Part shown: piece after piece, positions 1 to 64,000 of the stretch | Position numbering within the stretch: the stretch's first letter is position 1 | Layout of the letters: every line of letters starts with the position of its first letter | Assembly (NCBI RefSeq): GCF_003111685.1 | Contig: NZ_CP022189.1 | Span: 2,372,001 to 2,436,000, forward strand | From: Alloyangia pacifica | GTDB taxonomy: Bacteria > Pseudomonadota > Alphaproteobacteria > Rhodobacterales > Rhodobacteraceae | DNA: 64,000 bases | Direction: 5' to 3' | Program-made: the position numbers and the translations under genes | Notes under the pieces: generated by a model | Databases searched by the model: none | Told to the model about the DNA's origin: nothing | Seen by the model: only the letters and a program-made list of their open reading frames with translations

Positions 1-192
1 TTCCTCTACCGCTCGACCGAAGGGGTGGTGCCGCGCGAGATTCTGCTGCACGAAGTCTGGGGTTACAACGCCGGGGTGACGACGCACACGCTCGAGACCC
101 ACATCTATCGACTGCGGCAGAAAATCGAACCCGATCCCTCGAACGCACGTATTTTGGTCACAGAATCCGGGGGTTATCGGCTCGTTGCCTGA
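1..192 (+). CDS. OmpR/PhoB-family response regulator, C-terminal end (5' truncated by window)
   Basis: The reading frame is open from the first base and ends with TGA at 190-192, giving the last 63 residues of a protein. They match the winged-helix DNA-binding domain of OmpR/PhoB-type response regulators: the recognition-helix stretch with HTLETHIYRLRQKIEP followed by the closing beta-hairpin ending ESGGYRLVA. The receiver domain and any partner kinase lie outside the window, so the signal and target genes cannot be named. The family binds promoter DNA after phosphorylation of the missing receiver domain. The family call is firm; the identity of the regulator is unknown. Confidence 0.9.
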   Translation, partial: FLYRSTEGVVPREILLHEVWGYNAGVTTHTLETHIYRLRQKIEPDPSNARILVTESGGYRLVA

Positions 193-274
193 CGAATCGG
201 CGGAAATGTCACGTCATAGCGGTTTTCCGCCAATCTTCGTCTGCTCGCCCATTGGTTGACACTGTACTTGGTGA

Positions 275-406
275 TACTCTGACCTAGCCTTTCGGATAGG
301 ACTCCTCCCGTCGGTCAGGTCCCTCAACAGTTCCCGTGGCATGTGCGGGTCATCACATGCACCTCCCTGTTGGACTGGGCCGGGCCACGCGCCCGGCCTC
401 TTTTTT
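275..406 (+). ncRNA. Candidate structured small RNA with anti-Shine-Dalgarno loops (CcsR/cuckoo-like)
   Basis: A non-coding stretch shows three nested or successive perfect inverted repeats and ends in an intrinsic terminator. CTGACC (279-284) pairs with GGTCAG (313-318) and encloses the loop motif CTCCTCCC (302-309). CAACAG (325-330) pairs with CTGTTG (367-372) and encloses a second stem, GCATGTG (339-345) with CACATGC (354-360), next to CACCTCCC (360-367). Two CU-rich anti-Shine-Dalgarno motifs plus a terminator are the hallmark of the alphaproteobacterial cuckoo/CcsR sRNAs. Family membership is inference. TTGACA at 256-261 could be a -35 element, but I see no well-spaced -10. The 5' end is approximate. 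Confidence 0.5.
378..406 (+). terminator. Rho-independent terminator of the small RNA candidate
   Basis: GGCCGGGC (378-385) and GCCCGGCC (391-398) form a perfect 8-bp stem with a 5-base loop, followed by TC and six T residues (401-406). It has the form of a strong intrinsic terminator on the plus strand and fixes the 3' end of the small RNA candidate. Confidence 0.8.
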
Positions 407-701
407 GCAACGGCTCCGGCTCTTTGAAACCTGTCCGGCTCCGGGTTCGTCGACAGACCGCACATGTAAGCCCAGCGTGTTCCAGCCCAAAGCTCAACCC
501 GCCAGCTGCCTGCGCCTCGGACCCCGAAACCCTGCGGAGTCCGAAGCGCATCCCAGCCATTGTCGTGCAAATTCCGTGAGTGGCGTCACGACGGCTTGCC
601 CTTTCGATCTGCGTCGAAAATCGTTAAAAAAGCGCGAACGAGGGTGAGATTCCCCCGCCACGCATGGTGAATCCCCCCGCAGCTTGCCGTTGACGCACCA
701 G
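407..701. other. Intergenic region without recognisable gene
   Basis: Between the sRNA terminator and the next gene no reading frame has a convincing start, codon usage or homology. Short open frames on both strands overlap each other and look random. The part before 702 probably contains the promoter of the downstream gene; I could not identify clear -35/-10 boxes. Confidence 0.5.
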
Positions 702-1529
702 ATGATAGAAGCCCGGCGCTCTGGCCGGAAAGGACTCAGTTTGACCGACACGCCCCGACGTCTCGAACATCCGAACTTGAACGCGCAGCTCCTGCATTGG
801 TGGATGCGTGACTACGATCATGTCTTCGTGGTGCTCAACCCCTTCTTCCGCGTGCCCGGCTTTACGCCGGAGACCACCGCCTGGGGTCCGCTGCGCAGTG
901 AGGCGACGACACCGCAGGAACTCGAGGCGCTGCTCGAGAGCCTTGGCGGGCCGCAGCCCGACCAGGCCCCCGAGGCCTTCGATGAGATCATCAAGACCAC
1001 CGGCCAGCCGGTGCGCTGGGACATGATCGCCCAGGCGCTTGGTGTCAGCGACTTCCGACATTTCGCACGCATGGTCTGGCTCTGGGTGATCGGGGCCGAG
1101 CCGCCGGATCTCGATGCCACGCTTGTCTCACGGATCGCGCGGCACTGCCGTCAGGAAGGGCTCTACAAGCCGGAGGAGGACTGGCTGCCGCTGGTCCTCG
1201 AGCCGATGCTTGTGCCCTATTTCGAGGCGCTCCGCCTCGACGAGGTCACCCTCTGGGACGAGACCCGCACCTCCTCGCTGGACTGCCCGGTCGAGGCGCT
1301 GCACCGCGACGAGCCGCCGGTGGCCCTGATGGATGCGCCGATTTCGGCGATCTCGGCGCCCGGGCTGCTGCTGAGCTGGTCGCAGGACCAGGTGACCGGC
1401 CTACTGGCCCTCACCGAGGAGATGCGCCAGAAAGTCGACCCTGCGCGTCACCTCGAAGGCTTCTGGGCCGGAGCGGGCACCTCGTCTCTGGTGCTGGATC
1501 AGCCTCGGGCCCCTGCCCTGCTGCACTGA
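702..1529 (+). CDS. Conserved hypothetical protein
   Basis: 275 residues when started at the ATG at 702; an in-frame TTG at 684 would add six residues. The protein is soluble, rich in tryptophan and acidic residues in its first half (NAQLLHWWMRDYDHVFVVLNP), and has no signal peptide or transmembrane segment. Codon usage is the GC-rich pattern of the neighbouring core genes, so it is probably real. I do not recognise a domain and assign no function. It stands alone on the plus strand and converges with pnp. Confidence 0.7.
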   Translation: MIEARRSGRKGLSLTDTPRRLEHPNLNAQLLHWWMRDYDHVFVVLNPFFRVPGFTPETTAWGPLRSEATTPQELEALLESLGGPQPDQAPEAFDEIIKTTGQPVRWDMIAQALGVSDFRHFARMVWLWVIGAEPPDLDATLVSRIARHCRQEGLYKPEEDWLPLVLEPMLVPYFEALRLDEVTLWDETRTSSLDCPVEALHRDEPPVALMDAPISAISAPGLLLSWSQDQVTGLLALTEEMRQKVDPARHLEGFWAGAGTSSLVLDQPRAPALLH

Positions 1530-1580
1530 AGCCGGACACGGGCGCCGCGCGCCGCGGCGAGTGCCCCCCCCCCAACAGAA

Positions 1581-1608
1581 ACCGCCCCGACCGAAAGGCC
1601 GGGGCGGT
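1581..1608. terminator. Hairpin between convergent genes (likely bidirectional terminator)
   Basis: ACCGCCCC (1581-1588) and GGGGCGGT (1601-1608) form a perfect stem with a 12-base loop. It lies between the plus-strand gene ending at 1529 and pnp ending at 1640. Neither side has a long T-tract, so termination efficiency is uncertain. A run of ten C residues lies just to the left (1564-1573). Confidence 0.55.
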
Positions 1609-1639
1609 TGTGCATTTCAGCGAGGGCCGAGGCCGCGGA

Positions 1640-3781
1640 TCACTCCGCGGTCTCTTCCTTCTTGTCCGCTGCCAGCTCTTCGCCGGTTTCCTGGTCGACC
1701 ATCTTCATGGCGAGGCGCACCTTGCCGCGATCGTCGAAGCCAAGCAGCTTCACGTAGACTTCCTGACCTTCCTTCAGCACATCCGACGGATGGTTCAGGC
1801 GGCGGTTCTCGATCTGGCTGACGTGCACGAGGCCGTCGCGCTTGCCGAAGAAGTTCACGAAGGCGCCGAAATCGACGATCTTCACGACCTTGCCCTTGTA
1901 GACGGCGCCCTCTTCCGGCTCTGCCACGATCGAGTAGATCATGTCATAGGCCTTCTGGATGGCTTCACCGTTGGCCGAGGCGATCTTGATCACGCCATCG
2001 TCGTTGATGTCGACCTTGGCGCCCGACACTTCGACGATCTCGCGGATCACCTTGCCGCCCGAGCCGATCACTTCACGGATCTTGTCGGTCGGGATCTGCA
2101 TGGTCTCGATGCGCGGGGCGTGGACCGAGAAATCGCCGGCTTCGGTGAGGGCCTTGGCCATCTCGCCGAGGATGTGCATCCGGCCGTCCTTGGCCTGTGC
2201 CAGCGCCTGTTTCATGATCTCGGGGGTGATGCCCGCGACCTTGATGTCCATCTGCAGCGAGGTGATGCCGTTCTCGGTGCCTGCGACCTTGAAGTCCATG
2301 TCGCCGAGGTGGTCCTCGTCGCCAAGGATGTCGGTCAGCACCGCATACTCACCGTCGTCTTCCAGCACGAGGCCCATGGCCACACCGGCCACCGGCGCCT
2401 TCAGCGGAACGCCTGCATCCATCATCGACAGCGAGCCGCCGCAGACGGAGGCCATCGAGGACGAGCCGTTGGATTCGGTGATCTCGGACACCACGCGGAT
2501 GGTGTAGGGGAAGTCGGTCGGTGCCGGCAGCACGGCCTGCAGCGCGCGCCATGCCAGCTTGCCGTGGCCGATTTCACGGCGACCCGGCGAGCCAACGCGC
2601 CCCACTTCACCCACCGAGTACGGCGGGAAGTTGTAGTGCAGCAGGAAGTTCGAGCGGAAGTTGCCGTGCAGAGCGTCGATGATCTGCTCGTCGTCGCCGG
2701 TGCCCAGCGTGGTCACGACCAGCGCCTGGGTTTCGCCACGGGTGAACAGCGACGAGCCGTGGGTCCGCGGCAGGACCGAGGTTTCCGACACGATCGGACG
2801 GACCTGGTCGAGCGCGCGGCCGTCGATGCGGCGCTTGTTCTTCACCACGTCCGAGCGCAGCACGACCGACTCGAGCTTCTTGATCGCCGAACCGAGGTTC
2901 GCGTCTTCGAGCTGCTCTTCGCTCAGCTGTGCCTTGATCTCTTCCTTGGCGGCCGACACGGCGGCGACGCGCGCCTGTTTGTCGGTGATCGCGTAGGCGG
3001 CCTTCATCTTGGCTTCGCCCAGACCCTTCACCACTTCGAAAAGCTCCGAGTAGTCGGGCGCCTGGAAGTCGAAAGGCTCTTTCGCGGCGGATTCGGCCAG
3101 ATCGATGATCAGGTCGATGACGGGCTGGATCTGCGCGTGCGCAAAGGTCACGGCCCCCAGCATCTCGTCTTCGGTCAGCTCGTAGGCTTCCGATTCCACC
3201 ATCATCACGGCGTCCTTGGTGCCGGCGACGACGAGGTCGAGACGCTGATCGGGGTTGTTGCGCAGCCCCTGCATGTCGTCGACGGTCGGGTTCAGCACGT
3301 ACTCGCCATCGGTGTAACCGACGCGGCAGCCGGCGATCGGACCCATGAAGGGCACGCCCGAGATGGTCAGCGCGGCCGAGGCGGCGATCATCGCCACGAC
3401 GTCGGGGTCGTTGACCAGATCGTGCGACAGCACGGTGCACATCACCAGCACTTCATGCTTGAAGCCGGGGACGAAGAGCGGACGGATCGGACGGTCGATC
3501 AGGCGTGCGGTCAGCGTCTCTTTCTCGGTCGGACGCGCCTCGCGCTTGAAGAAGCCACCGGGCACCTTGCCCGCGGCATAGTATTTTTCCTGGTAGTGGA
3601 CGGTCAGCGGGAAGAAATCCTGGCCCGGCTTCGGTTCCTTCGCGAAGGTCACGTTGGCCATGACCGAGGTCTCGCCGAGCGTGGCGATGACGGTGCCGTC
3701 TGCCTGACGGGCAACCTTGCCGGTCTCGAGGGTGAGGGTTTCCTCGCCCCACTGCATGGATTTCGTCGTTACGTTGAACAT
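1640..3781 (-). CDS. pnp: Polyribonucleotide nucleotidyltransferase (PNPase)
   Basis: 713 residues from the ATG at 3781, which gives the typical family start [16 protein letters not shown]; a longer upstream frame exists but is unlikely. PNPase is a phosphorolytic 3'-5' exoribonuclease of mRNA turnover and the degradosome. Two RNase PH-like domains (about 1-210 and 310-540) are followed by a KH domain (near 553-610, with [15 protein letters not shown]) and an S1 domain (near 620-690, [18 protein letters not shown]). Length and domain order are normal. It lies downstream of rpsO in the same direction, as in most proteobacteria. The 5' region at 3782-3997 may hold a leader subject to autoregulation, but no RNase III-type hairpin was established. 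Confidence 0.98.
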
Positions 3782-3997
3782 GTAGCGTATCCTGTAAGGG
3801 AGCACTCCCGGCCCTCCGGGTCTCCCGTTCCTATGGTGGCCCCATTGCCACCGCTCCCTATCCTCTTGCATGTGCCCGGGAGCCAAAGGCGTCACGTCTC
3901 AGATGGGGCGCGCATACAGGAGAATCCGCCTTTTGGGAAGTGATAAGCGCGGCGCGCCCTCGGACAGGCCGGGGACCGCCCCCAGGGCGCAAGGCCC

Positions 3998-4031
3998 GAA
4001 ACGCAAAACGCCCGCTCCAGAGGAGCGGGCG
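3998..4031 (-). terminator. rpsO intrinsic terminator
   Basis: CGCCCGCTCC (4009-4018) and GGAGCGGGCG (4022-4031) form a 10-bp stem with a three-base loop. On the minus strand it is followed by TTTTGCGTTT. It sits right after the rpsO stop codon, so it separates rpsO from pnp partly or fully. Confidence 0.85.
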
Positions 4032-4056
4032 CTGCGACTTCCGTATCCTGCGCGGA

Positions 4057-4326
4057 TCAGCGGCGAATGCCGAGGCGCTGGATGAGGTCGGTGTAACGTG
4101 CCTCTTCCTTGCCCTTCAGATAGTCCAGCAGCTTGCGGCGCTGAGCCACGAGCTTCAGAAGGCCACGACGCGAGTGGTTGTCCTTCTTGTGGGTCTTGAA
4201 GTGCTCGGTCAGGGTCGTGATGCGGCTGGTGAGGATGGCAACCTGGACTTCGGGCGAACCGGTGTCGCCTTCCTTGGTTGCGAATTCCTTCATCAGGCGG
4301 TTCTTTTCTTCAACGGTGATCGACAT
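4057..4326 (-). CDS. rpsO: 30S ribosomal protein S15
   Basis: 89 residues, the normal S15 length, starting [16 protein letters not shown] and containing the family core [17 protein letters not shown] and [21 protein letters not shown]15 is a primary 16S rRNA-binding protein that organises the central domain of the small subunit. The gene is followed by its own terminator and then by pnp, the classic rpsO-pnp order. The promoter should lie in 4327-4479. Confidence 0.98.
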
Positions 4327-4479
4327 CGGGGTCTCCTTGAAGGTTTGAGGGATGGCACAAGCCGGGATGTCGTCCAGCAGGGCCCTTGGAGCGCTCCGGC
4401 CCGCATGGCCGGATGCGCGCGTATAGGGCGATTCAGGTGCGAAGGGAAGCCCGAAGTTCCCCGGCGCGGCCCATGGGGG

Positions 4480-5004
4480 TCACCCTGCGGCCGATCTAGC
4501 CTGCCGATGCCAGAGCCGCGGCTGCTGGCTGTAGGCAACGTAGAGCGGATGCCGCGGGTGCCCGTCCCTCGTCAGACCCAGCACATGCACGGCGCCAATG
4601 AGCTGCGCCGCGATCTGCGGCCCGCGTCCCATATGTGCACCGTGCATCCCCCAGCCGGCCAGCGTCATCCCCGCCTCGGCGTGCCAGCGCAGCAAGAGCG
4701 CGTCATTCTCCGGCCCCACCGGGGTCTCGGCGCGGCGCAATTCGGCCGGGGTCGGCGCGCGGAAGGCGAAGATATTGGCGATGCGCATGCCGCCGAAGCC
4801 CATCGCCTGCGCCCGCCGCTGGCAGCGCTCGATGGTGGGATCGTTACGCCGCTCGTCGGCCTTGGCAGGGTTGAGCATGACCCAGAGCAGAAAGGGCCCC
4901 GGCGTCTCGCGCCAGAGCCGTTCCAGCCCGTATCGATAGGTCCCGCAGTGCGAGTAGAGTGCCCGCGAGCGTGTGCCGTTGTCCTCGTGGCGCCGTTCGA
5001 TCAT
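4480..5004 (-). CDS. DUF1643 family protein
   Basis: 174 residues from the ATG at 5004; the frame extends further upstream but overlaps the dehydratase promoter. The protein has the DUF1643 signature: a central LWVMLNPAKADERRNDPTIERC block followed by GFGGMRIANIFAFRA. It is probably a soluble cytoplasmic protein. The biochemical activity of the family is unknown to me. It is divergent from the dehydratase gene at 5106 with about 100 bases between them. Confidence 0.85.
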   Translation of the reverse strand: MIERRHEDNGTRSRALYSHCGTYRYGLERLWRETPGPFLLWVMLNPAKADERRNDPTIERCQRRAQAMGFGGMRIANIFAFRAPTPAELRRAETPVGPENDALLLRWHAEAGMTLAGWGMHGAHMGRGPQIAAQLIGAVHVLGLTRDGHPRHPLYVAYSQQPRLWHRQARSAAG

Positions 5005-5105
5005 GGCCACACTCTCACCAGCGGAGGCGCCGCCTGGCAAGCCCGTTGACTTGCCCCCCGGCCCGGCACAGGGTCTGCCCGAGACCGACAACCCGAGGAT
5101 ATCCC

Positions 5106-6077
5106 ATGGACATCACCCGCATCGAGGCCGCCGCCGGGCGGCTGCAAGGCCACGCCCGCCGCACGCCGCTGCTCTCTTCGCCCTTCCTCGACGAGATCGC
5201 CGGGCGCCGCGTGCTGGTGAAGGCCGAGTGCCTGCAGCACACCGGCAGCTTCAAGTTCCGCGGCGCCTGGTCGGCGCTCTCCGCGCTCGATCCCGAGGTG
5301 CGGGCCAAGGGGGTCATCGCCTTCTCCTCGGGCAACCACGCGCAGGGCATCGCGGCGGCGGCAAAGGGCTTCGGGGTGCCCGCAGTGATCATCATGCCCG
5401 CCGACGCCCCCGCCGCGAAAGTCGCCGGCACCCGGGGGCTCGGCGCGGAGGTGGTTCCTTATGACCGCGAGAAGGAAGACCGCGACGCGCTCGGCGCCCG
5501 TCTGGCGGCGGAGCGCGGCCTCACGCTGGTCAAACCCTTCGACGAGCCCGAGGTGATCGCGGGGCAAGGCACCTGCGGGCTGGAGATCGCCGAGCAGGCT
5601 GCCGAAGAGGGGGTGACCGAAGCCGACGTGCTGGTCTGCTGCGGCGGTGGCGGGCTGACCTCGGGCATCGCTCTGGCGCTCGAGGCCAAAGCCCCCGGCC
5701 TGCGCGCCCGCCCCGCCGAGCCCGAGGGGTTTGACGACGTCAAACGCTCGCTGGCGGCGGGCACGATCCAGCGCAACACGGCCATGGGCGGCAATATCTG
5801 TGACGCCATCGTCACGCCGCAGCCGGGCAACCTCACCTTCCCCATCATGCAGCGGCTCTGCGGGCCTGGTCTGGCCGTCACGGAGGAAGAGGCGCTCAGG
5901 GCCATGCAACTCGCGGCACGACATCTCAGGATCATCGCCGAGCCCGGCGGCGCTGTGGCCCTGGCCGCGGCGCTCTTCCGCGCCAGCGAGATCGAGGGCG
6001 AGGCAGTGATCTGCACCGTCTCCGGCGGGAACGTGGATGCGGCGATCCTCGCCCGCGCGCTCGCGCTCGACATCTGA
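5106..6077 (+). CDS. PLP-dependent threonine/serine dehydratase family protein (fold type II)
   Basis: 323 residues from the ATG at 5106, preceded by a GAGG-type ribosome site. The enzyme class deaminates threonine or serine, or related hydroxy-amino acids, to 2-oxo acids with PLP. Visible features are the PLP-lysine block TGSFKFRGA near residue 50, the asparagine loop SSGNHAQG near 78, and the glycine-rich phosphate loop CCGGGGLTSG near 180. It lacks the C-terminal ACT regulatory domain of biosynthetic IlvA, so it is a short catabolic-type enzyme. TdcB-like threonine dehydratase and threo-3-hydroxyaspartate ammonia-lyase are both possible. Confidence 0.9.
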   Translation: MDITRIEAAAGRLQGHARRTPLLSSPFLDEIAGRRVLVKAECLQHTGSFKFRGAWSALSALDPEVRAKGVIAFSSGNHAQGIAAAAKGFGVPAVIIMPADAPAAKVAGTRGLGAEVVPYDREKEDRDALGARLAAERGLTLVKPFDEPEVIAGQGTCGLEIAEQAAEEGVTEADVLVCCGGGGLTSGIALALEAKAPGLRARPAEPEGFDDVKRSLAAGTIQRNTAMGGNICDAIVTPQPGNLTFPIMQRLCGPGLAVTEEEALRAMQLAARHLRIIAEPGGAVALAAALFRASEIEGEAVICTVSGGNVDAAILARALALDI

Positions 6078-6085
6078 GACAGGAA

Positions 6086-6120
6086 AAGGCGCGGCCCCCT
6101 TCGGACCGCGCCTTGTTCTT
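6086..6120 (+). terminator. Intrinsic terminator of the dehydratase gene
   Basis: AAGGCGCGG (6086-6094) and CCGCGCCTT (6106-6114) form a 9-bp stem, followed by GTTCTTTC. It starts just after the TGA at 6075-6077. Confidence 0.75.
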
Positions 6121-6174
6121 TCAGCCGGAAACATCCCGTCGAGCGCGAGGGGCGCGCCCCTCGCTTTTCTGCGC

Positions 6175-6363
6175 TCAGCTGTCGAGCCGCCGGGCCTCGT
6201 CGATCAGCATCACCGGGATGCCCTCACGGATCGGGAAGGCGAGCCCCGCGCCCTTGCTGACAAGCTCCTGACGCCCGGCATCGTAGTCGAGCCCGGCATG
6301 GGTCACCGGGCAGACCAGCGCCTCGAGCATGCGGCGGTCAAAGGTGAATGTCTCTTCGCTCAT
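6175..6363 (-). CDS. Trm112-like small zinc-ribbon-type protein (YcaR/UPF0434 family)
   Basis: 62 residues, [21 protein letters not shown] at the start and a central [18 protein letters not shown], the pattern of the bacterial Trm112p-like family. Only one cysteine of the usual metal-binding set is visible (VCPVT), as in many alphaproteobacterial members, so zinc binding is doubtful. The role in bacteria is not settled. It overlaps the upstream LON-domain gene by four bases and is translationally coupled to it. Confidence 0.9.
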
Positions 6364-7004
6364 TGAATCAGGTCCTCTTCTCCGCCGCGCAGGGCGAACT
6401 CGATCAGTGTCACCAGCGTCTCGCGGCGCGACTCCAGGCGCGGGGCCTCCAGCAACGCCTGCTTCTCTTCGGGCGCGAAATCCAGCAGCATCGAGAGCGA
6501 GTTGATCAGCAGCTCGTCCTCGGCATCCTTCAGCGTATCCCAGTCGGCGGAGAGGCCGCGCGCCTCGAAATACCGGTCCAAGAGCCGCAGGAAGGCGCCG
6601 CGGTCGAAGCTGTCGTCGTGGTCGGCATGCGACGTGAGATCATGTTCGAACCCCTCCCATGAGACCTTGCAGCGACGGTAGGGGGTGAAGCCGTCGACTT
6701 CCTCCATCACCCGGAAGCGCGACAGGCCCGACAGCGTGATCATGTAGCGCCCGTCCTCGGTCTCGGAGAACTGGGTGATGCGCCCGGCGCAGCCGATGCG
6801 CTGCAACGAGGGCCGCTCGTCAGAGCCGTTCGCCGCAGGCTGAACCATGCCGATGAGCCGCGCGTCGGTCTTCAGCGCGTCGTCGAGCATCGCCAGATAG
6901 CGCGGCTCGAAGATGTGCAGCGGAAGGCGCGAGCGCGGCAGCAGCAGGGCTCCGGGCAGCGGAAAGACCGGGATCATTCCGGGAAGGTCGGTTCGTCTCA
7001 CCAT
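6360..7004 (-). CDS. LON substrate-binding-domain protein (peptidase S16 N-domain-like)
   Basis: 214 residues from the ATG at 7004; an in-frame ATG at 7025 would add seven residues. The whole protein corresponds to the N-terminal substrate-binding domain of Lon ([26 protein letters not shown], then GMVQP and [16 protein letters not shown]), without AAA or protease domains. Stand-alone LON-domain proteins are common in alphaproteobacteria and have no settled function. The order thioredoxin - LON - Trm112 on one strand suggests a small housekeeping operon linked to protein quality control. Confidence 0.92.
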
Positions 7005-7031
7005 GACCTGCGAGCTAGGGCGCATCGGCGT

Positions 7032-7943
7032 TCAGGCAAATATCATAGAAGTGAGTTTGCGGCGTCCGTTGAGCACCACCGGATCGTTCGGCTTGAGCGC
7101 CTCGAAGATGGTGAAGAGCTGGGTCTTGGCAGCCCCGTCGTTCCACTCGCGGTCGCGGCGGAAGAGATCGAGAAGCTGGGTCACCGCTTCTTCGGTCTGG
7201 CCATGCGCGTAAAGCGCCTGCGCGAGATCGAAGCGCGCCTGCAGGTCCGCCGGGTCCGCTTCGACCTTGGCGGTCAGCTCAGCGACGGGGCCGGCGTTGC
7301 TCGCCTGCTTGGCAAGCTCGATCTTGGCGTGTGCCGCTTCCAGCTCGGGGGCCTTGGAAATTTCCACCGGTGCGCCGTTCAGCACCGCCTCGGCCTGCTC
7401 GATCTCGCCAAGCGCGAGATAGCACGCCACCATGCCCGCGAAGGCCTTGGCGTTCTTCGGATCCTCTTCGAGCACCGCTGCGAAGACCTGTGCCGCATCG
7501 GCTGCCGCGCCCTGCTCGAGCATTTCCTCGGCAGTGGCCACGGCCTCGTCGAGCCCGCCCGAGGCGTCGCCGCCCGAGGCCTGCACCACGCGGTCGATGA
7601 AGGCCTTCAGCTCGGAGGCCGGAAGCGCGCCCTGAAAGCCGTCGATCGGCTGGCCCTTGTAGAAGGCATAGACCGTCGGGATCGACTGGATGCGCAGCTG
7701 ACCGGCGATCATCTGCGCTTCGTCGACGTTGACCTTGGCCATCTTGACGGCGCCGCGCGCCTCGGTCACCGCGGCCTCGAGAGCCGGGCCGAGCTGCTTG
7801 CAGGGGCCGCACCACGGCGCCCAGAAGTCGACGATGACCGGCACCTCCTGCGAGGCGTCGACCACCTCGGCCATGAAGTCAGCTTCGCTTACGTCCTTGA
7901 TGAGATCGCCCTTGGGGGCCTCGGTCTTGCCCAGTTCCAGCAT
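7032..7943 (-). CDS. Thioredoxin-TPR co-chaperone (CnoX/YbbN family)
   Basis: 303 residues. The N-terminal thioredoxin fold (about 15-120) carries the redox motif WAPWCGPCK. The C-terminal half is helical with tetratricopeptide-like repeats (for example ADAAQVFAAVLEEDPKNAKAFAGMVACYLALGE is one unit). This is the architecture of CnoX/YbbN, which protects unfolded proteins from over-oxidation and passes them to GroEL or DnaK. The active CxxC is intact, unlike E. coli CnoX where it is changed. It is the first gene of the thioredoxin-LON-Trm112 cluster. Confidence 0.93.
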   Translation of the reverse strand: MLELGKTEAPKGDLIKDVSEADFMAEVVDASQEVPVIVDFWAPWCGPCKQLGPALEAAVTEARGAVKMAKVNVDEAQMIAGQLRIQSIPTVYAFYKGQPIDGFQGALPASELKAFIDRVVQASGGDASGGLDEAVATAEEMLEQGAAADAAQVFAAVLEEDPKNAKAFAGMVACYLALGEIEQAEAVLNGAPVEISKAPELEAAHAKIELAKQASNAGPVAELTAKVEADPADLQARFDLAQALYAHGQTEEAVTQLLDLFRRDREWNDGAAKTQLFTIFEALKPNDPVVLNGRRKLTSMIFA

Positions 7944-8036
7944 ATGATCCTCCGCTGCGGCGGTTAGCTTGGAGTGTTACATGGCGCAGGACATGGCGTG
8001 ATGCAAGACCGGCCCCCGACACTGGCCGCAACGGGA

Positions 8037-8768
8037 TCAGCCGCGGCGCGAGAGCTGCGCCCAGATCGGTAGGTGATCCGAGGCGCGCCGCGCTGCGCCG
8101 CCCTCCTCGACCCCTGCATCGTCGAGCGCCAGGGCGCTGCCGTAGGCGATGCCGTCCAGCGCCACGAAAGGCCGCGAGGCGTGGTAGCTTCGGCCCGGCA
8201 GCGTAAGGGTGAAATCGCGCTCCCAAGGCTCGTAGCCGCGCACGTCGGACCACTCGTTGAAATCGCCGAAGATCGCCGCCTCGGCGCGCAGCTCGCCGAG
8301 CTGGTCGCGGATCTCGGACATCTGCTTGAGCCGGTAGCGGCGCAGCAGTCCGAGGTGCGCGCCCACGACGTTCACCCCCTCGACCCGAGCCATCACCGCG
8401 CCGCGCGGCTCCAGCCCCGGCAGATCGAAGCGCCGGATGTCGGTTACCTCAAGCCCCTTTCGCACGAAAATCGCATTGCCGTGCCAGCCGAGGCTGACGT
8501 CGTTGCGGGCGAGGTTGACGACCTCGTAATCGGTTTCCTGCGCGATCAGGAAACGCGGGATGGCGGCGGGGCGCGGGCCGAGCCGCAGGTCGGCCTCCTG
8601 CAGCACCACCACATCGGCGCCGATGTGGTTGAGCACCTGCAGGATACGGGCCGGATCGCGGCGGCGGTCGATGCCCATCGCCTTGCGGATATTGTAGCTG
8701 GCGACCTTCAGCACGGTTTTCGCGGCGGCGGTCGCGGCAGGCTTGGGAGAGGCGGACAGGGGCGACAT
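8037..8768 (-). CDS. Endonuclease/exonuclease/phosphatase family protein
   Basis: 243 residues from the ATG at 8768, preceded by GAAGG; the frame runs further upstream into the preceding gene. Conserved EEP-fold motifs are visible: VASYNIRKAMG near the start, VVLQEADLR (Mg-binding glutamate), GDFNEWSD and the final SDHLPIWAQ. Family members cleave phosphodiesters in nucleic acids or phospholipids; the substrate is not visible here. It follows the phospholipase-D-type gene by 11 bases, so both are probably co-transcribed, perhaps in membrane lipid metabolism. Confidence 0.9.
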   Translation of the reverse strand: MSPLSASPKPAATAAAKTVLKVASYNIRKAMGIDRRRDPARILQVLNHIGADVVVLQEADLRLGPRPAAIPRFLIAQETDYEVVNLARNDVSLGWHGNAIFVRKGLEVTDIRRFDLPGLEPRGAVMARVEGVNVVGAHLGLLRRYRLKQMSEIRDQLGELRAEAAIFGDFNEWSDVRGYEPWERDFTLTLPGRSYHASRPFVALDGIAYGSALALDDAGVEEGGAARRASDHLPIWAQLSRRG

Positions 8769-8779
8769 GGCGGACACCT

Positions 8780-10198
8780 TCACAGGATCGGGGCCAGCAA
8801 CCGCGCGAAGGGCGCGGCGGCACGCACCCACCTCGGGTGCTCGTGCAGCGGCTTGTCCATCTTGTAGGCGCTGGTGAAATCGGCCTCCAGCATCTTCGCC
8901 ACCCGCGACGCGAAGCCGCGGTCGAAAATCAGGGCCATTGTCTCGAAATTGAGCCGGAAAGAGCGATTGTCGAGGTTTGCCGAGCCCACTGCGGCGAAGT
9001 CGTCGTCAACCAGCACGACCTTCTGGTGGACGAAGCCGCCTTCGTAGCGCAGCACCTCGACCCCGGCGGCGCGGACCTCGTCGAAGAAGGCATGGGCGGC
9101 GAGCCACGGAAGGTAGTGGTCGATGGCATCGGGCACGAGCACCTTCACGTCGCAGCCGCGCAGCGCGGCGCCAACGAGGGCCGAAAGCACGTCCTGGTCG
9201 GGCACGAAATACGGCGTCGCGATCCACACCCTCTCGCGCGCCTCGGCCAAGGCCGAGATGAAGAAGAGCGCTCCGGTGTCCATGTCGTCGGCAGGCCCCG
9301 AGGGCAGCACAAGGCCCGAGAGGTTCTCCTCGGCACTGTCGGGCCGCCAGTTGAGCCCGCCCCCGATGCTCTCGCCGGTGGCCCAGTGCCAGTCCTCTGC
9401 GAAGACCAGCTGCAGCTGCGCCACCATCGGGCCGCGCAGGTGCAGGTGCGTGTCGCGCCAAGGGCCGAAGGTGGGGTTCTTGCCGAGGTAGTCGTCCTTG
9501 ACGTTGTGGCCGCCGATGAAGCCCTCCTGCCCGTCGATGATCACCGTCTTGCGGTGGTTGCGGAAGTTGATCTGGAAGCGCTTGGTCGGACCCGGCGCAT
9601 TCGCCGGATCGACCACCTGCACCCCGGCGTCGCGCAGGGCATTGAGGTAATGCGCCGGCAGTCCGTAGCTGCCCACGCCATCAAAAATCAGTCGCACCGA
9701 CACGCCGCGCGCCGAGGCCGCGATCATCCGCTCGGCCATCTCGTTGCCCAGCCCATCCTCGGCGATGGTGTAGAACTGTACCAGCAGGTAATGCTCCGCC
9801 CGGTCCATCGCCTCGAAAACCGCCTCGAAAGTGGCCTTCCCGTCGACCAGGAGGTCCGCCGAGTTGCCGCCGACCGCTGGCATCGCCGCCAGTCGCTCGA
9901 AGGCGCGGTAGCGGGCCCCGTCGGCTTCGGCGGGCGGGTAGTCGGCGCAGAATGCGTCCATCTCGCGCCGCACGAGGCGGCTGCTGCGCCGGGTGATGCG
10001 GTAGCCCTTGAGCTTGTGCTGCCCGAAGAAGAGATAGGCCGGCAGCGCGAACCACGGCGCCGCGACCAGAAAGACCGTCCAGGCGACCGCCCCCTGCGGC
10101 GTGCGCGCCGTGGTGACCGCGCGCCAGACGGCGAAGGCCACCAGAAGCGGCAGGGCAACCGCCAGGAAGACGGCGAAGATCGTGGTGTTGGGGCCCAT
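8780..10198 (-). CDS. cls: Phospholipase D-family cardiolipin synthase
   Basis: 472 residues from the ATG at 10198. Two N-terminal transmembrane helices (about 5-25 and 35-55) anchor it to the inner membrane. Two HKD motifs follow: HRKTVIIDG in the first half and HQKVVLVDDDFAAVGSANLDNRS in the second. It should join two phosphatidylglycerol molecules, or PG and PE, to make cardiolipin. Length and topology match bacterial ClsA-type enzymes. The downstream EEP gene starts 11 bases after its stop. Confidence 0.93.
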   Translation of the reverse strand: MGPNTTIFAVFLAVALPLLVAFAVWRAVTTARTPQGAVAWTVFLVAAPWFALPAYLFFGQHKLKGYRITRRSSRLVRREMDAFCADYPPAEADGARYRAFERLAAMPAVGGNSADLLVDGKATFEAVFEAMDRAEHYLLVQFYTIAEDGLGNEMAERMIAASARGVSVRLIFDGVGSYGLPAHYLNALRDAGVQVVDPANAPGPTKRFQINFRNHRKTVIIDGQEGFIGGHNVKDDYLGKNPTFGPWRDTHLHLRGPMVAQLQLVFAEDWHWATGESIGGGLNWRPDSAEENLSGLVLPSGPADDMDTGALFFISALAEARERVWIATPYFVPDQDVLSALVGAALRGCDVKVLVPDAIDHYLPWLAAHAFFDEVRAAGVEVLRYEGGFVHQKVVLVDDDFAAVGSANLDNRSFRLNFETMALIFDRGFASRVAKMLEADFTSAYKMDKPLHEHPRWVRAAAPFARLLAPIL

Positions 10199-10315
10199 GC
10201 ACGGCGCTCCGATGTTGCGTCCGGGAACCCTGTCCCGGCCCCGCCTCAACCAGAGCGCATCGCGGATTGTTCCGCAAGCGCCCGGACTTGTGCGCTGCCC
10301 GGGCGCGACTGTGGC

Positions 10316-11104
10316 TCAGAGGTCGAAGCTGGCGAAAACCGGCACGTGATCCGAGGGCTTCTCCCAACCGCGCGCGGCGCGCAGGATGCGCGAGCCGTGA
10401 CCGGCATTCGAGATATCCGGCGTCGCCCAGACGTGATCGAGCCGCCGCCCCTTGTCCGCCGCGTCCCAGTCGCGCGCGCGGTAGGACCACCACGAATAGA
10501 GTTGCCCCTCGGGGATGTCCTGCCGGGTGATGTCGACCCACTCCCCCGCATCCTGTGCCTGCGCCAGGTGCTCGACCTCGATCGGCGTGTGCGAGACGAT
10601 CTTCAGCAGCTTCTTGTGGCTCCAGACGTCATCCTCGCGCGGGGCGATGTTGAGATCGCCGACGAGGATCGACTTCTCGGGCTTGTGGGCGTGGAACCAG
10701 TCACGCATTTCGGTCAGGTAGTCGAGCTTCTGGCCGAACTTCTCGTTCACCTCGCGGTCCGGCTCGTCGCCGCCGGCGGGGACGTAGAAGTTGTGGATGG
10801 TGACGCCGTTCTCGAGCTTCGCCGCGACGTGGCGGGCGTGGCCGAGGGTGGCGAAATCCTGATCGCCGGCGTCTAGCAGCGGCAGCTTCGACAGGATGGC
10901 GACGCCGTTGTAGCCCTTCTGCCCACGCGCCACGATATGGGTGTAGCCAAGCGCCGCGAACTGCTCGAGCGGGATCTTGTCGACCGGGCTCTTGGTCTCC
11001 TGCAGACACAGCACGTCCGGCCCCTCTTCGGCGAGCAGCTTGAGGACGATGGGCTCGCGCAGGCGGACCGAGTTGATGTTCCAGGTGGCAAGGGTGAAGG
11101 ACAT
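10316..11104 (-). CDS. xthA: Exodeoxyribonuclease III
   Basis: 262 residues from the ATG at 11104. It carries the ExoIII/AP-endonuclease motifs: ATWNINSVR, CLQETK (metal-binding Glu), GDLNIAPREDDVW and the C-terminal SDHVPVFASFDL. The enzyme cuts 5' of abasic sites and degrades 3' ends of duplex DNA in base-excision repair. Length matches the family. A longer frame reads through the upstream DMT gene in another phase and is spurious. Confidence 0.95.
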   Translation of the reverse strand: MSFTLATWNINSVRLREPIVLKLLAEEGPDVLCLQETKSPVDKIPLEQFAALGYTHIVARGQKGYNGVAILSKLPLLDAGDQDFATLGHARHVAAKLENGVTIHNFYVPAGGDEPDREVNEKFGQKLDYLTEMRDWFHAHKPEKSILVGDLNIAPREDDVWSHKKLLKIVSHTPIEVEHLAQAQDAGEWVDITRQDIPEGQLYSWWSYRARDWDAADKGRRLDHVWATPDISNAGHGSRILRAARGWEKPSDHVPVFASFDL

Positions 11105-11172
11105 GGGGCGGGCTCCTTTTCTGGCGCGGAAAATGTCAGCCTCCCCCGCCCGGCGCAACCCTGATCCGGCGC

Positions 11173-12087
11173 TCAGAGCACGAGCACGAGGATCAGCACC
11201 GACAGGCACAGGAAGCCGATGCCGGCCAGTTCGCGGCGGGTGATGCTCTCCTTGAAGACCAAAACCGAGGCCATGACCGAGAAAATCAGCTCGACCTGCC
11301 CCAGCGCCTGCACGTAGGCGGCGGTCTGTAGGGTAAAGGCGGTAAACCACGACAGGCTCCCGGCCATCGAGGTGAGGCCGAGCCAGATCGCGGTGCGACG
11401 TGCCTGCCAGACGGCGGTAATCTGCCCCGGCTCGAAGAGCCGCAGCCAGAGCGCCATGCCGAGGGCCTGCGACAGCACCACGCAGACCAGTGTCACCCCA
11501 GCGCGAAGAAAGGGCGCCTCCGAGGCGATCTCGAGCGAGGCACCGCGATAGCCGACACCGGAGATCGCAAAGAAGAACCCCGAGGCGAGGCCGAGTGCCA
11601 CCGCCCGGCTGCCGATGCGGCGCAGCCAGTTGCCCGACAGGCCCGGCGTCTCGGAGAGCAGCAGGACCCCGATGAGGCCGATGAGGATCGCCCCCCAGCC
11701 CGCCGCCGAGATGTTCTCGCCCAGCACCACGAGGCCAACGAGCGCGGTCTGGATGACCTCGGTCTTCTTGAAGGTGATGCCGACGGCGAAGTTGCGCTGC
11801 CGGAACAGCGCCACGACCAAGACCGTGGCGAGAATCTGCCCCAGGGCGCCGAAGAGCGCATAGGCCCAGAAGGCGGAGCTCAGCTGCGGCCAGCCCTGCC
11901 CAGTGGCGATCAGGTAGGTCGCTACGACCAGCACGGCGGCGGGCGCGGCATAGGCAAAGCGCGCGAAGGTCGAGGAGGTTGCGGTGAGCCCGCCCGTGCT
12001 CAGCACCTTGTGCAGCATGAAGCGCAAGGTCTGGAAGAAGGCGGCGCAGAGGGTGACGGCAATCCACAAATCCATGTGGCGTGCCAT
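11173..12087 (-). CDS. DMT-superfamily permease (EamA type)
   Basis: 304 residues, about ten predicted hydrophobic segments arranged as two five-helix halves (first MDLWIAVTLCAAFFQTLRFML, last FLCLSVLILVLVL). An internal ATG at 12075 is an equally good start. EamA-type permeases export or import small metabolites; the substrate cannot be read from sequence. It lies between metK and xthA on the same strand, with the metK terminator upstream. Confidence 0.9.
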   Translation of the reverse strand: MARHMDLWIAVTLCAAFFQTLRFMLHKVLSTGGLTATSSTFARFAYAAPAAVLVVATYLIATGQGWPQLSSAFWAYALFGALGQILATVLVVALFRQRNFAVGITFKKTEVIQTALVGLVVLGENISAAGWGAILIGLIGVLLLSETPGLSGNWLRRIGSRAVALGLASGFFFAISGVGYRGASLEIASEAPFLRAGVTLVCVVLSQALGMALWLRLFEPGQITAVWQARRTAIWLGLTSMAGSLSWFTAFTLQTAAYVQALGQVELIFSVMASVLVFKESITRRELAGIGFLCLSVLILVLVL

Positions 12088-12130
12088 GGCATGCGGCGCC
12101 GGGATTGACCATAGGTCAGAGCGCCAAAAG

Positions 12131-12165
12131 CGAAGCGGGCCAGAGGTCTCCCTCCGGCCCGCCTG
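12131..12165 (-). terminator. metK intrinsic terminator
   Basis: GCGGGCC (12135-12141) and GGCCCGC (12156-12162) form a perfect 7-bp stem downstream of the metK stop. On the minus strand it is followed by TTCGCTTTTGGC. Confidence 0.7.
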
Positions 12166-12202
12166 ATCCCGCGCAATTCCCTTCGATGGGAATTGCCCGG
12201 CT

Positions 12203-13384
12203 TCAGATCTCGCGCTTCAGCGCCTCTGCAAGATCGGTCCGCTCCCACGAGAAGCCGCCGTCCGCCTCGGGCGCGCGGCCGAAGTGGCCATAGGCCGCGG
12301 TGCGCTGGTAGATCGGCTTGTTCAGCTCGAGATGGGTGCGGATGCCGCGCGGGGTCAGGTCCATGACCTTGGGGATGGCCCGCTCGATCGCCGCGGCTTC
12401 AAGATCGCCGGTGCCGTGGGTATCGACATAGATCGACAAAGGCTTGGCGACGCCGATGGCGTAGGAGAGCTGCACGGTGCAGCGCTCGGCCAGACCTGCC
12501 GCCACGACGTTCTTGGCAAGGTAGCGCGCGGCATAGGCCGCCGAGCGGTCGACCTTGCTGGGATCCTTGCCCGAGAAGGCACCGCCGCCATGCGGCGCCG
12601 CGCCGCCGTAGGTGTCGACGATGATCTTGCGCCCGGTCAGGCCCGCGTCGCCGTCCGGCCCGCCGATGACGAACTTGCCGGTGGGGTTCACCCACCATTC
12701 GGTCTCGGGGCTGATCCAGCCCTCGGGAAGCGTGCTGCGGATGTACGGTTCGACGATGGCGCGGATATCGTCCGAAGTCTGCCCCTCGTCGCTGTGCTGG
12801 GTCGACAGCACGATCGACGTCACGCCGACTGGCTTGCCGCCCTCGTAGCGCACCGAGATCTGCGACTTGGCGTCCGGACCCAGCATCGGCTCGGCCCCGG
12901 ACTTGCGCGCCTCGGCGAGCCGCTTGAGAACGGCGTGCGAATAGAGGATCGGCGCCGGCATCAGCTCGGGCGTCTCGTTGGTGGCATAGCCGAACATGAT
13001 GCCTTGATCGCCCGCGCCCTCGTCGCGGTCGCCCTGCCCGGTCACGCCTTGGGCGATATGCGCCGACTGCTCGTGCAGCAGGTTGGTCACCTCGCAGGTG
13101 GCGTGGTGGAACTTGTCCTGCTCGTAGCCGATATCCTTGATGCAGGCGCGGGCGATATCGGGGATGCGCTCCATGTAGTCATGCAGCTTGTCCTGGTCGG
13201 TCAGGCCGATCTCGCCGCCGATCACCACGCGGTTGGTGGTGGCGAAGGTCTCGCAGGCGACTCGGGCCAGGGGGTCCTCTGCCAGAAGCGCGTCGAGCAC
13301 GGCATCGGAAATGCGATCGCACACCTTGTCGGGGTGCCCCTCGGAAACGGATTCCGAGGTGAAGATATAGTTCTGTCGGGACAT
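12203..13384 (-). CDS. metK: S-adenosylmethionine synthetase
   Basis: 393 residues. It converts methionine and ATP to SAM, phosphate and pyrophosphate. Family signatures are intact: [18 protein letters not shown] near the N-terminus, [12 protein letters not shown] near 120 and [19 protein letters not shown] near 260. The start ATG (13384) is fixed by a GGAGC ribosome site that is part of a SAM/SAH-type riboswitch directly upstream. Expression is therefore expected to fall when SAM is plentiful. Confidence 0.98.
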
Positions 13385-13433
13385 AAGCGCTCCATTAGGT
13401 ACCAGCTGTCACGCCAGGAAGCCGTTGTGACAG
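13385..13433 (-). promoter_or_regulatory. SAM/SAH riboswitch controlling metK translation
   Basis: On the minus strand CTGTCAC (13433-13427) pairs with GTGACAG (13412-13406) around a 14-base loop containing GGCTTCC. The loop can pair with the downstream GGAGC (13393-13389), the metK Shine-Dalgarno sequence, forming the H-type pseudoknot that defines the SAM/SAH riboswitch known upstream of metK in Rhodobacterales. Ligand binding would hide the ribosome site. Size, order and position before metK all fit. Confidence 0.9.
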
Positions 13434-13472
13434 GGATATGAACCTTCTCGCTACGCGGCAACGAAAGCGGCG

Positions 13473-15059
13473 TCAATCCGAATTACGTCGCGACTTGTGC
13501 AGAGCCGGGCGGAAGGCGAGCAGCATCAGCACGGCCAGAAGCCCAAGGAGGGGCAGATCGCCGGTCCGGCTGTAGAGCGTCACGCGCAGCGGCGGCGGCA
13601 GGCGGATGTCGATGAAGCCGGCCTCGCCCAGCGGCAGCGATTTCAGCACGCGACCCGCGCCGTCGATCACCGCCGACACGCCGGTGTTGGCGGCGCGCAG
13701 CATCGGCAGACCCTGCTCGATCGCCCGGATCCGGGCCTGCGCGAGGTGCTGATAGGGGCCCGAGAAATTGCCGAACCAGGCGTCGTTGGTGATCTGCAGC
13801 AGCAGCTCGGGCCGCGGAGCGCCGCGCAGGTCCTGGGGGAACACCGCCTCGTAGCAGATAAGCGGCAGCGCGTAGCCCATCTCCCCGCCCAGATCGAGCA
13901 GCTGCGGCCCCGGCCCCGCGGAGTAGCCGCCCTCCGCCCGCGCGGCGATACCGCTGACGTTGATGTGGCGGAAGAGTTCCTTGAAGGGCATGTACTCGCC
14001 GAAGGGCACCAGATGGTGCTTGTCATAGACCGCCTCGACCTTCGGGCCCTGCGTGACCAGTGCTAGGGAATTGAAGTAATCGTAGCCCTCGCTGCGCTGG
14101 ATGCCGAGCACCACCCGGCCCGGCAGCGCGGCATCGGTGATCACCCGCAGCTCGCCCTCGGCGTTCTCAAGCAGCCGCGGCACCGCGGTCTCGGGCCAGA
14201 CGATGAGGGCGGGGCGCGGCAGACCGTCCTGCGCCGGGGCCGCGGTGAACTCGACCTGTCGCTCGAAGAATATCGGGATATAGGCGCGGTCCCATTTCTG
14301 GGTCTGCGGCGCGTTGGGCTGGACAAGGCGGACCACCGGGCGGCCGCCCAAGTCCTGCAGCGGCGGCACCATCTGCGCCCCGCCCGCAAGCAGCCCGAGC
14401 ACAAGGACAAGCCCCAGCGCCCCCGCCTGCCACGCGCCGCACAGCCCGCGGGCCACCAGCGCCGCCAATGCCAGGGTCACGAGCGTCAGCCCGAAGGAAC
14501 CGGTCCAGGCCACCCATTGGATCGCGCCCGTGGGCTCCCAGAGGTAGCCGACGAGCCCCCAGGGAAAGCCAGTGAAGAGATAGCCTCGTGCCAGCTCGGC
14601 CAGCGCCCAGGTGACCGCGAGCGCGAAGAGCCTGGCCCGCGGTGCCTGTAGGGCGCCCCAGAAGGCAAGCCCCCAGAAGAGCGCCAGCCCTGCCGCCATG
14701 AACAAGAGCGCGAAGGGCGCCATCCAGGCGGTGACCGCGGCATCGACCTGAAATGGCTCGGTGAGCCAGTTGAGCGCCAGGCCGAAATAGCCCGTGCCGA
14801 CGCCGCAACCGATGGCGAGCGCGGCACGAGGCCTGCGCTGCAGTGCAAAGAGCGCCATGGACAGCACGAGCCCCGCCAGCGCCACGTACCACAGGTTCCA
14901 CGGCGCCTGTCCCAAGGCCATGAGCCCGCCGCAGGCAAGCGCCGGGAGAACCGCGGCACGGCCCGTCAGCAGGCGTGCGGCCCGGGCGGCAACGGGGGCC
15001 ATCATCTCGCGATGGTTTTCCGCAGTTTCCGCATCGGGCCGCACCTCCGGTTCAGCCAC
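13473..15059 (-). CDS. lnt: Apolipoprotein N-acyltransferase
   Basis: 528 residues from a GTG at 15059 that overlaps the corC stop; an ATG at 15005 would give 510 residues and is also possible. The enzyme adds the third acyl chain to the N-terminal cysteine of lipoproteins in the inner membrane. Several N-terminal membrane helices (about 30-220) precede a nitrilase-type periplasmic domain. The catalytic triad is visible as Glu in VWPETAVPR, Lys in YDKHHLVPFGEYMP and Cys in LICYEAVFP. It is the last gene of the phoH-ybeY-corC-lnt cluster. Confidence 0.95.
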   Translation of the reverse strand: MAEPEVRPDAETAENHREMMAPVAARAARLLTGRAAVLPALACGGLMALGQAPWNLWYVALAGLVLSMALFALQRRPRAALAIGCGVGTGYFGLALNWLTEPFQVDAAVTAWMAPFALLFMAAGLALFWGLAFWGALQAPRARLFALAVTWALAELARGYLFTGFPWGLVGYLWEPTGAIQWVAWTGSFGLTLVTLALAALVARGLCGAWQAGALGLVLVLGLLAGGAQMVPPLQDLGGRPVVRLVQPNAPQTQKWDRAYIPIFFERQVEFTAAPAQDGLPRPALIVWPETAVPRLLENAEGELRVITDAALPGRVVLGIQRSEGYDYFNSLALVTQGPKVEAVYDKHHLVPFGEYMPFKELFRHINVSGIAARAEGGYSAGPGPQLLDLGGEMGYALPLICYEAVFPQDLRGAPRPELLLQITNDAWFGNFSGPYQHLAQARIRAIEQGLPMLRAANTGVSAVIDGAGRVLKSLPLGEAGFIDIRLPPPLRVTLYSRTGDLPLLGLLAVLMLLAFRPALHKSRRNSD

Positions 15060-16026
15060 GCGCGACCCCGGTGTCGCCGCCGCTCAGCTGGGCCGCACCC
15101 TCGGGTTTCGCCGGCGGCAGCAGCGCCGGAGGGGTGATGGACACGTCGGCGGCCGGGGCCGAAGGACGCACCCGCAGCCGCTTGATGCGGCGCGGGTCGG
15201 CGTCGACCACCTCGAAATCGATACCGTCGGGATGCGGGATCACCTCGCCGCGCGCCGGCACGTGACCGGCGAGCATGAAGACGAGGCCGCCGAGCGTGTC
15301 GATCTCCTCCTCGTCGATCTCGTCCGGGTCGGTGAGCGCAATACCGGTGGCTGCCTCGAACTCCTCGAGCGGGGTCTTGGCCAGCGCCAGCCAACTGCCC
15401 GATTTCTCGCGGAAGAAGTTGCGGCCTTCCTCGGTGTCATGCTCGTCCTCGATTTCGCCGATGACCTGTTCGATCAGATCCTCGATCGTCACGAGACCGT
15501 CGACACCGCCGTACTCGTCGATCACCAGCGCCATGTGCCGGCGTTCGGTTTGCATCTTGGTGAGCAGCACGCCGATCGGCATCGAGGGCGGCACGAAGAG
15601 CAGCGGACGCAGCATCTTCTTCATGTCGAACTCCTCGCCGTGGCCGTTGAAGCCGTGCAGCAGGGCGAAATCCTTGAGGTGCACCATGCCGACAGGCGTG
15701 TCGAGCGTGCCGGAATAGACCGGCAGACGGGTCATGCCGCTGTCGCGGAAGACCGTCACAAGCTCATCCATGGCGAGTGTATCGGGCACGGCAACAATTT
15801 CCGCCTTGGGAATCGCCACGTCCTCCACGCGCATGCGCCGGAGGTTCATCATGCCATGTACAGGCCGCTCGTAAGCGGCCACGAGACCCTGCCCCGTTTC
15901 TGTCGCAGCCTCGGTTCCGTTCACACGGCCCGAGAAGATGCGTTTGAAGAAACCCGGAGGCCGGTCAATCTGCTCGTTTTCCTGCGCGCCATGCGCTGCA
16001 TTAGACGAGTCGTCAGTGTCTCCCAT
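15052..16026 (-). CDS. corC: CBS-domain transporter-associated protein (CorC/HlyC family)
   Basis: 324 residues. A pair of CBS domains (about 65-190, including EDVAIPKAEIVAVP and LVIDEYGGVDGLVTIEDLIEQVIGEIEDE) is followed by a CorC_HlyC transporter-associated domain (about 210-300). No membrane segments are present, as in E. coli CorC. The role is usually described as magnesium/cobalt homeostasis or adenosine-nucleotide sensing. It overlaps lnt and follows ybeY by 23 bases, the common arrangement of this cluster. Confidence 0.93.
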   Translation of the reverse strand: MGDTDDSSNAAHGAQENEQIDRPPGFFKRIFSGRVNGTEAATETGQGLVAAYERPVHGMMNLRRMRVEDVAIPKAEIVAVPDTLAMDELVTVFRDSGMTRLPVYSGTLDTPVGMVHLKDFALLHGFNGHGEEFDMKKMLRPLLFVPPSMPIGVLLTKMQTERRHMALVIDEYGGVDGLVTIEDLIEQVIGEIEDEHDTEEGRNFFREKSGSWLALAKTPLEEFEAATGIALTDPDEIDEEEIDTLGGLVFMLAGHVPARGEVIPHPDGIDFEVVDADPRRIKRLRVRPSAPAADVSITPPALLPPAKPEGAAQLSGGDTGVARG

Positions 16027-16049
16027 CGGTCCTTTTGATCCTGTGTCTC

Positions 16050-16565
16050 TCAGAGGTCAGACGAATATGGGTCCGCGACACCCATCTTGCCAAGTATTTC
16101 CGTCTCTAAATTTTCCATCAGCGTCGCATCGCCGTCACGCAGGTGATCATAGCCCAGAAGATGCAAGGTTCCATGAACGATCAAATGCGTCACATGGTCG
16201 GCCAGGCTCTTGCCCGCCTCCTGCGCCTCGCGGGCGCATGTCTCGAAGGCGATGGCGAGATCACCGAGCTCGGTGGCGAAGGGGCCGTCCTCGGCCTCGG
16301 GCAACTCCGGCGCCTGCCCCTCGACCGCGGCTCCGCGCTCCTCGGAGGGCCAGGAGAGCACATTGGTCGGGATCGGCTTCTCTCGGAACTCTGCGTTCAG
16401 CTCTGCGATGCGCGCGTCGTCGCAGGCAAGAACGGCGATCTCGAACCCTTCGGGATCGAGGCCGAGATGGACCAGCGCGGCACGGGCCGCGGTCTCGGCA
16501 AGGTCTTCAAGCCCGGCCTCCTCCCAACGGTCGTCCTCGATGATCGTGTCGGTGAGCTGAGCCAT
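16050..16565 (-). CDS. ybeY: Endoribonuclease YbeY
   Basis: 171 residues with the metal-binding histidine motif HLIVHGTLHLLGYDH near 128-142 and the upstream block PTNVLSWP. YbeY is needed for 16S rRNA 3'-end maturation and ribosome quality control. It stands between phoH and corC on the same strand. An insertion of about 15 residues around 78-95, rich in Glu and Pro, is typical of alphaproteobacterial members. Confidence 0.95.
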   Translation of the reverse strand: MAQLTDTIIEDDRWEEAGLEDLAETAARAALVHLGLDPEGFEIAVLACDDARIAELNAEFREKPIPTNVLSWPSEERGAAVEGQAPELPEAEDGPFATELGDLAIAFETCAREAQEAGKSLADHVTHLIVHGTLHLLGYDHLRDGDATLMENLETEILGKMGVADPYSSDL

Positions 16566-16634
16566 ATGTGCAAGCCGGGGGCGGCGCCCCCGGACCCCCG
16601 GGATATCGGAACCAAGAAGAAGAAGCGGGGGCCC

Positions 16635-17615
16635 TCAGGCCCCGCGCTCCGCGTCCTTCTCGTAGGCCTCGATGATCTTCGCCACAAGGGGGTGTCTCAC
16701 CACGTCGGCAGAGGTGAAATAGTTGAAGCTGATCTTGTCGATGTGGCTGAGCAGGCGCTCGGCGTCCTGCAGGCCCGATTGCACGCCGCGCGGCAGGTCG
16801 ACCTGGCTGCGGTCGCCGGTGATCACCATGCGCGAGCCCTCGCCGAGGCGGGTGAGGAACATCTTCATCTGCATGGAGGTGGCATTCTGCGCCTCGTCGA
16901 GCACCACGAAGGCGTTCGACAGGGTCCGGCCGCGCATGAAGGCCAGCGGCGCGATCTCGATGGTCTTCTCCTCCATCATCTTGGCGAGCTGTTTGCCGGG
17001 CAGGAAGTCGTTCAGCGCGTCGTAGAGCGGCTGCATGTAGGGATCGACCTTGTCCTTCATGTCGCCAGGCAGGTAGCCGAGCTTCTCGCCCGCCTCGACC
17101 GCAGGACGGCTGAGGATGATCTTGTCGACCTGGCCGGTGATGAAGAGGTTCACGCCAACGGCGACGGCGAGATAGGTCTTGCCCGTGCCGGCCGGGCCGA
17201 TGCCGAAGGCGAGCTCGTTCTCGAAAAGCGCGCGCACATAGGCTTTCTGCGCGTCCGTGCGCGGTTCAATGAGTTTCTTGCGGGTCTTGATCTCGACCTT
17301 GCCAGCCGAGAACATCTCGAGTTGGTCGCCGGGTTCCTGCTCCTCGGGGGCGAGTCGGAACTCGCGGTCGATGTCGCCGCGGCCGACCGAGCGGCCCTGT
17401 TCCAGCCGCTGGTAGAGGGCGTTGAGCACCTCGCGCGCGGCTTCCTGCGCCTCGGCCGGGCCGTGCAGCGCCAATTGGTTGCCCCGGCGCAGGATCTGCA
17501 CGCCGGTTCGGGCTTCGATGTCGGTGAGGTTGCGGTCGTATTCCCCGCACAGATCGATGAGGAGGCGGTTGTCCGGGAATTCCAGGATGGCTTCGGTCAG
17601 GATGCCTGTGTTCAC
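16635..17615 (-). CDS. phoH: PhoH-family ATPase (YbeZ)
   Basis: 326 residues. The N-terminal 110 residues form a KH-like region, then the P-loop ATPase domain carries the Walker A GIGPAGTGKTYLA near 140 and Walker B VVLDEAQNAT near 225, followed by TGDRSQVDLPRGVQSGL. PhoH/YbeZ acts with YbeY in RNA metabolism. It is the first gene of the phoH-ybeY-corC-lnt cluster. Confidence 0.94.
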   Translation of the reverse strand: MNTGILTEAILEFPDNRLLIDLCGEYDRNLTDIEARTGVQILRRGNQLALHGPAEAQEAAREVLNALYQRLEQGRSVGRGDIDREFRLAPEEQEPGDQLEMFSAGKVEIKTRKKLIEPRTDAQKAYVRALFENELAFGIGPAGTGKTYLAVAVGVNLFITGQVDKIILSRPAVEAGEKLGYLPGDMKDKVDPYMQPLYDALNDFLPGKQLAKMMEEKTIEIAPLAFMRGRTLSNAFVVLDEAQNATSMQMKMFLTRLGEGSRMVITGDRSQVDLPRGVQSGLQDAERLLSHIDKISFNYFTSADVVRHPLVAKIIEAYEKDAERGA

Positions 17616-17705
17616 GCATGTCTCCTGCGCTTGAGTGCAAGCTCATGGTGCCAAGCCGCAGGGCCCGAGGTCAAGCAGCTTCGGCGCGGCACCGGTGTGA
17701 AAGAA

Positions 17706-17740
17706 ACAAAACGGCCGCGCGGTGGGCACCGCGCGGCCGT
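17706..17740 (-). terminator. Strong intrinsic terminator of the lipoprotein/OmpA gene pair
   Basis: ACGGCCGCGCGGT (17711-17723) and ACCGCGCGGCCGT (17728-17740) form a perfect 13-bp stem with a 4-base loop. On the minus strand it is followed by TTTTGTTTCTTTC. It lies directly after the stop of the lipoprotein gene at 17766. Confidence 0.85.
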
Positions 17741-17765
17741 TGGCATTTGACTGTGGGCACCCCGG

Positions 17766-18077
17766 TCAGAGCGGATCCCCGATCACCGAAGTGGCGCCCT
17801 GCTTGAACGGGCCGGTGGCCACGGTTGGTGGGGCGATGCCGGAGCAGACGGGTTTGCCGTATTTGTCGAGACGGCGGGCGAGATAGCCCTCGACGCCATC
17901 ATCGGCGATCCAGTTGTCGCAGCCGTCCGGGTCGACCCAGACGCCCCAGCGGATCTGCGACAGGTCGTTGCGGTCGACCAGGTTAACGTCTTGGCTCTTG
18001 TCCTCGCCGATCGGCATGTCGCAGGCGGCAAGGCTCGAGACGGCAGCAAGCACGAGGGCGAGTTTTGCGAGTTTCAT
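17766..18077 (-). CDS. Small putative lipoprotein with a PDGC-DDG-EGY domain
   Basis: 103 residues from the ATG at 18077; an earlier in-frame start at 18104 would overlap the ompA-like gene. MKLAKLALVLAAVSSLAACD is a lipoprotein signal with the lipobox LAAC. The mature part contains PDGCDNWIADDGVEGY followed by GKPVC, nearly the same spacing as the N-terminal part of the adjacent OmpA-like protein. The two are probably co-expressed and may act together at the outer membrane. I do not recognise the domain by name. Confidence 0.8.
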   Translation of the reverse strand: MKLAKLALVLAAVSSLAACDMPIGEDKSQDVNLVDRNDLSQIRWGVWVDPDGCDNWIADDGVEGYLARRLDKYGKPVCSGIAPPTVATGPFKQGATSVIGDPL

Positions 18078-18091
18078 CTGGCCGGTCCCCC

Positions 18092-18733
18092 TCAGCGCAC
18101 GCACAGGATTTCGACACGGCGGTTCTTCGCCATGCCCTCGACGGTGCTGTTGGTCGCCACCGGGTAGTTCTCGCCGTAGCCACGCACGTCGATGATACGG
18201 GCGCCGCTGGCGTTGGCTACCGCGGCCACCGAGTTGGCGCGGTTCAGGCTCAGCCGGTCGTTGTAGGCGTTGCTGGCGCGAGAGTCGGTGTGGCCGACGA
18301 TGATGTACCCAAAGGCCGTGGAGTCGCGGAAGAATTCCTCGAGGCGGCCGCGGCTCTGCGGGTAGATCTTGTAGCTGTCAGTGGCGAAATACTGGTCTGC
18401 CTTCAGCGTGCCACAGATGTTGATCTCGTGGCAGACCGGGCGCCCGTCGCGGGTGACCCGCGAGACGGCATATCCCTCGGCACCATCGTCCATGACCCAG
18501 ATTTCGCAGCCGTCCGGCGACAGCGAGATGCCCGGGATGTAGCGCTCCCCGCGGATGGTGCGGGTGTTCTGCGTGGAAATGACCGGTGTGTTCAGACCGT
18601 CTGCGGCAGCGGCTGCCGGAGCCGCGACGCCGGTCAGGGCAAGCGCGGAAACCGCCGCCACTCCCAGAATGCCGCGGAGGGTCTTGGAAAAGCGTGTCGC
18701 CACAGCCTCTGTCCCTTTCGATGTTGATACCAT
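18092..18733 (-). CDS. OmpA-family outer membrane/peptidoglycan-binding protein
   Basis: 213 residues. A signal peptide-like region (about 1-44, ending APAAAAAD) is followed by a short domain with SPDGCEIWVMDDGAEGY and GRPVC, then the OmpA C-terminal domain (about 105-213) with GYIIVGHTDSRASNAYN, LSLNRANSVAAV and KNRRVEI, which binds peptidoglycan diaminopimelate. There is no beta-barrel domain. The downstream lipoprotein starts 14 bases after its stop and shares the N-terminal domain. Confidence 0.9.
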   Translation of the reverse strand: MVSTSKGTEAVATRFSKTLRGILGVAAVSALALTGVAAPAAAAADGLNTPVISTQNTRTIRGERYIPGISLSPDGCEIWVMDDGAEGYAVSRVTRDGRPVCHEINICGTLKADQYFATDSYKIYPQSRGRLEEFFRDSTAFGYIIVGHTDSRASNAYNDRLSLNRANSVAAVANASGARIIDVRGYGENYPVATNSTVEGMAKNRRVEILCVR

Positions 18734-18943
18734 TGGCCCTCAGGCGCGGAACGATCCGCACCGGGCCAAACCCCTTACGCCACGGGAGACTAGCAGCAAT
18801 TTCCACTCTGTGAAGAGAGAACTACCATATATTGTGTCCAAACAGCGATCACCTGCGGCGTTGGGGCCGCATTGTCGCGGCCTACGGATCAATCCCCGGC
18901 GTTTTACCCAAACCTGTGGCAAAAATACGGCGCGGCGCTTCGA

Positions 18944-20263
18944 TCAGACCAGCTCGCCCTTCAGCGAATTGGCCCCGGACTCGAGGATGCGGACCCGGCG
19001 CAGATCGCCCACCGAAAGCCCTTCGGCCATCACGTGTACCGCGTGCAGGTAGTCGGACTTGCCGCCCATCTGCCCCGGTTGCCGGCCGGGCTTTTCGAAG
19101 AGCACGCCGACCTCGCGGCCGACCATGGCGTCCTGCAGCGCGCGCTGCTGGCGCACGAGGAGGGCCTGAAGACGCTGCAGCCGGTCGTCCTTTTCCGACT
19201 CGGAGACCTGCGCGCGTTCGGCCGCCGGGGTGCCCGGACGCTCGGAGTACTTAAACGAGTAGGCCGAGCCGTATTGCACCGCCTCGACGAGATCGAGCGT
19301 CGCCTGGAAATCCTCCTCGGTCTCTTCCGGGAAGCCGACGATGAAATCGCCCGAAAGGTGCAGGTCGGGCCGCGCCGCGCGCAGCCGCTCGACCACTTTC
19401 AGGTAGCTCTCGGCGGTGTGTTGGCGGTTCATCCGCTTGAGGATTCGGTCGGAGCCCGCCTGTACCGGCAGGTGCAGGTAGGGCATCAGCTTCTCGACTT
19501 CGCCATGCGCCGCGATCAGCGCGTCGTCCATATCGTTGGGGTGCGAGGTAGTGAAGCGAATGCGCTCGAGGCCGTCGATCTTTGCCAGATCGCGGATGAT
19601 CCCGGCAAGCCCTTGCTCGTGGCCGTGGTACGCGTTGACGTTCTGGCCCAGCAGAGTGATCTCGCGCACGCCGCGCTCGACCAGATCGCGCGCCTCGGCA
19701 AGCACACGCTGGGCCGGTCGCGAGACCTCTGCACCCCGGGTATAAGGCACCACGCAGAAGGCGCAAAACTTGTCGCAGCCTTCCTGCACCGTCAGGAAGG
19801 CGGTCGGACCCCGCTTGGCCTTGGGACGCGATACCAGTTTCTCGAACTTGTCCTCCTCGGGAAAGTCCGTGTCGAGCGCCTTCACCCCCCGCCCCGCCTT
19901 TGCCTCGAGTTCGGGCAGTCGGTGGTAGCTCTGCGGGCCGACCACGAGGTCGACCAAGGGCTGGCGGCGCATGATCTCCCGGCCCTCAGCCTGGGCCACG
20001 CAGCCGGCGACGCCGATCTTCAGATCGGGCTTTTCTTCCTTGAGGTGACGGAACCTGCCCAGCTCGGAGTAGACCTTCTCGGCGGCCTTCTCGCGGATGT
20101 GGCAGGTGTTGAGCAGTATCATGTCAGCGTCGTCGGGGCTTTGGGTCTCGACGTAGCCCTGCCCGCCCAGCGCCTCGAGCATGCGTTCGCTGTCGTAGAC
20201 GTTCATCTGGCACCCGTAGGTCTTGATGAAGAGCTTCTTCGGCTCGGACTTCGAGTGGGACAT
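18944..20263 (-). CDS. miaB: tRNA-2-methylthio-N6-dimethylallyladenosine synthase
   Basis: 439 residues from the ATG at 20263; the longer open frame upstream has no homology. The enzyme is a radical-SAM methylthiotransferase that modifies A37 of tRNAs. The N-terminal UPF0004 domain starts [17 protein letters not shown], the radical-SAM cluster is [15 protein letters not shown] near 155, and a C-terminal TRAM domain begins near 370. Length and motifs are normal. Confidence 0.96.
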
Positions 20264-20324
20264 GTGAGCACTCCGGTTCGGCGTTTCAGGGCGTGCGCAT
20301 AGCGCAATACCGCCCCGTCTTGCA

Positions 20325-21257
20325 ATGCAATCGCTTTTCCCCGACTGTCCGGTCAAAACGCCGGGCGAAGAGCGGATGCAGTATAGCGGATTGGACGAGT
20401 TCCTGAAACGGCAGGCGGCGGAGCTGCGCAAGGCAACCGCCGCGCGGCCGCTGGCGATGATCTTCTGCGAGGATCAGGCCGAGGTCGACACCACCGCGCG
20501 CCACCACATGCAGCTTGGCTTCGCCCCCGTTCTCATGTTCATGCCGCGCCATCTGGAACTCGCCGCCGACGTCGCCGAACGCACCCATCGCATCGACTTC
20601 GATCCCCACGCGCCCGGGGCGGTGCAACGCGCGGTCTCGCGCATGGGCGGGGCGGTCCCGGGGCGCTGGATGTACTATTGCTACAACGCCGAGTTCCTCT
20701 TTTTCCCCTTTTGCGAAACCCGCAGCATCGGCGAAATGCTGGCCTATCACGCCGAGGAGCGACGCGACGCGATGCTCACCTACGTGATCGACCTCTACGC
20801 CGGCGATCTTTGCGCGGCTCCGAGCGCGGTCTCACTGGACGACGCCTGGCTGGACCGCTCGGGTTATTACGCGCAGGCCCGCCCGGACCCGGCGAACCAC
20901 GATCACCCCAAGGAACGGCAGCTGGATTTCTTCGGCGGGCTGCGCTGGCGCTTCGACGAGCACGTTCCGAAGGAGCGGCGCAAGATCGACCGCATCTCCC
21001 TCTTCCGCGCAGACAAGAGCCTGAGGCTGCGCGACGATCACACCTTCAGCGACGAGGAATACAACACCTATGCCTGCCCCTGGCACAACAATCTCACGGG
21101 CGCCATCGCGTCGTTCCGGACTGCCAAGGCGCTGAAGCGCAACCCCGGCTCGAGCGCCGAGATCGCCAGCTTCCGCTGGCACAACTCCGCGCGCTTCGAA
21201 TGGCATTCGCAGCAGCTACTGGACCTCGGGCTGATGGAGCCGGGGCAATGGTTCTGA
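20325..21257 (+). CDS. Conserved hypothetical protein, possibly glycosyltransferase-like
   Basis: 310 residues; an ATG at 20376 would give 293. The protein is soluble, without a signal peptide. It has conserved-looking aromatic blocks ([20 protein letters not shown] and [13 protein letters not shown]) and an acidic stretch. The layout vaguely recalls GT2-like families of alphaproteobacteria, but I see no clear DxD donor-binding motif, so no function is assigned. It is divergent from miaB with a 61-base gap and converges with the reductase gene. Confidence 0.75.
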
Positions 21258-21276
21258 GTGCCCCGACCGCTGCAGG

Positions 21277-21963
21277 TCAGTCGAATTCCTCAGTGACGAT
21301 GCGACCGTCGGCGACGCCGATCCCGCGCAGCGCCGCGGACATGTCATCGAGCATCGCATCCGGTCCGCAGACATAGCAGACGTCACGCCCCGGGGTGACC
21401 ACCTGGGCCAGAAGCTCACCATCGATCTGCTCACGATGCAGCGGGCTGGCTGTCTCGTCGGTGACCACAAAGACTGTCTTCAGCCCCGGCATCCCCTCGA
21501 AGCTCTCGCGCAGGATGATGTCAGCCTCGGTCTTGTTCGAAAAGACCAGCGTGTTGCCCTCGAGCGTGCCCGCCTCCTCCAACTTCTTGCGCAGCACGGC
21601 GATGAACGGCGTGACGCCTGCACCGCCGGCGATGAAGACGCCGTCGCCCTTGTCTTCGATCGCGCCCCAAGGCTCCTCGACGAGGACCGTGTCGCCGGGC
21701 TGCAGCTGGCCGATGCGCTCGGTTACCCCGTCGTGGCCCTCGGCGTCCTCGGGGTAGGACTTGATAACGAACTCCAGCCGATCCTGGCCCGGCAGCGAGG
21801 TGAAGGTGAAGGGACGCCGCTCCTCGCGCCATCCATCGCGGTCGAGCGCCAGGTCGATCGCCTGGCCGGGCACAAAGTCGAGCCCCTCGGGCCGGTCGAA
21901 GACCAAGTGGTGAACGTTATGGGTAATCGGTTCGATGGATCGCAGGGTCAGCTTGCGGCTCAT
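21277..21963 (-). CDS. Ferredoxin/flavodoxin reductase-type FAD oxidoreductase
   Basis: 228 residues. An FAD-binding barrel (about 1-100, with RRPFTFTSLPGQDRLEF) is followed by a nucleotide-binding domain (FIAGGAGVTPFIAVLRKK near 110 and CYVCGPDAMLDDM near 195). It lacks the iron-sulfur or flavodoxin domains, so it is a simple flavin reductase module that would transfer electrons from NAD(P)H to an unknown partner. It is monocistronic on the minus strand. Confidence 0.88.
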   Translation of the reverse strand: MSRKLTLRSIEPITHNVHHLVFDRPEGLDFVPGQAIDLALDRDGWREERRPFTFTSLPGQDRLEFVIKSYPEDAEGHDGVTERIGQLQPGDTVLVEEPWGAIEDKGDGVFIAGGAGVTPFIAVLRKKLEEAGTLEGNTLVFSNKTEADIILRESFEGMPGLKTVFVVTDETASPLHREQIDGELLAQVVTPGRDVCYVCGPDAMLDDMSAALRGIGVADGRIVTEEFD

Positions 21964-22157
21964 GGGGACCTCCTATTCCGGTTTCCCATAAAAAACGCCA
22001 CCGCCGCGCGCAGGGTTCCGGAGTATGACTCGGGTCCGCCGCAGGGGCGGCCATGTCAAAACGCACCGCGTTAAAATATGCCGGGCCCAAATACACCGGG
22101 GGAGAGCGCCGCAGAAACAGGGGCGGCGCACCCTTCACACGTCACCGGGAACGCGGA

Positions 22158-22574
22158 TTACTTCCTGCGCAGGCGGATCACCACGTCGACCGAGGCGATC
22201 TCGGCCCCGTCCGGCGCGCTCGGCAGCTTTGAAATCACCAGCTCCTCCGAGGGGGCGTCGGTCAGATGCCCTTCGTCCTCCCAGAAGAAATGCGGGTGGT
22301 CGCGGGTGTTGGTGTCGAAATAGCTGCGACTGCCGTCAACCGTGACCTCTTGGATCAACCCGGCATCGCAGAAGGCGCGCAGCGTATTGTAGACCGTGGC
22401 CAGAGACACGCCCTCACCCTCGGCCTGGGCCGCAGCATAGAGGCTCTCGGCGGTGACGTGCCGGTGCTTGCCGTCGCCCACCAGCAGCGCCGCCAGCGCA
22501 ACGCGCTGCCGCGTGGGCCGGAGCCCCGCCTGGCTCAACCAGTCGCTGCCTCTTTGAATGGGGTCGCTCGTCAT
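22158..22574 (-). CDS. irr: Fur-family iron response regulator Irr
   Basis: 138 residues. The N-terminal winged helix (GLRPTRQRVALAALLVGDG then HVTAESLYAAA) and the dimerisation domain with DHPHFFWEDEGHLTDAP match Irr, the haem-responsive Fur homologue of alphaproteobacteria, which represses or activates iron genes at low iron. The N-terminal haem regulatory motif (CP) found in Bradyrhizobium Irr is absent, as in other Rhodobacterales. The gene is divergent from fabA, a conserved neighbourhood. Confidence 0.9.
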   Translation of the reverse strand: MTSDPIQRGSDWLSQAGLRPTRQRVALAALLVGDGKHRHVTAESLYAAAQAEGEGVSLATVYNTLRAFCDAGLIQEVTVDGSRSYFDTNTRDHPHFFWEDEGHLTDAPSEELVISKLPSAPDGAEIASVDVVIRLRRK

Positions 22575-22762
22575 AGCTCAGTCCAGTGCCCTAGCTCCAT
22601 GAGACGTATATAATGGTTCGCAGGTGCCCTTTTCAAATGGAAATCCGAAGCTGGCATGGTCCGCGCCGCAAGGGGACGGCGCAATGCGCAGGCTTGCATG
22701 GCGCGGTTTCGCGATGATAGAGGGGGCGCAACCTGACACAAAGAACAAAGGGGCGCGCCTGC

Positions 22763-23272
22763 ATGGCCGATTATCCCACCAGCTTCGGCAAGGAAGATCT
22801 TCTGAAATGCGCGCGCGGCGAGCTCTTCGGACCGGGCAATGCGCAGCTTCCGGCGCCGCCCATGCTGATGATGGATCGCATCACCGATATTTCGGGTGAT
22901 GGTGGCCTGCACGGCAAGGGGCACGTGGTCGCGGAATTCGACATTACCCCGGACCTGTGGTTCTTCGACTGCCACTTCCCGGGCAACCCGATCATGCCCG
23001 GCTGCCTCGGCCTTGACGGCCTGTGGCAGCTGACCGGCTTCAACCTTGGCTGGCGCGGCTGGCTGGGCCGCGGCTACGCGCTTGGCGTGGGCGAGGTGAA
23101 GCTGACCGGCATGGTGCGCCCGGACCGCAAGATGCTGACCTACAAGGTTGATTTCACCAAGGCCGTGCAGACACGCCGGCTCACCATGGGTGTCGCGGAC
23201 GGCATCGTCGAGGCGGATGGCGAGGTCATCTACCAAGTCAAAGATATGAAAGTCGCTCTTTCCGAGAGCTGA
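22763..23272 (+). CDS. fabA: 3-hydroxydecanoyl-[ACP] dehydratase/isomerase
   Basis: 169 residues, full family length. FabA dehydrates 3-hydroxydecanoyl-ACP and isomerises the trans-2 bond to cis-3, the entry to anaerobic unsaturated fatty acid synthesis. The active-site His lies in [15 protein letters not shown] and the Asp in [10 protein letters not shown]. It is the first gene of fabA-fabB-fabI, with 14- and 16-base gaps. Confidence 0.98.
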
Positions 23273-23286
23273 GAGGGAGGTCTCCC

Positions 23287-24516
23287 ATGCGTCGAGTCGT
23301 CGTCACGGGACTGGGCATCGTTTCGTCCATCGGCATCAATGCCGAAGAAGTACTCGCCTCGCTGAAGGCGGGCCGCTCGGGCATCACCGCCAACGAGCAG
23401 ATGAAAGAACACGGCTTCCGCAGCCAGATCGCCGGGGCCATCGATCTCGACGTGTCCGAGCACGTGGACAAGCGGACCCTGCGCTTCATGGGCCCGGGCG
23501 CGGCTTATGCCCATATCGCCATGCAACAGGCGATTGCGGACTCGGGGCTCGAGGACGGCGACGTCGTCAACCCGCGCACCGGCCTCGTCGCCGGCTCGGG
23601 TGGCCCCTCGACCTCGGCCCTGCTGACAGCGCATCAGACCGTGCTGAGCACCGGCGCCACCAAGCGCGTCGGGCCGTTCGCCGTGCCCAAGGCCATGTGC
23701 TCGACGATCTCGGCGAACCTCTCGACCGCGTTCAAGATCAAGGGCATCAACTACTCGATCACCTCGGCCTGCTCGACCTCGCTGCATTGCATCGGCAATG
23801 CTGCCGAGCAGATCATGATGGGCAAGCAGGACGTGATGTTCGCCGGCGGCGGCGAAGAACTCGACTGGACGCTGTCGTGTCTTTTCGACGCCATGGGCGC
23901 GATGAGCTCGAAGTACAACGACACCCCCGAAAAGGCCTCGCGCGCCTTTGACGCGGGCCGCGACGGCTTTGTTATCTCGGCTGGCGGCGGCATCGTCGTG
24001 CTGGAAGAACTCGAGCACGCCAAGGCGCGCGGCGCCAAGATCTACGCCGAAGTCACCGGCTATGCCGCCACCTCTGACGGGCATGACATGGTCGCCCCCT
24101 CGGGCGAGGGCGGCGAGCGCGCCATGCGCCTCGCGCTGCAGACCCTGCCCGAGCACCGCAAGGTCGGCTACATCAACGCGCATGGCACCTCGACCCCGGT
24201 CGGCGATGTCGGCGAGATCGAGGCCGTGCGCCGCGTCTTCGGCGAAGGCAGCACGCCGCCGGTCTCCTCGACCAAGTCGATGACCGGCCACAGCCAGGGC
24301 GCCACCGGCGCGCAGGAGGCGATCTACTGCCTGCTGATGCTGCAGAACGACTTCATCGCACCGTCGATCAACGTCGAGACGCTGGACCCGGCGCTGAAAC
24401 CCGAAGAGATTGCCACCAGCCTCGTCGAGAACGCGGGTCTCGACACGGTGATGACAAACTCCTTCGGCTTCGGCGGCACCAACGGGTCGATGCTGCTCAG
24501 CAAATATCAAGAATAA
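23287..24516 (+). CDS. fabB: Beta-ketoacyl-[ACP] synthase I
   Basis: 409 residues. The active-site cysteine is in [13 protein letters not shown] and the two histidines in [11 protein letters not shown] and [15 protein letters not shown]. FabB elongates the cis-3-decenoyl product of FabA. It lies in an operon between fabA and fabI. Length and start ([16 protein letters not shown]) are typical. Confidence 0.98.
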
Positions 24517-24532
24517 CAAGCGAGAGACGGAC

Positions 24533-25324
24533 ATGGGCGAGCTTCTCAAGGGCAAGCGCGGGCTGATCATGGGAGTGGCAAATGACCGCTCCATCGCATG
24601 GGGCATCGCCAAGGCGCTGCACGAGGCGGGGGCGGAGCTCGCCTTCACCTACCAGGGGGATGCTTTCGGCAAGCGGCTCGAGCCGCTGGCCCAGAGCGTC
24701 GGCTCGGACTTCATGGTCGACGTGGACGTCACCGACGACGCCTCGCTCGACGCGGCGTTCGAGCAGCTTGGTGCCCGTTGGCCGACCATCGACTTCGTGG
24801 TGCATGCCATCGCCTTTTCTGACAAGTCCGAACTGACCGGCCGGTTCCTCAACACCAGCCGCTCGAACTTCAAGAACTCGATGGACATCTCCTGCTACTC
24901 GTTCATCGAAGTGGCGCGTCGCGCGCACCCGCTGATGGTCGAGAACGGCGGCTCCCTGATCACTCTCACCTACGACGGATCGGTCAAGGTCGTGCCGAAC
25001 TACAACGTGATGGGCGTGGCCAAGGCGGCGCTGGAATCAGCGACCCGCTATCTGGCGAACGACCTCGGCCCGGACGGCATCCGGGTCAACGCGATTTCAC
25101 CCGGCCCGATGAAGACCCTTGCCGGGGCGGCCATCGGCGGCGCGCGCAAGACCTACAAGTTCACCGAGCAGAACGCCCCACTGCGCTCGAATGCGACGCT
25201 CGAGGCCGTGGGCGGCACCGCCGCCTACCTGGTCTCCGATGCGGGCGCCTATACCACCGGCGAAATCATCCACGTCGATGGCGGCTTCCACGTGCTCGGC
25301 ATGCCGCAAGCCGAGAACATCTGA
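24533..25324 (+). CDS. fabI: Enoyl-[ACP] reductase (NADH)
   Basis: 263 residues of the short-chain dehydrogenase fold. KRGLIMGVANDRSIAWGIA is the FabI nucleotide-binding start and YNVMGVAKAALE the Tyr-x6-Lys catalytic pair. It completes each elongation cycle and is the target class of triclosan. It is the last gene of the fabABI operon, followed by a terminator. Confidence 0.98.
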   Translation: MGELLKGKRGLIMGVANDRSIAWGIAKALHEAGAELAFTYQGDAFGKRLEPLAQSVGSDFMVDVDVTDDASLDAAFEQLGARWPTIDFVVHAIAFSDKSELTGRFLNTSRSNFKNSMDISCYSFIEVARRAHPLMVENGGSLITLTYDGSVKVVPNYNVMGVAKAALESATRYLANDLGPDGIRVNAISPGPMKTLAGAAIGGARKTYKFTEQNAPLRSNATLEAVGGTAAYLVSDAGAYTTGEIIHVDGGFHVLGMPQAENI

Positions 25325-25350
25325 GTTCCCTCCCCGCGGGAGACGAAAGA

Positions 25351-25375
25351 GCCCGGCCTTTTGGCCGGGCTTTTT
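25351..25375 (+). terminator. fabABI operon terminator
   Basis: GCCCGGCC (25351-25358) and GGCCGGGC (25363-25370) with a TTTT loop, followed by five T residues (25371-25375). This is a textbook intrinsic terminator. Confidence 0.92.
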
Positions 25376-25404
25376 GCTTAAGCGCGGGCGCCCGGAAAGC
25401 AGCC

Positions 25405-27470
<2,066 letters not shown>

Positions 27471-27869
27471 ATGAAACGTCTTGTTGCAGCCCTTCTGATT
27501 TCCGGCATCACCGCCGGCGCAGCTCTCGCCGACGCGACAGCGGAACAGGCCAGCGCGATCAATCGATACGCACCGGGAGTCGATGTCTCGATGTTGAACG
27601 ATGATCAGGTGGAGGCGGCCTTTGCCGCCGCCAACGGCACGGACTCCGACGCCGAAAAGCGCACCCAGATCGAGTTCATCGCCAGCGGCGAAGGGTCAGA
27701 GCCGATGACCTTCTCTGAGGAGCAGATTGCGCTGATCGAGGAATATGTATCGCCCGAAGAGGTCGCCAAGATGACCGGGCAGCAAATGGGCAACGCCCTG
27801 TCGATCATCAGCACCAGCGAAAACCACAACCAGAAGGCCGCCCGGATCAAGGCCCTGATCGGCAACTGA
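27471..27869 (+). CDS. Small secreted/periplasmic hypothetical protein
   Basis: 132 residues from the ATG at 27471, preceded by a strong GAAAGGAAGG ribosome site. A cleavable signal peptide (MKRLVAALLISGITAGAALA, then DATAEQ) is followed by an acidic helical domain containing NRYAPGVDVSMLNDDQVEAAFAAANG, a pattern seen in small roseobacter exported proteins of unknown role. It was the chromosomal neighbour of tRNA-Leu before the element inserted. Confidence 0.8.
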   Translation: MKRLVAALLISGITAGAALADATAEQASAINRYAPGVDVSMLNDDQVEAAFAAANGTDSDAEKRTQIEFIASGEGSEPMTFSEEQIALIEEYVSPEEVAKMTGQQMGNALSIISTSENHNQKAARIKALIGN

Positions 27870-27890
27870 CCCAGCCAGACCTCTGGACAC

Positions 27891-27916
27891 GCGCGCCGCT
27901 GCAGCACGCGGCGCGC
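27891..27916 (+). terminator. Hairpin after the small secreted protein gene
   Basis: GCGCGCCGC (27891-27899) and GCGGCGCGC (27908-27916) form a perfect 9-bp stem with an 8-base loop about 20 bases after the stop. The following GGAGTCGTTTG is only weakly T-rich, so terminator function is likely but not certain. Confidence 0.55.
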
Positions 27917-27991
27917 GGAGTCGTTTGAAGATGCGTGTAGAGGCCGTCGCGTCGAGACGTCGTGGCGGAGCGGTGTTTCGCCATCCAGAGT

Positions 27992-28049
27992 TGGTACCCG
28001 CGGCCGGACTCGAACCGGCACGCCATGCGGCTAGGGATTTTAAGTCCCC
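27992..28049 (-). repeat. Left attachment site: 58-bp copy of the tRNA-Leu(UAA) 3' part
   Basis: This stretch is identical base for base to 47489-47546, which is the 3' portion of the intact tRNA-Leu gene from the anticodon stem to CCA. Identity stops abruptly on both sides. It is a truncated tRNA remnant and the left boundary (att site) of the integrated element. Confidence 0.97.
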
Positions 28050-28133
28050 AAAGCTGCCCGAATGTCACCGCGCCAGATTGAGGAATCCCCAGCCTATACC
28101 CTGCAAATAAAGGATAAATGCCAGTTAAGCGCT

Positions 28134-28163
28134 AGTTGACTGTCAGTCGGATGTCAGTCAACT
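28134..28163. promoter_or_regulatory. Inverted repeat upstream of the integrase gene
   Basis: AGTTGACTG (28134-28142) and CAGTCAACT (28155-28163) are a perfect 9-bp inverted repeat with a 12-base spacer. The spacer itself repeats GTCAG. The site lies about 45 bases before the integrase start and could be the operator or promoter region for int, or an excisionase site. Confidence 0.5.
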
Positions 28164-28173
28164 ATCAGCTTGA

Positions 28174-28198
28174 ATGTCACCGCAGTGTCACCGCAGGA
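28174..28198. repeat. Left copy of terminal 25-bp repeat with tandem GTCACCGCA units
   Basis: A 25-bp stretch is identical to 47397-47421 at the right end of the element. It holds two GTCACCGCA units 11 bp apart (28176 and 28187). A further unit, GTCACCGC, lies at 28064-28071. Same-orientation repeats near both ends, phased at one helical turn, resemble arm-type integrase or excisionase binding sites. Confidence 0.7.
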
Positions 28199-28205
28199 AT
28201 CGACC

Positions 28206-29477
28206 ATGAAGACCGAAACCATTACAGCCCGCATCGGCGCCAAGACCTTCCGGGAAACCGAGCTGCCCGAGGGCTGCCGCGAGCTGGTCATCAAGGACTC
28301 GGACCTTACAGGCTATGTCCTGCGCCTGACGCGAGGCGCCGCCTCATACGTCTATCGCGGGCGTGTGGCCGGGTCCGGCCAGCGCCGCGCCGTCGTGCTC
28401 GGCGATGCCAAGCTGTTGCCCGCCTCTGAGGCCCGCAAGGCGGCAGAGCGGACCCGGGCACGGTTCCGGGCCGGTCATGATCCTGTCCTAGAGGCAGAGG
28501 CCGAGGCAGACCGCGCCGAGGCAGAGGCCGAGCTTGCCCGCATCGAGGCCGAGAGGAAGGCGGCAGAGGATGCCGCCGAGGCAGCCCGCAGGACGCCGCT
28601 CGGCGGCTTCCTCGACCTCTACCTTACCAAGTTCGAGGCAGGCCACCTGACCGACCAGAGGCGCACCCCGACGCCCGAGAGCGTGCGCTCTGAGAAGGTC
28701 ACCGCCGACCGGCTCAAGCGGATGCTCGGCGCGGATCTCGGCGTTGGTGACATCGACCTTGCCGCCTGCCGGAAGCTGCGGGCCGGACTCGGCGAGTTCG
28801 CAGGCACGACCCAGAAGAAAACCTATGGCCTGCTCGGGCGGGTGCTCGACGCCGCGCTTGATGAGGGTCTGATTGACGGCAACCCGGCGCGGCTGCTCAA
28901 GACCCCCAAGACCAGCATGAAGCGCGAGCGGTACTTGAGCCGCGAAGAGCTGCGGGCGGTCTGGGATGCCTCGCACAAGCTCGCCGAGTATGGACGCGGA
29001 ATCCGCATCCTGACCGCCTGCCCTGTCCGCGCCTCGCTGCTCAAGGTGATGAGCGGTTACACCGTCAAGGACGGCGCCTTTCACGTCCCTAGCGATGCCG
29101 AAGGCAACAAGAGCCGCGTTGCGTGGGTCATGCCGCTGACCGCCCTCGCGCTCGAACAGCTTGGCGATCCTGTGCAGCCGCCCCGGACCATGAATGACAG
29201 CACGTGCCAAGCCAAGCTGATGAAGCTGAGCGGCGTGACCGATTGGACGCCGCACGACCTGAGAAGAAGTTACGCAACCTTGCTCGGCGATGCCGCCCCG
29301 GACCTGAGCCGCGCCGACATCGACTCATACCTTTTGCACAAGCCGCACGGGCTCGAAGCGGTCTATTCACTGTCGCAGCGCACCGCCGCTCTGCGCACCG
29401 TGGCGGCTCGCTGGGATACCGTCCTGCGGGACATCCTGCGCGGCGCTGATGGCAATGTGGTGCCGCTGCATGGGTAA
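28206..29477 (+). CDS. int: Tyrosine recombinase/integrase
   Basis: 423 residues from the ATG at 28206, with AGGA upstream; an earlier TTG at 28170 would lie inside the terminal repeat. The N-terminal arm-binding domain (about 1-85) is followed by a long charged, alanine-rich linker of Glu-Ala repeats (about 90-145), a core-binding domain (about 150-230), and a catalytic domain. Visible catalytic residues are an early Arg in CPVRASLL, the H-x-x-R box HDLRRSYATLL and the nucleophile Tyr in AVYSLSQR. It should insert and excise the element at the tRNA-Leu site beside it. Confidence 0.93.
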   Translation: MKTETITARIGAKTFRETELPEGCRELVIKDSDLTGYVLRLTRGAASYVYRGRVAGSGQRRAVVLGDAKLLPASEARKAAERTRARFRAGHDPVLEAEAEADRAEAEAELARIEAERKAAEDAAEAARRTPLGGFLDLYLTKFEAGHLTDQRRTPTPESVRSEKVTADRLKRMLGADLGVGDIDLAACRKLRAGLGEFAGTTQKKTYGLLGRVLDAALDEGLIDGNPARLLKTPKTSMKRERYLSREELRAVWDASHKLAEYGRGIRILTACPVRASLLKVMSGYTVKDGAFHVPSDAEGNKSRVAWVMPLTALALEQLGDPVQPPRTMNDSTCQAKLMKLSGVTDWTPHDLRRSYATLLGDAAPDLSRADIDSYLLHKPHGLEAVYSLSQRTAALRTVAARWDTVLRDILRGADGNVVPLHG

Positions 29478-29853
29478 GCTGCCCGGGCCCGACAAGGACG
29501 CCCTACGGGCCGGAAATCCGGCCCTGTGGGCACGTGCCGTGGTGGCCGAGGCCTGCACCCAGCATCCCGAGTTGCGCGAGGCTCTGGCGATCCTCTACGC
29601 CGAGCAGCGCGATATCGGCGCCGAGGGCGACGGTATCGCCGCTCGGGCCGTTGCCGCCGATGCAGGCAAGACGGGCGGGCGTCCGGCCTCGCCGCTCTGG
29701 CCGCTCATCCTGCAGCTTGATGCATCTCGACCGGCGCACATCAAGGACAAGACGCACCGCGCGGTGCGGGTTCGTCGTGCCTTGCTGGCGATGGAACTTG
29801 ACGGGATTCCGTCCGCCTCGACCATTCGCCAAGGGCTCGGAAAAAGTATCTGA
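29470..29853 (+). CDS. Hypothetical protein overlapping integrase end
   Basis: 127 residues from the ATG at 29470, whose first codons overlap the integrase stop; an earlier start at 29449 lies within int. Composition is Ala-rich and mixed-charge, with a C-terminal part VRVRRALLAMELDGIPSASTIRQGLG that has a helix-turn-helix-like look (it could be a DNA-contact helix). No family is recognised. Coupling to int suggests a role in integration control. Confidence 0.6.
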   Translation: MGKLPGPDKDALRAGNPALWARAVVAEACTQHPELREALAILYAEQRDIGAEGDGIAARAVAADAGKTGGRPASPLWPLILQLDASRPAHIKDKTHRAVRVRRALLAMELDGIPSASTIRQGLGKSI

Positions 29854-29917
29854 CAGAAAGGCTCCTTACTGTCGCGAGGATGGCGCTAGGGTGATTCCAT
29901 CGAAAGGAGGAACACCC

Positions 29918-30166
29918 ATGACGCACCCGCCGCACAAGCTACTGACGGAAGACGAAGCCGCCGAATATCTCGACGACTGCGGCTATCCGATGCAGCCCTC
30001 GACCCTGCGGAATTACCGCAGCTCGAACCGTGGGCCGCACTACGTCCGCGCAGGACGCTCGCCGCGCTATCGCGTGGCTGACCTGCACAAATGGCTGACC
30101 GAGTTGCCCGGGCATGAGAACACGCTCGGCGAGCTAGAGCACAAGCTCGGTATCGCGCCAACTTAA
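29918..30166 (+). CDS. AlpA-like helix-turn-helix protein (candidate excisionase/activator)
   Basis: 82 residues from the ATG at 29918 with a perfect AAAGGAGG ribosome site. The fold is MerR/AlpA-like: LLTEDEAAEYLDDCG (helix 1-2), TLRNYRSSNRGPHYVRAG (recognition helix and wing), SPRYRVADLHKWL. Small proteins of this type act as excisionases (recombination directionality factors) or as satellite activators. It is encoded shortly downstream of int, in line with that role. Confidence 0.85.
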   Translation: MTHPPHKLLTEDEAAEYLDDCGYPMQPSTLRNYRSSNRGPHYVRAGRSPRYRVADLHKWLTELPGHENTLGELEHKLGIAPT

Positions 30167-30188
30167 CTACATCCCGACATCCTGAACT

Positions 30189-30210
30189 CCTTTGGGACAT
30201 GTCCCAAAGG
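30189..30210. promoter_or_regulatory. 22-bp perfect palindrome with core TTGGGACATGTCCCAA
   Basis: A complete palindrome stands between the AlpA-like gene and the next small gene. The inner 16 bp recur inside another 22-bp palindrome at 44285-44306 in the same element. It is not followed by a T-tract. It could be a dimeric repressor operator or a hairpin acting at the RNA level. Confidence 0.6.
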
Positions 30211-30277
30211 CACCGCCCCGAGCGTCCGCGCCGTTCGGGGCCGGGAAACTCATGCGCGGCAATCTGGAGGGACTGAC

Positions 30278-30472
30278 ATGCAACCCAACTTTGACGCACC
30301 CGTCATGAGCGAGGAAGACGCCGAGCGGGACGCCCTGATCGGCGATGCGCAGAGCGCGGCAGATACGCTCTGCACCACGCAAGAGGACATCGACACGCTG
30401 CACGCGCTGACCCTCGAAGCCCTGCAGAAAGCCCGCAACGGCGCTCAGATCACATCACCGGAAGAGGAATAA
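30278..30472 (+). CDS. Small acidic hypothetical protein
   Basis: 64 residues, with a GGAGGG ribosome site before the ATG at 30278. It is acidic and probably alpha-helical (for example SEEDAERDALIGDAQSAADT). It ends two bases before the next gene, so translation is coupled. No family is recognised. Confidence 0.6.
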   Translation: MQPNFDAPVMSEEDAERDALIGDAQSAADTLCTTQEDIDTLHALTLEALQKARNGAQITSPEEE

Positions 30473-30474
30473 CC

Positions 30475-31518
30475 ATGCACGAACACCCGAAGATCAAAGC
30501 TGCCCTAGCGCAGGTAGACGCTTACCATGCCGAGCTGCGGCAGAGAGCGCCGCACGCCGTCGGTATCCCGGATTATGTCCGCTCTTTCAGCCTCAACACC
30601 AATGAGGCGCTTGTGGCTTCCTATGACCCACGGGCAGGCCGCAGGTTCAAAGCTCTGGTACATGTCCTGCCCTCAGGCGACGTCATGACGTCAGCCGGGA
30701 TCAGCCTGAGCGTCAAGCGCAAGCAGGTGCAATGCTCGCGTAGGGCAACGAAGCACGGACCCAAGAAGCTCGGCAACATCGAAGTTATGACGGCGGAAGA
30801 TCTGGCAAGACACATCAAGAGGGCGCTTTCGTCAGTGCTGCACATTGCTTTCAGAGGGACATCTGAGGCAAAGCCCGCCCGTCTCAGCGGCGAGGCCGTC
30901 GAAGTCATGCGCGAGGCGCTGCAACTCAGGGATGACCTTCGCGATCTCAGTTTTGTCATGTGCGCTCTGCTCGATATCGACGCGCTCGGAAAGTCGAAGT
31001 CCGCGAGTGCACGCCTTGCCATGCTCGACAAGGCCAAGGCTAATTTCAACGCGATGTTCGGCGGTTCCTTGGATAGTGCCTTGGCCCTTCTGCACGGAAG
31101 GCCGAACGATGCCGAGATTGCAGCGGGCCGCGAAAGAGAAAGGGCGAAGAATATCGAGCGCCTGAGGAAGTCGGTTGCAGATGCGGAGTCTCTGCGCCTG
31201 CCTTTCGGGAGCATCTATGACTATGCCACCTGCACCGACCTTGCGGAAAGTCTCTGGTGGGCGAGAGACACGCCAGAGGTTGAAGCGCTCTGGCAGGATT
31301 TTGGGCAGGCCATCCAAGATGTTCCGACCGGGGAATGTTCTGGTGGCCTGCACTACGAAGACCTGCAGGAAGTCGAGTATTCGGAAGAGTGGCCGGAAAT
31401 GCGGGCCGCATATGACCGCCATATTCCCCGCCTGATCAATTCCGGACTCGCCGAGATCCGCGCCGTGCTCGACGAACTCGGCGCCGCGCCCGAGCTAGAG
31501 CCCGATCCGTTCTCATGA
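30475..31518 (+). CDS. Hypothetical protein of the mobile element
   Basis: 347 residues. The N-terminal half has mixed beta/alpha character (for example VASYDPRAGRRFKALVHVLPSG), the middle is helical with a hydrophobic patch (LSFVMCALLDIDAL), and the C-terminal part is acidic. No transmembrane segment and no recognised domain. It begins two bases after the preceding small gene and lies upstream of the primase gene, so it may belong to the replication module. Confidence 0.6.
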   Translation: MHEHPKIKAALAQVDAYHAELRQRAPHAVGIPDYVRSFSLNTNEALVASYDPRAGRRFKALVHVLPSGDVMTSAGISLSVKRKQVQCSRRATKHGPKKLGNIEVMTAEDLARHIKRALSSVLHIAFRGTSEAKPARLSGEAVEVMREALQLRDDLRDLSFVMCALLDIDALGKSKSASARLAMLDKAKANFNAMFGGSLDSALALLHGRPNDAEIAAGRERERAKNIERLRKSVADAESLRLPFGSIYDYATCTDLAESLWWARDTPEVEALWQDFGQAIQDVPTGECSGGLHYEDLQEVEYSEEWPEMRAAYDRHIPRLINSGLAEIRAVLDELGAAPELEPDPFS

Positions 31519-31753
31519 AGGCGAACGGGCGAGGCCGTCAGACCTCGCCCGCTTAGCAATGGACAGGCGAGCTGACGTCCAACCCTGCGGAAAGGATATG
31601 CCGACTAAGCGACAATTGCACCCCCCGAAACTGGCACGACCCGAGCAGGGGACTCCGCTCGGGCCGTATAGATGCAATCTGATGGACTACTGCTTGCATG
31701 AGGCCTCTACATCATGCCGCAAGCGGTGGTCCTGACGCAAGAGGAAGCCACTG
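31519..31753 (+). other. Leader region upstream of the replication gene
   Basis: Non-coding stretch with two hairpins: CGGGCGAGG (31526-31534) with CCTCGCCCG (31543-31551), and CCCGAGC (31640-31646) with GCTCGGG (31657-31663). A 45-codon open frame (31598-31735) with three cysteines in its C-terminal half and a nearby AAAGGA could be a tiny protein, but its codon usage is not convincing. The hairpins could act as a terminator and as a structured leader for the replication gene. Confidence 0.5.
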
Positions 31754-34273
31754 ATGGCCAAGGCCACGCTTCAGACAGTCGAGTTTCAAGGCACCCTGCA
31801 GACCAGCGAGAACGCCCCTAGAGGCACATGGGGCGCCGTCCGGATAAACGGCGCCGCCCACACCGCCCGACAGGACAAGGCGGGCGGTTCGGGATATTCG
31901 CCCGTCAGGTTCAAGGGCAATTACCGCCGAAACGAGAAAGGAGTCGAGCGCTCGGCGGCAGTGTTCGATGTCGAACAGCAGAAGGACGGGCGGCAGCCGC
32001 ATAGCCCGGACGTGATGGCAGCACGGCTCAACTGCCGATCTGTGCTTTACACGACCTTCCGGCACACGTCCGAGGCGCCGCGTTACCGCATCGCCCTGCC
32101 GTTCGCCGAGCTGGTGCAGATCTCGGATGTCGAGACCGACAAGGAGATGATGTTGATCCTCGCCGACCGGCTCGGGATCTCCGACGTGCTCGACACCGGC
32201 AAGACCGGATGCGGATCATTCTTCTATTCCCCTGCCTGCCCGGCTGAGCGCCTGAGCGAGGCGAGGACGTTGCATGTAGACGGCCCGCACCTCGATCCCT
32301 CATCCGCCTTAGAGGAAGCACAGGACCGCGTCAGGAAGCGCAGGGAGGCCGTTGCCGCCGTCCCGAAGGGCAAGGGCAGCAACAAGGCCGCGAACGCCCT
32401 GCGCGGCAAGCTCAAGCCGATTGACGAAATCCTGCCTCTGCTCGGCTATGAATGGCGCGGCGGGGATCGCTGGCTTTCGCCCTACTCGAAGAGCGGCAGT
32501 CCCGGCGTCGTGGTGCTGACCGGCGCCGACGGCATCCCGCGCATGTGCTCGCATCACCAGAATGACCCGCTCTGCCTCGACGTCGAAGTGTTCGGCACCC
32601 GTGCTCATGACGCGCTCGACCTTGTCGTGTTCGACCTTTACGGCGCAGAGATCGACATCGCCGAGGCGATGAAGGAACTCGGCAAGGGCATCCCCGAGCG
32701 CTACGCCGCGCCGACGCCCGCGACCATCCGGCGCGAGCTGGAAAAGCGCCGCGAGACGCTGGCTCCCGAGGTGATAGAGGAGGATTACGCGGGCGAGATC
32801 TTCACCCTCACCGACAGGTTCGGCGAGGCGCACGAACTGACCGAGCACGAGTCCGCCGAGCTGCTGCAGTTCTACCCCGACGGCCCGCCCGATGATCTCG
32901 ACACAATCGAGGCGCTGCTTGCGATCTTCATGGAAGAGCGCGAGAGCCAGACAGCGCAGCTCGCCGAGATCCCCGAGATCCCCGGCATGGTCGGCGAACT
33001 GGCGGCATGGGTTGCGGGACGCTCGCGGCGCATCCTGCCGCGCGAGGTATGCGTGTTCACGGCGCTGGCCGCGCTATCGGCTGGCGTGGCGAACCGCGCC
33101 GCCGTGGTCTGGCCGCAAGGACCGTCGGCGCTCAATCTCGACATCCTGCTCAGGATGGGCACCGGCACCGGCAAGGAAGAGCTGCGGGCGACCGTCTCGG
33201 CCCTCGCGACCAGAATGGGCGGCGCGACTCCGTTCGACAGGTTCGGCAGCAAGGAGGGCGGGCATCGCGAGATGCTGGAAAACCAGCATAGCGCCGTGGT
33301 GCTGATGATCGACGAATACGCGAAGATGCTGCTTGCCGTGGCCAGCGGGAAAGACCCGATCAGCAAGGCCATCCTCGATTGGGCCATGGCGGCTTTCGCG
33401 AACCCGTTCGGGACGCTGACCGCAACGCCGGTGAAGAACAAGCGCGACCAGCTCGGGCCGGTGGAGGGTCCGTGCCTTGCCGCCTTCGGCACCTGCGCGG
33501 AAGACCCTTCGGACGCGCTGGCCGTCTCGGACGTGGGCGGCGGATTCTTGAATCGCAAGATTTTCTTGTCCGGCCCCGAGGTGGCGCCGCTGAAGCCGGT
33601 ACGGCAGGCGCGTATCAAGGTGATACCGAAGGACGTGGAAGAGGGAGTCGCCCGTCTGGGGAGGCTCTTTGCGCCCCTGACGCGGATGCCTGGACTCAAC
33701 GTGGGAAGCGCCCTGCAGCCGGTTGAGGGATGCCCGCGCGAGGTGCTGCCGATCATCCCCGACGACGGCGCCCTCACGGCGCTGGAGCGCTGGCAGGACG
33801 TGGCCGAGGGACACACGCAAGACACGCGCGATCCCGACCGCGTCCTGTGGGCGCGAGCCATGCAGCACGTCGTTTCCGTGGCCGGGCTGATCGCGCTCGG
33901 CGAGCGGGCGACCGATCCACGGGAGACATTCGAGCCCGTCGAGATGCGGCAAGAGCACGTCGCGGCGGCAATGGCCGTGGTGCGCCGATCCATGCGCGAT
34001 CTCGCCGCGCTCGCCGAAACGAAGACGACCAGACCGGCGCACGGGCAGATCGACGCCAAGCGCGAGCTTCTGAAAGTCTTCCTTCGCCTCGCTCGGGGAG
34101 AATGGCTGAGCAGGGACGCGCTGCGGCGGAAGAGCAAAATCCTGAAAGGCCCTGAGCGTGAAGCCGCGCTGCTCGACATGGAAGCGGAGGGCACGATTGA
34201 GAGCCGCGAGCGCCGCACGGGCAAGGGCGCGGGCCGTCCCGTGACTGAATACCGGAAGTCTTGGCGCGGGTGA
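31754..34273 (+). CDS. Primase/helicase-type replication protein (DUF3987-like)
   Basis: 839 residues. The middle part (about 405-640) is an ATPase domain: RMGTGTGKEELRATVSALA carries a Walker A-like GTGTGKE near 470, and VVLMIDEYAKMLLAV an acidic Walker B. This matches the DUF3987 helicase-like domain of phage and plasmid replication proteins. The N-terminal 350 residues would hold the DNA-recognition/primase part; I did not find clear Toprim catalytic residues. The C-terminal region looks like a winged helix (RDALRRKSKILKGPEREAALLDMEAEGTIESRER). It should start replication of the element at the adjacent non-coding region. Confidence 0.75.
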   Translation: MAKATLQTVEFQGTLQTSENAPRGTWGAVRINGAAHTARQDKAGGSGYSPVRFKGNYRRNEKGVERSAAVFDVEQQKDGRQPHSPDVMAARLNCRSVLYTTFRHTSEAPRYRIALPFAELVQISDVETDKEMMLILADRLGISDVLDTGKTGCGSFFYSPACPAERLSEARTLHVDGPHLDPSSALEEAQDRVRKRREAVAAVPKGKGSNKAANALRGKLKPIDEILPLLGYEWRGGDRWLSPYSKSGSPGVVVLTGADGIPRMCSHHQNDPLCLDVEVFGTRAHDALDLVVFDLYGAEIDIAEAMKELGKGIPERYAAPTPATIRRELEKRRETLAPEVIEEDYAGEIFTLTDRFGEAHELTEHESAELLQFYPDGPPDDLDTIEALLAIFMEERESQTAQLAEIPEIPGMVGELAAWVAGRSRRILPREVCVFTALAALSAGVANRAAVVWPQGPSALNLDILLRMGTGTGKEELRATVSALATRMGGATPFDRFGSKEGGHREMLENQHSAVVLMIDEYAKMLLAVASGKDPISKAILDWAMAAFANPFGTLTATPVKNKRDQLGPVEGPCLAAFGTCAEDPSDALAVSDVGGGFLNRKIFLSGPEVAPLKPVRQARIKVIPKDVEEGVARLGRLFAPLTRMPGLNVGSALQPVEGCPREVLPIIPDDGALTALERWQDVAEGHTQDTRDPDRVLWARAMQHVVSVAGLIALGERATDPRETFEPVEMRQEHVAAAMAVVRRSMRDLAALAETKTTRPAHGQIDAKRELLKVFLRLARGEWLSRDALRRKSKILKGPEREAALLDMEAEGTIESRERRTGKGAGRPVTEYRKSWRG

Positions 34274-34740
34274 TTGCGACCATTACCGGCCATTGCCGAC
34301 CGGATTCTGGCCTATGGCGCCGAGCTGGTGGCGTCAGATAGGCCGGAATCCGTGGTCGGTAATCCGGTATTAAGTCGGTAATTTGGTAGTGGTAAGTAGT
34401 AGTAATATATATATAAAACCCCCCTTACATACATTACCAACCATATAAACCAACCATCCCTGACCTATCCTGTTCTTGTGTGTGTTCTAGGGAGTCCGGT
34501 AATTGGTAGGTCGGTATTGTCTGAGACCAGCTCGGCGCCCTGTCCGGGCGTGCTCGTGTCCGAAACAGGGCACCCCGGCGAGCCGGTCGGCGCGGCTCGC
34601 TGGCATCCGAGATCCAGACACGATCAAGGGGGAACCGCCCCGGGCGTCCGAGGGGTTGAACATTTTGTTCAACCCCTTGCCCTCGACCCGACAGCACCAG
34701 CACCAGAGGCACGCACAGAGCGGCAAGCATCGCTCATTTG
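34274..34740. other. Candidate replication origin of the element
   Basis: The region after the replication gene has no open frame of merit. It contains CGGTAAT at 34357-34363, 34376-34382 and 34497-34503, the inverse ATTACCG at 34282-34288, degenerate copies (CGGTAT at 34365, ATTACC at 34433, CGGTATT at 34512) and an AT-rich tract of alternating TA (34401-34418) among otherwise GC-rich DNA. Iteron-like repeats beside an AT-rich element and a replication gene are the usual composition of an origin. Functional proof is lacking. Confidence 0.55.
34651..34677. repeat. 12-bp-stem inverted repeat next to the candidate origin
   Basis: AGGGGTTGAACA (34651-34662) and TGTTCAACCCCT (34666-34677) are perfect inverted repeats with a TTT loop. 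The stem is strong, but no T-tract follows it. It could be a protein-binding site, a single-strand initiation site or the end of a transcript. Confidence 0.7.
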
Positions 34741-34752
34741 AGCCATGCTCTA

Positions 34753-34772
34753 CCCTACCCTAGCCCGAACCC
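34753..34772 (-). other. G-quadruplex motif (minus strand)
   Basis: The plus strand has CCC at 34753-34755, 34758-34760, 34764-34766 and 34770-34772, so the minus strand has four GGG runs with loops of 3, 3 and 2 bases. This fits the standard G4 pattern. It lies between the origin-like region and the terminase-like gene. Several other CCT/CCCT-rich repeats follow (34800-34870). Confidence 0.6.
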
Positions 34773-35213
34773 TAGATGGCCATCTGGCGGCGCTCTGCGG
34801 CGCTCTGGTGGCCTGCCCTGCCCTGAGGCCTAGGCCATGCCCTGCGCCTGCCTGCCTGCTCTGCCTGACCCGAGGTCATGGCTTGACTCGCCCTGAGCTG
34901 TGGCAGCGAGACCATGTCCGGCCCATGTATGGCCACCCCACCCCCCTCACGCATCACAAATGAGCGCGACTCCGATCGTCTAACCAATTGATTCGTAACA
35001 ACTTTCGTGGGTCTGCGCGTAGAAAATGGGCGGGGGGAGGGTGATTCCGAGGGCCGACGGGGACCGTACCACCGCGCCGGGGGCTGCGTCTTGCGCGAAT
35101 CTTCCATTCCCTGGGCCCGAATGAAAAATATTTTCTTTGCGAATGCTCCACATGTGGTAAGTTTTTATTATCAACGTCGTCCCGGCCTAGCCTGTCCGAA
35201 CCGGAGTCGCATC
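34773..35213. other. Non-coding region before the terminase-like gene
   Basis: About 440 bases without a convincing gene. The first part is C- and T-rich with irregular CCTG/CCTA repeats. The last part (35120-35190) is AT-rich and includes the palindrome CCACATGTGG (35148-35157) and a T-run, and is the likely promoter region for the gene at 35214. Packaging signals (cos or pac) of a satellite would be expected here, but none can be recognised by eye. Confidence 0.45.
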
Positions 35214-35774
35214 ATGGCCAAATGTCCCACCAGGCCCCAGCCGCCCACCAAGACCTCGACCGACACTCCCCCCACATCCGAATCCGAGGACAAGCCTGCC
35301 GAGGTGCTGACGATCCACGACGGGGGTAAGCCCCCGCAATGGCCAGCGCCATCGATTCCGCTTAAGGGTCCAGCGCTGGAGCACTACGGCGAGCTCTGCA
35401 ATACCGTCTGGAACGCCAAGGGTGGGCTGTTGGTGACCGACCTCAAGCGAGCCGAAATCGCCGCCCGCGCCTATGGCGAAACCATCAGATGGGCCAACGT
35501 GAGCGAATTGCTTCTGAGCGAGGCCGCAAAGGCTGGCATCCGGCCGGACCTGCGCTCTTTGGCCGCCGCCTCTGATCAGCAAACTCGGGCGGCTCGCGCG
35601 TGGTCCTCTGCTACGAACCAGCTCGGACTCGAGGGGCGACATCTCGGCCTCGAACACAATAAGCGTCTACGCGCCAACGTCGGCACAGACCGTGGCGACT
35701 CGAAGTGGAAGAGCGTGTTACAGGCTGGCACCATCGCTCGATCTTGCGACGATGACGAATGGGATGACGTCTAA
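35214..35774 (+). CDS. Putative P27-like phage terminase small subunit
   Basis: 186 residues from the ATG at 35214; the upstream in-frame start lacks support. After a Pro/Thr/Ser-rich N-terminal 35 residues comes a helical core with the layout of P27-type small terminases: PLKGPALEHYGELCNTVW, then LLVTDLKRAEIAARAYGETIRW and, near the end, ARAWSSATNQLGLEGRH before an acidic tail (DDDEWDDV). Small terminases recognise packaging sites. No large terminase is in the element, which would fit a satellite that uses a helper phage. The family match is tentative. Confidence 0.4.
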   Translation: MAKCPTRPQPPTKTSTDTPPTSESEDKPAEVLTIHDGGKPPQWPAPSIPLKGPALEHYGELCNTVWNAKGGLLVTDLKRAEIAARAYGETIRWANVSELLLSEAAKAGIRPDLRSLAAASDQQTRAARAWSSATNQLGLEGRHLGLEHNKRLRANVGTDRGDSKWKSVLQAGTIARSCDDDEWDDV

Positions 35775-36167
35775 TCTAGCCGGAAGAGCTTTACGCAACC
35801 AAGCAGACCAGGCACGAGTCCGCGATCTGGCAGGCCCAGCACCGCCTATTGCGGCAGGGTGGCAGCGCCTTAGCGACCGGCAGAACCCGACCCACAGGCC
35901 GAGACGTCGACGCTGGAAAACCGCCCCCAAAGGCGCACAGGTGCGGCGCCTGCGGCTGCCCCGCTCTGGAAGCGCCCTGACCCGGCCTCCCCGTCTTACT
36001 GATCACTTTGCGCTGGCGACGGACTGCCTCCTCTGCGATGGTAGCGCGAGGCGGGGCAAATCCCTCAATTCATTGAGCAGCACGAAAACAGCGGAATAAC
36101 CGCACGGGAAATCTATGGGTCAGTTCAGTATATCGTCGCTAATCGCAAATCAAAATCAGGTGCGCCA
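35775..36167. other. Intergenic region before the type III methylase gene
   Basis: About 390 bases. The left half is GC-rich with scattered short frames in several phases. From about 36060 the sequence becomes AT-rich (GAACAGC-type stretches, ATCGTCGCTAATCGC, AAATCAAAATCAGG), matching the base composition of mod and res. It probably holds their promoter. No gene was recognised. Confidence 0.45.
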
Positions 36168-38291
36168 ATGTCGCGGCTAACCGATCTGATAGCGCAGGCG
36201 AAGTCCAAAGACGCCGATCTGGGGCGCGAGTTGGAACAGGAGTTCAAGGCGCTGGCCAGTCGCCGGTCCTTTGGCCTGAACTTTGAGCGGCACACGCCGG
36301 AGTCGGTGGAACTTCCGGGCAGACCCATCCGCAAGGGCGACAAGGTGCGCGTCCTGCCGCTACGCGGGAGCACCGAAAAGGGCGACAAGCGACTGTGGAA
36401 AGTAACGCGCACGATGAAAGAGCGCGGTGTTAGCGTGGCCCTGCTTGATCTGATTGGGGCAGATGAGCCGGAGACACAGACGATCCCGGTGGAAAACCTG
36501 ATCGTTGTGGCCGAGTTCCGGGACTACATCTACCCCGGCCTTGTCAGCACAGGGAAGGTAGAGCGCGGCGGTGACAAGCCCTTTCACACCGTGATCAACG
36601 GAGAAAACTTTCACGCCCTGGAGGCGCTGACCTTCACCCATCGGGGAAAAGTGGACGTGATCTATATTGATCCGCCCTACAACACCGGGGCGAAAGATTG
36701 GAAATACAACAACGATTACGTTGAGGGGGATGACCTCTACAGACACTCCAAGTGGCTGGCGTTCATGGAACGGCGATTGAAGATTGCGAAGGAACTGCTA
36801 AACCCATCAAACTCAACGTTGATCGTGACGATTGACGAGAAGGAATATCTCAGGCTCGGATTGCTACTTGAACAGAGTTTCCCAGAAGCTCAGTTGCAAA
36901 TGGTGAGCACCATAATCAAGCCGGAAGGAACAAACCGGTTCGGTGAATTTAGTAGAACAAATGAGTTCGTGTATGTGGTTATGTTTGGAGATGCTCGTGT
37001 TGAAGCCAACCACGACGATATGTCTGGTCGTGAAACCATCAGTGAAGAACGGCCAATAGAATGGCGAAATCTTCGCAGGCGAGAGAACACAAGCGTTCGA
37101 TCTGCCCGCCCAAATCAATTCTACGCCGTATTTGTGGACCCTGAAAAGAAAGAGATTCATAGCGTAGGCGATGCGTTAGCACTGAACGTCGATAGAGAAA
37201 CTGTTCCCGTCCCTGATGGGTGTTTCGCGCTATTTCCTCTCAAACCTGATGGCACAGAAATGCTGTGGGGAGTGACTCCCGAAGGTCTGCGCTACAGAAT
37301 TGAAAATGGTTTTGCGAGAGTGAGAAACCCTAAAAGCGGGCCGAAAAAAGCAGGGATTCAGTACTTGGCAAGCGGAACCATAGAAGCGATCAACGCTGGC
37401 GAGGTTGTGATTACGGGGAAGGACAGCCAAGGTGCCGTAGACGGATACTTCAAGAAAAGCCGCGTAATGCCCAAAACAACTTGGAACAAGGCGTCTCATA
37501 ATGCACAGACTTCGGGAACGCTTATATTAAACGCTCTTTTGGCAGGTAGGAAATTCCCCTTCCCCAAAAGTCTTTATGCGGTTGAAGACAGCTTGCGCTT
37601 CTTCGTGGGCAACAAGAGAAACGCAGTAGTTTTGGATTTTTTCTCGGGATCGGGGACGACTGCTCACGCAGTTATGAGATTGAACCGTCAAGACGCTGGC
37701 AGGCGTCAGTGTATATCCATCACCAACAACGAAGTTGGTGCAGATGAGCAAAAGGCACTATCTGATGCGGGCCTTCGGCCCGGTGATCCTGATTGGGAAA
37801 AATGGGGTATATGCGACTACATCACTAAGCCGCGCATTCGCGCTGCAATCACTGGGCAAACACCAGAAGGAGAGCCGGTCAAGGGCGATTACAAGTTCAC
37901 CGACGAATTCCCTATGGCCGAAGGGTTCGAGGAAAACGCTGAGTTCTTTACGCTGACCTATGAAACCCCGGTCTCGATTAGCCACAACATGGCTTTTGCT
38001 CGCATCGCCCCCCTTCTCTGGATGCGGGCGGGTAGCGAGGGGCGGTGCATAGACACCCTGCCGGGTGCCGGGTGGGCCGTGGCCGATACCTATGGTCTAC
38101 TCACCGATCTGGACACTGCCACGCCCTTCGTCGACGCGGTAGAAGCCGCAGGCGGCATTCGCATCGCCTATATCGTCACCGACGACGACAGACGCTTTCA
38201 ATCCGTCACCCAACGTCTGGCAGAAGGTGTGGAGCCAGTGCGGCTCTATGAGTCCTATCTCACCAATTTCCGCTTTTCGATGGGTCGCTGA
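36168..38291 (+). CDS. mod: Type III restriction-modification system, DNA adenine methyltransferase (Mod)
   Basis: 707 residues. The catalytic motif IV DPPYNTG is at 168-174, and the SAM-binding motif I (DFFSGSGTTAHAVMRLNRQ) is near residue 490-508. The order IV before I marks the beta class of N6-adenine methylases, and the target-recognition region lies between. It forms a complex with the Res helicase and provides the DNA specificity. The stop is three bases before the res start. The DNA is clearly less GC-rich than the rest of the window, with many AAA/GAA codons, a sign of separate origin. Confidence 0.93.
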   Translation: MSRLTDLIAQAKSKDADLGRELEQEFKALASRRSFGLNFERHTPESVELPGRPIRKGDKVRVLPLRGSTEKGDKRLWKVTRTMKERGVSVALLDLIGADEPETQTIPVENLIVVAEFRDYIYPGLVSTGKVERGGDKPFHTVINGENFHALEALTFTHRGKVDVIYIDPPYNTGAKDWKYNNDYVEGDDLYRHSKWLAFMERRLKIAKELLNPSNSTLIVTIDEKEYLRLGLLLEQSFPEAQLQMVSTIIKPEGTNRFGEFSRTNEFVYVVMFGDARVEANHDDMSGRETISEERPIEWRNLRRRENTSVRSARPNQFYAVFVDPEKKEIHSVGDALALNVDRETVPVPDGCFALFPLKPDGTEMLWGVTPEGLRYRIENGFARVRNPKSGPKKAGIQYLASGTIEAINAGEVVITGKDSQGAVDGYFKKSRVMPKTTWNKASHNAQTSGTLILNALLAGRKFPFPKSLYAVEDSLRFFVGNKRNAVVLDFFSGSGTTAHAVMRLNRQDAGRRQCISITNNEVGADEQKALSDAGLRPGDPDWEKWGICDYITKPRIRAAITGQTPEGEPVKGDYKFTDEFPMAEGFEENAEFFTLTYETPVSISHNMAFARIAPLLWMRAGSEGRCIDTLPGAGWAVADTYGLLTDLDTATPFVDAVEAAGGIRIAYIVTDDDRRFQSVTQRLAEGVEPVRLYESYLTNFRFSMGR

Positions 38292-38294
38292 GAC

Positions 38295-40886
38295 ATGAAG
38301 TTTACGCTCAAAGATTACCAAGATGACGCTGTTGCGCAGGTTCTGGACCGGATCAAGAAGGCCCGCAAACGCTGGCACGAGGATCAAGAGAAGAACGCTT
38401 TTTCCCTGACTGCGACCACGGGTGCGGGTAAGACGGTTATGGCCGCTGCGGTGTTCGAAGCACTGTTCTTCGGTTCAGACGATTACGATTTCGAGGCCGA
38501 TTCCGGCGCAGTGGTGATCTGGTTTTCGGATGATCCGTCGCTGAACGAACAATCCAAGTTCCGGCTGATGGAAGCGGCAGACAAGCTGACTGTTTCGGAC
38601 CTAATCACCGTGGAGAACACCTTCTCGCGGGAAAAGTTCGAACCAGGCAAGATATATTTCCTGAATACTCAGAAACTGAGCAAGACAAGTCTTTTGGTGC
38701 GCGGTTCTGACGCAAGTGACCAAGGTGTGCTTTCCATAGATGGCGTACCTCTCAAACCAGATGCCCGTGCACATACGATTTGGGACACGATCCGCAACAC
38801 CATCGAAGACCCCGACCTAACGCTCTATCTTGTGCTGGACGAAGCGCATCGGGGAATGCGCGAAACGGTGCAGGGCACTAAGACCATCGTGACGCGGTTG
38901 ATCAACGGTCAGGGTGGTGTGCCGGGTGTACCGGTGGTCTGGGGAATTTCCGCTACCGTGCAACGCTTCGACGATGCCGTGAAGTCGATGCAGGACCGCA
39001 CTGCGCTGCCCAACGTGGTCGTGAATTCCAAACTGGTGCAGGATTCCGGCCTTCTGAAGGATACCATCAATTTGGATGTGCCGGATGAAGTGGGAGACTT
39101 TGCGACAGTTCTACTGCGGCGCGGAACCCAGAAGCTCCGTGACATCACAAAGGCCTGGGATGCTTATTCAGCGGAACAGGGCGAAAGCGGCAAGGTGACG
39201 CCGCTGATGGTCCTTCAAGTCCCCAACACGCCCAGCGCCGACGACGTGGGCAAATGGCTAAAGACGATCTTCGACGCTTGGCCCGAGTTGCCTATTGATT
39301 GTGTCTACAACGTATTTGGCGAGAAGAAGCCCGAAAATTTCGGTGGTTACTTGGTACCCTACATCTCGCCTGAGCGGGTGCAGGAAAGCGAATATGTGCG
39401 CATTCTCTTGGCCAAGGAAGCGATAAGCACCGGCTGGGATTGTCCGCGTGCCGAGGTTATGGTGTCCTTCCGGGCGGCAACCGATCAGACGCATATCACG
39501 CAGTTGCTGGGGCGGATGGTGCGAACACCGCTTGCACGACGAATTCCTGGCAACGAAAGGCTTAACGCGGTCGATTGCCTGTTGCCGAACTTCAATCAGG
39601 CGACAGTCAAGGCGGTGGTGCAATCCCTGATGAGTGGCGGCGATTTGGGCGACACATTGCCCGGCCGCCGGGTGTTGATCAACCCAAAGGAAATGTCGCC
39701 CAATCCGGCAGTGCCACAAGATGTCTGGGACAAGCTGGTGTCGCTGCCTTCCAAGACCCTTCCCAAAAAGCAGGCGCGACCTATCAAGCGACTTACCGGG
39801 CTGGCCCACGAATTGGCTGCAGACGCAATCCTGCCCGGTGCGGGCAAAGTGGCCCACGCGCATCTGCACGAGCTTCTGGACAAGGCGCAGAGCGACTATC
39901 TCGAGGCTATCGAGAAGGCGCGGAAAGCGGTTCTGACGGTTGATGGAAAGACAGCCCGAGCAACGGTAGGCAGTACAGTCATGACATTTGACGACTTCGT
40001 TGAAAGCGCCGATCAGGCCGTGATCGAAGACGCCTACAAACGCGCCGCCCGCATGATCTCACCAGATGTGGCCAAAACCTACAGCGAATACCTGGCCGAG
40101 AAGTACGGGGACGCCGAAGACGAGGAAGAAGCCCTTACCGAAGCCCATACGGACGTTGCTGCAATCGGTCTGGTCCCAGAGATCAAGGATCATCTGGAAA
40201 AGGCTGCCGAGGCACTGGCGAACAACTGGCTTACTTGCCATGAGGCAACAATTAAGGCTCTGAGCGACGAGCGGCAGGACGTCTACCGCGAGCTGCGGGA
40301 ACTAAGCGCTAATCCCCTCGACGTTTCGCTGGCCATGCCGCGCAACAGCTTGCAGCCGACGATCGAGCGCAAGGAGAATGGGCGCGAGGAAGCGCTGCCG
40401 CTCTATGACAACCATTTGCTCTGCGATCCAAATGGCAAGTTCCCGGCGCTGTTCAATTCATGGGAACTGGAAGTGCTGACAACGGAAGCCCGGCGCGACA
40501 ACTTCTTGGCCTGGTATCGCAACCCGTCATCCTCCAGCCCGGAATCGCTAGGCATTACTTACCCCGAAGGCGGTCAGGAAAGTATCATGCGGCCTGATTT
40601 TATTTTCTTCACTAGGAGCGAAGAGGGCGCTGTCCAATCGAACATCATTGACCCGCATGGACAGCACCTTGCCGACTCGCTGCCCAAGCTAGTCGGCTTG
40701 GCGAACTATGCCGAAAGCCGAGGGAGTCATTACGCGCGTATCGAAGCGGTAGCCAAGGTTGGCGATATCTTCCGGTTGCTCGACTTGAAGGATGCGGGGG
40801 TGCGGGCGGCTATTCTATTAGGGCAGAGTGCCAAGGCGCTTTTTGAAGGAGCGCATGCTTTGACATACCCGAAGGTAGATGGGTAG
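38295..40886 (+). CDS. res: Type III restriction endonuclease/helicase subunit (Res)
   Basis: 863 residues. A superfamily 2 helicase core has the Walker A TTGAGKTVMAA at 41-51, DEAH-box LVLDEAHRGMRE near 182, and motifs of the second lobe (STGWDCPRAEVMVSFR near 378 and LLGRMVRTPLARR near 402). A C-terminal nuclease domain of PD-(D/E)XK type is suggested by RPDFIFFTRSEEG and NIIDPHGQHLADSLPK near 765-795. Res cuts foreign DNA after head-to-head sites are met without methylation. It works with the preceding Mod subunit. The length is slightly short compared with EcoP1I-type Res (about 970). Confidence 0.92.
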   Translation: MKFTLKDYQDDAVAQVLDRIKKARKRWHEDQEKNAFSLTATTGAGKTVMAAAVFEALFFGSDDYDFEADSGAVVIWFSDDPSLNEQSKFRLMEAADKLTVSDLITVENTFSREKFEPGKIYFLNTQKLSKTSLLVRGSDASDQGVLSIDGVPLKPDARAHTIWDTIRNTIEDPDLTLYLVLDEAHRGMRETVQGTKTIVTRLINGQGGVPGVPVVWGISATVQRFDDAVKSMQDRTALPNVVVNSKLVQDSGLLKDTINLDVPDEVGDFATVLLRRGTQKLRDITKAWDAYSAEQGESGKVTPLMVLQVPNTPSADDVGKWLKTIFDAWPELPIDCVYNVFGEKKPENFGGYLVPYISPERVQESEYVRILLAKEAISTGWDCPRAEVMVSFRAATDQTHITQLLGRMVRTPLARRIPGNERLNAVDCLLPNFNQATVKAVVQSLMSGGDLGDTLPGRRVLINPKEMSPNPAVPQDVWDKLVSLPSKTLPKKQARPIKRLTGLAHELAADAILPGAGKVAHAHLHELLDKAQSDYLEAIEKARKAVLTVDGKTARATVGSTVMTFDDFVESADQAVIEDAYKRAARMISPDVAKTYSEYLAEKYGDAEDEEEALTEAHTDVAAIGLVPEIKDHLEKAAEALANNWLTCHEATIKALSDERQDVYRELRELSANPLDVSLAMPRNSLQPTIERKENGREEALPLYDNHLLCDPNGKFPALFNSWELEVLTTEARRDNFLAWYRNPSSSSPESLGITYPEGGQESIMRPDFIFFTRSEEGAVQSNIIDPHGQHLADSLPKLVGLANYAESRGSHYARIEAVAKVGDIFRLLDLKDAGVRAAILLGQSAKALFEGAHALTYPKVDG

Positions 40887-41416
40887 TACGGCGTTGAGAG
40901 GCTGAAAACGGTGGAAGATGGGCTCTTGCCCATCTTTTACTTTTGGTTTTTCAAGCGCACAGACATAGCAATTTTCCATGCGTGCTAGCATAGTCTGGTC
41001 GCACATCTTTTCTGTTCCGCTTCTCTTCTGCCGACTTTCCTGAGCCGGTATCGTCGGTAGAGTGTGATGAATCCCGCCCGATCCCCTGTCAGGTTCCTGC
41101 GTCTGGATGCCGACCAGGTCACCAGCGTCCCCGTCTGCATCCTGCGTGCGCCAAGCCGACATTCAACGCCAGCATCGCCCGGATATTTCTTTGAGGACTG
41201 CTGTTCCATATGGCGTTGCGCCATAAGGCCCTGAGCCCCCGCTGGATAATTTGCAGCAGAGCCGCTCCACCAACACTAAAAGACTTCACGAATGGCACAC
41301 CAACCCAACCGAAAATCTGTCAACATCTACGTTGATAATCAATGACTTATCGACTCATGCCTTAATCTGTTCTACCCTTGTTCCACGCGCCGGGATTAGC
41401 CCGCGTGGCAATCAGG
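40887..41416. other. Non-coding region between res and the small-gene chain
   Basis: About 530 bases with no convincing gene; frames on both strands are short, rich in unusual codons and overlap. A short inverted repeat, ATGGCG-TTG-CGCCAT, lies near 41210-41225. From about 41270 the DNA is AT-rich with short dyads (TCAAC-ATCTAC-GTTGA and TTGAT-A-ATCAA near 41320-41342), which should be the promoter/operator of the following genes. Confidence 0.5.
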
Positions 41417-42127
41417 ATGGCGCACATGCTCCGAACCATTCCAAGTCCCTCAATCGCGATTGGAGGCGCACGGATCAGAGCTAGCCGCCGTCTTGCAAGC
41501 CAGATTGCCGCCGCTGGCCTATCCGCCGTTACAGCCCTCCGAGCTGACCAGAGCCGCCCCGATGAGCCTTTCGCCGCCATCGAAGAGGCTCACGAAATCC
41601 TCGATCATGTCCAAGACGCCATCCGGCAGACCCTCGCCCTAGCAGATGAGATGCGGGCCGTCGGCGCCTTGCTGCAGACCGGCGAATATAGCGACACCCA
41701 CACGCCCGCCCTGCGGGCCGCTGAGGCTGCCCGAGGCTATTGCGAGAGCATCCGGGCCGCTCAGCCCGATGCAGCCCTAGACAGCCTCGACGATGCCGCA
41801 CGGGACGCCCTAGAGCTTGCCCAAGCCCTCGCCGACGATTGCGAGGTTGCCACGGGCCGGGCCGAGAAGATTGACCAGCGAGCCCGGACCCTCGCCGCCC
41901 ATGGCCTCGCCCGCGCATCCGAGCGGCAGGCCTCCGAGCTGCTGCGCCGGTTCGCCCTGCCGCCCGAGCTGGCCGAAGTTGTCGATGGCTTAGAGCCTCG
42001 CGCCGCCGTCGAAGCCGCCCGGCAGTTCCAGCACAGCAAGGCCGCGACCCTCAGCGCCAGAAAGGCCAAGCGCCGGACCGCAGAGCGGCAGCTTGTCGTC
42101 GATGAGATTGCGGAGGCATGGGCATGA
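41417..42127 (+). CDS. Hypothetical alanine-rich coiled-coil protein
   Basis: 236 residues from the ATG at 41417; the ATG at 41426 is an alternative. Almost wholly alpha-helical, rich in Ala, Glu and Arg (for example FAAIEEAHEILDHVQDAIRQTLALADEMR), so a coiled coil or helical bundle is likely. A short N-terminal segment is hydrophobic but not a clear signal peptide. First gene of a chain of six overlapping genes. No family recognised. Confidence 0.6.
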   Translation: MAHMLRTIPSPSIAIGGARIRASRRLASQIAAAGLSAVTALRADQSRPDEPFAAIEEAHEILDHVQDAIRQTLALADEMRAVGALLQTGEYSDTHTPALRAAEAARGYCESIRAAQPDAALDSLDDAARDALELAQALADDCEVATGRAEKIDQRARTLAAHGLARASERQASELLRRFALPPELAEVVDGLEPRAAVEAARQFQHSKAATLSARKAKRRTAERQLVVDEIAEAWA

Positions 42128-42513
42128 GCGGCTTTGTCACCAACCCTGACGGCAGCGTGACCTTTCCGAGCGGAAAGACCCTCACGCGCAAGCAGATCGA
42201 AGAGCAGAACGAGCGCCGCGCGAATGATCGAACGCCAGTCACCCGCGCCGAACTCACCCGAAGCGAGAAAGCCCTGCTTGAGGCCATCGGCGAGGTGCTG
42301 AAAGCTGAAAGGCGTTTCACGGATGAATGCCTTGCGCCGCTCAGGGACGCCATCAAGGACTTGTCGGGCCGTGAGGTGCTGACCGGCGCCGCCCGGCTGA
42401 TCAGTGACGGCAACGCCAAGGCGCTCAGCTCGGCGATAGAGCCTGCCTTGCATCGCCGGGCGGTCATCCTCGACGGCACGCCGCCCGACTGGCTGCAGGG
42501 GATGTTCCAATGA
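42124..42513 (+). CDS. Hypothetical protein, small-gene chain
   Basis: 129 residues from the ATG at 42124, which overlaps the preceding stop as ATGA; an ATG at 42118 is also possible. It begins with a short beta-rich part (MSGFVTNPDGSVTFPSGKTLTRKQ) and continues helical. The stop overlaps the next start by four bases. No domain recognised. Confidence 0.6.
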   Translation: MSGFVTNPDGSVTFPSGKTLTRKQIEEQNERRANDRTPVTRAELTRSEKALLEAIGEVLKAERRFTDECLAPLRDAIKDLSGREVLTGAARLISDGNAKALSSAIEPALHRRAVILDGTPPDWLQGMFQ

Positions 42514-43208
42514 CCCGAGCGATTGCATCTCATGAAGTTCTGCACGCCCTCGCCGGGCTTGTCGTCGTCGAACTGCGCTATCCGAGCCGCTGGCCCGACG
42601 TGCGGGTCACGCTCGAAATCAACCCGAGTAGCGGCTCATGCCTGATCGAAGTTGGCGACGTGATCGACGATGCCGAAGACCGGCACATAAGCCAGCAAAC
42701 AGCCGCAATCGCGGCGCTCGGACCCTGCGCCGAGGCAGAGGACGCCATCAAGCTCATCCACGCCGAGGACTGGCAAGCGCTCGGCGAGGCGGGCGGCTTG
42801 TCGATTGCAGATGCCGAACTGCTGAGCCGGGCGCAGATGCCAGACCTGCCGCTTTTGGCCACAAGGACGATTGACGCCGTCCGAGCCCTCAAGCGAGGGC
42901 TAGGCGCGGCTCGCTGGCAGCGCTTGTGCCGAGCAGCTCGGGACATGTCTAACGACAAGCTCGGCAGCCTGACCGCCGAGGAACTGGCGCCCCGGCATCG
43001 CATCCAAGCGGCTATCCGGCAGGCCGGTGAAGAGCTTGCGCCCCTGCTCGGCGCCGCCTCACCCGGCAGAGTCCAGGTTGATAGGATCGTGGCCCGCACA
43101 GAGGCGCAGGCCGAGGCTCAGGCCATCAACGAAGCCAGAGCGCAACGGCAGGCCAAGACCGAGGCAGCACGGCAATCCCGACTTACCCGGAAGGAGTCCC
43201 CAAAATGA
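42510..43208 (+). CDS. Protein with M41-like HEVLH motif (possible zinc metallopeptidase domain)
   Basis: 232 residues. Near the N-terminus SHEVLHALAGLVVVEL has the HExxH zinc motif followed by an Ala/Leu helix as in the FtsH-type M41 peptidase family. About 55 residues later IAALGPCAEAEDAI resembles the M41 block that supplies the third ligand region (AAEE-like). No AAA ATPase or membrane segment is present; the C-terminal 50 residues are charged and Ala/Gln-rich. A degenerate or free-standing M41-like domain is plausible but unproven. Overlaps both neighbours by four bases. Confidence 0.6.
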   Translation: MTRAIASHEVLHALAGLVVVELRYPSRWPDVRVTLEINPSSGSCLIEVGDVIDDAEDRHISQQTAAIAALGPCAEAEDAIKLIHAEDWQALGEAGGLSIADAELLSRAQMPDLPLLATRTIDAVRALKRGLGAARWQRLCRAARDMSNDKLGSLTAEELAPRHRIQAAIRQAGEELAPLLGAASPGRVQVDRIVARTEAQAEAQAINEARAQRQAKTEAARQSRLTRKESPK

Positions 43209-43435
43209 CCCCGGATCACCGCATGATTATCGTCTCGCGCATGAGCGCCGGTTTCGACCTGCTCGGGCAGACGCTCAGGGCACAACAGAAGGAAGAGCCC
43301 GGCTCGGAGGCACACACGACGCTCGAAAATCAGGTGTTTGAAATCCTCTATTACATCGCCTGCGAGGGCGCCCGGGTCGGCATGGGTGTTGCCGAGATCC
43401 GCGATATGGGGATGGCGCGAGGTAGGCTGCAATGA
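43205..43435 (+). CDS. Small hypothetical protein, small-gene chain
   Basis: 76 residues, start ATG overlapping the previous gene's stop (ATGA). Probably a small helical protein (MIIVSRMSAGFDLLGQTLRAQ). No known family recognised. The next gene overlaps it by four bases. Confidence 0.55.
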   Translation: MTPDHRMIIVSRMSAGFDLLGQTLRAQQKEEPGSEAHTTLENQVFEILYYIACEGARVGMGVAEIRDMGMARGRLQ

Positions 43436-43626
43436 CCGATGCCGCGACCCTCGCCGAGCTGCGCCCGCGCCTCGAAGCGGTGATGTCGCGGCTGCCCGGC
43501 TATAGCGCAAAGCTGAAGATCGACCACACCGGCCTGCCCGTCGTCGAACTCTGGCGCGATGGATTCCGGGTTGCGATCCAGTCCGCCCGCCCATGGTTGA
43601 CCGAGATGGAAAGAGCCCATGCCTGA
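43432..43626 (+). CDS. Small hypothetical protein, small-gene chain
   Basis: 64 residues. A short alpha/beta protein (KLKIDHTGLPVVELWRDGFRVAIQ forms likely beta strands). Translation is coupled to both neighbours by overlap. No family recognised. Confidence 0.55.
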   Translation: MTDAATLAELRPRLEAVMSRLPGYSAKLKIDHTGLPVVELWRDGFRVAIQSARPWLTEMERAHA

Positions 43627-43867
43627 CCCGCTGAGCTACAACGCCCGCGCAATGCGCGAGCTGAGCGAGGCCATCGCACTCGCCCGCGAGGTCGCCCGAG
43701 ATGGCGCCGCCCTTCGGCAGGGCAGCGCCCGAGAGCGCGAGCTTGCCAAGATCGCCGCCGAGCTTGGCGCGATGATCCAGACGCTAGGCCGGGATCTCGA
43801 AATCAGCGCTGCCGACCTGCAGGAGATGATCCGGGCGCCTTTCGATCAGCGCGGGCGGCTGAACTAG
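43619..43867 (+). CDS. Small hypothetical helical protein, end of small-gene chain
   Basis: 82 residues, overlapping the preceding gene by eight bases. Strongly alpha-helical and amphipathic (AIALAREVARDGAALRQ), so oligomerisation is likely. Last gene of the six-gene chain. Its 3' end is overlapped by a possible minus-strand small gene. Confidence 0.55.
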   Translation: MPDPLSYNARAMRELSEAIALAREVARDGAALRQGSARERELAKIAAELGAMIQTLGRDLEISAADLQEMIRAPFDQRGRLN

Positions 43868-43994
43868 ATGCTGACGCTTCCCGTTGCTCGCGCCTTGCTG
43901 CTTGCGCCCGATAGACGGCGCCTAGCTTGGCCAATTCTTTCTCACGCTCAGTCGAAGCACGACGGGCGGAAATCATGGGACGTCTGCGCGGCAT
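43803..43994 (-). CDS. Possible small basic protein, minus strand
   Basis: 63 residues from the ATG at 43994, preceded by GAAAGGAAACGCC, a good ribosome site. The product is very basic (MPRRRPMISARRASTEREKEL, then many Arg/Ala/Ser), as for small nucleic-acid-binding proteins. It overlaps the last 65 bases of the plus-strand gene ending at 43867 and is divergent from the gene at 44059. The opposite-strand overlap lowers confidence. Confidence 0.4.
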   Translation of the reverse strand: MPRRRPMISARRASTEREKELAKLGAVYRAQAARREQREASASSSAARADRKAPGSSPAGRQR

Positions 43995-44058
43995 GGCGTT
44001 TCCTTTCTGGCTGGGGATAGCCCCGACCATAGCACAAGCAGGCAACGGAGGTCCGGCC

Positions 44059-44283
44059 ATGCGAACCGCACAAATCATCCCCATCGAACCATACTTGCCC
44101 GAGACCAAGCAGCGCGACCGGGAAGCCGCGCTGCTCTGGGAACGGTTCGAGGATCGTATTGAAGCCAGAGCTGCCGAGAGCTGGGATACGACCGGCGTCA
44201 GCGCCCGCACGCTCTGGGATATGAGTCAGCTCACGGACTGGCCGTCAATCGCCCGGCACTTCGGGTTAGACGGTTGGGCGTGA
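44059..44283 (+). CDS. Small hypothetical protein
   Basis: 74 residues from the ATG at 44059 with GGAGG upstream; a longer frame to a TTG at 43927 is less likely. It is Trp-rich (ALLWERFEDRIEARAAESWDT, TLWDMSQLTDWPSIARHFGLDGW). The final ASARHFGL-like helix could be a DNA-contact helix, but this is speculation. It converges with the XRE gene with a palindrome between them. Confidence 0.55.
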   Translation: MRTAQIIPIEPYLPETKQRDREAALLWERFEDRIEARAAESWDTTGVSARTLWDMSQLTDWPSIARHFGLDGWA

Positions 44284-44284
44284 G

Positions 44285-44306
44285 GAGTTGGGACATGTCC
44301 CAACTC
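44285..44306. promoter_or_regulatory. Second 22-bp perfect palindrome with core TTGGGACATGTCCCAA
   Basis: A full palindrome lies between the converging genes ending at 44283 and 44305, overlapping the XRE stop by two bases. Its 16-bp core equals that of the palindrome at 30189-30210. Between converging genes it could be a bidirectional RNA hairpin, or an operator; the repeated core makes a common binding protein likely. Confidence 0.6.
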
Positions 44307-44535
44307 ACTCGCCTACTCCCTCATCCCAGAAGATCGCCCGACCGTTCGGGCCGAAGTCGATGCCTGCCGCTCTGATCGCCTTAGCCAGAGCCCGCAACGT
44401 GCTGGCCCTCGCATCGCTGCCTTTCTCGACGAGCTGAACCGACGACCGGGCAACCCCGGCCCGCTCGGATAGGTCCGCGAGCGTCCAGCCTAGGACCGCT
44501 CGCGCTGCTCGCACCTGTGCTGCCGTCAGTATCAT
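44305..44535 (-). CDS. XRE-family transcriptional regulator
   Basis: 76 residues from the ATG at 44535, preceded by AAAGGACAG. A helix-turn-helix of the Cro/C1 type covers most of the protein: LTAAQVRAARAVLGWTLADLSERAGVARSSVQLVEKG. It is divergent from the 374-residue HTH gene and probably represses it, or both, through the repeats in the 95-base gap. Similar arrangements control lysogeny-like switches in mobile elements. Confidence 0.85.
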   Translation of the reverse strand: MILTAAQVRAARAVLGWTLADLSERAGVARSSVQLVEKGSDARASTLRALAKAIRAAGIDFGPNGRAIFWDEGVGE

Positions 44536-44550
44536 TTTCTGTCCTTTCGG

Positions 44551-44587
44551 TATTGCGTACTGATTATGCGCAACCATATACTGATTA
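44551..44587. promoter_or_regulatory. Operator-like repeats between the divergent regulator genes
   Basis: TACTGATTA occurs at 44558-44566 and again at 44579-44587, 21 bp apart (two helical turns). TTGCG (44553-44557) and CGCAA (44569-44573) form an inverted repeat around the first copy. The position in the divergent promoter region suggests binding sites for the XRE regulator or the HTH protein. Confidence 0.65.
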
Positions 44588-44630
44588 CACAGCACACACA
44601 ACCGATGCAGAATCATCGAGAGGACAGAAT

Positions 44631-45755
44631 ATGACGACCACACCCCAACTGCCCGAGCAGCCTGCCGACCTCGACCGCATCCGCGCCGACATCCGGAAGG
44701 CAGCTCAGGGTGTCGAGACCGCATCGGGCGGCACCCGCAAGGCATGGCTGAGGCTGGCTGCAGAGCTTTCCGAAGCGCGGAAGCATTTCAACGAAGAGGG
44801 CGGACTCGCGAAGTGGCTGAAGGATCACAAGCTCAATGATCTGCCTGGCCTCAAGACCGCGTCGGATACCTCGAAATTGCTTTGGATGCACGATCATCCC
44901 GGCGCCGTCGGTCTGGTGAAATGCACCGATGCCGCCAAGCCTGACTCGATCTTTCGAGCTTATAGCCGCTTGGTCGCCAAGGAAGCCAAGCGCCTTCACA
45001 AGGAAGCGCCGCGCAAGGATGCCGTCGCCGAGCTGATGGCGGATCTCGACATGACCGCCGAGGAAGCAGGCGCGGCCTATGACAGCGCCGCCCGGAAGGC
45101 CAAGGACGCGAACGACAAGAAGGCACAGAAGGACGCGCGGAAGCCGCCCGAGGCTTTCGACCTCGCCGACCTCGAAACCGATGCGCTCGAACTGCTCGCC
45201 GCCGAGATCGCGGCAGAGCTGCGGACCCGCCGTGAGCAGATCGGCAAGGAGCTTGTCGCGTTCCCGGCGCCCGAGCCCGAACCTGAGGCCGAGGAAGAGT
45301 CCCCGCTGCTCGACCGCCTTTGGGATGCCGTGAATCGGCACGGGCTGAACCCTACCAGTATCAACGCGCGGACGCATATTGCCGAGGATATGGTAAACGA
45401 TCACCTCATGGGGACCGCCCCTATCGGCGCGGCTCACGCGCGGCTCTACGAGAAGATGATCGCAAAGCTGCCCGAGCTTCCCGAGGAAGAGCCCGAGGCG
45501 GAGATCCAGACCGAACCCGAGATCCAGACCGAGGAGACGGCGGGCGATTTCGACAAGTTGCGGCCTGTGATCAAGACCGCCAAGCAGACGCTCAAACTGT
45601 CGAACGCCGCCCTTGGCAAGATCGTCGGAATCTCGCCTTCGCTCTGCGGGCACCACATGACCGGCGAGCGCACGCCGACTCCCGAGACACAGGCACGCTA
45701 CGTGGCTTGGCTCGCCGACGTGAAGGCAGAGCTGGCGGGCGAGTTCGGCGCATGA
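44631..45755 (+). CDS. HTH-containing hypothetical regulator/partition-like protein
   Basis: 374 residues from the ATG at 44631 with GAGAGGACAG upstream. The N-terminal half is helical and charged (GLAKWLKDHKLNDLPGLKTASDTSKLLW recalls DUF3102-type regions), the middle has acidic Pro-Glu linkers including the repeat EIQTEPEIQTEE near 290, and the C-terminal 60 residues hold a helix-turn-helix (LSNAALGKIVGISPSLCGHHMTG). It could be a transcriptional regulator or an element maintenance protein; I do not assign more. The stop overlaps the next start. Confidence 0.7.
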   Translation: MTTTPQLPEQPADLDRIRADIRKAAQGVETASGGTRKAWLRLAAELSEARKHFNEEGGLAKWLKDHKLNDLPGLKTASDTSKLLWMHDHPGAVGLVKCTDAAKPDSIFRAYSRLVAKEAKRLHKEAPRKDAVAELMADLDMTAEEAGAAYDSAARKAKDANDKKAQKDARKPPEAFDLADLETDALELLAAEIAAELRTRREQIGKELVAFPAPEPEPEAEEESPLLDRLWDAVNRHGLNPTSINARTHIAEDMVNDHLMGTAPIGAAHARLYEKMIAKLPELPEEEPEAEIQTEPEIQTEETAGDFDKLRPVIKTAKQTLKLSNAALGKIVGISPSLCGHHMTGERTPTPETQARYVAWLADVKAELAGEFGA

Positions 45756-46531
45756 CGTCGCCCATGTCAGAAGCGACGGCCCGCGCGACGATCTCGCGCG
45801 GGACCGCCGGACGGCTGATGGCCGAGCTGCGGCACACGCCGGAACTCACACCAGATCGGCTGAAACAGCTCATCAATCCGAGGTTCTTCCCGCGCAACCA
45901 AAAGGCCCTCAAGAGGTCCGCAGAGCGGGTCCGCAGGCATCCCGGCGCCGTCCGGGTTGCCGTCACCAGCGCCCCCGGCCTTGTCGTCGTGGCGCGGCGG
46001 CACTTCGTCACCACGGGCAGCTCTTACCATGAGCCCGGCGTGGTCCGGACCATGCCCGCCGCACTCTATGAGCATGTGACGTTCGCCCCCTCATCCGCAG
46101 ACCTCAGGATGCTTGACCTGCACATACAGAAGCACGCTATAGCCCGCTGGGTTGAACGCGGCGGCTCGCCCGATCCTCGCGATCTCGGCGTGAGCCTCGC
46201 CGACCTCGACGCCGCCGCGCTGCACATCCTGAGCGCCGATCTGCGCGGTTATCTGTTCGGGCCATTGGTCGGCGACAGCTCGGGACATTACGCCGCCTTC
46301 GGCGTCCCCGATGCTCGGGCGGGAACATGGGTTGTCGTGCCCGGCCTTCCTGAGGGAACTTCCCAGATCGACCAGCGCGAGCGCGACCTTATCGCCGTGA
46401 CCTATCTTGGCGAATCCGAACTGTCGGAAGAGCGGCAGACCTACCGCGAGCACATGCTCGCCCATGGCATCCGCGCGACCGTCCAGCGCTGGCCTGACCT
46501 GTTCTCACCCGAGGCACAAGACCGGCATTGA
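45752..46531 (+). CDS. Hypothetical protein coupled to the HTH gene
   Basis: 259 residues, start ATGA overlapping the upstream stop. Mixed alpha/beta protein with a central basic, histidine-containing region (LHIQKHAIARWVERGGSPD) and no membrane segment or known motif. Composition matches the rest of the element. Function unknown; operon with the preceding HTH gene. Confidence 0.6.
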   Translation: MTSPMSEATARATISRGTAGRLMAELRHTPELTPDRLKQLINPRFFPRNQKALKRSAERVRRHPGAVRVAVTSAPGLVVVARRHFVTTGSSYHEPGVVRTMPAALYEHVTFAPSSADLRMLDLHIQKHAIARWVERGGSPDPRDLGVSLADLDAAALHILSADLRGYLFGPLVGDSSGHYAAFGVPDARAGTWVVVPGLPEGTSQIDQRERDLIAVTYLGESELSEERQTYREHMLAHGIRATVQRWPDLFSPEAQDRH

Positions 46532-46666
46532 AACGCCCGGTGACCTCATGCCACCGGGCGCAAGCCAAAGTACCGGGCGGACTTGGGCGGAACGCCCGGC
46601 AGCCCGATCCTAGCACGATCCTCGACCTTTAGGCCACGATCTCGACCCCCGGGCGGTCCCCGCCGG

Positions 46667-46694
46667 TTGACCTAACGTAAGTCCTTGCTATCGT
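46667..46694 (+). promoter_or_regulatory. Probable promoter upstream of the coiled-coil/HTH gene
   Basis: TTGACC (46667-46672) and TATCGT (46689-46694) with a 16-base spacer resemble a sigma-70-type promoter, about 50 bases before the start codon at 46747. The remaining 46532-46746 stretch holds repeated CCGGGCG words and no recognised gene. Confidence 0.5.
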
Positions 46695-46746
46695 TCCCTC
46701 GACCCCCTGCCCGTTTATCGTTTCGGGCATCCCTTCGGAGGACGTC

Positions 46747-47382
46747 ATGAAGCGCTTGGGTGATGACGAACTGAGAGATCTTCCCACGGAAGACCTGATA
46801 GCCATCGTGCGCCAGCTAGAGCGCGAGGTGAGGCTGGCCCGAGAGGCCGAGCAGGACGCACAGGCCGAGGTCAGGAAGATGCGAGCGGCAGCACAGAGCC
46901 GGGCAGACCTCGACCAGCGCAGCGCCGAGGCCGTCAGATCGCTCGCCGATGAGGCCGAGACTTGGCGCGATAAGTTCCTGACATGGGCCAAGCTCGACGA
47001 CATGCGGGCCGATGAGATCGGCATCCTGCGCGATACCCTCCGCCCGTTCTTGGAAGACGGCACCGCCGAAGAGACACGCCGGGACGCCATCAGCGCCGCC
47101 CTGATCGGCAAGAGCAACGCCGGGCGCCGCCCTGCCTTGACTGATGCCCATTGCGTCGAGCTGGCCCGCAGGCACGCTCAGGGCCAGTCTGTGAGGGCGC
47201 TTGCCAAGGCCTTCGGCGTCGGGCGTGCGACCATCGACCGTGCCCTTGCCCGAGGCCGGTCCTGCGCCCCGTCCCTGAGCGCGATGCAGAACGCCGGGCG
47301 CCTCGACAAGAAGATGGCCAAGCTGCAGCGCGAGACCCGGGCTAGTGCCAAGGTCTGGCGCAAGCGAGACGCCACGCGCTGA
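46747..47382 (+). CDS. Coiled-coil protein with C-terminal resolvase-type HTH
   Basis: 211 residues. The N-terminal 100 residues are a long charged coiled coil (LIAIVRQLEREVRLAREAEQ and following). The C-terminal part carries AGRRPALTDAHCVELARRH and QSVRALAKAFGVGRATIDRALARG, the helix-turn-helix found at the end of Hin-type serine recombinases. The catalytic serine recombinase domain is absent, so it is a DNA-binding protein rather than a recombinase. It lies next to the right end of the element and might help integration or replication control. Confidence 0.75.
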   Translation: MKRLGDDELRDLPTEDLIAIVRQLEREVRLAREAEQDAQAEVRKMRAAAQSRADLDQRSAEAVRSLADEAETWRDKFLTWAKLDDMRADEIGILRDTLRPFLEDGTAEETRRDAISAALIGKSNAGRRPALTDAHCVELARRHAQGQSVRALAKAFGVGRATIDRALARGRSCAPSLSAMQNAGRLDKKMAKLQRETRASAKVWRKRDATR

Positions 47383-47436
47383 GTCACCGCAACCTTATGT
47401 CACCGCAGTGTCACCGCAGGACGGCTTGTCACTGCA
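47383..47436. repeat. Right copy of terminal repeat with GTCACCGCA units
   Basis: GTCACCGCA is found at 47383-47391, 47399-47407 and 47410-47418, and a near copy GTCACTGCA at 47428-47436. The stretch 47397-47421 is identical to 28174-28198 at the left end. Same-direction placement near both att sites suggests arm-type sites for integrase or excisionase. Confidence 0.7.
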
Positions 47437-47488
47437 GACCGCCCGTATCCCCATGGGGATCAAATCCCGTAAATATTTGATTTTATTG

Positions 47489-47572
47489 TGGTACCCGCGG
47501 CCGGACTCGAACCGGCACGCCATGCGGCTAGGGATTTTAAGTCCCCTGTGTCTACCATTCCACCACGCGGGC
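47489..47572 (-). tRNA. tRNA-Leu(UAA)
   Basis: 84 bases including CCA. Acceptor strand GCCCGCG (5') pairs with CGCGGGT before A73 and CCA; the G1-U72 end pair is unusual. The anticodon stem GGGGA/TCCCT encloses a seven-base loop CTTAAAA with anticodon TAA (47537-47539 on the plus strand). The T arm reads GCCGG-TTCGAGT-CCGGC and there is a short variable arm with leucine-type features. Its 3' 58 bases are the right att repeat; the gene remains intact. Confidence 0.95.
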
Positions 47573-47619
47573 CCCCGTCCTGTCTGCCGCATCGAGCCGC
47601 GGTTGACCAGACCCTCTTG

Positions 47620-48264
47620 TCAGGGCGTCGCGACGAGGCGCGCCACGTCACCTGCGCGCAGCTCCAGCGCCCCGTCCGAGGTGAACCCGAACCCGGTCAC
47701 CGCGCGCAGCGCCGCGATCAGGGAATCCCGCCGGGTCGCCTCCTCGGGTGCGCAGCTCTCGCCGTCTTCCGCCGTGACCTCCATGCGGACCACGCCGTCG
47801 TCTCCGGCGCTCCAGTTTCCCACGAGATCGCCGCAGCCGAGGGCCCCCGACAGTGCGCCATCCGCGCCGAAGCTCAGCTCGACCGGCCCGCCCTCGAGGG
47901 GCTCGTCATCCAGCAGCGCGACCCGCCACGGGCCGCCCGTGACGCGCGACACGCGGTCCACGCGGCAGGCCTCGAGAACCGCGCCGGCGATCCGCACCGT
48001 CGCCTCGTCGCCCTTGGTCCAGACATAGGTCTCGGGGTCGTCGACGGAGTCGAATTTGACCCCCGACGCGCTGCGGGACCGGGCCATGGGCATCTCGGCG
48101 CCGCTGTAGAAAAGCCGGCCGCTGTCCCCCTCGAGAACCATCGCCAGCGCCGCGCCTCCGCAATCGAGGCCGACGTGCACCGGCAAGCTGTCCAAGGAAG
48201 ACTGCGCCGAGACCGGGGCGCCGGACACGACCACCAGCGCCGCGACCATCCAACGTATCATCAT
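47620..48264 (-). CDS. Exported MliC-META (HslJ-like) two-domain protein
   Basis: 214 residues with an N-terminal signal peptide (about 1-20, AALVVVSGAPVSAQ). The first domain (VGLDCGGAALAMVLEGDSGRLF and following WTKGDEATV) matches MliC, the membrane-bound lysozyme inhibitor family. The second half (GPVELSFGADGALSGALGCG onwards) matches the META/HslJ domain. The combination suggests envelope defence against host or predatory lysozymes. A lipobox is not evident, so periplasmic location is more likely. Confidence 0.8.
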   Translation of the reverse strand: MMIRWMVAALVVVSGAPVSAQSSLDSLPVHVGLDCGGAALAMVLEGDSGRLFYSGAEMPMARSRSASGVKFDSVDDPETYVWTKGDEATVRIAGAVLEACRVDRVSRVTGGPWRVALLDDEPLEGGPVELSFGADGALSGALGCGDLVGNWSAGDDGVVRMEVTAEDGESCAPEEATRRDSLIAALRAVTGFGFTSDGALELRAGDVARLVATP

Positions 48265-48317
48265 ACCAAACTCCTCCTCCTCTCGGCGCGCCAGGGTCCG
48301 AGGCGGGGCGACCTGCG

Positions 48318-48812
48318 TCAGTCGGCGATCTCCGCCAGCCCGTCCTCTTTGACGGCCTGCATGGCGACATAGGTCGACGTGGTCGAGACATGCGGCAGGG
48401 TCGAGAGCTTTTCGGCCAGAACCCGCCGGTAGCTGCGCATGTCCGAGGTCCGCACCTTCAGAAGATAGTCGAAACTCCCGGCAATCAAATGCACTTGCTC
48501 AATCTCGGGGATCGCCGTAACCGCCTTGTTGAAGGCCTCGAGCGAGGTCTCCCGGGTGTCGGACATGCGCACCTCGACGAAGGCGACGTGGTCGAGCCCG
48601 AGCTGGATCGGGTCAAGGATGGCCCGGTAGCCGCGGATCACGCCAAGATCCTCGAGCCGCCGCAAACGCGCTTGGGTTGGGCTTTTGGACAGGCCAATGC
48701 GCTTGGCGAGTTCGGTGATCGACAGCCGCCCCTCCTCGGCGAGGGTGGTGAGAATCGCACGATCGAACCGGTCAAAGTCATCCGTGACGTTTTGCATCGT
48801 GACTTCCATCAT
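48318..48812 (-). CDS. putR: Lrp/AsnC-family regulator of proline catabolism (PutR)
   Basis: 164 residues from the ATG at 48812; ATGs at 48809 and 48797 (GGAAG upstream) are alternatives. The N-terminal winged helix (LTTLAEEGRLSITELAKRIGLS) and C-terminal RAM effector-binding domain (VAFVEVRMSDTRETSLEAF) are typical. It is divergent from putA, the arrangement of PutR in Rhodobacter and Agrobacterium, where it activates putA with proline. Confidence 0.9.
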   Translation of the reverse strand: MMEVTMQNVTDDFDRFDRAILTTLAEEGRLSITELAKRIGLSKSPTQARLRRLEDLGVIRGYRAILDPIQLGLDHVAFVEVRMSDTRETSLEAFNKAVTAIPEIEQVHLIAGSFDYLLKVRTSDMRSYRRVLAEKLSTLPHVSTTSTYVAMQAVKEDGLAEIAD

Positions 48813-48902
48813 CTTCGGAGAACCTGCCTTTCAGAAATACCATCTTCAGGAAAATCGACTTTCGAACCTGCTGTATCATAGGGCAAACGTCTGGAGATCA
48901 CC

Positions 48903-51900
48903 ATGCCCTACGACCCCCTGCCCGACCTGCGCGCCGAGATGGATGCCGCGACCTACGCCGATGAGGCCCGGACCATCGCGCGGCTGCGCAATCTCGCCGC
49001 GCTGACCGAAGGGGACCGTGCGAAGATCAACGCGCGCGGCGCCGATCTGGTCCGCGCCATCCGCGCCAGCGCCAAGCCCGGGCTGATGGAGGTCTTCCTC
49101 GCCGAATACGGCCTCTCGACCGACGAGGGCATCGCGCTGATGTGCCTCGCCGAGGCGCTGCTGCGGGTGCCGGATGCCGAAACCATCGACGCGCTGATCG
49201 AGGACAAGATCGCCCCCTCGGACTGGGGCAAGCACATGGGTCGCTCGACCTCGCCGCTGGTCAACGCCTCGACCTGGGCGCTGCTGCTGACCGGCAAGGT
49301 GCTCGACCCGAACCAGCGCCCCGGCCCGGTCGGCCACCTGCGCTCGGCCGTGCGCCGTCTGGGCGAGCCGGTGATCCGCAAGGCGGTCAGCCGCGCGATG
49401 AAGGAAATGGGCGCGCAGTTCGTGCTGGGAGAGACCATCCAGAGCGCGATGAAGCGCGGCGCGCAGCAGGAGGCCAAGGGCTACACCTACAGCTACGACA
49501 TGCTGGGCGAAGCCGCCCGCACCGAACCCGACGCATTGCGCTACTTCAAGGCCTATGCCGACGCAATCCGAGCCATCGGCACGGCGGCCGAAACCGACGA
49601 CCTGCGCGACAACCCCGGCATCTCGGTAAAGCTCTCGGCGCTCTACGCGCGCTACGAGGAAGGCCAGCATGACGACGTCATGCGCGTGCTCGTGCCGCGC
49701 CTCGTCGAGCTCTGCGAGATGGCCGCCAAGGCGAAGATCGGCCTCAATATCGACGCCGAGGAGGCCGACCGCCTCGCCATCTCGCTCGACGTGATCGAGG
49801 CGGCGCTGGCCTCCCCCTCTCTGGCCGGCTGGGACGGCTTCGGCGTAGTGGTGCAAGCCTATGGCAAGCGCGCGAGCCAGACCCTCGACTGGCTCTACGA
49901 GACCGCCAAGCGGCTCGACCGCAAGATCATGGTGCGGCTGGTGAAGGGCGCCTATTGGGACAGCGAGATCAAGCGTGCGCAGGTCATGGGCCTGACCGAC
50001 TTCCCGGTCTTCACCGCCAAGCACAACACCGACATTTCCTACATCGCCAACGCCCGCAAGCTGCTGGGCATGACCGACCGCGTCTACCCGCAGTTCGCCG
50101 GGCACAACGCCCACACGGTGGCGGCGATCCTCGAGATGGCCGGCGATGACCGCGACAGCTTCGAGTTTCAGCGCCTGCACGGAATGGGCGAGCGGCTGCA
50201 CGAGATCGTCCACGAGCAGGAAAAGACCCGCTGCCGCATCTATGCGCCTGTCGGTGCGCACCGCGACCTTCTGGCCTATCTCGTCCGCCGCTTGCTGGAG
50301 AACGGCGCCAACAGCTCCTTCGTCAACCAGATCGTCGACGAGAGCGTGCCACCCGAGGAGGTCGCCGCCGACCCCTTCACCGCCGAGGACTCCCGCACCC
50401 TCGCCCGCGGCCCCGAGCTGTTCCAGCCCGAGCGCGCCAACTCCGAGGGCTTCGATCTGACGGACCGTCCGACGATCGCCCGCGTCGAGGCCGCCCGTGC
50501 GCCCTTCGAGGCAATGATCTGGAAGGCCGGCCCGCTGCTCGCCGCCCCTGCGCCCTTGGGCGGGACCGAGGACGTGCTGAACCCCGCAAGCCTCACCAAG
50601 ACTGGCGAGATCACCTGGTCCAGCGCCGAGACCGTGGCCGCCGCCGCCGCCGCCGGCCAGCCCTGGAGCGCCGCACCGCAAGAGCGCGCCGCGATCCTGA
50701 ACAAGGCCGCGGACCTCTTTGAGCAGCACTTCGGCGAATTCTTCGCCCTGCTCGCCCGCGAGGCCGGCAAGACCCAGCTCGACGCCGTCGCCGAGCTCCG
50801 CGAGGCGGTGGACTTCCTGCGCTACTACGCCGCCCGCGCGGAGGGAGCCGCGCCGCAGGGCGTCTTCGCCTGCATCAGCCCGTGGAACTTCCCGCTGGCG
50901 ATCTTCACCGGCCAGCTCTCCGCCGCGCTGGCGGCCGGCAACGCCGTGCTCGCCAAGCCCGCCGAGCAGACCTCGCTGATCGCCCACCGCGCCGTGCAGC
51001 TGCTGCATGAGGCCGGCGTGCCCGCCTCCGCCCTGCAGCTGCTGCCGGGTGCCGGAGAGGTCGGCGCCGCGCTAACCTCCAACCCGGCGGTGACGGGCGT
51101 CGCCTTCACCGGCTCGACCGAAACCGCGCAGATCATCCACAAGTCGATCGCCAGGCACCTTGCTCCCGGCACGCCCTTCATCGCCGAGACCGGCGGTCTC
51201 AACGCGATGATCGTCGACAGCACCGCCCTGCCCGAGCAAGCCGTGCGCGCCATCGTCGAGTCTGCGTTCCAGTCGGCAGGCCAGCGCTGCTCGGCCCTGC
51301 GTTGCCTCTACGTACAGGAGGACATCGCCCCGCATTTCACCGAGATGCTGATGGGCGCGATGGACGTGCTGAAACCCGGCGCGCCGTGGCATCTTTCGAC
51401 CGACCTCGGCCCGGTGATCGACGCCGAGGCCAAGCAGGGCATCCTCGCCCATGTCGAGACCGCCCGGAGCGAAGGCCGCCTCCTGCACGAGATCGCCGTC
51501 CCCTCCGAGGGCCATTTCGTTGCGCCCACGCTGATCAAGGTCGGCGGCATCGACGATCTGGAGCGCGAGATCTTTGGCCCGGTCCTGCACCTCGCCACCT
51601 TCCGGGCGTTCGAGCTGGACGCGGTGATCGACGCGATCAACGACCGCGGCTATGGGCTGACATTCGGCCTGCAGACCCGCATCGATGACCGCGTGCAGCA
51701 CGTCACCGAGCGCGTCCACGCCGGCAACATCTACGTCAACCGCAACCAGATCGGCGCCATCGTCGGCAGCCAGCCCTTCGGCGGCGAGGGGCTCTCGGGC
51801 ACCGGGCCCAAGGCGGGCGGCCCGCTTTACGTCGACCGCTTCCGCGCCCACCCGGCGCCGCAGGCGGGCACGAGTTGGGGCACCGACGAGATCCCGGCGC

Positions 51901-52331
51901 GCCTCGAAGAGGCGCTGCGCAGTGCCGGCTGCGCGCCGCAGCCCGAGCGCAAGGACCTGCCCGGTCCAACCGGCGAGGCCAACCAATATATGACGCTGGC
52001 ACGCGAGCCCGTGCTCTGCATGGGTCCGGGGCCAGAGGCTGCCGCGGCGCAGGCCGAGGCGATCCGCGCCCTCGGCGGCGTGGCGGTCACTGCCCATGGC
52101 AGGATCGCGCCGCAGGTGCTGGCCACGCTCAAGGGCATCTCGGCGGCGCTTTGGTGGGGGGGAGCCAGCGAAGCCGCGGCCTATCGTCAGGCGCTGGCAG
52201 GGCGCGAGGGGCCGATCCTGACGCTTATCACCGGCGCGCCGGACAAGGGGCATGCCCGCGCCGAACGCCACGTCTGCATCGACACCACCGCCTCCGGCGG
52301 CAACGCGGCCCTGCTCGGCGGCAACATGTAA
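48903..52331 (+). CDS. putA: Bifunctional proline dehydrogenase/P5C dehydrogenase PutA
   Basis: 1142 residues. The N-terminal helical and PRODH FAD-barrel part (about 50-480; KIGLNIDAEEADRLAISLDVI and KIMVRLVKGAYWDSEIKRAQ) oxidises proline, and the aldehyde dehydrogenase part (about 550-1020) makes glutamate: the general base is in ETGGLNAMIVD and the nucleophile in QSAGQRCSALRCLYV. An N-terminal ribbon-helix-helix DNA-binding domain like that of E. coli PutA is absent, so regulation is left to putR. A C-terminal extension follows the ALDH domain. Confidence 0.97.
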   Translation: MPYDPLPDLRAEMDAATYADEARTIARLRNLAALTEGDRAKINARGADLVRAIRASAKPGLMEVFLAEYGLSTDEGIALMCLAEALLRVPDAETIDALIEDKIAPSDWGKHMGRSTSPLVNASTWALLLTGKVLDPNQRPGPVGHLRSAVRRLGEPVIRKAVSRAMKEMGAQFVLGETIQSAMKRGAQQEAKGYTYSYDMLGEAARTEPDALRYFKAYADAIRAIGTAAETDDLRDNPGISVKLSALYARYEEGQHDDVMRVLVPRLVELCEMAAKAKIGLNIDAEEADRLAISLDVIEAALASPSLAGWDGFGVVVQAYGKRASQTLDWLYETAKRLDRKIMVRLVKGAYWDSEIKRAQVMGLTDFPVFTAKHNTDISYIANARKLLGMTDRVYPQFAGHNAHTVAAILEMAGDDRDSFEFQRLHGMGERLHEIVHEQEKTRCRIYAPVGAHRDLLAYLVRRLLENGANSSFVNQIVDESVPPEEVAADPFTAEDSRTLARGPELFQPERANSEGFDLTDRPTIARVEAARAPFEAMIWKAGPLLAAPAPLGGTEDVLNPASLTKTGEITWSSAETVAAAAAAGQPWSAAPQERAAILNKAADLFEQHFGEFFALLAREAGKTQLDAVAELREAVDFLRYYAARAEGAAPQGVFACISPWNFPLAIFTGQLSAALAAGNAVLAKPAEQTSLIAHRAVQLLHEAGVPASALQLLPGAGEVGAALTSNPAVTGVAFTGSTETAQIIHKSIARHLAPGTPFIAETGGLNAMIVDSTALPEQAVRAIVESAFQSAGQRCSALRCLYVQEDIAPHFTEMLMGAMDVLKPGAPWHLSTDLGPVIDAEAKQGILAHVETARSEGRLLHEIAVPSEGHFVAPTLIKVGGIDDLEREIFGPVLHLATFRAFELDAVIDAINDRGYGLTFGLQTRIDDRVQHVTERVHAGNIYVNRNQIGAIVGSQPFGGEGLSGTGPKAGGPLYVDRFRAHPAPQAGTSWGTDEIPARLEEALRSAGCAPQPERKDLPGPTGEANQYMTLAREPVLCMGPGPEAAAAQAEAIRALGGVAVTAHGRIAPQVLATLKGISAALWWGGASEAAAYRQALAGREGPILTLITGAPDKGHARAERHVCIDTTASGGNAALLGGNM

Positions 52332-52538
52332 GGGCTGCCCCGGCAGGCTTGCCAAGCTCCGGTCACCCTCGGCGCCTCCGCAGACCCCTGCGGGGGCGCC
52401 TGCGCTTCCCACGGGCGCCTGCGGGAAACGGATCGAATTCGCTGCAATCTGCGGCGGTACGAAGGGTTTGTTTACCCCGCGCTGCTAGCGAAGACATGTC
52501 CGGCGCGCCGAGCGCCATGTCTCAAGCAGGAATGGGTC

Positions 52539-54416
52539 ATGAGCAGGTTCACCATCCGCGTACAATTGCTGATCCTAGGATCGGTCTTCATGCTGCTGAC
52601 GCTGGCGCTCGCCCTGGCCTCGGGCTTTATCCAGATGCGCATGTCAAACAGCCTCGACTTCGGCAGTGATCTTCGGCGCCAGAACGCCGTTCTGAACACC
52701 GTGCAGTCGCAGATCGATCACTCCGGCCTGGCGATCCTGCACTACGAACACGGCGGCACCGAACCGCTCGACCAGCTCCGCGCGAACCTTCTGTCGATAC
52801 AGACATTGGTGGATGATAATGCCGACGCCTTCATGAACCCCGCCTCCCCCGAGGCCCGGCGCCCGGATTTCCAGACCCGGCTCCAGGCGGTCGCCTCCCT
52901 GGCGAAGGGGCTGGTTCCGCAGATCGACACGCTGACGATCCCCGGGTTCACCATCTTCGAACGCGACACCCACATCAGCTCGGTCCTGCTGCCCACCATC
53001 GACAAAGCGCGGAAGGAAGTTTCCGCCATGCGCACCGAGCTTCACCTCCTCGCCAAACGCGCCGAGGAGCAGTCCACCGAGGCGGTGGACACAGGGCGCT
53101 TCATGCTGGTCGGCGCCAATGCTGTGGCAGTGGCCCTGTCGCTCGTGTGCATCATCGGCTTCGGCAAGCTGCTCGCCCGCCCCTTCCAGACCGCCGCCGG
53201 CGCGGTCCAGCGCATCGCCCAGGGCGACTACGCGGCCGAGATCGAGGGGCAGACGCGCGGCGACGAGGCCGGCTCTATCGCCCGCAACCTCGAAGAGTTG
53301 CGCGGCCGCCTGCTCCAGGCCGACGAGAGCAGCGCCCAGGAACGCGCGGCCAACGACCGCCGCCTCGGCTTGTTCCAGGCCCTCGGCACCGCTATGGGAA
53401 ACCTCTCGCGCGGGGATGCCAGCCACCGGCTCGACGCCGAAGAGTGGCGCAGCCTCGATCACAGCGCGGTTCAGCTCTGCGAGGATTTCAACGCGCTCTC
53501 GGAGGGAATCGGCACTTTGGTCAGCTCGCTGCGGGCCTCCGCTGATACGGTGCAGCGCAACTCCAAGGAACTGTCCAACATGTCCCGCGACATGTCGCGC
53601 CGCTCCGAGGTGCAAGCCGCCACGCTCGAGGAATCCGCCGCCGCGCTGGAGCAGCTCTCCTCCAGCGTCCGCGCCGCCGCCGACCGCGCCGAGGACGCCG
53701 ACCGCCGCGTCGGAGAGGGCCGCCGCCGCGCCGAAGAGGGCGGCGCGGTCATGGAGAAGGCACTCGCGGCCATGGGCTCCATCGCCGCCTCCTCCGACCA
53801 GATCACCCAGATCATCGGCGTCATCGACGACATTGCCTTCCAAACCAACCTCCTGGCGCTCAACGCCGGGGTCGAGGCGGCCCGCGCCGGCGAGTCGGGC
53901 AAGGGCTTTTCCGTGGTCGCCTCCGAGGTCCGGTCCCTGGCACAACGCGCGTCGGAATCCGCACGGGAAATCAAGGCGCTGGTGTCAAATAGCTCGCAAC
54001 AGGTCAAGGATGGCGGTCAACTCGTGGAACAGACGGGCACGGCGCTCTCCGACATCGTGCGCAACGTGAGCGAGGTCTCCGAACTTGTCGCCGAGATCGC
54101 CACCGCCGCCAAGGAACAGGCCGCCGGCCTGCAAGAGATCAACGTCGGCGTGGCGGAACTCGACAAGGTCACCCAGCAGAACGCCGCCATGGTCGGCGAG
54201 ACGAGCACCGCCAGCGACCAGCTCAACAGCGAAGCCGACCGTCTGCTGTCGCAACTCAACCGCTTCTCGGGCGCGGAACTCTCCGACAGCTCCGAAGTCA
54301 CCCCGCTGGCGGTGCCGATCGAGAACTTCGAGCCCGCGCCGCCTAGCGTGGGCCCGGCCACGCCCGCGCCTGCAAGGGCGGCGGCCGGGGACGACGTGAG
54401 CTGGGAAGAGTTCTGA
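52539..54416 (+). CDS. Methyl-accepting chemotaxis protein
   Basis: 625 residues. Transmembrane helices lie at about 8-28 and 188-210, with a helical periplasmic sensor between them. A HAMP domain (about 210-265) and signalling domain follow; the conserved hairpin tip is [24 protein letters not shown]. The C-terminus ends SWEEF, resembling the xWxxF pentapeptide that tethers CheR/CheB. The signal sensed is unknown; no che genes are nearby. Confidence 0.93.
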
Positions 54417-54564
54417 GGTGCCGCACGCCGGCCCACGGCGCCGTTCCTCAGAATGGCCGCAGCTGACGCGGGGGTGATGGCGCACCCTCGCAAGGCTGCG
54501 TCACATCCCTGGCGCGGCAGTCGCGCCCGCCGGGATGCAAAGCCAGATCGGTCGTTGCTTGGGC

Positions 54565-55665
54565 TCAGCCGATATGCCCGCGGTTCGCGCCGATCTGGCC
54601 GCGATGCAGCAGCAGGTGATCAAGGATCACGCAGGCCATCATTGCCTCGCCCACCGGCACCGCGCGGATACCGACGCAAGGGTCATGCCGCCCCTTGGTG
54701 ACGATCTCCGTTTCCTCGCCGGTCTCGGTCACCGTCTTGCGCGGGGTCAGGATCGACGAGGTCGGCTTCACCGCGAAGCGCACCACCACGTCCTGACCCG
54801 TGGAAATCCCGCCAAGAATGCCGCCCGCGTGGTTCGAGCTGTAGACCGGCCCGTCCGGCCCCATGGTGATCTCGTCGGCGTTCAGGGTGCCGGTCAGCGT
54901 GGCCGCCGCCATGCCTTCGCCGATTTCGACCGCCTTCACCGCGTTGATCGACATCATCGCCGCCGCGAGATCGGTGTCGAGCTTGCCGTAGATCGGCGCA
55001 CCCAGCCCGGCCGGCACGCCGCGCGCCGTCACCTCGATCACCGCACCGACGCTGTCCCCGGATTTACGCAGCCCGTCGAGGTAGTCCGCCCAGCCCTCGG
55101 CCGCCTCGGCATCCGGGCACCAGAACGGGTTGCGGGCGATCTCCTCCCAGTCGAAGCGCGACCGGTCGATGGCTTGCGGGCCCATCTGCACCATGTAGCC
55201 GGTGATCTGCAGCCCCGGTGCCAGTTCGGCCAGCGCCGCGCGCGCCAGACCGCCCGCCGCCACCCGCGCCGCGGTCTCGCGCGCCGAGGAGCGGCCACCG
55301 CCGCGATAGTCACGGATGCCGTATTTCTGGAAGTAGGTGATGTCGGCATGGCCCGGTCGGAACTTCGCCGCGATCTCGGAATAGTCCTTTGAACGCTGGT
55401 CGGTGTTCTCGATCATCAGCTGCACCGGCGTGCCGGTGGTCTGCCCTTCGAACACGCCCGAAAGAATCTTCACCGCGTCGGGCTCGCGCCGCTGGGTGGT
55501 GTACTTGTTCTGACCCGGCTTGCGCAGGTCGAGCCAATTCTGCAGCGCCGCCTCGTCGATCGGCACGCCCGGCGGGCAGCCGTCCACCGTGGCACCAAGT
55601 GCAGGTCCGTGGCTCTCGCCCCAGGTGGTCACGCGGAAGAGATGGCCGAAGGTGTTGAGGCTCAT
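54565..55665 (-). CDS. aroC: Chorismate synthase
   Basis: 366 residues from the ATG at 55665 ([20 protein letters not shown]); the longer upstream frame is not used. FMN-dependent last step of the shikimate pathway, EPSP to chorismate. Signatures [31 protein letters not shown] with [14 protein letters not shown], and [18 protein letters not shown] are all intact. Confidence 0.97.
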
Positions 55666-55863
55666 GGTCGGGTCTCCTGTGTCGTGCCGTCCGGGTGCAA
55701 GCTTGCGAAATCCCGCGCCGCGGGCTCGCCGTTCAGGCCAGTCTGTTAGGCCAGAGCGGCCCATGCCTCAAGGGAATTGTCTCGCCGCACCCCGAGGTCG
55801 CGCATGGCCGGGCCCGGGGCGAATGACCTTGCCAGACGCCCCCACCCCGGCTAGGTCTTGCGC

Positions 55864-55954
55864 TACCTCGGGGTGCCGCCCGCGCAAGCGCCGGCTGAGA
55901 TGCAAATCGCGAACCCGTTGAACCTGACCCGGTTAACACCGGCGGAGGGAAGGT
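55864..55954 (+). promoter_or_regulatory. TPP riboswitch (THI element)
   Basis: The conserved core CTGAGA (55895-55900) with following TGCAAAT, the ACCCGTTGAACCTGACC block and the closing CGGAGGGAAGG are those of thiamine pyrophosphate riboswitches. It lies about 65 bases upstream of thiB, so thiBPQ should be shut down when TPP is high. Confidence 0.93.
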
Positions 55955-56018
55955 CACGGCCCCGGGCGCAGCGCCCCTCGGCCCATCTTGCCCTCTCGCC
56001 GCAAATTTGGAGGATGCC

Positions 56019-56999
56019 ATGAAGGCCATCAGTTTTGCAGCGGGATGTCTCTTTGCCAGCACGGCGCTGGCGCAGGAGCCCGTTCTGACCGTCTACGCCG
56101 GCGACTACGTCGTCTCGGAGTGGGGTCCCGGCCCGAAGATCGAGGAGATGTTCGAGGCGCGCTGCGGCTGCGACCTGCAGTTCAAGCCCGGCGACCTGCT
56201 GCCGCGCCTGCTGCTCGAGGGGGAGCGGACCGAGGCCGACGTGGTCTTCGGCCTCAACACCGACGTGACCAAGAGGGCGCGCGAGAGCGGCCTCTTCGCC
56301 CCGCATGGCGTGGACCTCTCTCCGCTCACCCTGCCGATCGACTGGACCGACGACACCTTCCTTCCCTACAACTACGGCGAGACGGCCTTTGTCTACGACA
56401 GCAGCCGTTTGCCCGAGCCGCCCACGAGCTTCGACGCGCTGCTCGACGCGCCGGACGATCTGAAAATCGTCATCCAGGACCCGCGCAGCTCGATCTCGGG
56501 CCTTGCCATGGCGCTCTGGGTGCAATCCATCTACGGCGATGGGGCCGAGGACGCCTGGCGCAAGCTCGCCCCGAAGATCCTGACCGTCACCAAGGGCTGG
56601 TCGGAAAGCTACGGGCTCTTCACCGACGGCGAGGCCGACATGGTGCTGAGCTACACCACCTCGCCCGCCTATCACATCATCGCCGAGGACGATCACAGCA
56701 AGAAGGCGCTGATCTTCCCCGAGGGCAACTACTTCATGGTCGAGCTGGCCGCGAAAGTGGCCATCAGCGACCAGCCCGAGCTGGCGCAAGAGTTCATGGA
56801 GTTCCTCCTGACCCCCGAGTTCCAGCAGATGATCGCCACCGGCAACTGGTCCTTCCCCGCGGCCCTGCCTCATGATGAGTGGCCCGAAGGGTTCAAGGAG
56901 CTCGAGCTGCCGAGCAAAGTGCTGTTCTACTCCGAGGACGAGGCCGCCGCGCTGCGCGACGAGGCCATCGAGGCATGGCGTCGCGGCCTCTCGCAATAA
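56019..56999 (+). CDS. thiB: Thiamine/TPP-binding periplasmic protein of ABC transporter
   Basis: 326 residues from the ATG at 56019 with GGAGG upstream. Signal peptide MKAISFAAGCLFASTALAQ, then a periplasmic-binding fold with VLTVYAGDYVVSEWGPGPKIEEMF and TDGEADMVLSYTTSPAYH. It delivers thiamine and its phosphates to ThiP/ThiQ. First gene of the thiBPQ operon under the TPP riboswitch. Confidence 0.95.
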   Translation: MKAISFAAGCLFASTALAQEPVLTVYAGDYVVSEWGPGPKIEEMFEARCGCDLQFKPGDLLPRLLLEGERTEADVVFGLNTDVTKRARESGLFAPHGVDLSPLTLPIDWTDDTFLPYNYGETAFVYDSSRLPEPPTSFDALLDAPDDLKIVIQDPRSSISGLAMALWVQSIYGDGAEDAWRKLAPKILTVTKGWSESYGLFTDGEADMVLSYTTSPAYHIIAEDDHSKKALIFPEGNYFMVELAAKVAISDQPELAQEFMEFLLTPEFQQMIATGNWSFPAALPHDEWPEGFKELELPSKVLFYSEDEAAALRDEAIEAWRRGLSQ

Positions 57000-58504
57000 G
57001 CGCCGCGCTGATAGCGGCAGGGCTGGTGCTGGCCCTGGTGCTCGGCCCGGTCGCCGCGGTGCTGGCCCGCGCCGGAGGCTGGGGCACGCTCGGCCCCGGC
57101 GACTGGCAGGCGCTGCGCTTCACGCTCTGGCAGTCGCTGCTCTCGGCTGCCTTCTCGGTGGCGCTGGCGATTCCGGTCGCCCGCGCGCTGGCCCGGCGGC
57201 GCTTCCCGGGACGCGGGCTGCTGATCTCCCTGCTGGGTGCGCCCTTCATTCTGCCGACCATCGTCGCGGTGCTGGGGCTGATCGCGGTCTTCGGCCAGAA
57301 CGGCCTGATCAACGTCACCCTGCGGGCGCTCGGCCTGAAGGGCTTCAGCATCTACGGGCTGCACGGCGTGGTGCTGGCGCATGTCTTCTTCAACCTGCCG
57401 CTCGCGACCCGGCTGCTGCTGCAGGGCTGGCTGGCGATCCCCGCCGAGCGCTTCCGGCTTGCCGCTTCGCTGGGCCTCTCGCCCCGGGCCATGTTCCGCA
57501 CGCTGGAACTGCCGATGCTGCTGCGCATCGCGCCCGGCGCCTTCGCCGTGATCTTCGTCATCTGCCTGTCGAGCTTTGCCGTGGCGCTGACGCTAGGCGG
57601 CGGGCCGCGCGCCACGACGGTGGAGCTGGCAATCTACCAGGCGGTGCGCTTCGATTTCGACCTTGGCCGGGCGGCGCTGCTCTCGGTGATCCAGCTCGGC
57701 CTCGCGCTGGCGGCAGGGCTGGTGGCCCTGCGGCTCGGCACCGGCGGCGGCTTCGGGGCGGGGCTCGACCGGATGGTCACCCGCTGGGACGGGCGCACGG
57801 GCCTGTCCCGGGTCATGGACGCCGCATGGATCGCCCTCGCCGCGCTTTTCCTGCTGACGCCGCTCGGGATGGTTGTCGCGCGCGGCCTGCCCGGGCTGGC
57901 GCAGCTTGGCACGGGTTCATGGGCGGCGGCGTGGAACTCGCTCACCGTGGCGCTTGCCTCGACGCTGCTCTGTTTGGCCTGGGCGCTGCCCCTCTCGACC
58001 CGCTGGGGCGAATGGGTGGGGCTCGTCGGCCTCGCGGTCTCGCCGCTGGTGCTGGGCACCGGGCTCTTCCTCATCGTGCGCCCCTTCGTCAACCCGCTGT
58101 CGCTGGCGCTGCCGGTCACCACGCTGGTCAACGCGCTCGTCGCCCTGCCCTTCGCCCTGCGCATCCTGCGCCCCGAGGCCGAGGCGGTGCGCGCCGACTA
58201 CGCGCGGCTCGCGCAGGCTCTCGGGCTGACGCCGCTGGCCTGGATCCGGCTGGTGCTGCTGCCCCGCCTGCGCCGCCCGCTGGGCTTTGCCGCGGGTCTG
58301 ACCGCGGCGCTGTCGATCGGCGATCTCGGCGTCATCGCGCTTTTTCCCGATCCCGAGCGGGCGACCCTGCCCCTGCAGGTCTACCGGCTGATGGGCTCCT
58401 ACCAGATGGAGCCAGCGGCGGGGGCGGCGCTGCTCCTGCTGATCTTCAGCTTCGGGGCCTTCTGGCTCTGCGACCGGGGAGGCCGCGCCAATGCTGACGC
58501 TTGA
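56975..58504 (+). CDS. thiP: Thiamine ABC transporter permease
   Basis: 509 residues from the ATG at 56975, overlapping thiB by 25 bases. Twelve or so membrane helices form two permease halves; each has the EAA-like loop (for example FRLAASLGLSPRAMFRTLELP in the first and YARLAQALGLTPLAWIRLVLLP in the second). Overlaps thiQ at its end. Confidence 0.95.
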   Translation: MASRPLAISAALIAAGLVLALVLGPVAAVLARAGGWGTLGPGDWQALRFTLWQSLLSAAFSVALAIPVARALARRRFPGRGLLISLLGAPFILPTIVAVLGLIAVFGQNGLINVTLRALGLKGFSIYGLHGVVLAHVFFNLPLATRLLLQGWLAIPAERFRLAASLGLSPRAMFRTLELPMLLRIAPGAFAVIFVICLSSFAVALTLGGGPRATTVELAIYQAVRFDFDLGRAALLSVIQLGLALAAGLVALRLGTGGGFGAGLDRMVTRWDGRTGLSRVMDAAWIALAALFLLTPLGMVVARGLPGLAQLGTGSWAAAWNSLTVALASTLLCLAWALPLSTRWGEWVGLVGLAVSPLVLGTGLFLIVRPFVNPLSLALPVTTLVNALVALPFALRILRPEAEAVRADYARLAQALGLTPLAWIRLVLLPRLRRPLGFAAGLTAALSIGDLGVIALFPDPERATLPLQVYRLMGSYQMEPAAGAALLLLIFSFGAFWLCDRGGRANADA

Positions 58505-59189
58505 GAATCTGCGCCACACCGAGGGCGACTACAGCCTCTCGGCAAACCTCTCTCTCGCTCCCGGCCGCCGGGTGGCGATCATCGGGCCCTCTGGCGCGGG
58601 CAAATCGACTTTGCTCGACCTGATCGCCGGGTTCCTCTCGCCAAAGGCCGGGCGCCTGCTCTGGCAGGGCCAGGACATCACCGCCACCCCGCCCGACCGG
58701 CGCCCCGTGGCGATGCTCTTCCAGGAGAACAACCTCTTCCCGCACCTGAGCCTTGCCCGGAACCTTGGTCTCGCCCTGCGCCCCGGCGGCGGGCGGCTGC
58801 CGGCGGAGGAGGCGCGTAAGCTCGAGTCGGCGCTGGAGCGCGTGGGCCTCGGCGGCCTCTCGGCACGCAAGCCGGGCGCGCTCTCGGGCGGGCAGCAGAG
58901 CCGGGCCGCGCTGGCGCGGGTTCTGCTGCAGGCCCGGCCCATCCTCGCGCTCGACGAGCCCTTTGCCGCGCTGGGACCGGCGCTGAAGGTGCAGATGCTC
59001 GATCTGGTGCAGGAGGTGGCCAGTGAGCTCGGCGCGCTGGTGCTGCTGGTAAGCCACGACCCGCAGGACGCTCGGCGCTTTGCCGAGGAGACGGTGCTGG
59101 TCGCCGAGGGTGTCGCCCATCCCCCGGTCGAGACGCAGGCGCTGTTCGACGCCCCTCCGGAGGCACTGCGGGCGTACCTGGGGCAGTAG
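58491..59189 (+). CDS. thiQ: Thiamine ABC transporter ATP-binding protein
   Basis: 232 residues. Walker A GPSGAGKSTLLDL, Q-loop MLFQENNLFPHLS, signature LSGGQQSRAALARVL, Walker B ILALDEPFAALG and H-loop LLVSHDPQDA are all present. It drives thiamine uptake with ThiB and ThiP. The gene starts within the end of thiP, indicating coupled translation. Confidence 0.96.
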   Translation: MLTLENLRHTEGDYSLSANLSLAPGRRVAIIGPSGAGKSTLLDLIAGFLSPKAGRLLWQGQDITATPPDRRPVAMLFQENNLFPHLSLARNLGLALRPGGGRLPAEEARKLESALERVGLGGLSARKPGALSGGQQSRAALARVLLQARPILALDEPFAALGPALKVQMLDLVQEVASELGALVLLVSHDPQDARRFAEETVLVAEGVAHPPVETQALFDAPPEALRAYLGQ

Positions 59190-59225
59190 CGCGGCGCGCC
59201 ACGGCGCAGCGCTCCCTCCAGACGC

Positions 59226-59258
59226 AAAAGGCCCCGCCAAACGGCGGGGCCTTCTGTT
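59226..59258. terminator. Terminator between thiQ and petC (convergent)
   Basis: AAGGCCCCGCC (59228-59238) and GGCGGGGCCTT (59243-59253) form an 11-bp stem with a four-base loop. On the plus side CTGTTT follows and on the minus side TTGCGTC; it serves both converging operons. Confidence 0.85.
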
Positions 59259-59274
59259 TCGCGTCAGCCGAGGA

Positions 59275-60063
59275 TCACTCCGGCTTGTGCTTGATCGGGC
59301 GCCAGATGCGCTTGTTGGTCAGGTACAGCAGCACCGACAGCAGCGTCAGGAACAGAACCCCGACGAAGCCCGCGTGCTTGCGCGCCATCATCTTCGGCTC
59401 GGCGGTCCACATCAGGAAGGCCGCCACGTCCTGTGCCTCGTGGTGCAGCTCGTTGGAGTGCCCGTCGGCAAATTCCACGTCCTCGCCCGCGAGCGGCGGG
59501 GCCATGGCGATCCAGCCGGTCGAGAAGGCATGGTTCTCGTAGAAGGTGGTGCCCGCTTCGACCTTGGTCTCGCCGGTGTAGCCGGTGAGGATCGAGGCGA
59601 TGTACTCCGCGCCGCCCATACCGTTGAAGAGCTGCGACAGGCCGGTGCCGTAGGGGCCATGGAAGCCCGCACGCGCCTTGGCCATCAGCGACAGGTCGGG
59701 CGCGCCGACGCCGGTGTTCTCGGGGAAGTGGTCGGTCGGGATCGCCGGCCGGAAATCCTCGAGCTCGTCGTCGTAGACCTCGAAGTTCTGCGCCGCATAG
59801 GCACGCACCTGGTCCTCGGGCAGGCCGGGGCCGCCTTCGTCACCAAGGGTGCGCAGCGGCACGAACTTCAGACCGTGGCAGGCCGAGCAGACCTCGGTGA
59901 AGATCTGCAGGCCGCGCTGAAGCTGCGCCTGGTCGTAGGCCCCGAAGGGACCCTCGAAGGAGAAGTCGAAGTCTTCGACATGGCCCCCCTCGCCGGCAGC
60001 GAAGGCGCCGCCGGTGAAGAGACCCAGGGCCGCGACGGCGGAAAGGGTGAGTTTCTTGAACAT
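59275..60063 (-). CDS. petC: Cytochrome c1 of the bc1 complex
   Basis: 262 residues from the ATG at 60063. A signal peptide ([22 protein letters not shown]) precedes the mature chain with the haem motif CSACH near 37-41, and a C-terminal membrane helix ([21 protein letters not shown]) anchors it. Haem-binding methionine is expected in the second half. It is the third gene of petABC and passes electrons from the Rieske protein to cytochrome c. Confidence 0.96.
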
Positions 60064-60080
60064 GGTCCTCAAGTCCTTTC

Positions 60081-61424
60081 TTACTCGGCCGGGTGCGACG
60101 CGGTCGCGCCCTTGTCCGAGGACGTGCCGTAATGCGCCTCGAAGTCTTCCTCGATGGTCGCGGGGGTCGGCAGCGGCTTCTCAATCACGCCGAGCAGCGG
60201 CAGGATGACGAAGAAGTAGCCGAACCAGTAGGCCGCGCCGATCAGCGAGAAGCTGGCGTAGGGCTCTTCGGCCGGCATGGCACCGAGCCACATCAGCGCG
60301 ATGAAGTCGATCACCAGCAGCCAGAACCACCACTTGAACTGCGGACGGTACTTGCCCGAGCGCACCGAGGAGGTGTCGAGCCAGGGCGCCAGCGCCATGG
60401 CGATGATCGCGCCGAACATCGCCAGCACGCCGAAGAACTTCGCGTCGACGATGCCGCCGGTCAGGAAGGACGCAATCTGCACCACCCAGACTTCCGAGGT
60501 AAAGGCGCGCAGGATCGCGTAGAACGGCAGGAAGTACCATTCGGGCACGATGTGCGCCGGCGTCGCCAGCGGGTTCGCCTCGATGTAGTTGTCGGGGTGG
60601 CCGAGGTAGTTCGGCATGAAGCCGACGATGGCGAAGAACACGGCCAAGATCACCGCCAGGGCGAAGAGATCCTTGATCACGTAGTAGGGCCAGAACGGAA
60701 CGGTATCCTTCTCGGCGTCGGCCTTCGAGGTGCGGCGCACTTCAACACCGGTGGGGTTGTTGTTGCCCGTGGTGTGGAAGGCCCAGATGTGCACGGCAAC
60801 GAGGGCCGCGATCACGAAGGGCAGCAGGTAGTGCAGCGAGAAGAAGCGGTTCAGCGTAGCATTGTCCACGGCCGGCCCGCCGAGGAGCCAGGTCTGGATC
60901 GGCTCGCCGATGAAGGGAATCGCGCCGAACAGGCCGGTGATCACCGTCGCACCCCAGAAGGACATCTGCCCCCAAGGAAGCACGTAGCCCATGAAGGCGG
61001 TGCCCATCATCGCGAGGTAGATCAGCATGCCGATGATCCAGGTGATCTCGCGCGGGGCCTTGTACGAGCCGTAGTAGAGCCCGCGGAAGATATGCGCGTA
61101 GACCGCCACGAAGAACAGCGAGGCGCCGTTGGCGTGCAGGTAGCGCAGCATGAAGCCGCCGTTCACGTCGCGCATGATGTGCTCGACCGAGGCGAAGGCC
61201 AGGTCGACATGCGGCGTGTAATGCATCACCAGGACGATGCCGGTGATGATCTGCAGCGCGAGGCAGAAAGTCAGAACGATCCCCCAGATCCACATCCAAT
61301 TCAGGTTCTTGGGCGTGGGGATCATGATGGTGTCATAGAGAAGACCGACGATCGGCAGGCGCTTGTGCACCCAGCGCTCGCCGCCTGTCTTCGGTTCGTA
61401 GTGGTCGTGCGGAATACCAGCCAT
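60081..61424 (-). CDS. petB: Cytochrome b of the bc1 complex
   Basis: 447 residues with eight membrane helices. The quinol-oxidation motif [14 protein letters not shown] and the haem-ligand helices (for example [17 protein letters not shown] and [18 protein letters not shown]) are present. It forms the quinol oxidation and reduction sites. It is the second gene of the petABC operon, 17 bases upstream of petC. Confidence 0.97.
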
Positions 61425-61436
61425 GGACGCCTCCCC

Positions 61437-62012
61437 TTATCCCAGCAGGACCGTGGTTTCTTCCACGAAGGAAGCCACGGGAACGTGAAGGTTCTGCGGC
61501 GCCGGACCCTTGCGGATGCGGCCTGCGGTGTCGTAGTGCGACCCGTGACAGGGGCAGAACCAGCCCCCCACGCCGCCCGCAGTGAAGTCACCGGCATTGC
61601 CCAGAGGCACGCAGCCCAGATGCGTACAAACGCCCATCATCACCAGCCATTCGCCGGCCTCGTCGAGGGTGCGGTTCTGGTCGGTGGCGTCGGCACCTGC
61701 CGCGACATTTTCGTTCCGGGCCTCGGTATCGACGAGCTGGTCCATGGTGACCGCGCGGGCCTCCTCGATTTCCGCTTCGGTCCGGCGGCGAATGAACACC
61801 GGCTTGCCCAGCCATTTCACCGTGAGCTGGGTGCCGGTCTCCACTCCGGACACGTCAACTCGAATGGTGCTCAGGGCCCGGACGTCGGCCGACGGGTTCA
61901 TCTGGTTGACCAGCGGCCAGACGGCCGCGCCAGTGGCGACTACGCCGGCACCGCCGGTGGCGTAGAAGAGAAAATCTCTTCGGGTGCCTTCGTGATCTTC
62001 TGCTTGTGACAC
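61437..62012 (-). CDS. petA: Rieske iron-sulfur subunit of the bc1 complex
   Basis: 191 residues from the GTG at 62012, chosen because GGAG lies about eight bases upstream and the family start is close to [13 protein letters not shown]; an in-frame ATG at 62033 would add seven. The twin-arginine-type [23 protein letters not shown] is an uncleaved membrane anchor. The [2Fe-2S] ligands are in CTHLGC and CPCHGSHYD. First gene of petABC. Confidence 0.95.
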
Positions 62013-62253
62013 GGGGTCTTCTCCATTCCTCATTGGCCGGGTTCGCGGCCGGCCGACACGCAGATAAAGCCGCGCAGGAACGCAGCATTTCCGTTCGTTG
62101 TATTACCGACCCACCCTACGTCCGTAAAGCAAACATAACAGCTACATTGAAGGGAGTGCCGATGTGTCGCGGTTGAAACGCGGTGCAGACGGAAGATATT
62201 AGGCAGTTAAGACGCAAATCCTTTAACGAACTTTACCCGAGGGAGCCACGGCC

Positions 62254-62916
62254 ATGAGAGCCCTGATTCTGCCAACCGCGCTGATTGCCACCGGGCTTGC
62301 CGCCCCCGCCTTCGCGCAGGATTTCGAAGCATCGGTCTACACCGGCTGGCAGACCGCCCCGCACAGCCGCATCTCGGGCGACATGCCCGGCACCGGCGAC
62401 AGCTTTGACGAGCTGATCGGCTGGGAAGGCAAGTCCTTCGAGATGCCGCCTTACTGGGGTATCCGCGGCACATGGTGGCAGAGCGCCACCTTCGGCTGGG
62501 CGCTCGAGTTCACCCACGCCAAGGTCTACGCCAACGAGGACGACCGCGACGATGCCGGTTTCGAGACGCTGGAGTTCACCGACGGGATCAACATCCTGAC
62601 CGTGAACGCCATGCAGCGCTGGCCCGAGCATTGGGGCAAGCTGACGCCCTTCGTCGGCGCCGGTCTCGGCATCGCGGTGCCGCACGTCGAGGTGGCGACC
62701 ACCGATGGCTCCGATGACACCTTCGAGTACCAGTACACCGGCCCGGCAGCGCGGCTTCTGGCCGGCGTGAGCTACCCGATCAACGACACCTGGTCGGTCT
62801 ACGGCGAATACCAGTTCACCTACTCGTGGAACGAGGCCGATCTCGACGAGGGCGGTACGCTGGAAACCGACATCAAGACCAACGCGCTGAACGTCGGCGT
62901 CTCGATGAAATTCTGA
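62254..62916 (+). CDS. Outer membrane beta-barrel protein
   Basis: 220 residues. Signal peptide ([21 protein letters not shown]) followed by alternating strands typical of an eight-stranded barrel (for example [23 protein letters not shown] and [19 protein letters not shown]), ending with phenylalanine as required for the Bam machinery. It may be an OmpW/opacity-type porin or a lipid A modifying barrel; no catalytic motif is recognised. Divergent from petA, with about 240 bases between them. Confidence 0.85.
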
Positions 62917-62938
62917 GCCGCGCGCCGTCCGGAACGAC

Positions 62939-62966
62939 AAAGCGCTCCCCGAGGGGAGCGCTTTTC
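62939..62966. terminator. Terminator of the outer membrane protein gene
   Basis: AGCGCTCCCC (62941-62950) and GGGGAGCGCT (62953-62962) form a 10-bp stem with a two-base loop, followed by TTTCTTTT on the plus strand. Convergent genes lie on both sides. Confidence 0.9.
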
Positions 62967-62985
62967 TTTTACCACCGCTCGGGCG

Positions 62986-63276
62986 TCAGCGCTTCTTGAC
63001 GAACTCGGTGCGCAGCACGAGACCCTTGATGGTGTCATGCCGGCAATCGATCTCCTCGGGGTTGTCGGTCAGCCGGATCGAACGGATCACCGTGCCCTGC
63101 TTCAGCGTCTGCCCTGCGCCCTTCACCTTGAGGTCCTTGACCAGCACGACCTGGTCACCGTCGGCGAGCAGGGTCCCTGCCGCGTCGCGCACCTCGATCA
63201 CGGCCTCTGCGGCGACGTCCGAGGCGGGCTTCCACTCGCCGCTTGCCTCGTCGTAAACCCATTCCTCGTCCGACAT
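62986..63276 (-). CDS. PhnA/YjdM-like domain protein
   Basis: 96 residues from the ATG at 63276; the longer upstream frame is in the wrong phase for pssA. The C-terminal two thirds match the YjdM/PhnA domain (DAAGTLLADGDQVVLVKDLK, then VIRSIRLTDNPEEIDCRHD, ending RTEFVKK). The zinc-ribbon part of longer homologues is missing. Function in this form is not known. It follows pssA by 11 bases. Confidence 0.88.
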   Translation of the reverse strand: MSDEEWVYDEASGEWKPASDVAAEAVIEVRDAAGTLLADGDQVVLVKDLKVKGAGQTLKQGTVIRSIRLTDNPEEIDCRHDTIKGLVLRTEFVKKR

Positions 63277-63287
63277 CGCGGCTCTCC

Positions 63288-64000
63288 TCAACTCGTGCGC
63301 CGCTTGCGCGGCAGCATGATGATCACCGCCGCCACATAGGCGACGCAGACCAGCGCAAGGCTGATCCAGGCGTAGGTCAGTACGGCGGCACCGACAAAGG
63401 CGACCCCGACCAGCACGTATTTCACGTTCTGCCGCGAGATGCGGGTGGTCTTGAACGACCATGTCGGGATGCGGCTGATCATCGCGAGCCCCGACAGCAC
63501 CAGCCAGGCGGCCAGCACGAGGTCCGGGAACAGCGGCCCTGCCCCGAGCCCGAAGCTGAGGTACATCGGCAGCATCGCCAGCAGAGCGCCCGCAGGCGAC
63601 GGCACGCCGGTGAAATAGGCGTTGTCATGCGCCTTGTCCTCGGATTTGCGCATGACGTTGAAGCGGGCAAGACGCACCACCGCGCAGACGGCGAAGACCA
63701 GCACCGCGATCCAGCCGAAGTTCCGGCTGTCCTCGAGCGCCCAGTTGTAGATCAGCAGTCCCGGGGCGACGCCGAAGTTCAGGAAGTCCGCGAGGCTGTC
63801 GAGTTCGGCGCCCATGCCGCTCTCGGACTTCAGCGCGCGGGCAAGGCGGCCGTCGAGCCCGTCGAGCACTGCGGCGAGCAGGATCAGCTGCACCGCCAGC
63901 TCATAAGAGCCCTGCAGGCCGAAGCGGATCGCCGTCAGTCCGGCGCAGATGGCCACAACGGTCAGCACGTTGGGCAGGAGCTGGATCAGCGTCACCTTCT
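63288..64000 (-). CDS. pssA: CDP-diacylglycerol-serine O-phosphatidyltransferase (5' end at window edge)
   Basis: At least 235 residues; a GTG at 63995 is present, but the frame stays open to the window end, so the true start is probably outside. The CDP-alcohol phosphatidyltransferase motif is complete: DGLDGRLARALKSESGMGAE followed by LDSLADFLNFG. Several membrane helices follow. The enzyme makes phosphatidylserine, the precursor of phosphatidylethanolamine. Confidence 0.94.
   Translation of the reverse strand, partial: KVTLIQLLPNVLTVVAICAGLTAIRFGLQGSYELAVQLILLAAVLDGLDGRLARALKSESGMGAELDSLADFLNFGVAPGLLIYNWALEDSRNFGWIAVLVFAVCAVVRLARFNVMRKSEDKAHDNAYFTGVPSPAGALLAMLPMYLSFGLGAGPLFPDLVLAAWLVLSGLAMISRIPTWSFKTTRISRQNVKYVLVGVAFVGAAVLTYAWISLALVCVAYVAAVIIMLPRKRRTS

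Follow-up and report, generated by a model that had tools for sequence, protein, structure and literature searches.

The window (the whole 64,000-nucleotide stretch of Alloyangia pacifica DNA analyzed here) contains an insertion in a tRNA-Leu(UAA) gene, which raises the question of whether this element is a phage satellite, packaged by a helper phage. The best reading, which we consider somewhat probable, is that of an integrative element resembling the phage-inducible chromosomal islands (PICIs) of Gram-negative bacteria, with the anatomy of a helper-packaged satellite and belonging to an apparently undescribed lineage. Satellite status is the most likely interpretation rather than a demonstrated fact. 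Among the papers listed by the literature searches (10 of 2,110 in one and 20 of 61 in another), the coverage of which mostly excluded subscription papers, none on a phage satellite in Rhodobacterales was found.

Insertion site and attachment arms

A sequence-only reading had described a 19.5-kb element bounded by a 58-bp repeat of the tRNA end, and these boundaries were confirmed. The 2 copies of the direct repeat (27992-28049 and 47489-47546, 100% identical) are 3' ends of tRNA-Leu(UAA) and delimit an insertion of 19,497 bp. When its own genome was searched with a query across the left copy, the block was found at these 2 places only (E<=0.001). An empty site was present in 2 of the 11 same-genus loci with compared flanks (L055 and L057), where the left flank (to 28049) joins the right flank (from 47489) directly, with overlaps of 58 and 59 bp, respectively. 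The features of the element are as follows.

27992..28049, - strand: attachment repeat, displaced tRNA-Leu(UAA) 3' end (exact 58-bp repeat; empty-site boundary)
28063..28195, + strand: integrase-side arm, TGTCACCGCA-type motif sites in the sequence at 28063, 28175, and 28186
28206..29477, + strand: tyrosine integrase (PF13356, 5.6e-8; phrog_1, 1.7e-18)
29449..29853, + strand: protein without family, integrase-adjacent also in an Aliiruegeria element (43% identity, E 1.7e-18)
29918..30166, + strand: AlpA/excisionase-type HTH protein (PF12728, 2.5e-6; phrog_66, 3.2e-6)
30278..31518, + strand: two ORFs (30278-30472 and 30475-31518), no significant family in Pfam or PHROGs
31754..34273, + strand: primase/helicase, 839 aa (phrog_3022 DNA primase, 2.8e-26; phrog_256, 5.4e-7)
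34281..34520, no strand: origin-like region, an AT-rich stretch surrounded by GGTAAT-type repeats in both orientations (from sequence)
35214..35774, + strand: small protein proposed as a small terminase, TerS (putative; 26% identity, E 3e-9 to L008:2220-2678 of the Aliiruegeria element)
36168..38291, + strand: type III methyltransferase, Mod (PDLC03645, 3.1e-285, full length)
38295..40886, + strand: type III restriction subunit, Res (PF04851, 8.5e-12; PDLC03653, 6.1e-9)
41378..44283, + strand: seven small ORFs, no significant family
44305..44535, - strand: Cro/CI-type regulator, the sole reversed gene (HTH_3, 3.9e-7)
44631..46531, + strand: two ORFs (44631-45755 and 45752-46531), a weak HTH_31 match (0.0046) in the first and a plasmid relative of the second
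46747..47382, + strand: resolvase-type HTH protein (HTH_7, 2.1e-8)
47382..47436, + strand: far arm, TGTCACCGCA-type motif sites in the sequence at 47382, 47398, 47409, and 47427
47489..47572, - strand: intact tRNA-Leu(UAA), including the second attachment repeat (repeat; empty site; ARAGORN)

Judged by its sequence, the right copy lies in an intact, real tRNA-Leu(UAA) gene, and the left copy is a displaced 3' fragment. A tRNA called by ARAGORN at 27992-28077 was rejected, as it consists of the displaced 3' half and element DNA, with no canonical 5' half (by eye). Both attachment arms carry doubled, co-oriented 11-bp motifs, a new observation of this analysis; the sites at 28175/28186 and at 47398/47409 are tandem, with a period of 11.

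Gene content and the replication module

The layout is near-unidirectional, with 19 of the 20 ORFs on the + strand. The integrase, AlpA-like protein, primase/helicase-type gene, origin-like region, and full type III restriction-modification system named in the sequence-only reading were all recovered (see the list above). For the integrase, we chose the ATG at 28206 as start, in a frame that opens at TTG 28170; this broad integrase type is widespread in the family, occurring in 174 of 394 genomes at E<=1e-12. The AlpA-type assignment was made through HTH_17/phrog_66, not through the Phage_AlpA profile. The protein encoded between these genes (29449) has no family in Pfam or PHROGs, and a profile of it and its homolog found only the window's own genome among 394 family genomes. 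A homolog is nevertheless encoded in a genome absent from that result (G570), showing that sampling limits such counts.

No Pfam family was found for the primase/helicase. Its relatives were confined to 1 of 295 family genomes, the window's own, at a strict cut-off (E<=1e-20). Its sole match among phage records was to Listonella phage phiHSIC, at 27% over 168 residues in two records, and among plasmids to a single Rhodovastum plasmid, while a PDB sequence search returned nothing. Directly 3' of this gene, the GGTAAT cluster forms a candidate iteron-like origin: the region holds 5 of the 14 GGTAAT words of the window, and GC content falls to 36% at 34350-34449.

Without the restriction-modification pair, the element would measure 14.8 kb. 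Further downstream, a HEVLH motif was noted by eye in the ORF at 42510-43208. Inferred starts were used for the Cro/CI-type regulator, whose frame opens at 44745, and for the ORF at 44631-45755; a search with 44517 gave no phage match. The ORF at 45752 has a homolog on one Alloyangia pacifica plasmid, with no annotated integrase within 15 kb.

As the sequence-only reading had stated, structural, portal, large-terminase, and conjugation genes were not recognized. Pfam scans of 20 ORFs and PHROGs scans of 18 detected no capsid, portal, large-terminase, lysis, or relaxase genes, and no mating families were present in the 20 ORFs scanned by Pfam.

The proposed small terminase, relatives, and possible helpers

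The only packaging evidence of the first reading was the call of a P27-like small terminase at 35214, and this call was not confirmed. The protein matched no terminase family, nor any other family in Pfam or PHROGs; neither the PF05119 profile nor a local P27 HMM (E<=1) matched it. PF05119 was also absent from the own genome in a search in which 10 of 61 genomes matched. Its resemblance to P27 is near noise, with 1-2% of shuffles reaching its scores. A fold search from its low-confidence structure model (pLDDT 44.7) gave no match at E<=0.001, and a PDB sequence search yielded nothing for the protein and its homolog and nothing credible for P27. By sequence and model, then, the 35214 protein is not recognizable as a small terminase. 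A profile of the pair matched 8 of 394 family genomes at E<=0.01, the window's included; eight other places were judged spurious (17-22 bits, within frames of ~490-695 aa or frames with stops).

The same gene order was sought in other Rhodobacteraceae, and 2 related elements were found at tRNA-Leu genes. In both, integrase, alpA, and primase follow one another as they do here, but the replication genes are unrelated to those of the window's element. An integrase search of genome contigs with three queries returned 18 loci, among which only that of Aliiruegeria (L012) was close and syntenic. This element shares the order integrase, ORF, alpA, primase and encodes a 35214 homolog in the matching position. 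The other relative (G175) has no such homolog, and contains a tRNA-Gly and several transposase-like genes between its repeats. In 20 wider integrase neighborhoods, no match to 35214 or P27 was found at E<0.1; one of them (L105) has an Aliiruegeria-type primase.

Portal genes occur elsewhere in the host genome, indicating that phage or gene transfer agent (GTA) machinery is present, and a GTA cluster was named by eye. The resident phage-like regions that were read had no convincing protein or DNA in common with the element. In scans of viral contigs, the primase, 35214, and 29449 proteins had no relatives, and the integrase had three weak matches. The phrog_2 profile proved unspecific, with matches in 11 of 14 control genomes.

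A satellite weighed against other kinds of element

Gram-negative PICIs, as characterized in PMC6092414, have integrase, regulator, and replication genes in this order, lack structural and lytic genes, and span 12-15 kb; PMC10111431 gives PICIs a size of 10-20 kb and places the origin of Gram-negative PICIs directly behind the primase. Further criteria for such islands are attachment sites that prophages never occupy, helper-phage induction, packaging, and transfer, and, optionally, a terS homolog. Like EcCICFT073 and others (PMC6092414), our element has integrase, AlpA-type regulator, primase, and origin-like region in order, near-unidirectional genes, and no recognized structural or lytic genes, a likeness of gene order and content rather than one drawn from protein comparison with reference PICIs. 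At 19.5 kb it exceeds the narrower size range and falls within the wider one, and its host belongs to neither of the groups treated in PMC6092414, the Enterobacteria and the Pasteurellaceae. In helper-embedded PICIs, too, the attachment core is flanked on either side by a doubled, co-oriented arm motif, but with other letters, other spacing, and a period of 12 instead of 11, and these islands sit in a prophage late gene rather than a tRNA gene (PMC10111431). According to that source the motif was not found in other PICIs, so that it is no general PICI mark. P4-like satellites share integrase, AlpA, and primase-helicase, (PMC8628076), whereas none of the ORFs scanned here matched a psu, sid, delta, or epsilon family. 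PICMIs, compared by description only, similarly have marine-type hosts and no recognized capsid-remodeling genes, but are described from Vibrionaceae, with reduced gene content (PMC10803314). Capsid-forming PICIs, going by the name used in PMC11389934, have capsid-forming genes of their own; no such genes were found in the ORFs scanned by Pfam and PHROGs.

From this anatomy, we infer how the element may move. The integrase probably binds the doubled, predicted sites in both arms, and would insert the circle into tRNA-Leu(UAA) such that the tRNA is restored, while AlpA and the Cro/CI-type regulator probably govern excision and the rightward genes. Upon induction, the excised circle would replicate from the cluster of repeats that follows the primase/helicase gene. 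It would then probably be packaged by a helper phage, because replication genes are present and no transfer or virion genes are recognizable. The type III pair may serve as cargo guarding the host, and thereby the element, against other phages. If packaging is true, it would offer a phage-borne route for the spread of defense systems in these bacteria; as the host genome also holds phage-type regions, the satellite idea is directly testable.

The satellite proposal stood as regards gene order, layout, size (by the wider range), missing genes, and relatives, but the small terminase was not confirmed, and no tie to a helper was found. The PICI-like reading draws on the empty site, the integrase, AlpA, primase, and restriction-modification families, the repeat cluster behind the primase, the doubled arm motifs, the lack of virion or relaxase families, the Aliiruegeria element, and the portal genes elsewhere in the genome. 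Against it count the near-noise resemblance of 35214, the lack of convincing sequence in common with resident phage-like regions, the content of the G175 relative, the viral-contig scans, and the restricted occurrence of the arm motif.

The main rival, to which we assign a substantial but lesser probability, is a non-packaged integrative genomic island in which 35214 is not a terminase. Such an island would excise, might multiply for a short time by means of the integrase, AlpA, and primase that it encodes, and would move rarely, by transformation, generalized transduction, or gene transfer agent. This would fit the GTA cluster, the commonness of the integrase type, the lack of a confirmed packaging gene, and the wider neighborhoods without 35214 or P27 matches. 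However, a non-multiplying island would seldom carry a dedicated primase/helicase together with an origin-like region, and the 35214 homolog is kept in place in the Aliiruegeria element. A decayed prophage, its late genes lost and the restriction-modification system acquired, would account for the phage-type integrase, AlpA, primase, and repressor-type regulator; it is improbable, given that Pfam and PHROGs detected no virion-gene fragment in the ORFs scanned and that a relative whose primase is unrelated has its front module arranged in the same way. We give still less credence to an element mobilized by a conjugative helper from an unrecognized origin of transfer: mobilizable elements can lack a relaxase, but the 20 ORFs scanned by Pfam (gene families only) contained neither relaxase nor mating families.

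Returning to the satellite reading, a more specific version of it is tentative: a separate Rhodobacterales lineage, consisting of a tRNA-Leu-specific integrase clade with a conserved integrase-alpA front, replication modules swapped as wholes, large defense systems, and its own small terminase. In this version, the 35214 family would be an unrelated or highly diverged small terminase that redirects helper packaging. The tRNA-Leu genes concerned are UAA, UAG, and (by eye) CAA, and the arm sites are doubled.

Boundaries and gene content of the insertion

The insertion at tRNA-Leu(UAA) (27992-47546) is consistent, in its boundaries, its module order and its lack of recognisable virion or transfer genes, with a satellite resembling the phage-inducible chromosomal islands (PICIs) of Gram-negative bacteria. 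Positions 27992-28049 and 47489-47546 hold the same 58-bp sequence as an exact direct repeat, giving an insertion length of 19,497 bp (47489 minus 27992), and a query across the left copy (E ≤ 0.001) found the block in 2 places only in the 5.17-Mb genome. ARAGORN predicted a tRNA-Leu(UAA) at both ends, and a canonical tRNA 5' half was seen by eye at the right copy only (intact tRNA, 47489-47572).

The tRNA region was found in 20 of 20 same-genus genomes, and flank comparison at 11 same-genus loci revealed two empty sites, in which the left flank joins the right flank with the repeat as overlap. Flank identities are 79% and 89% in the first of these (L055, overlap 58 bp), and 74% and 80% in the second (L057, 59 bp). 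These two sites, together with the exact repeat, bear out the sequence-only reading, in which a repeat of the tRNA 3' end bounds the element. At the remaining 9 loci, the left-side match is limited to 58-67 bp of the tRNA end, where the contig of one locus (L059) stops. In 2 of these 9, inspection of 20 kb upstream placed genes of the window's left flank a few kb away, and the element proteins had no match there at E ≤ 0.01.

Family matches were obtained for the following genes, and support the proposed integrase, AlpA-like and primase/helicase genes as well as the full type III restriction-modification (RM) system:

Tyrosine integrase (PF13356, phrog_1)
AlpA-type HTH protein (PF12728, phrog_66)
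Primase/helicase (phrog_3022)
Type III Mod (PDLC03645)
Type III Res (PF04851)
Cro/CI-type regulator, reversed orientation (HTH_3)
Resolvase-type HTH protein (HTH_7)

The other 13 of the 20 element ORFs had no convincing family, among them the proposed small terminase (35214-35774, + strand; hereafter 35214). As anticipated for structural, portal and large-terminase genes, no significant family match to portal, capsid, large-terminase, lysis or relaxase proteins was found with Pfam (20 ORFs) or PHROGs (18 ORFs, RM pair omitted). GC content over the RM genes is 0.53-0.59, against 0.61-0.67 elsewhere in the element (2-kb windows), which fits a later acquisition of this cargo. An ORF at 42510-43208, with no family match, carries near its start an HEVLH motif, spotted by eye, of the kind found in zinc peptidases. 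The protein at 45752-46531 has a sole plasmid relative (30%), on an Alloyangia pacifica plasmid, adjoining a 13.6-kb hypothetical gene.

Of 14 GGTAAT/ATTACC words in the window, 5 are packed into 261 bp immediately 3' of the primase gene, where they enclose a stretch at 36% GC; any 261-bp stretch outside 34200-34600 has at most 2. This cluster agrees with the putative origin-like region proposed earlier, and PMC10111431 places the origin of Gram-negative PICIs downstream of pri.

Attachment arms and related elements

The motif TGTCACCGCA occurs 9 times in the window with at most 1 mismatch (4.4 expected; nine reached by 4 of 100 shuffles), 7 times in the two attachment flanks and there always on the + strand. 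Each side has one tandem pair with period 11 (28175/28186 and 47398/47409); the same test, applied to 44.3 kb of host DNA, flagged 4 positions. According to PMC10111431, helper-embedded PICIs flank attP on either side with a doubled arm motif in the same orientation, a feature that other PICIs lack; the element's arm architecture is alike, but motif letters and spacing differ.

The search for related elements yielded two. A search of 390 genomes of the order with the integrase (E ≤ 1e-30) gave matches in three: that of the window, Aliiruegeria lutimaris DSM 25294 and a further genome, G175. The Aliiruegeria element shares the integrase (38%), a homologue of the protein next to it (29449-29853, + strand; 43%) and AlpA (41%). 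Its primase genes are D5-type, and its primase and that of the window do not match each other (tblastn, 1e-3). Further along, 35214 has a homologue (26%, E 3e-9); at E ≤ 1, nothing else in that genome matches it. Ahead of the integrase gene stands a doubled motif with period 11, different from the window's, and beside the gene lies a tRNA 3' fragment, Leu(CAA) by eye, where ARAGORN called no full tRNA. The far end of this element is out of view, since the contig terminates in a transposase-like gene. Between primase and 35214 homologue (L008:3470-4518), the element also encodes a phage-type DNA methyltransferase (phrog_757, 3.8e-50) and a ProQ/FinO-family protein (PF04352, 2.1e-14).

In G175, two exact 55-bp repeats lie 24.7 kb apart, with the integrase beside one and a tRNA-Leu(UAG) ended by the other. 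The interval carries alpA, genes for a Toprim primase and an AAA protein, and a candidate defence set (L009:12320-19699: PDC-S19, PLD helicase, DUF1156 methylase, DUF3780); it has no 35214 homologue. As transposase-like genes and a tRNA-Gly are also present, the region may be composite. A looser doubled motif (8/9 matching) stands upstream of the integrase gene, and a similar pair at period 12, seen by eye and unflagged by the script, at the far end. A profile of the three integrases matched 174 of 394 family genomes (E ≤ 1e-12); in 20 neighbourhoods of these matches, neither 35214 nor P27 gave a match at E < 0.1.

The candidate packaging gene and possible helpers

Boundaries, module order and two relatives in the family speak for the satellite proposed earlier, and the element most likely works like a PICI. 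Packaging, the act that defines a satellite, is putative here, and the sole gene cited for it, 35214, is an unconfirmed candidate; we do not assign the element to the PICI class. The P27-like identity proposed for 35214 was not confirmed: it had no terminase hit in Pfam, PHROG or NCBIfam, and no match at E ≤ 1 among 50,697 phage or 72,556 plasmid records. Its Aliiruegeria homologue likewise had no phage-record match and no terminase family.

Profile comparison gave a collinear alignment, 128 columns long, of the two homologues with nine P27 proteins of relatives (probability 5.9%, E 0.0064). In a repeat comparison under changed settings, the alignment covered 108 columns and scored 19.7; of 200 column shuffles, 2 did as well, and the highest score among 26 single-protein window controls was 18.9. 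Alone, 35214 scored 17.6, exceeded by two unrelated controls. Against the P27 HMM, the real score was reached by 16 of 1000 shuffles of 35214 and 179 of 1000 of the Aliiruegeria homologue, and 4 of 189 control proteins outscored 35214. The AlphaFold model was unusable (pLDDT 44.7, pTM 0.27). A terminase function is no more than a lead. Elsewhere, two P27 small-terminase genes are adjacent at G005:C5:224626-225360 (L043, L052), separated by roughly 150 bp as judged from the positions of the matches.

Portal matches in the window's own genome lie at C2:557 kb and C1:1334 kb; a large-terminase profile, itself unspecific, matched at C1:1005 kb and C1:1332 kb. By eye, the phage-like stretches there (L124-L127; G000:C2:545-585 kb, G000:C1:996-1016 kb and G000:C1:1325-1345 kb) look like two prophages, one HK97-like and one Mu-like, plus a gene transfer agent cluster. 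None shares a convincing protein with the element (best E 0.002), and no exact common word exceeds 18 bp. Words of 15 bases common to the element (28050-47546) and L124 or L127 occupy 16 and 18 positions, respectively, a small excess over the 7 and 6 positions in two overlapping host controls; L125 has 1 and L126 has 4.
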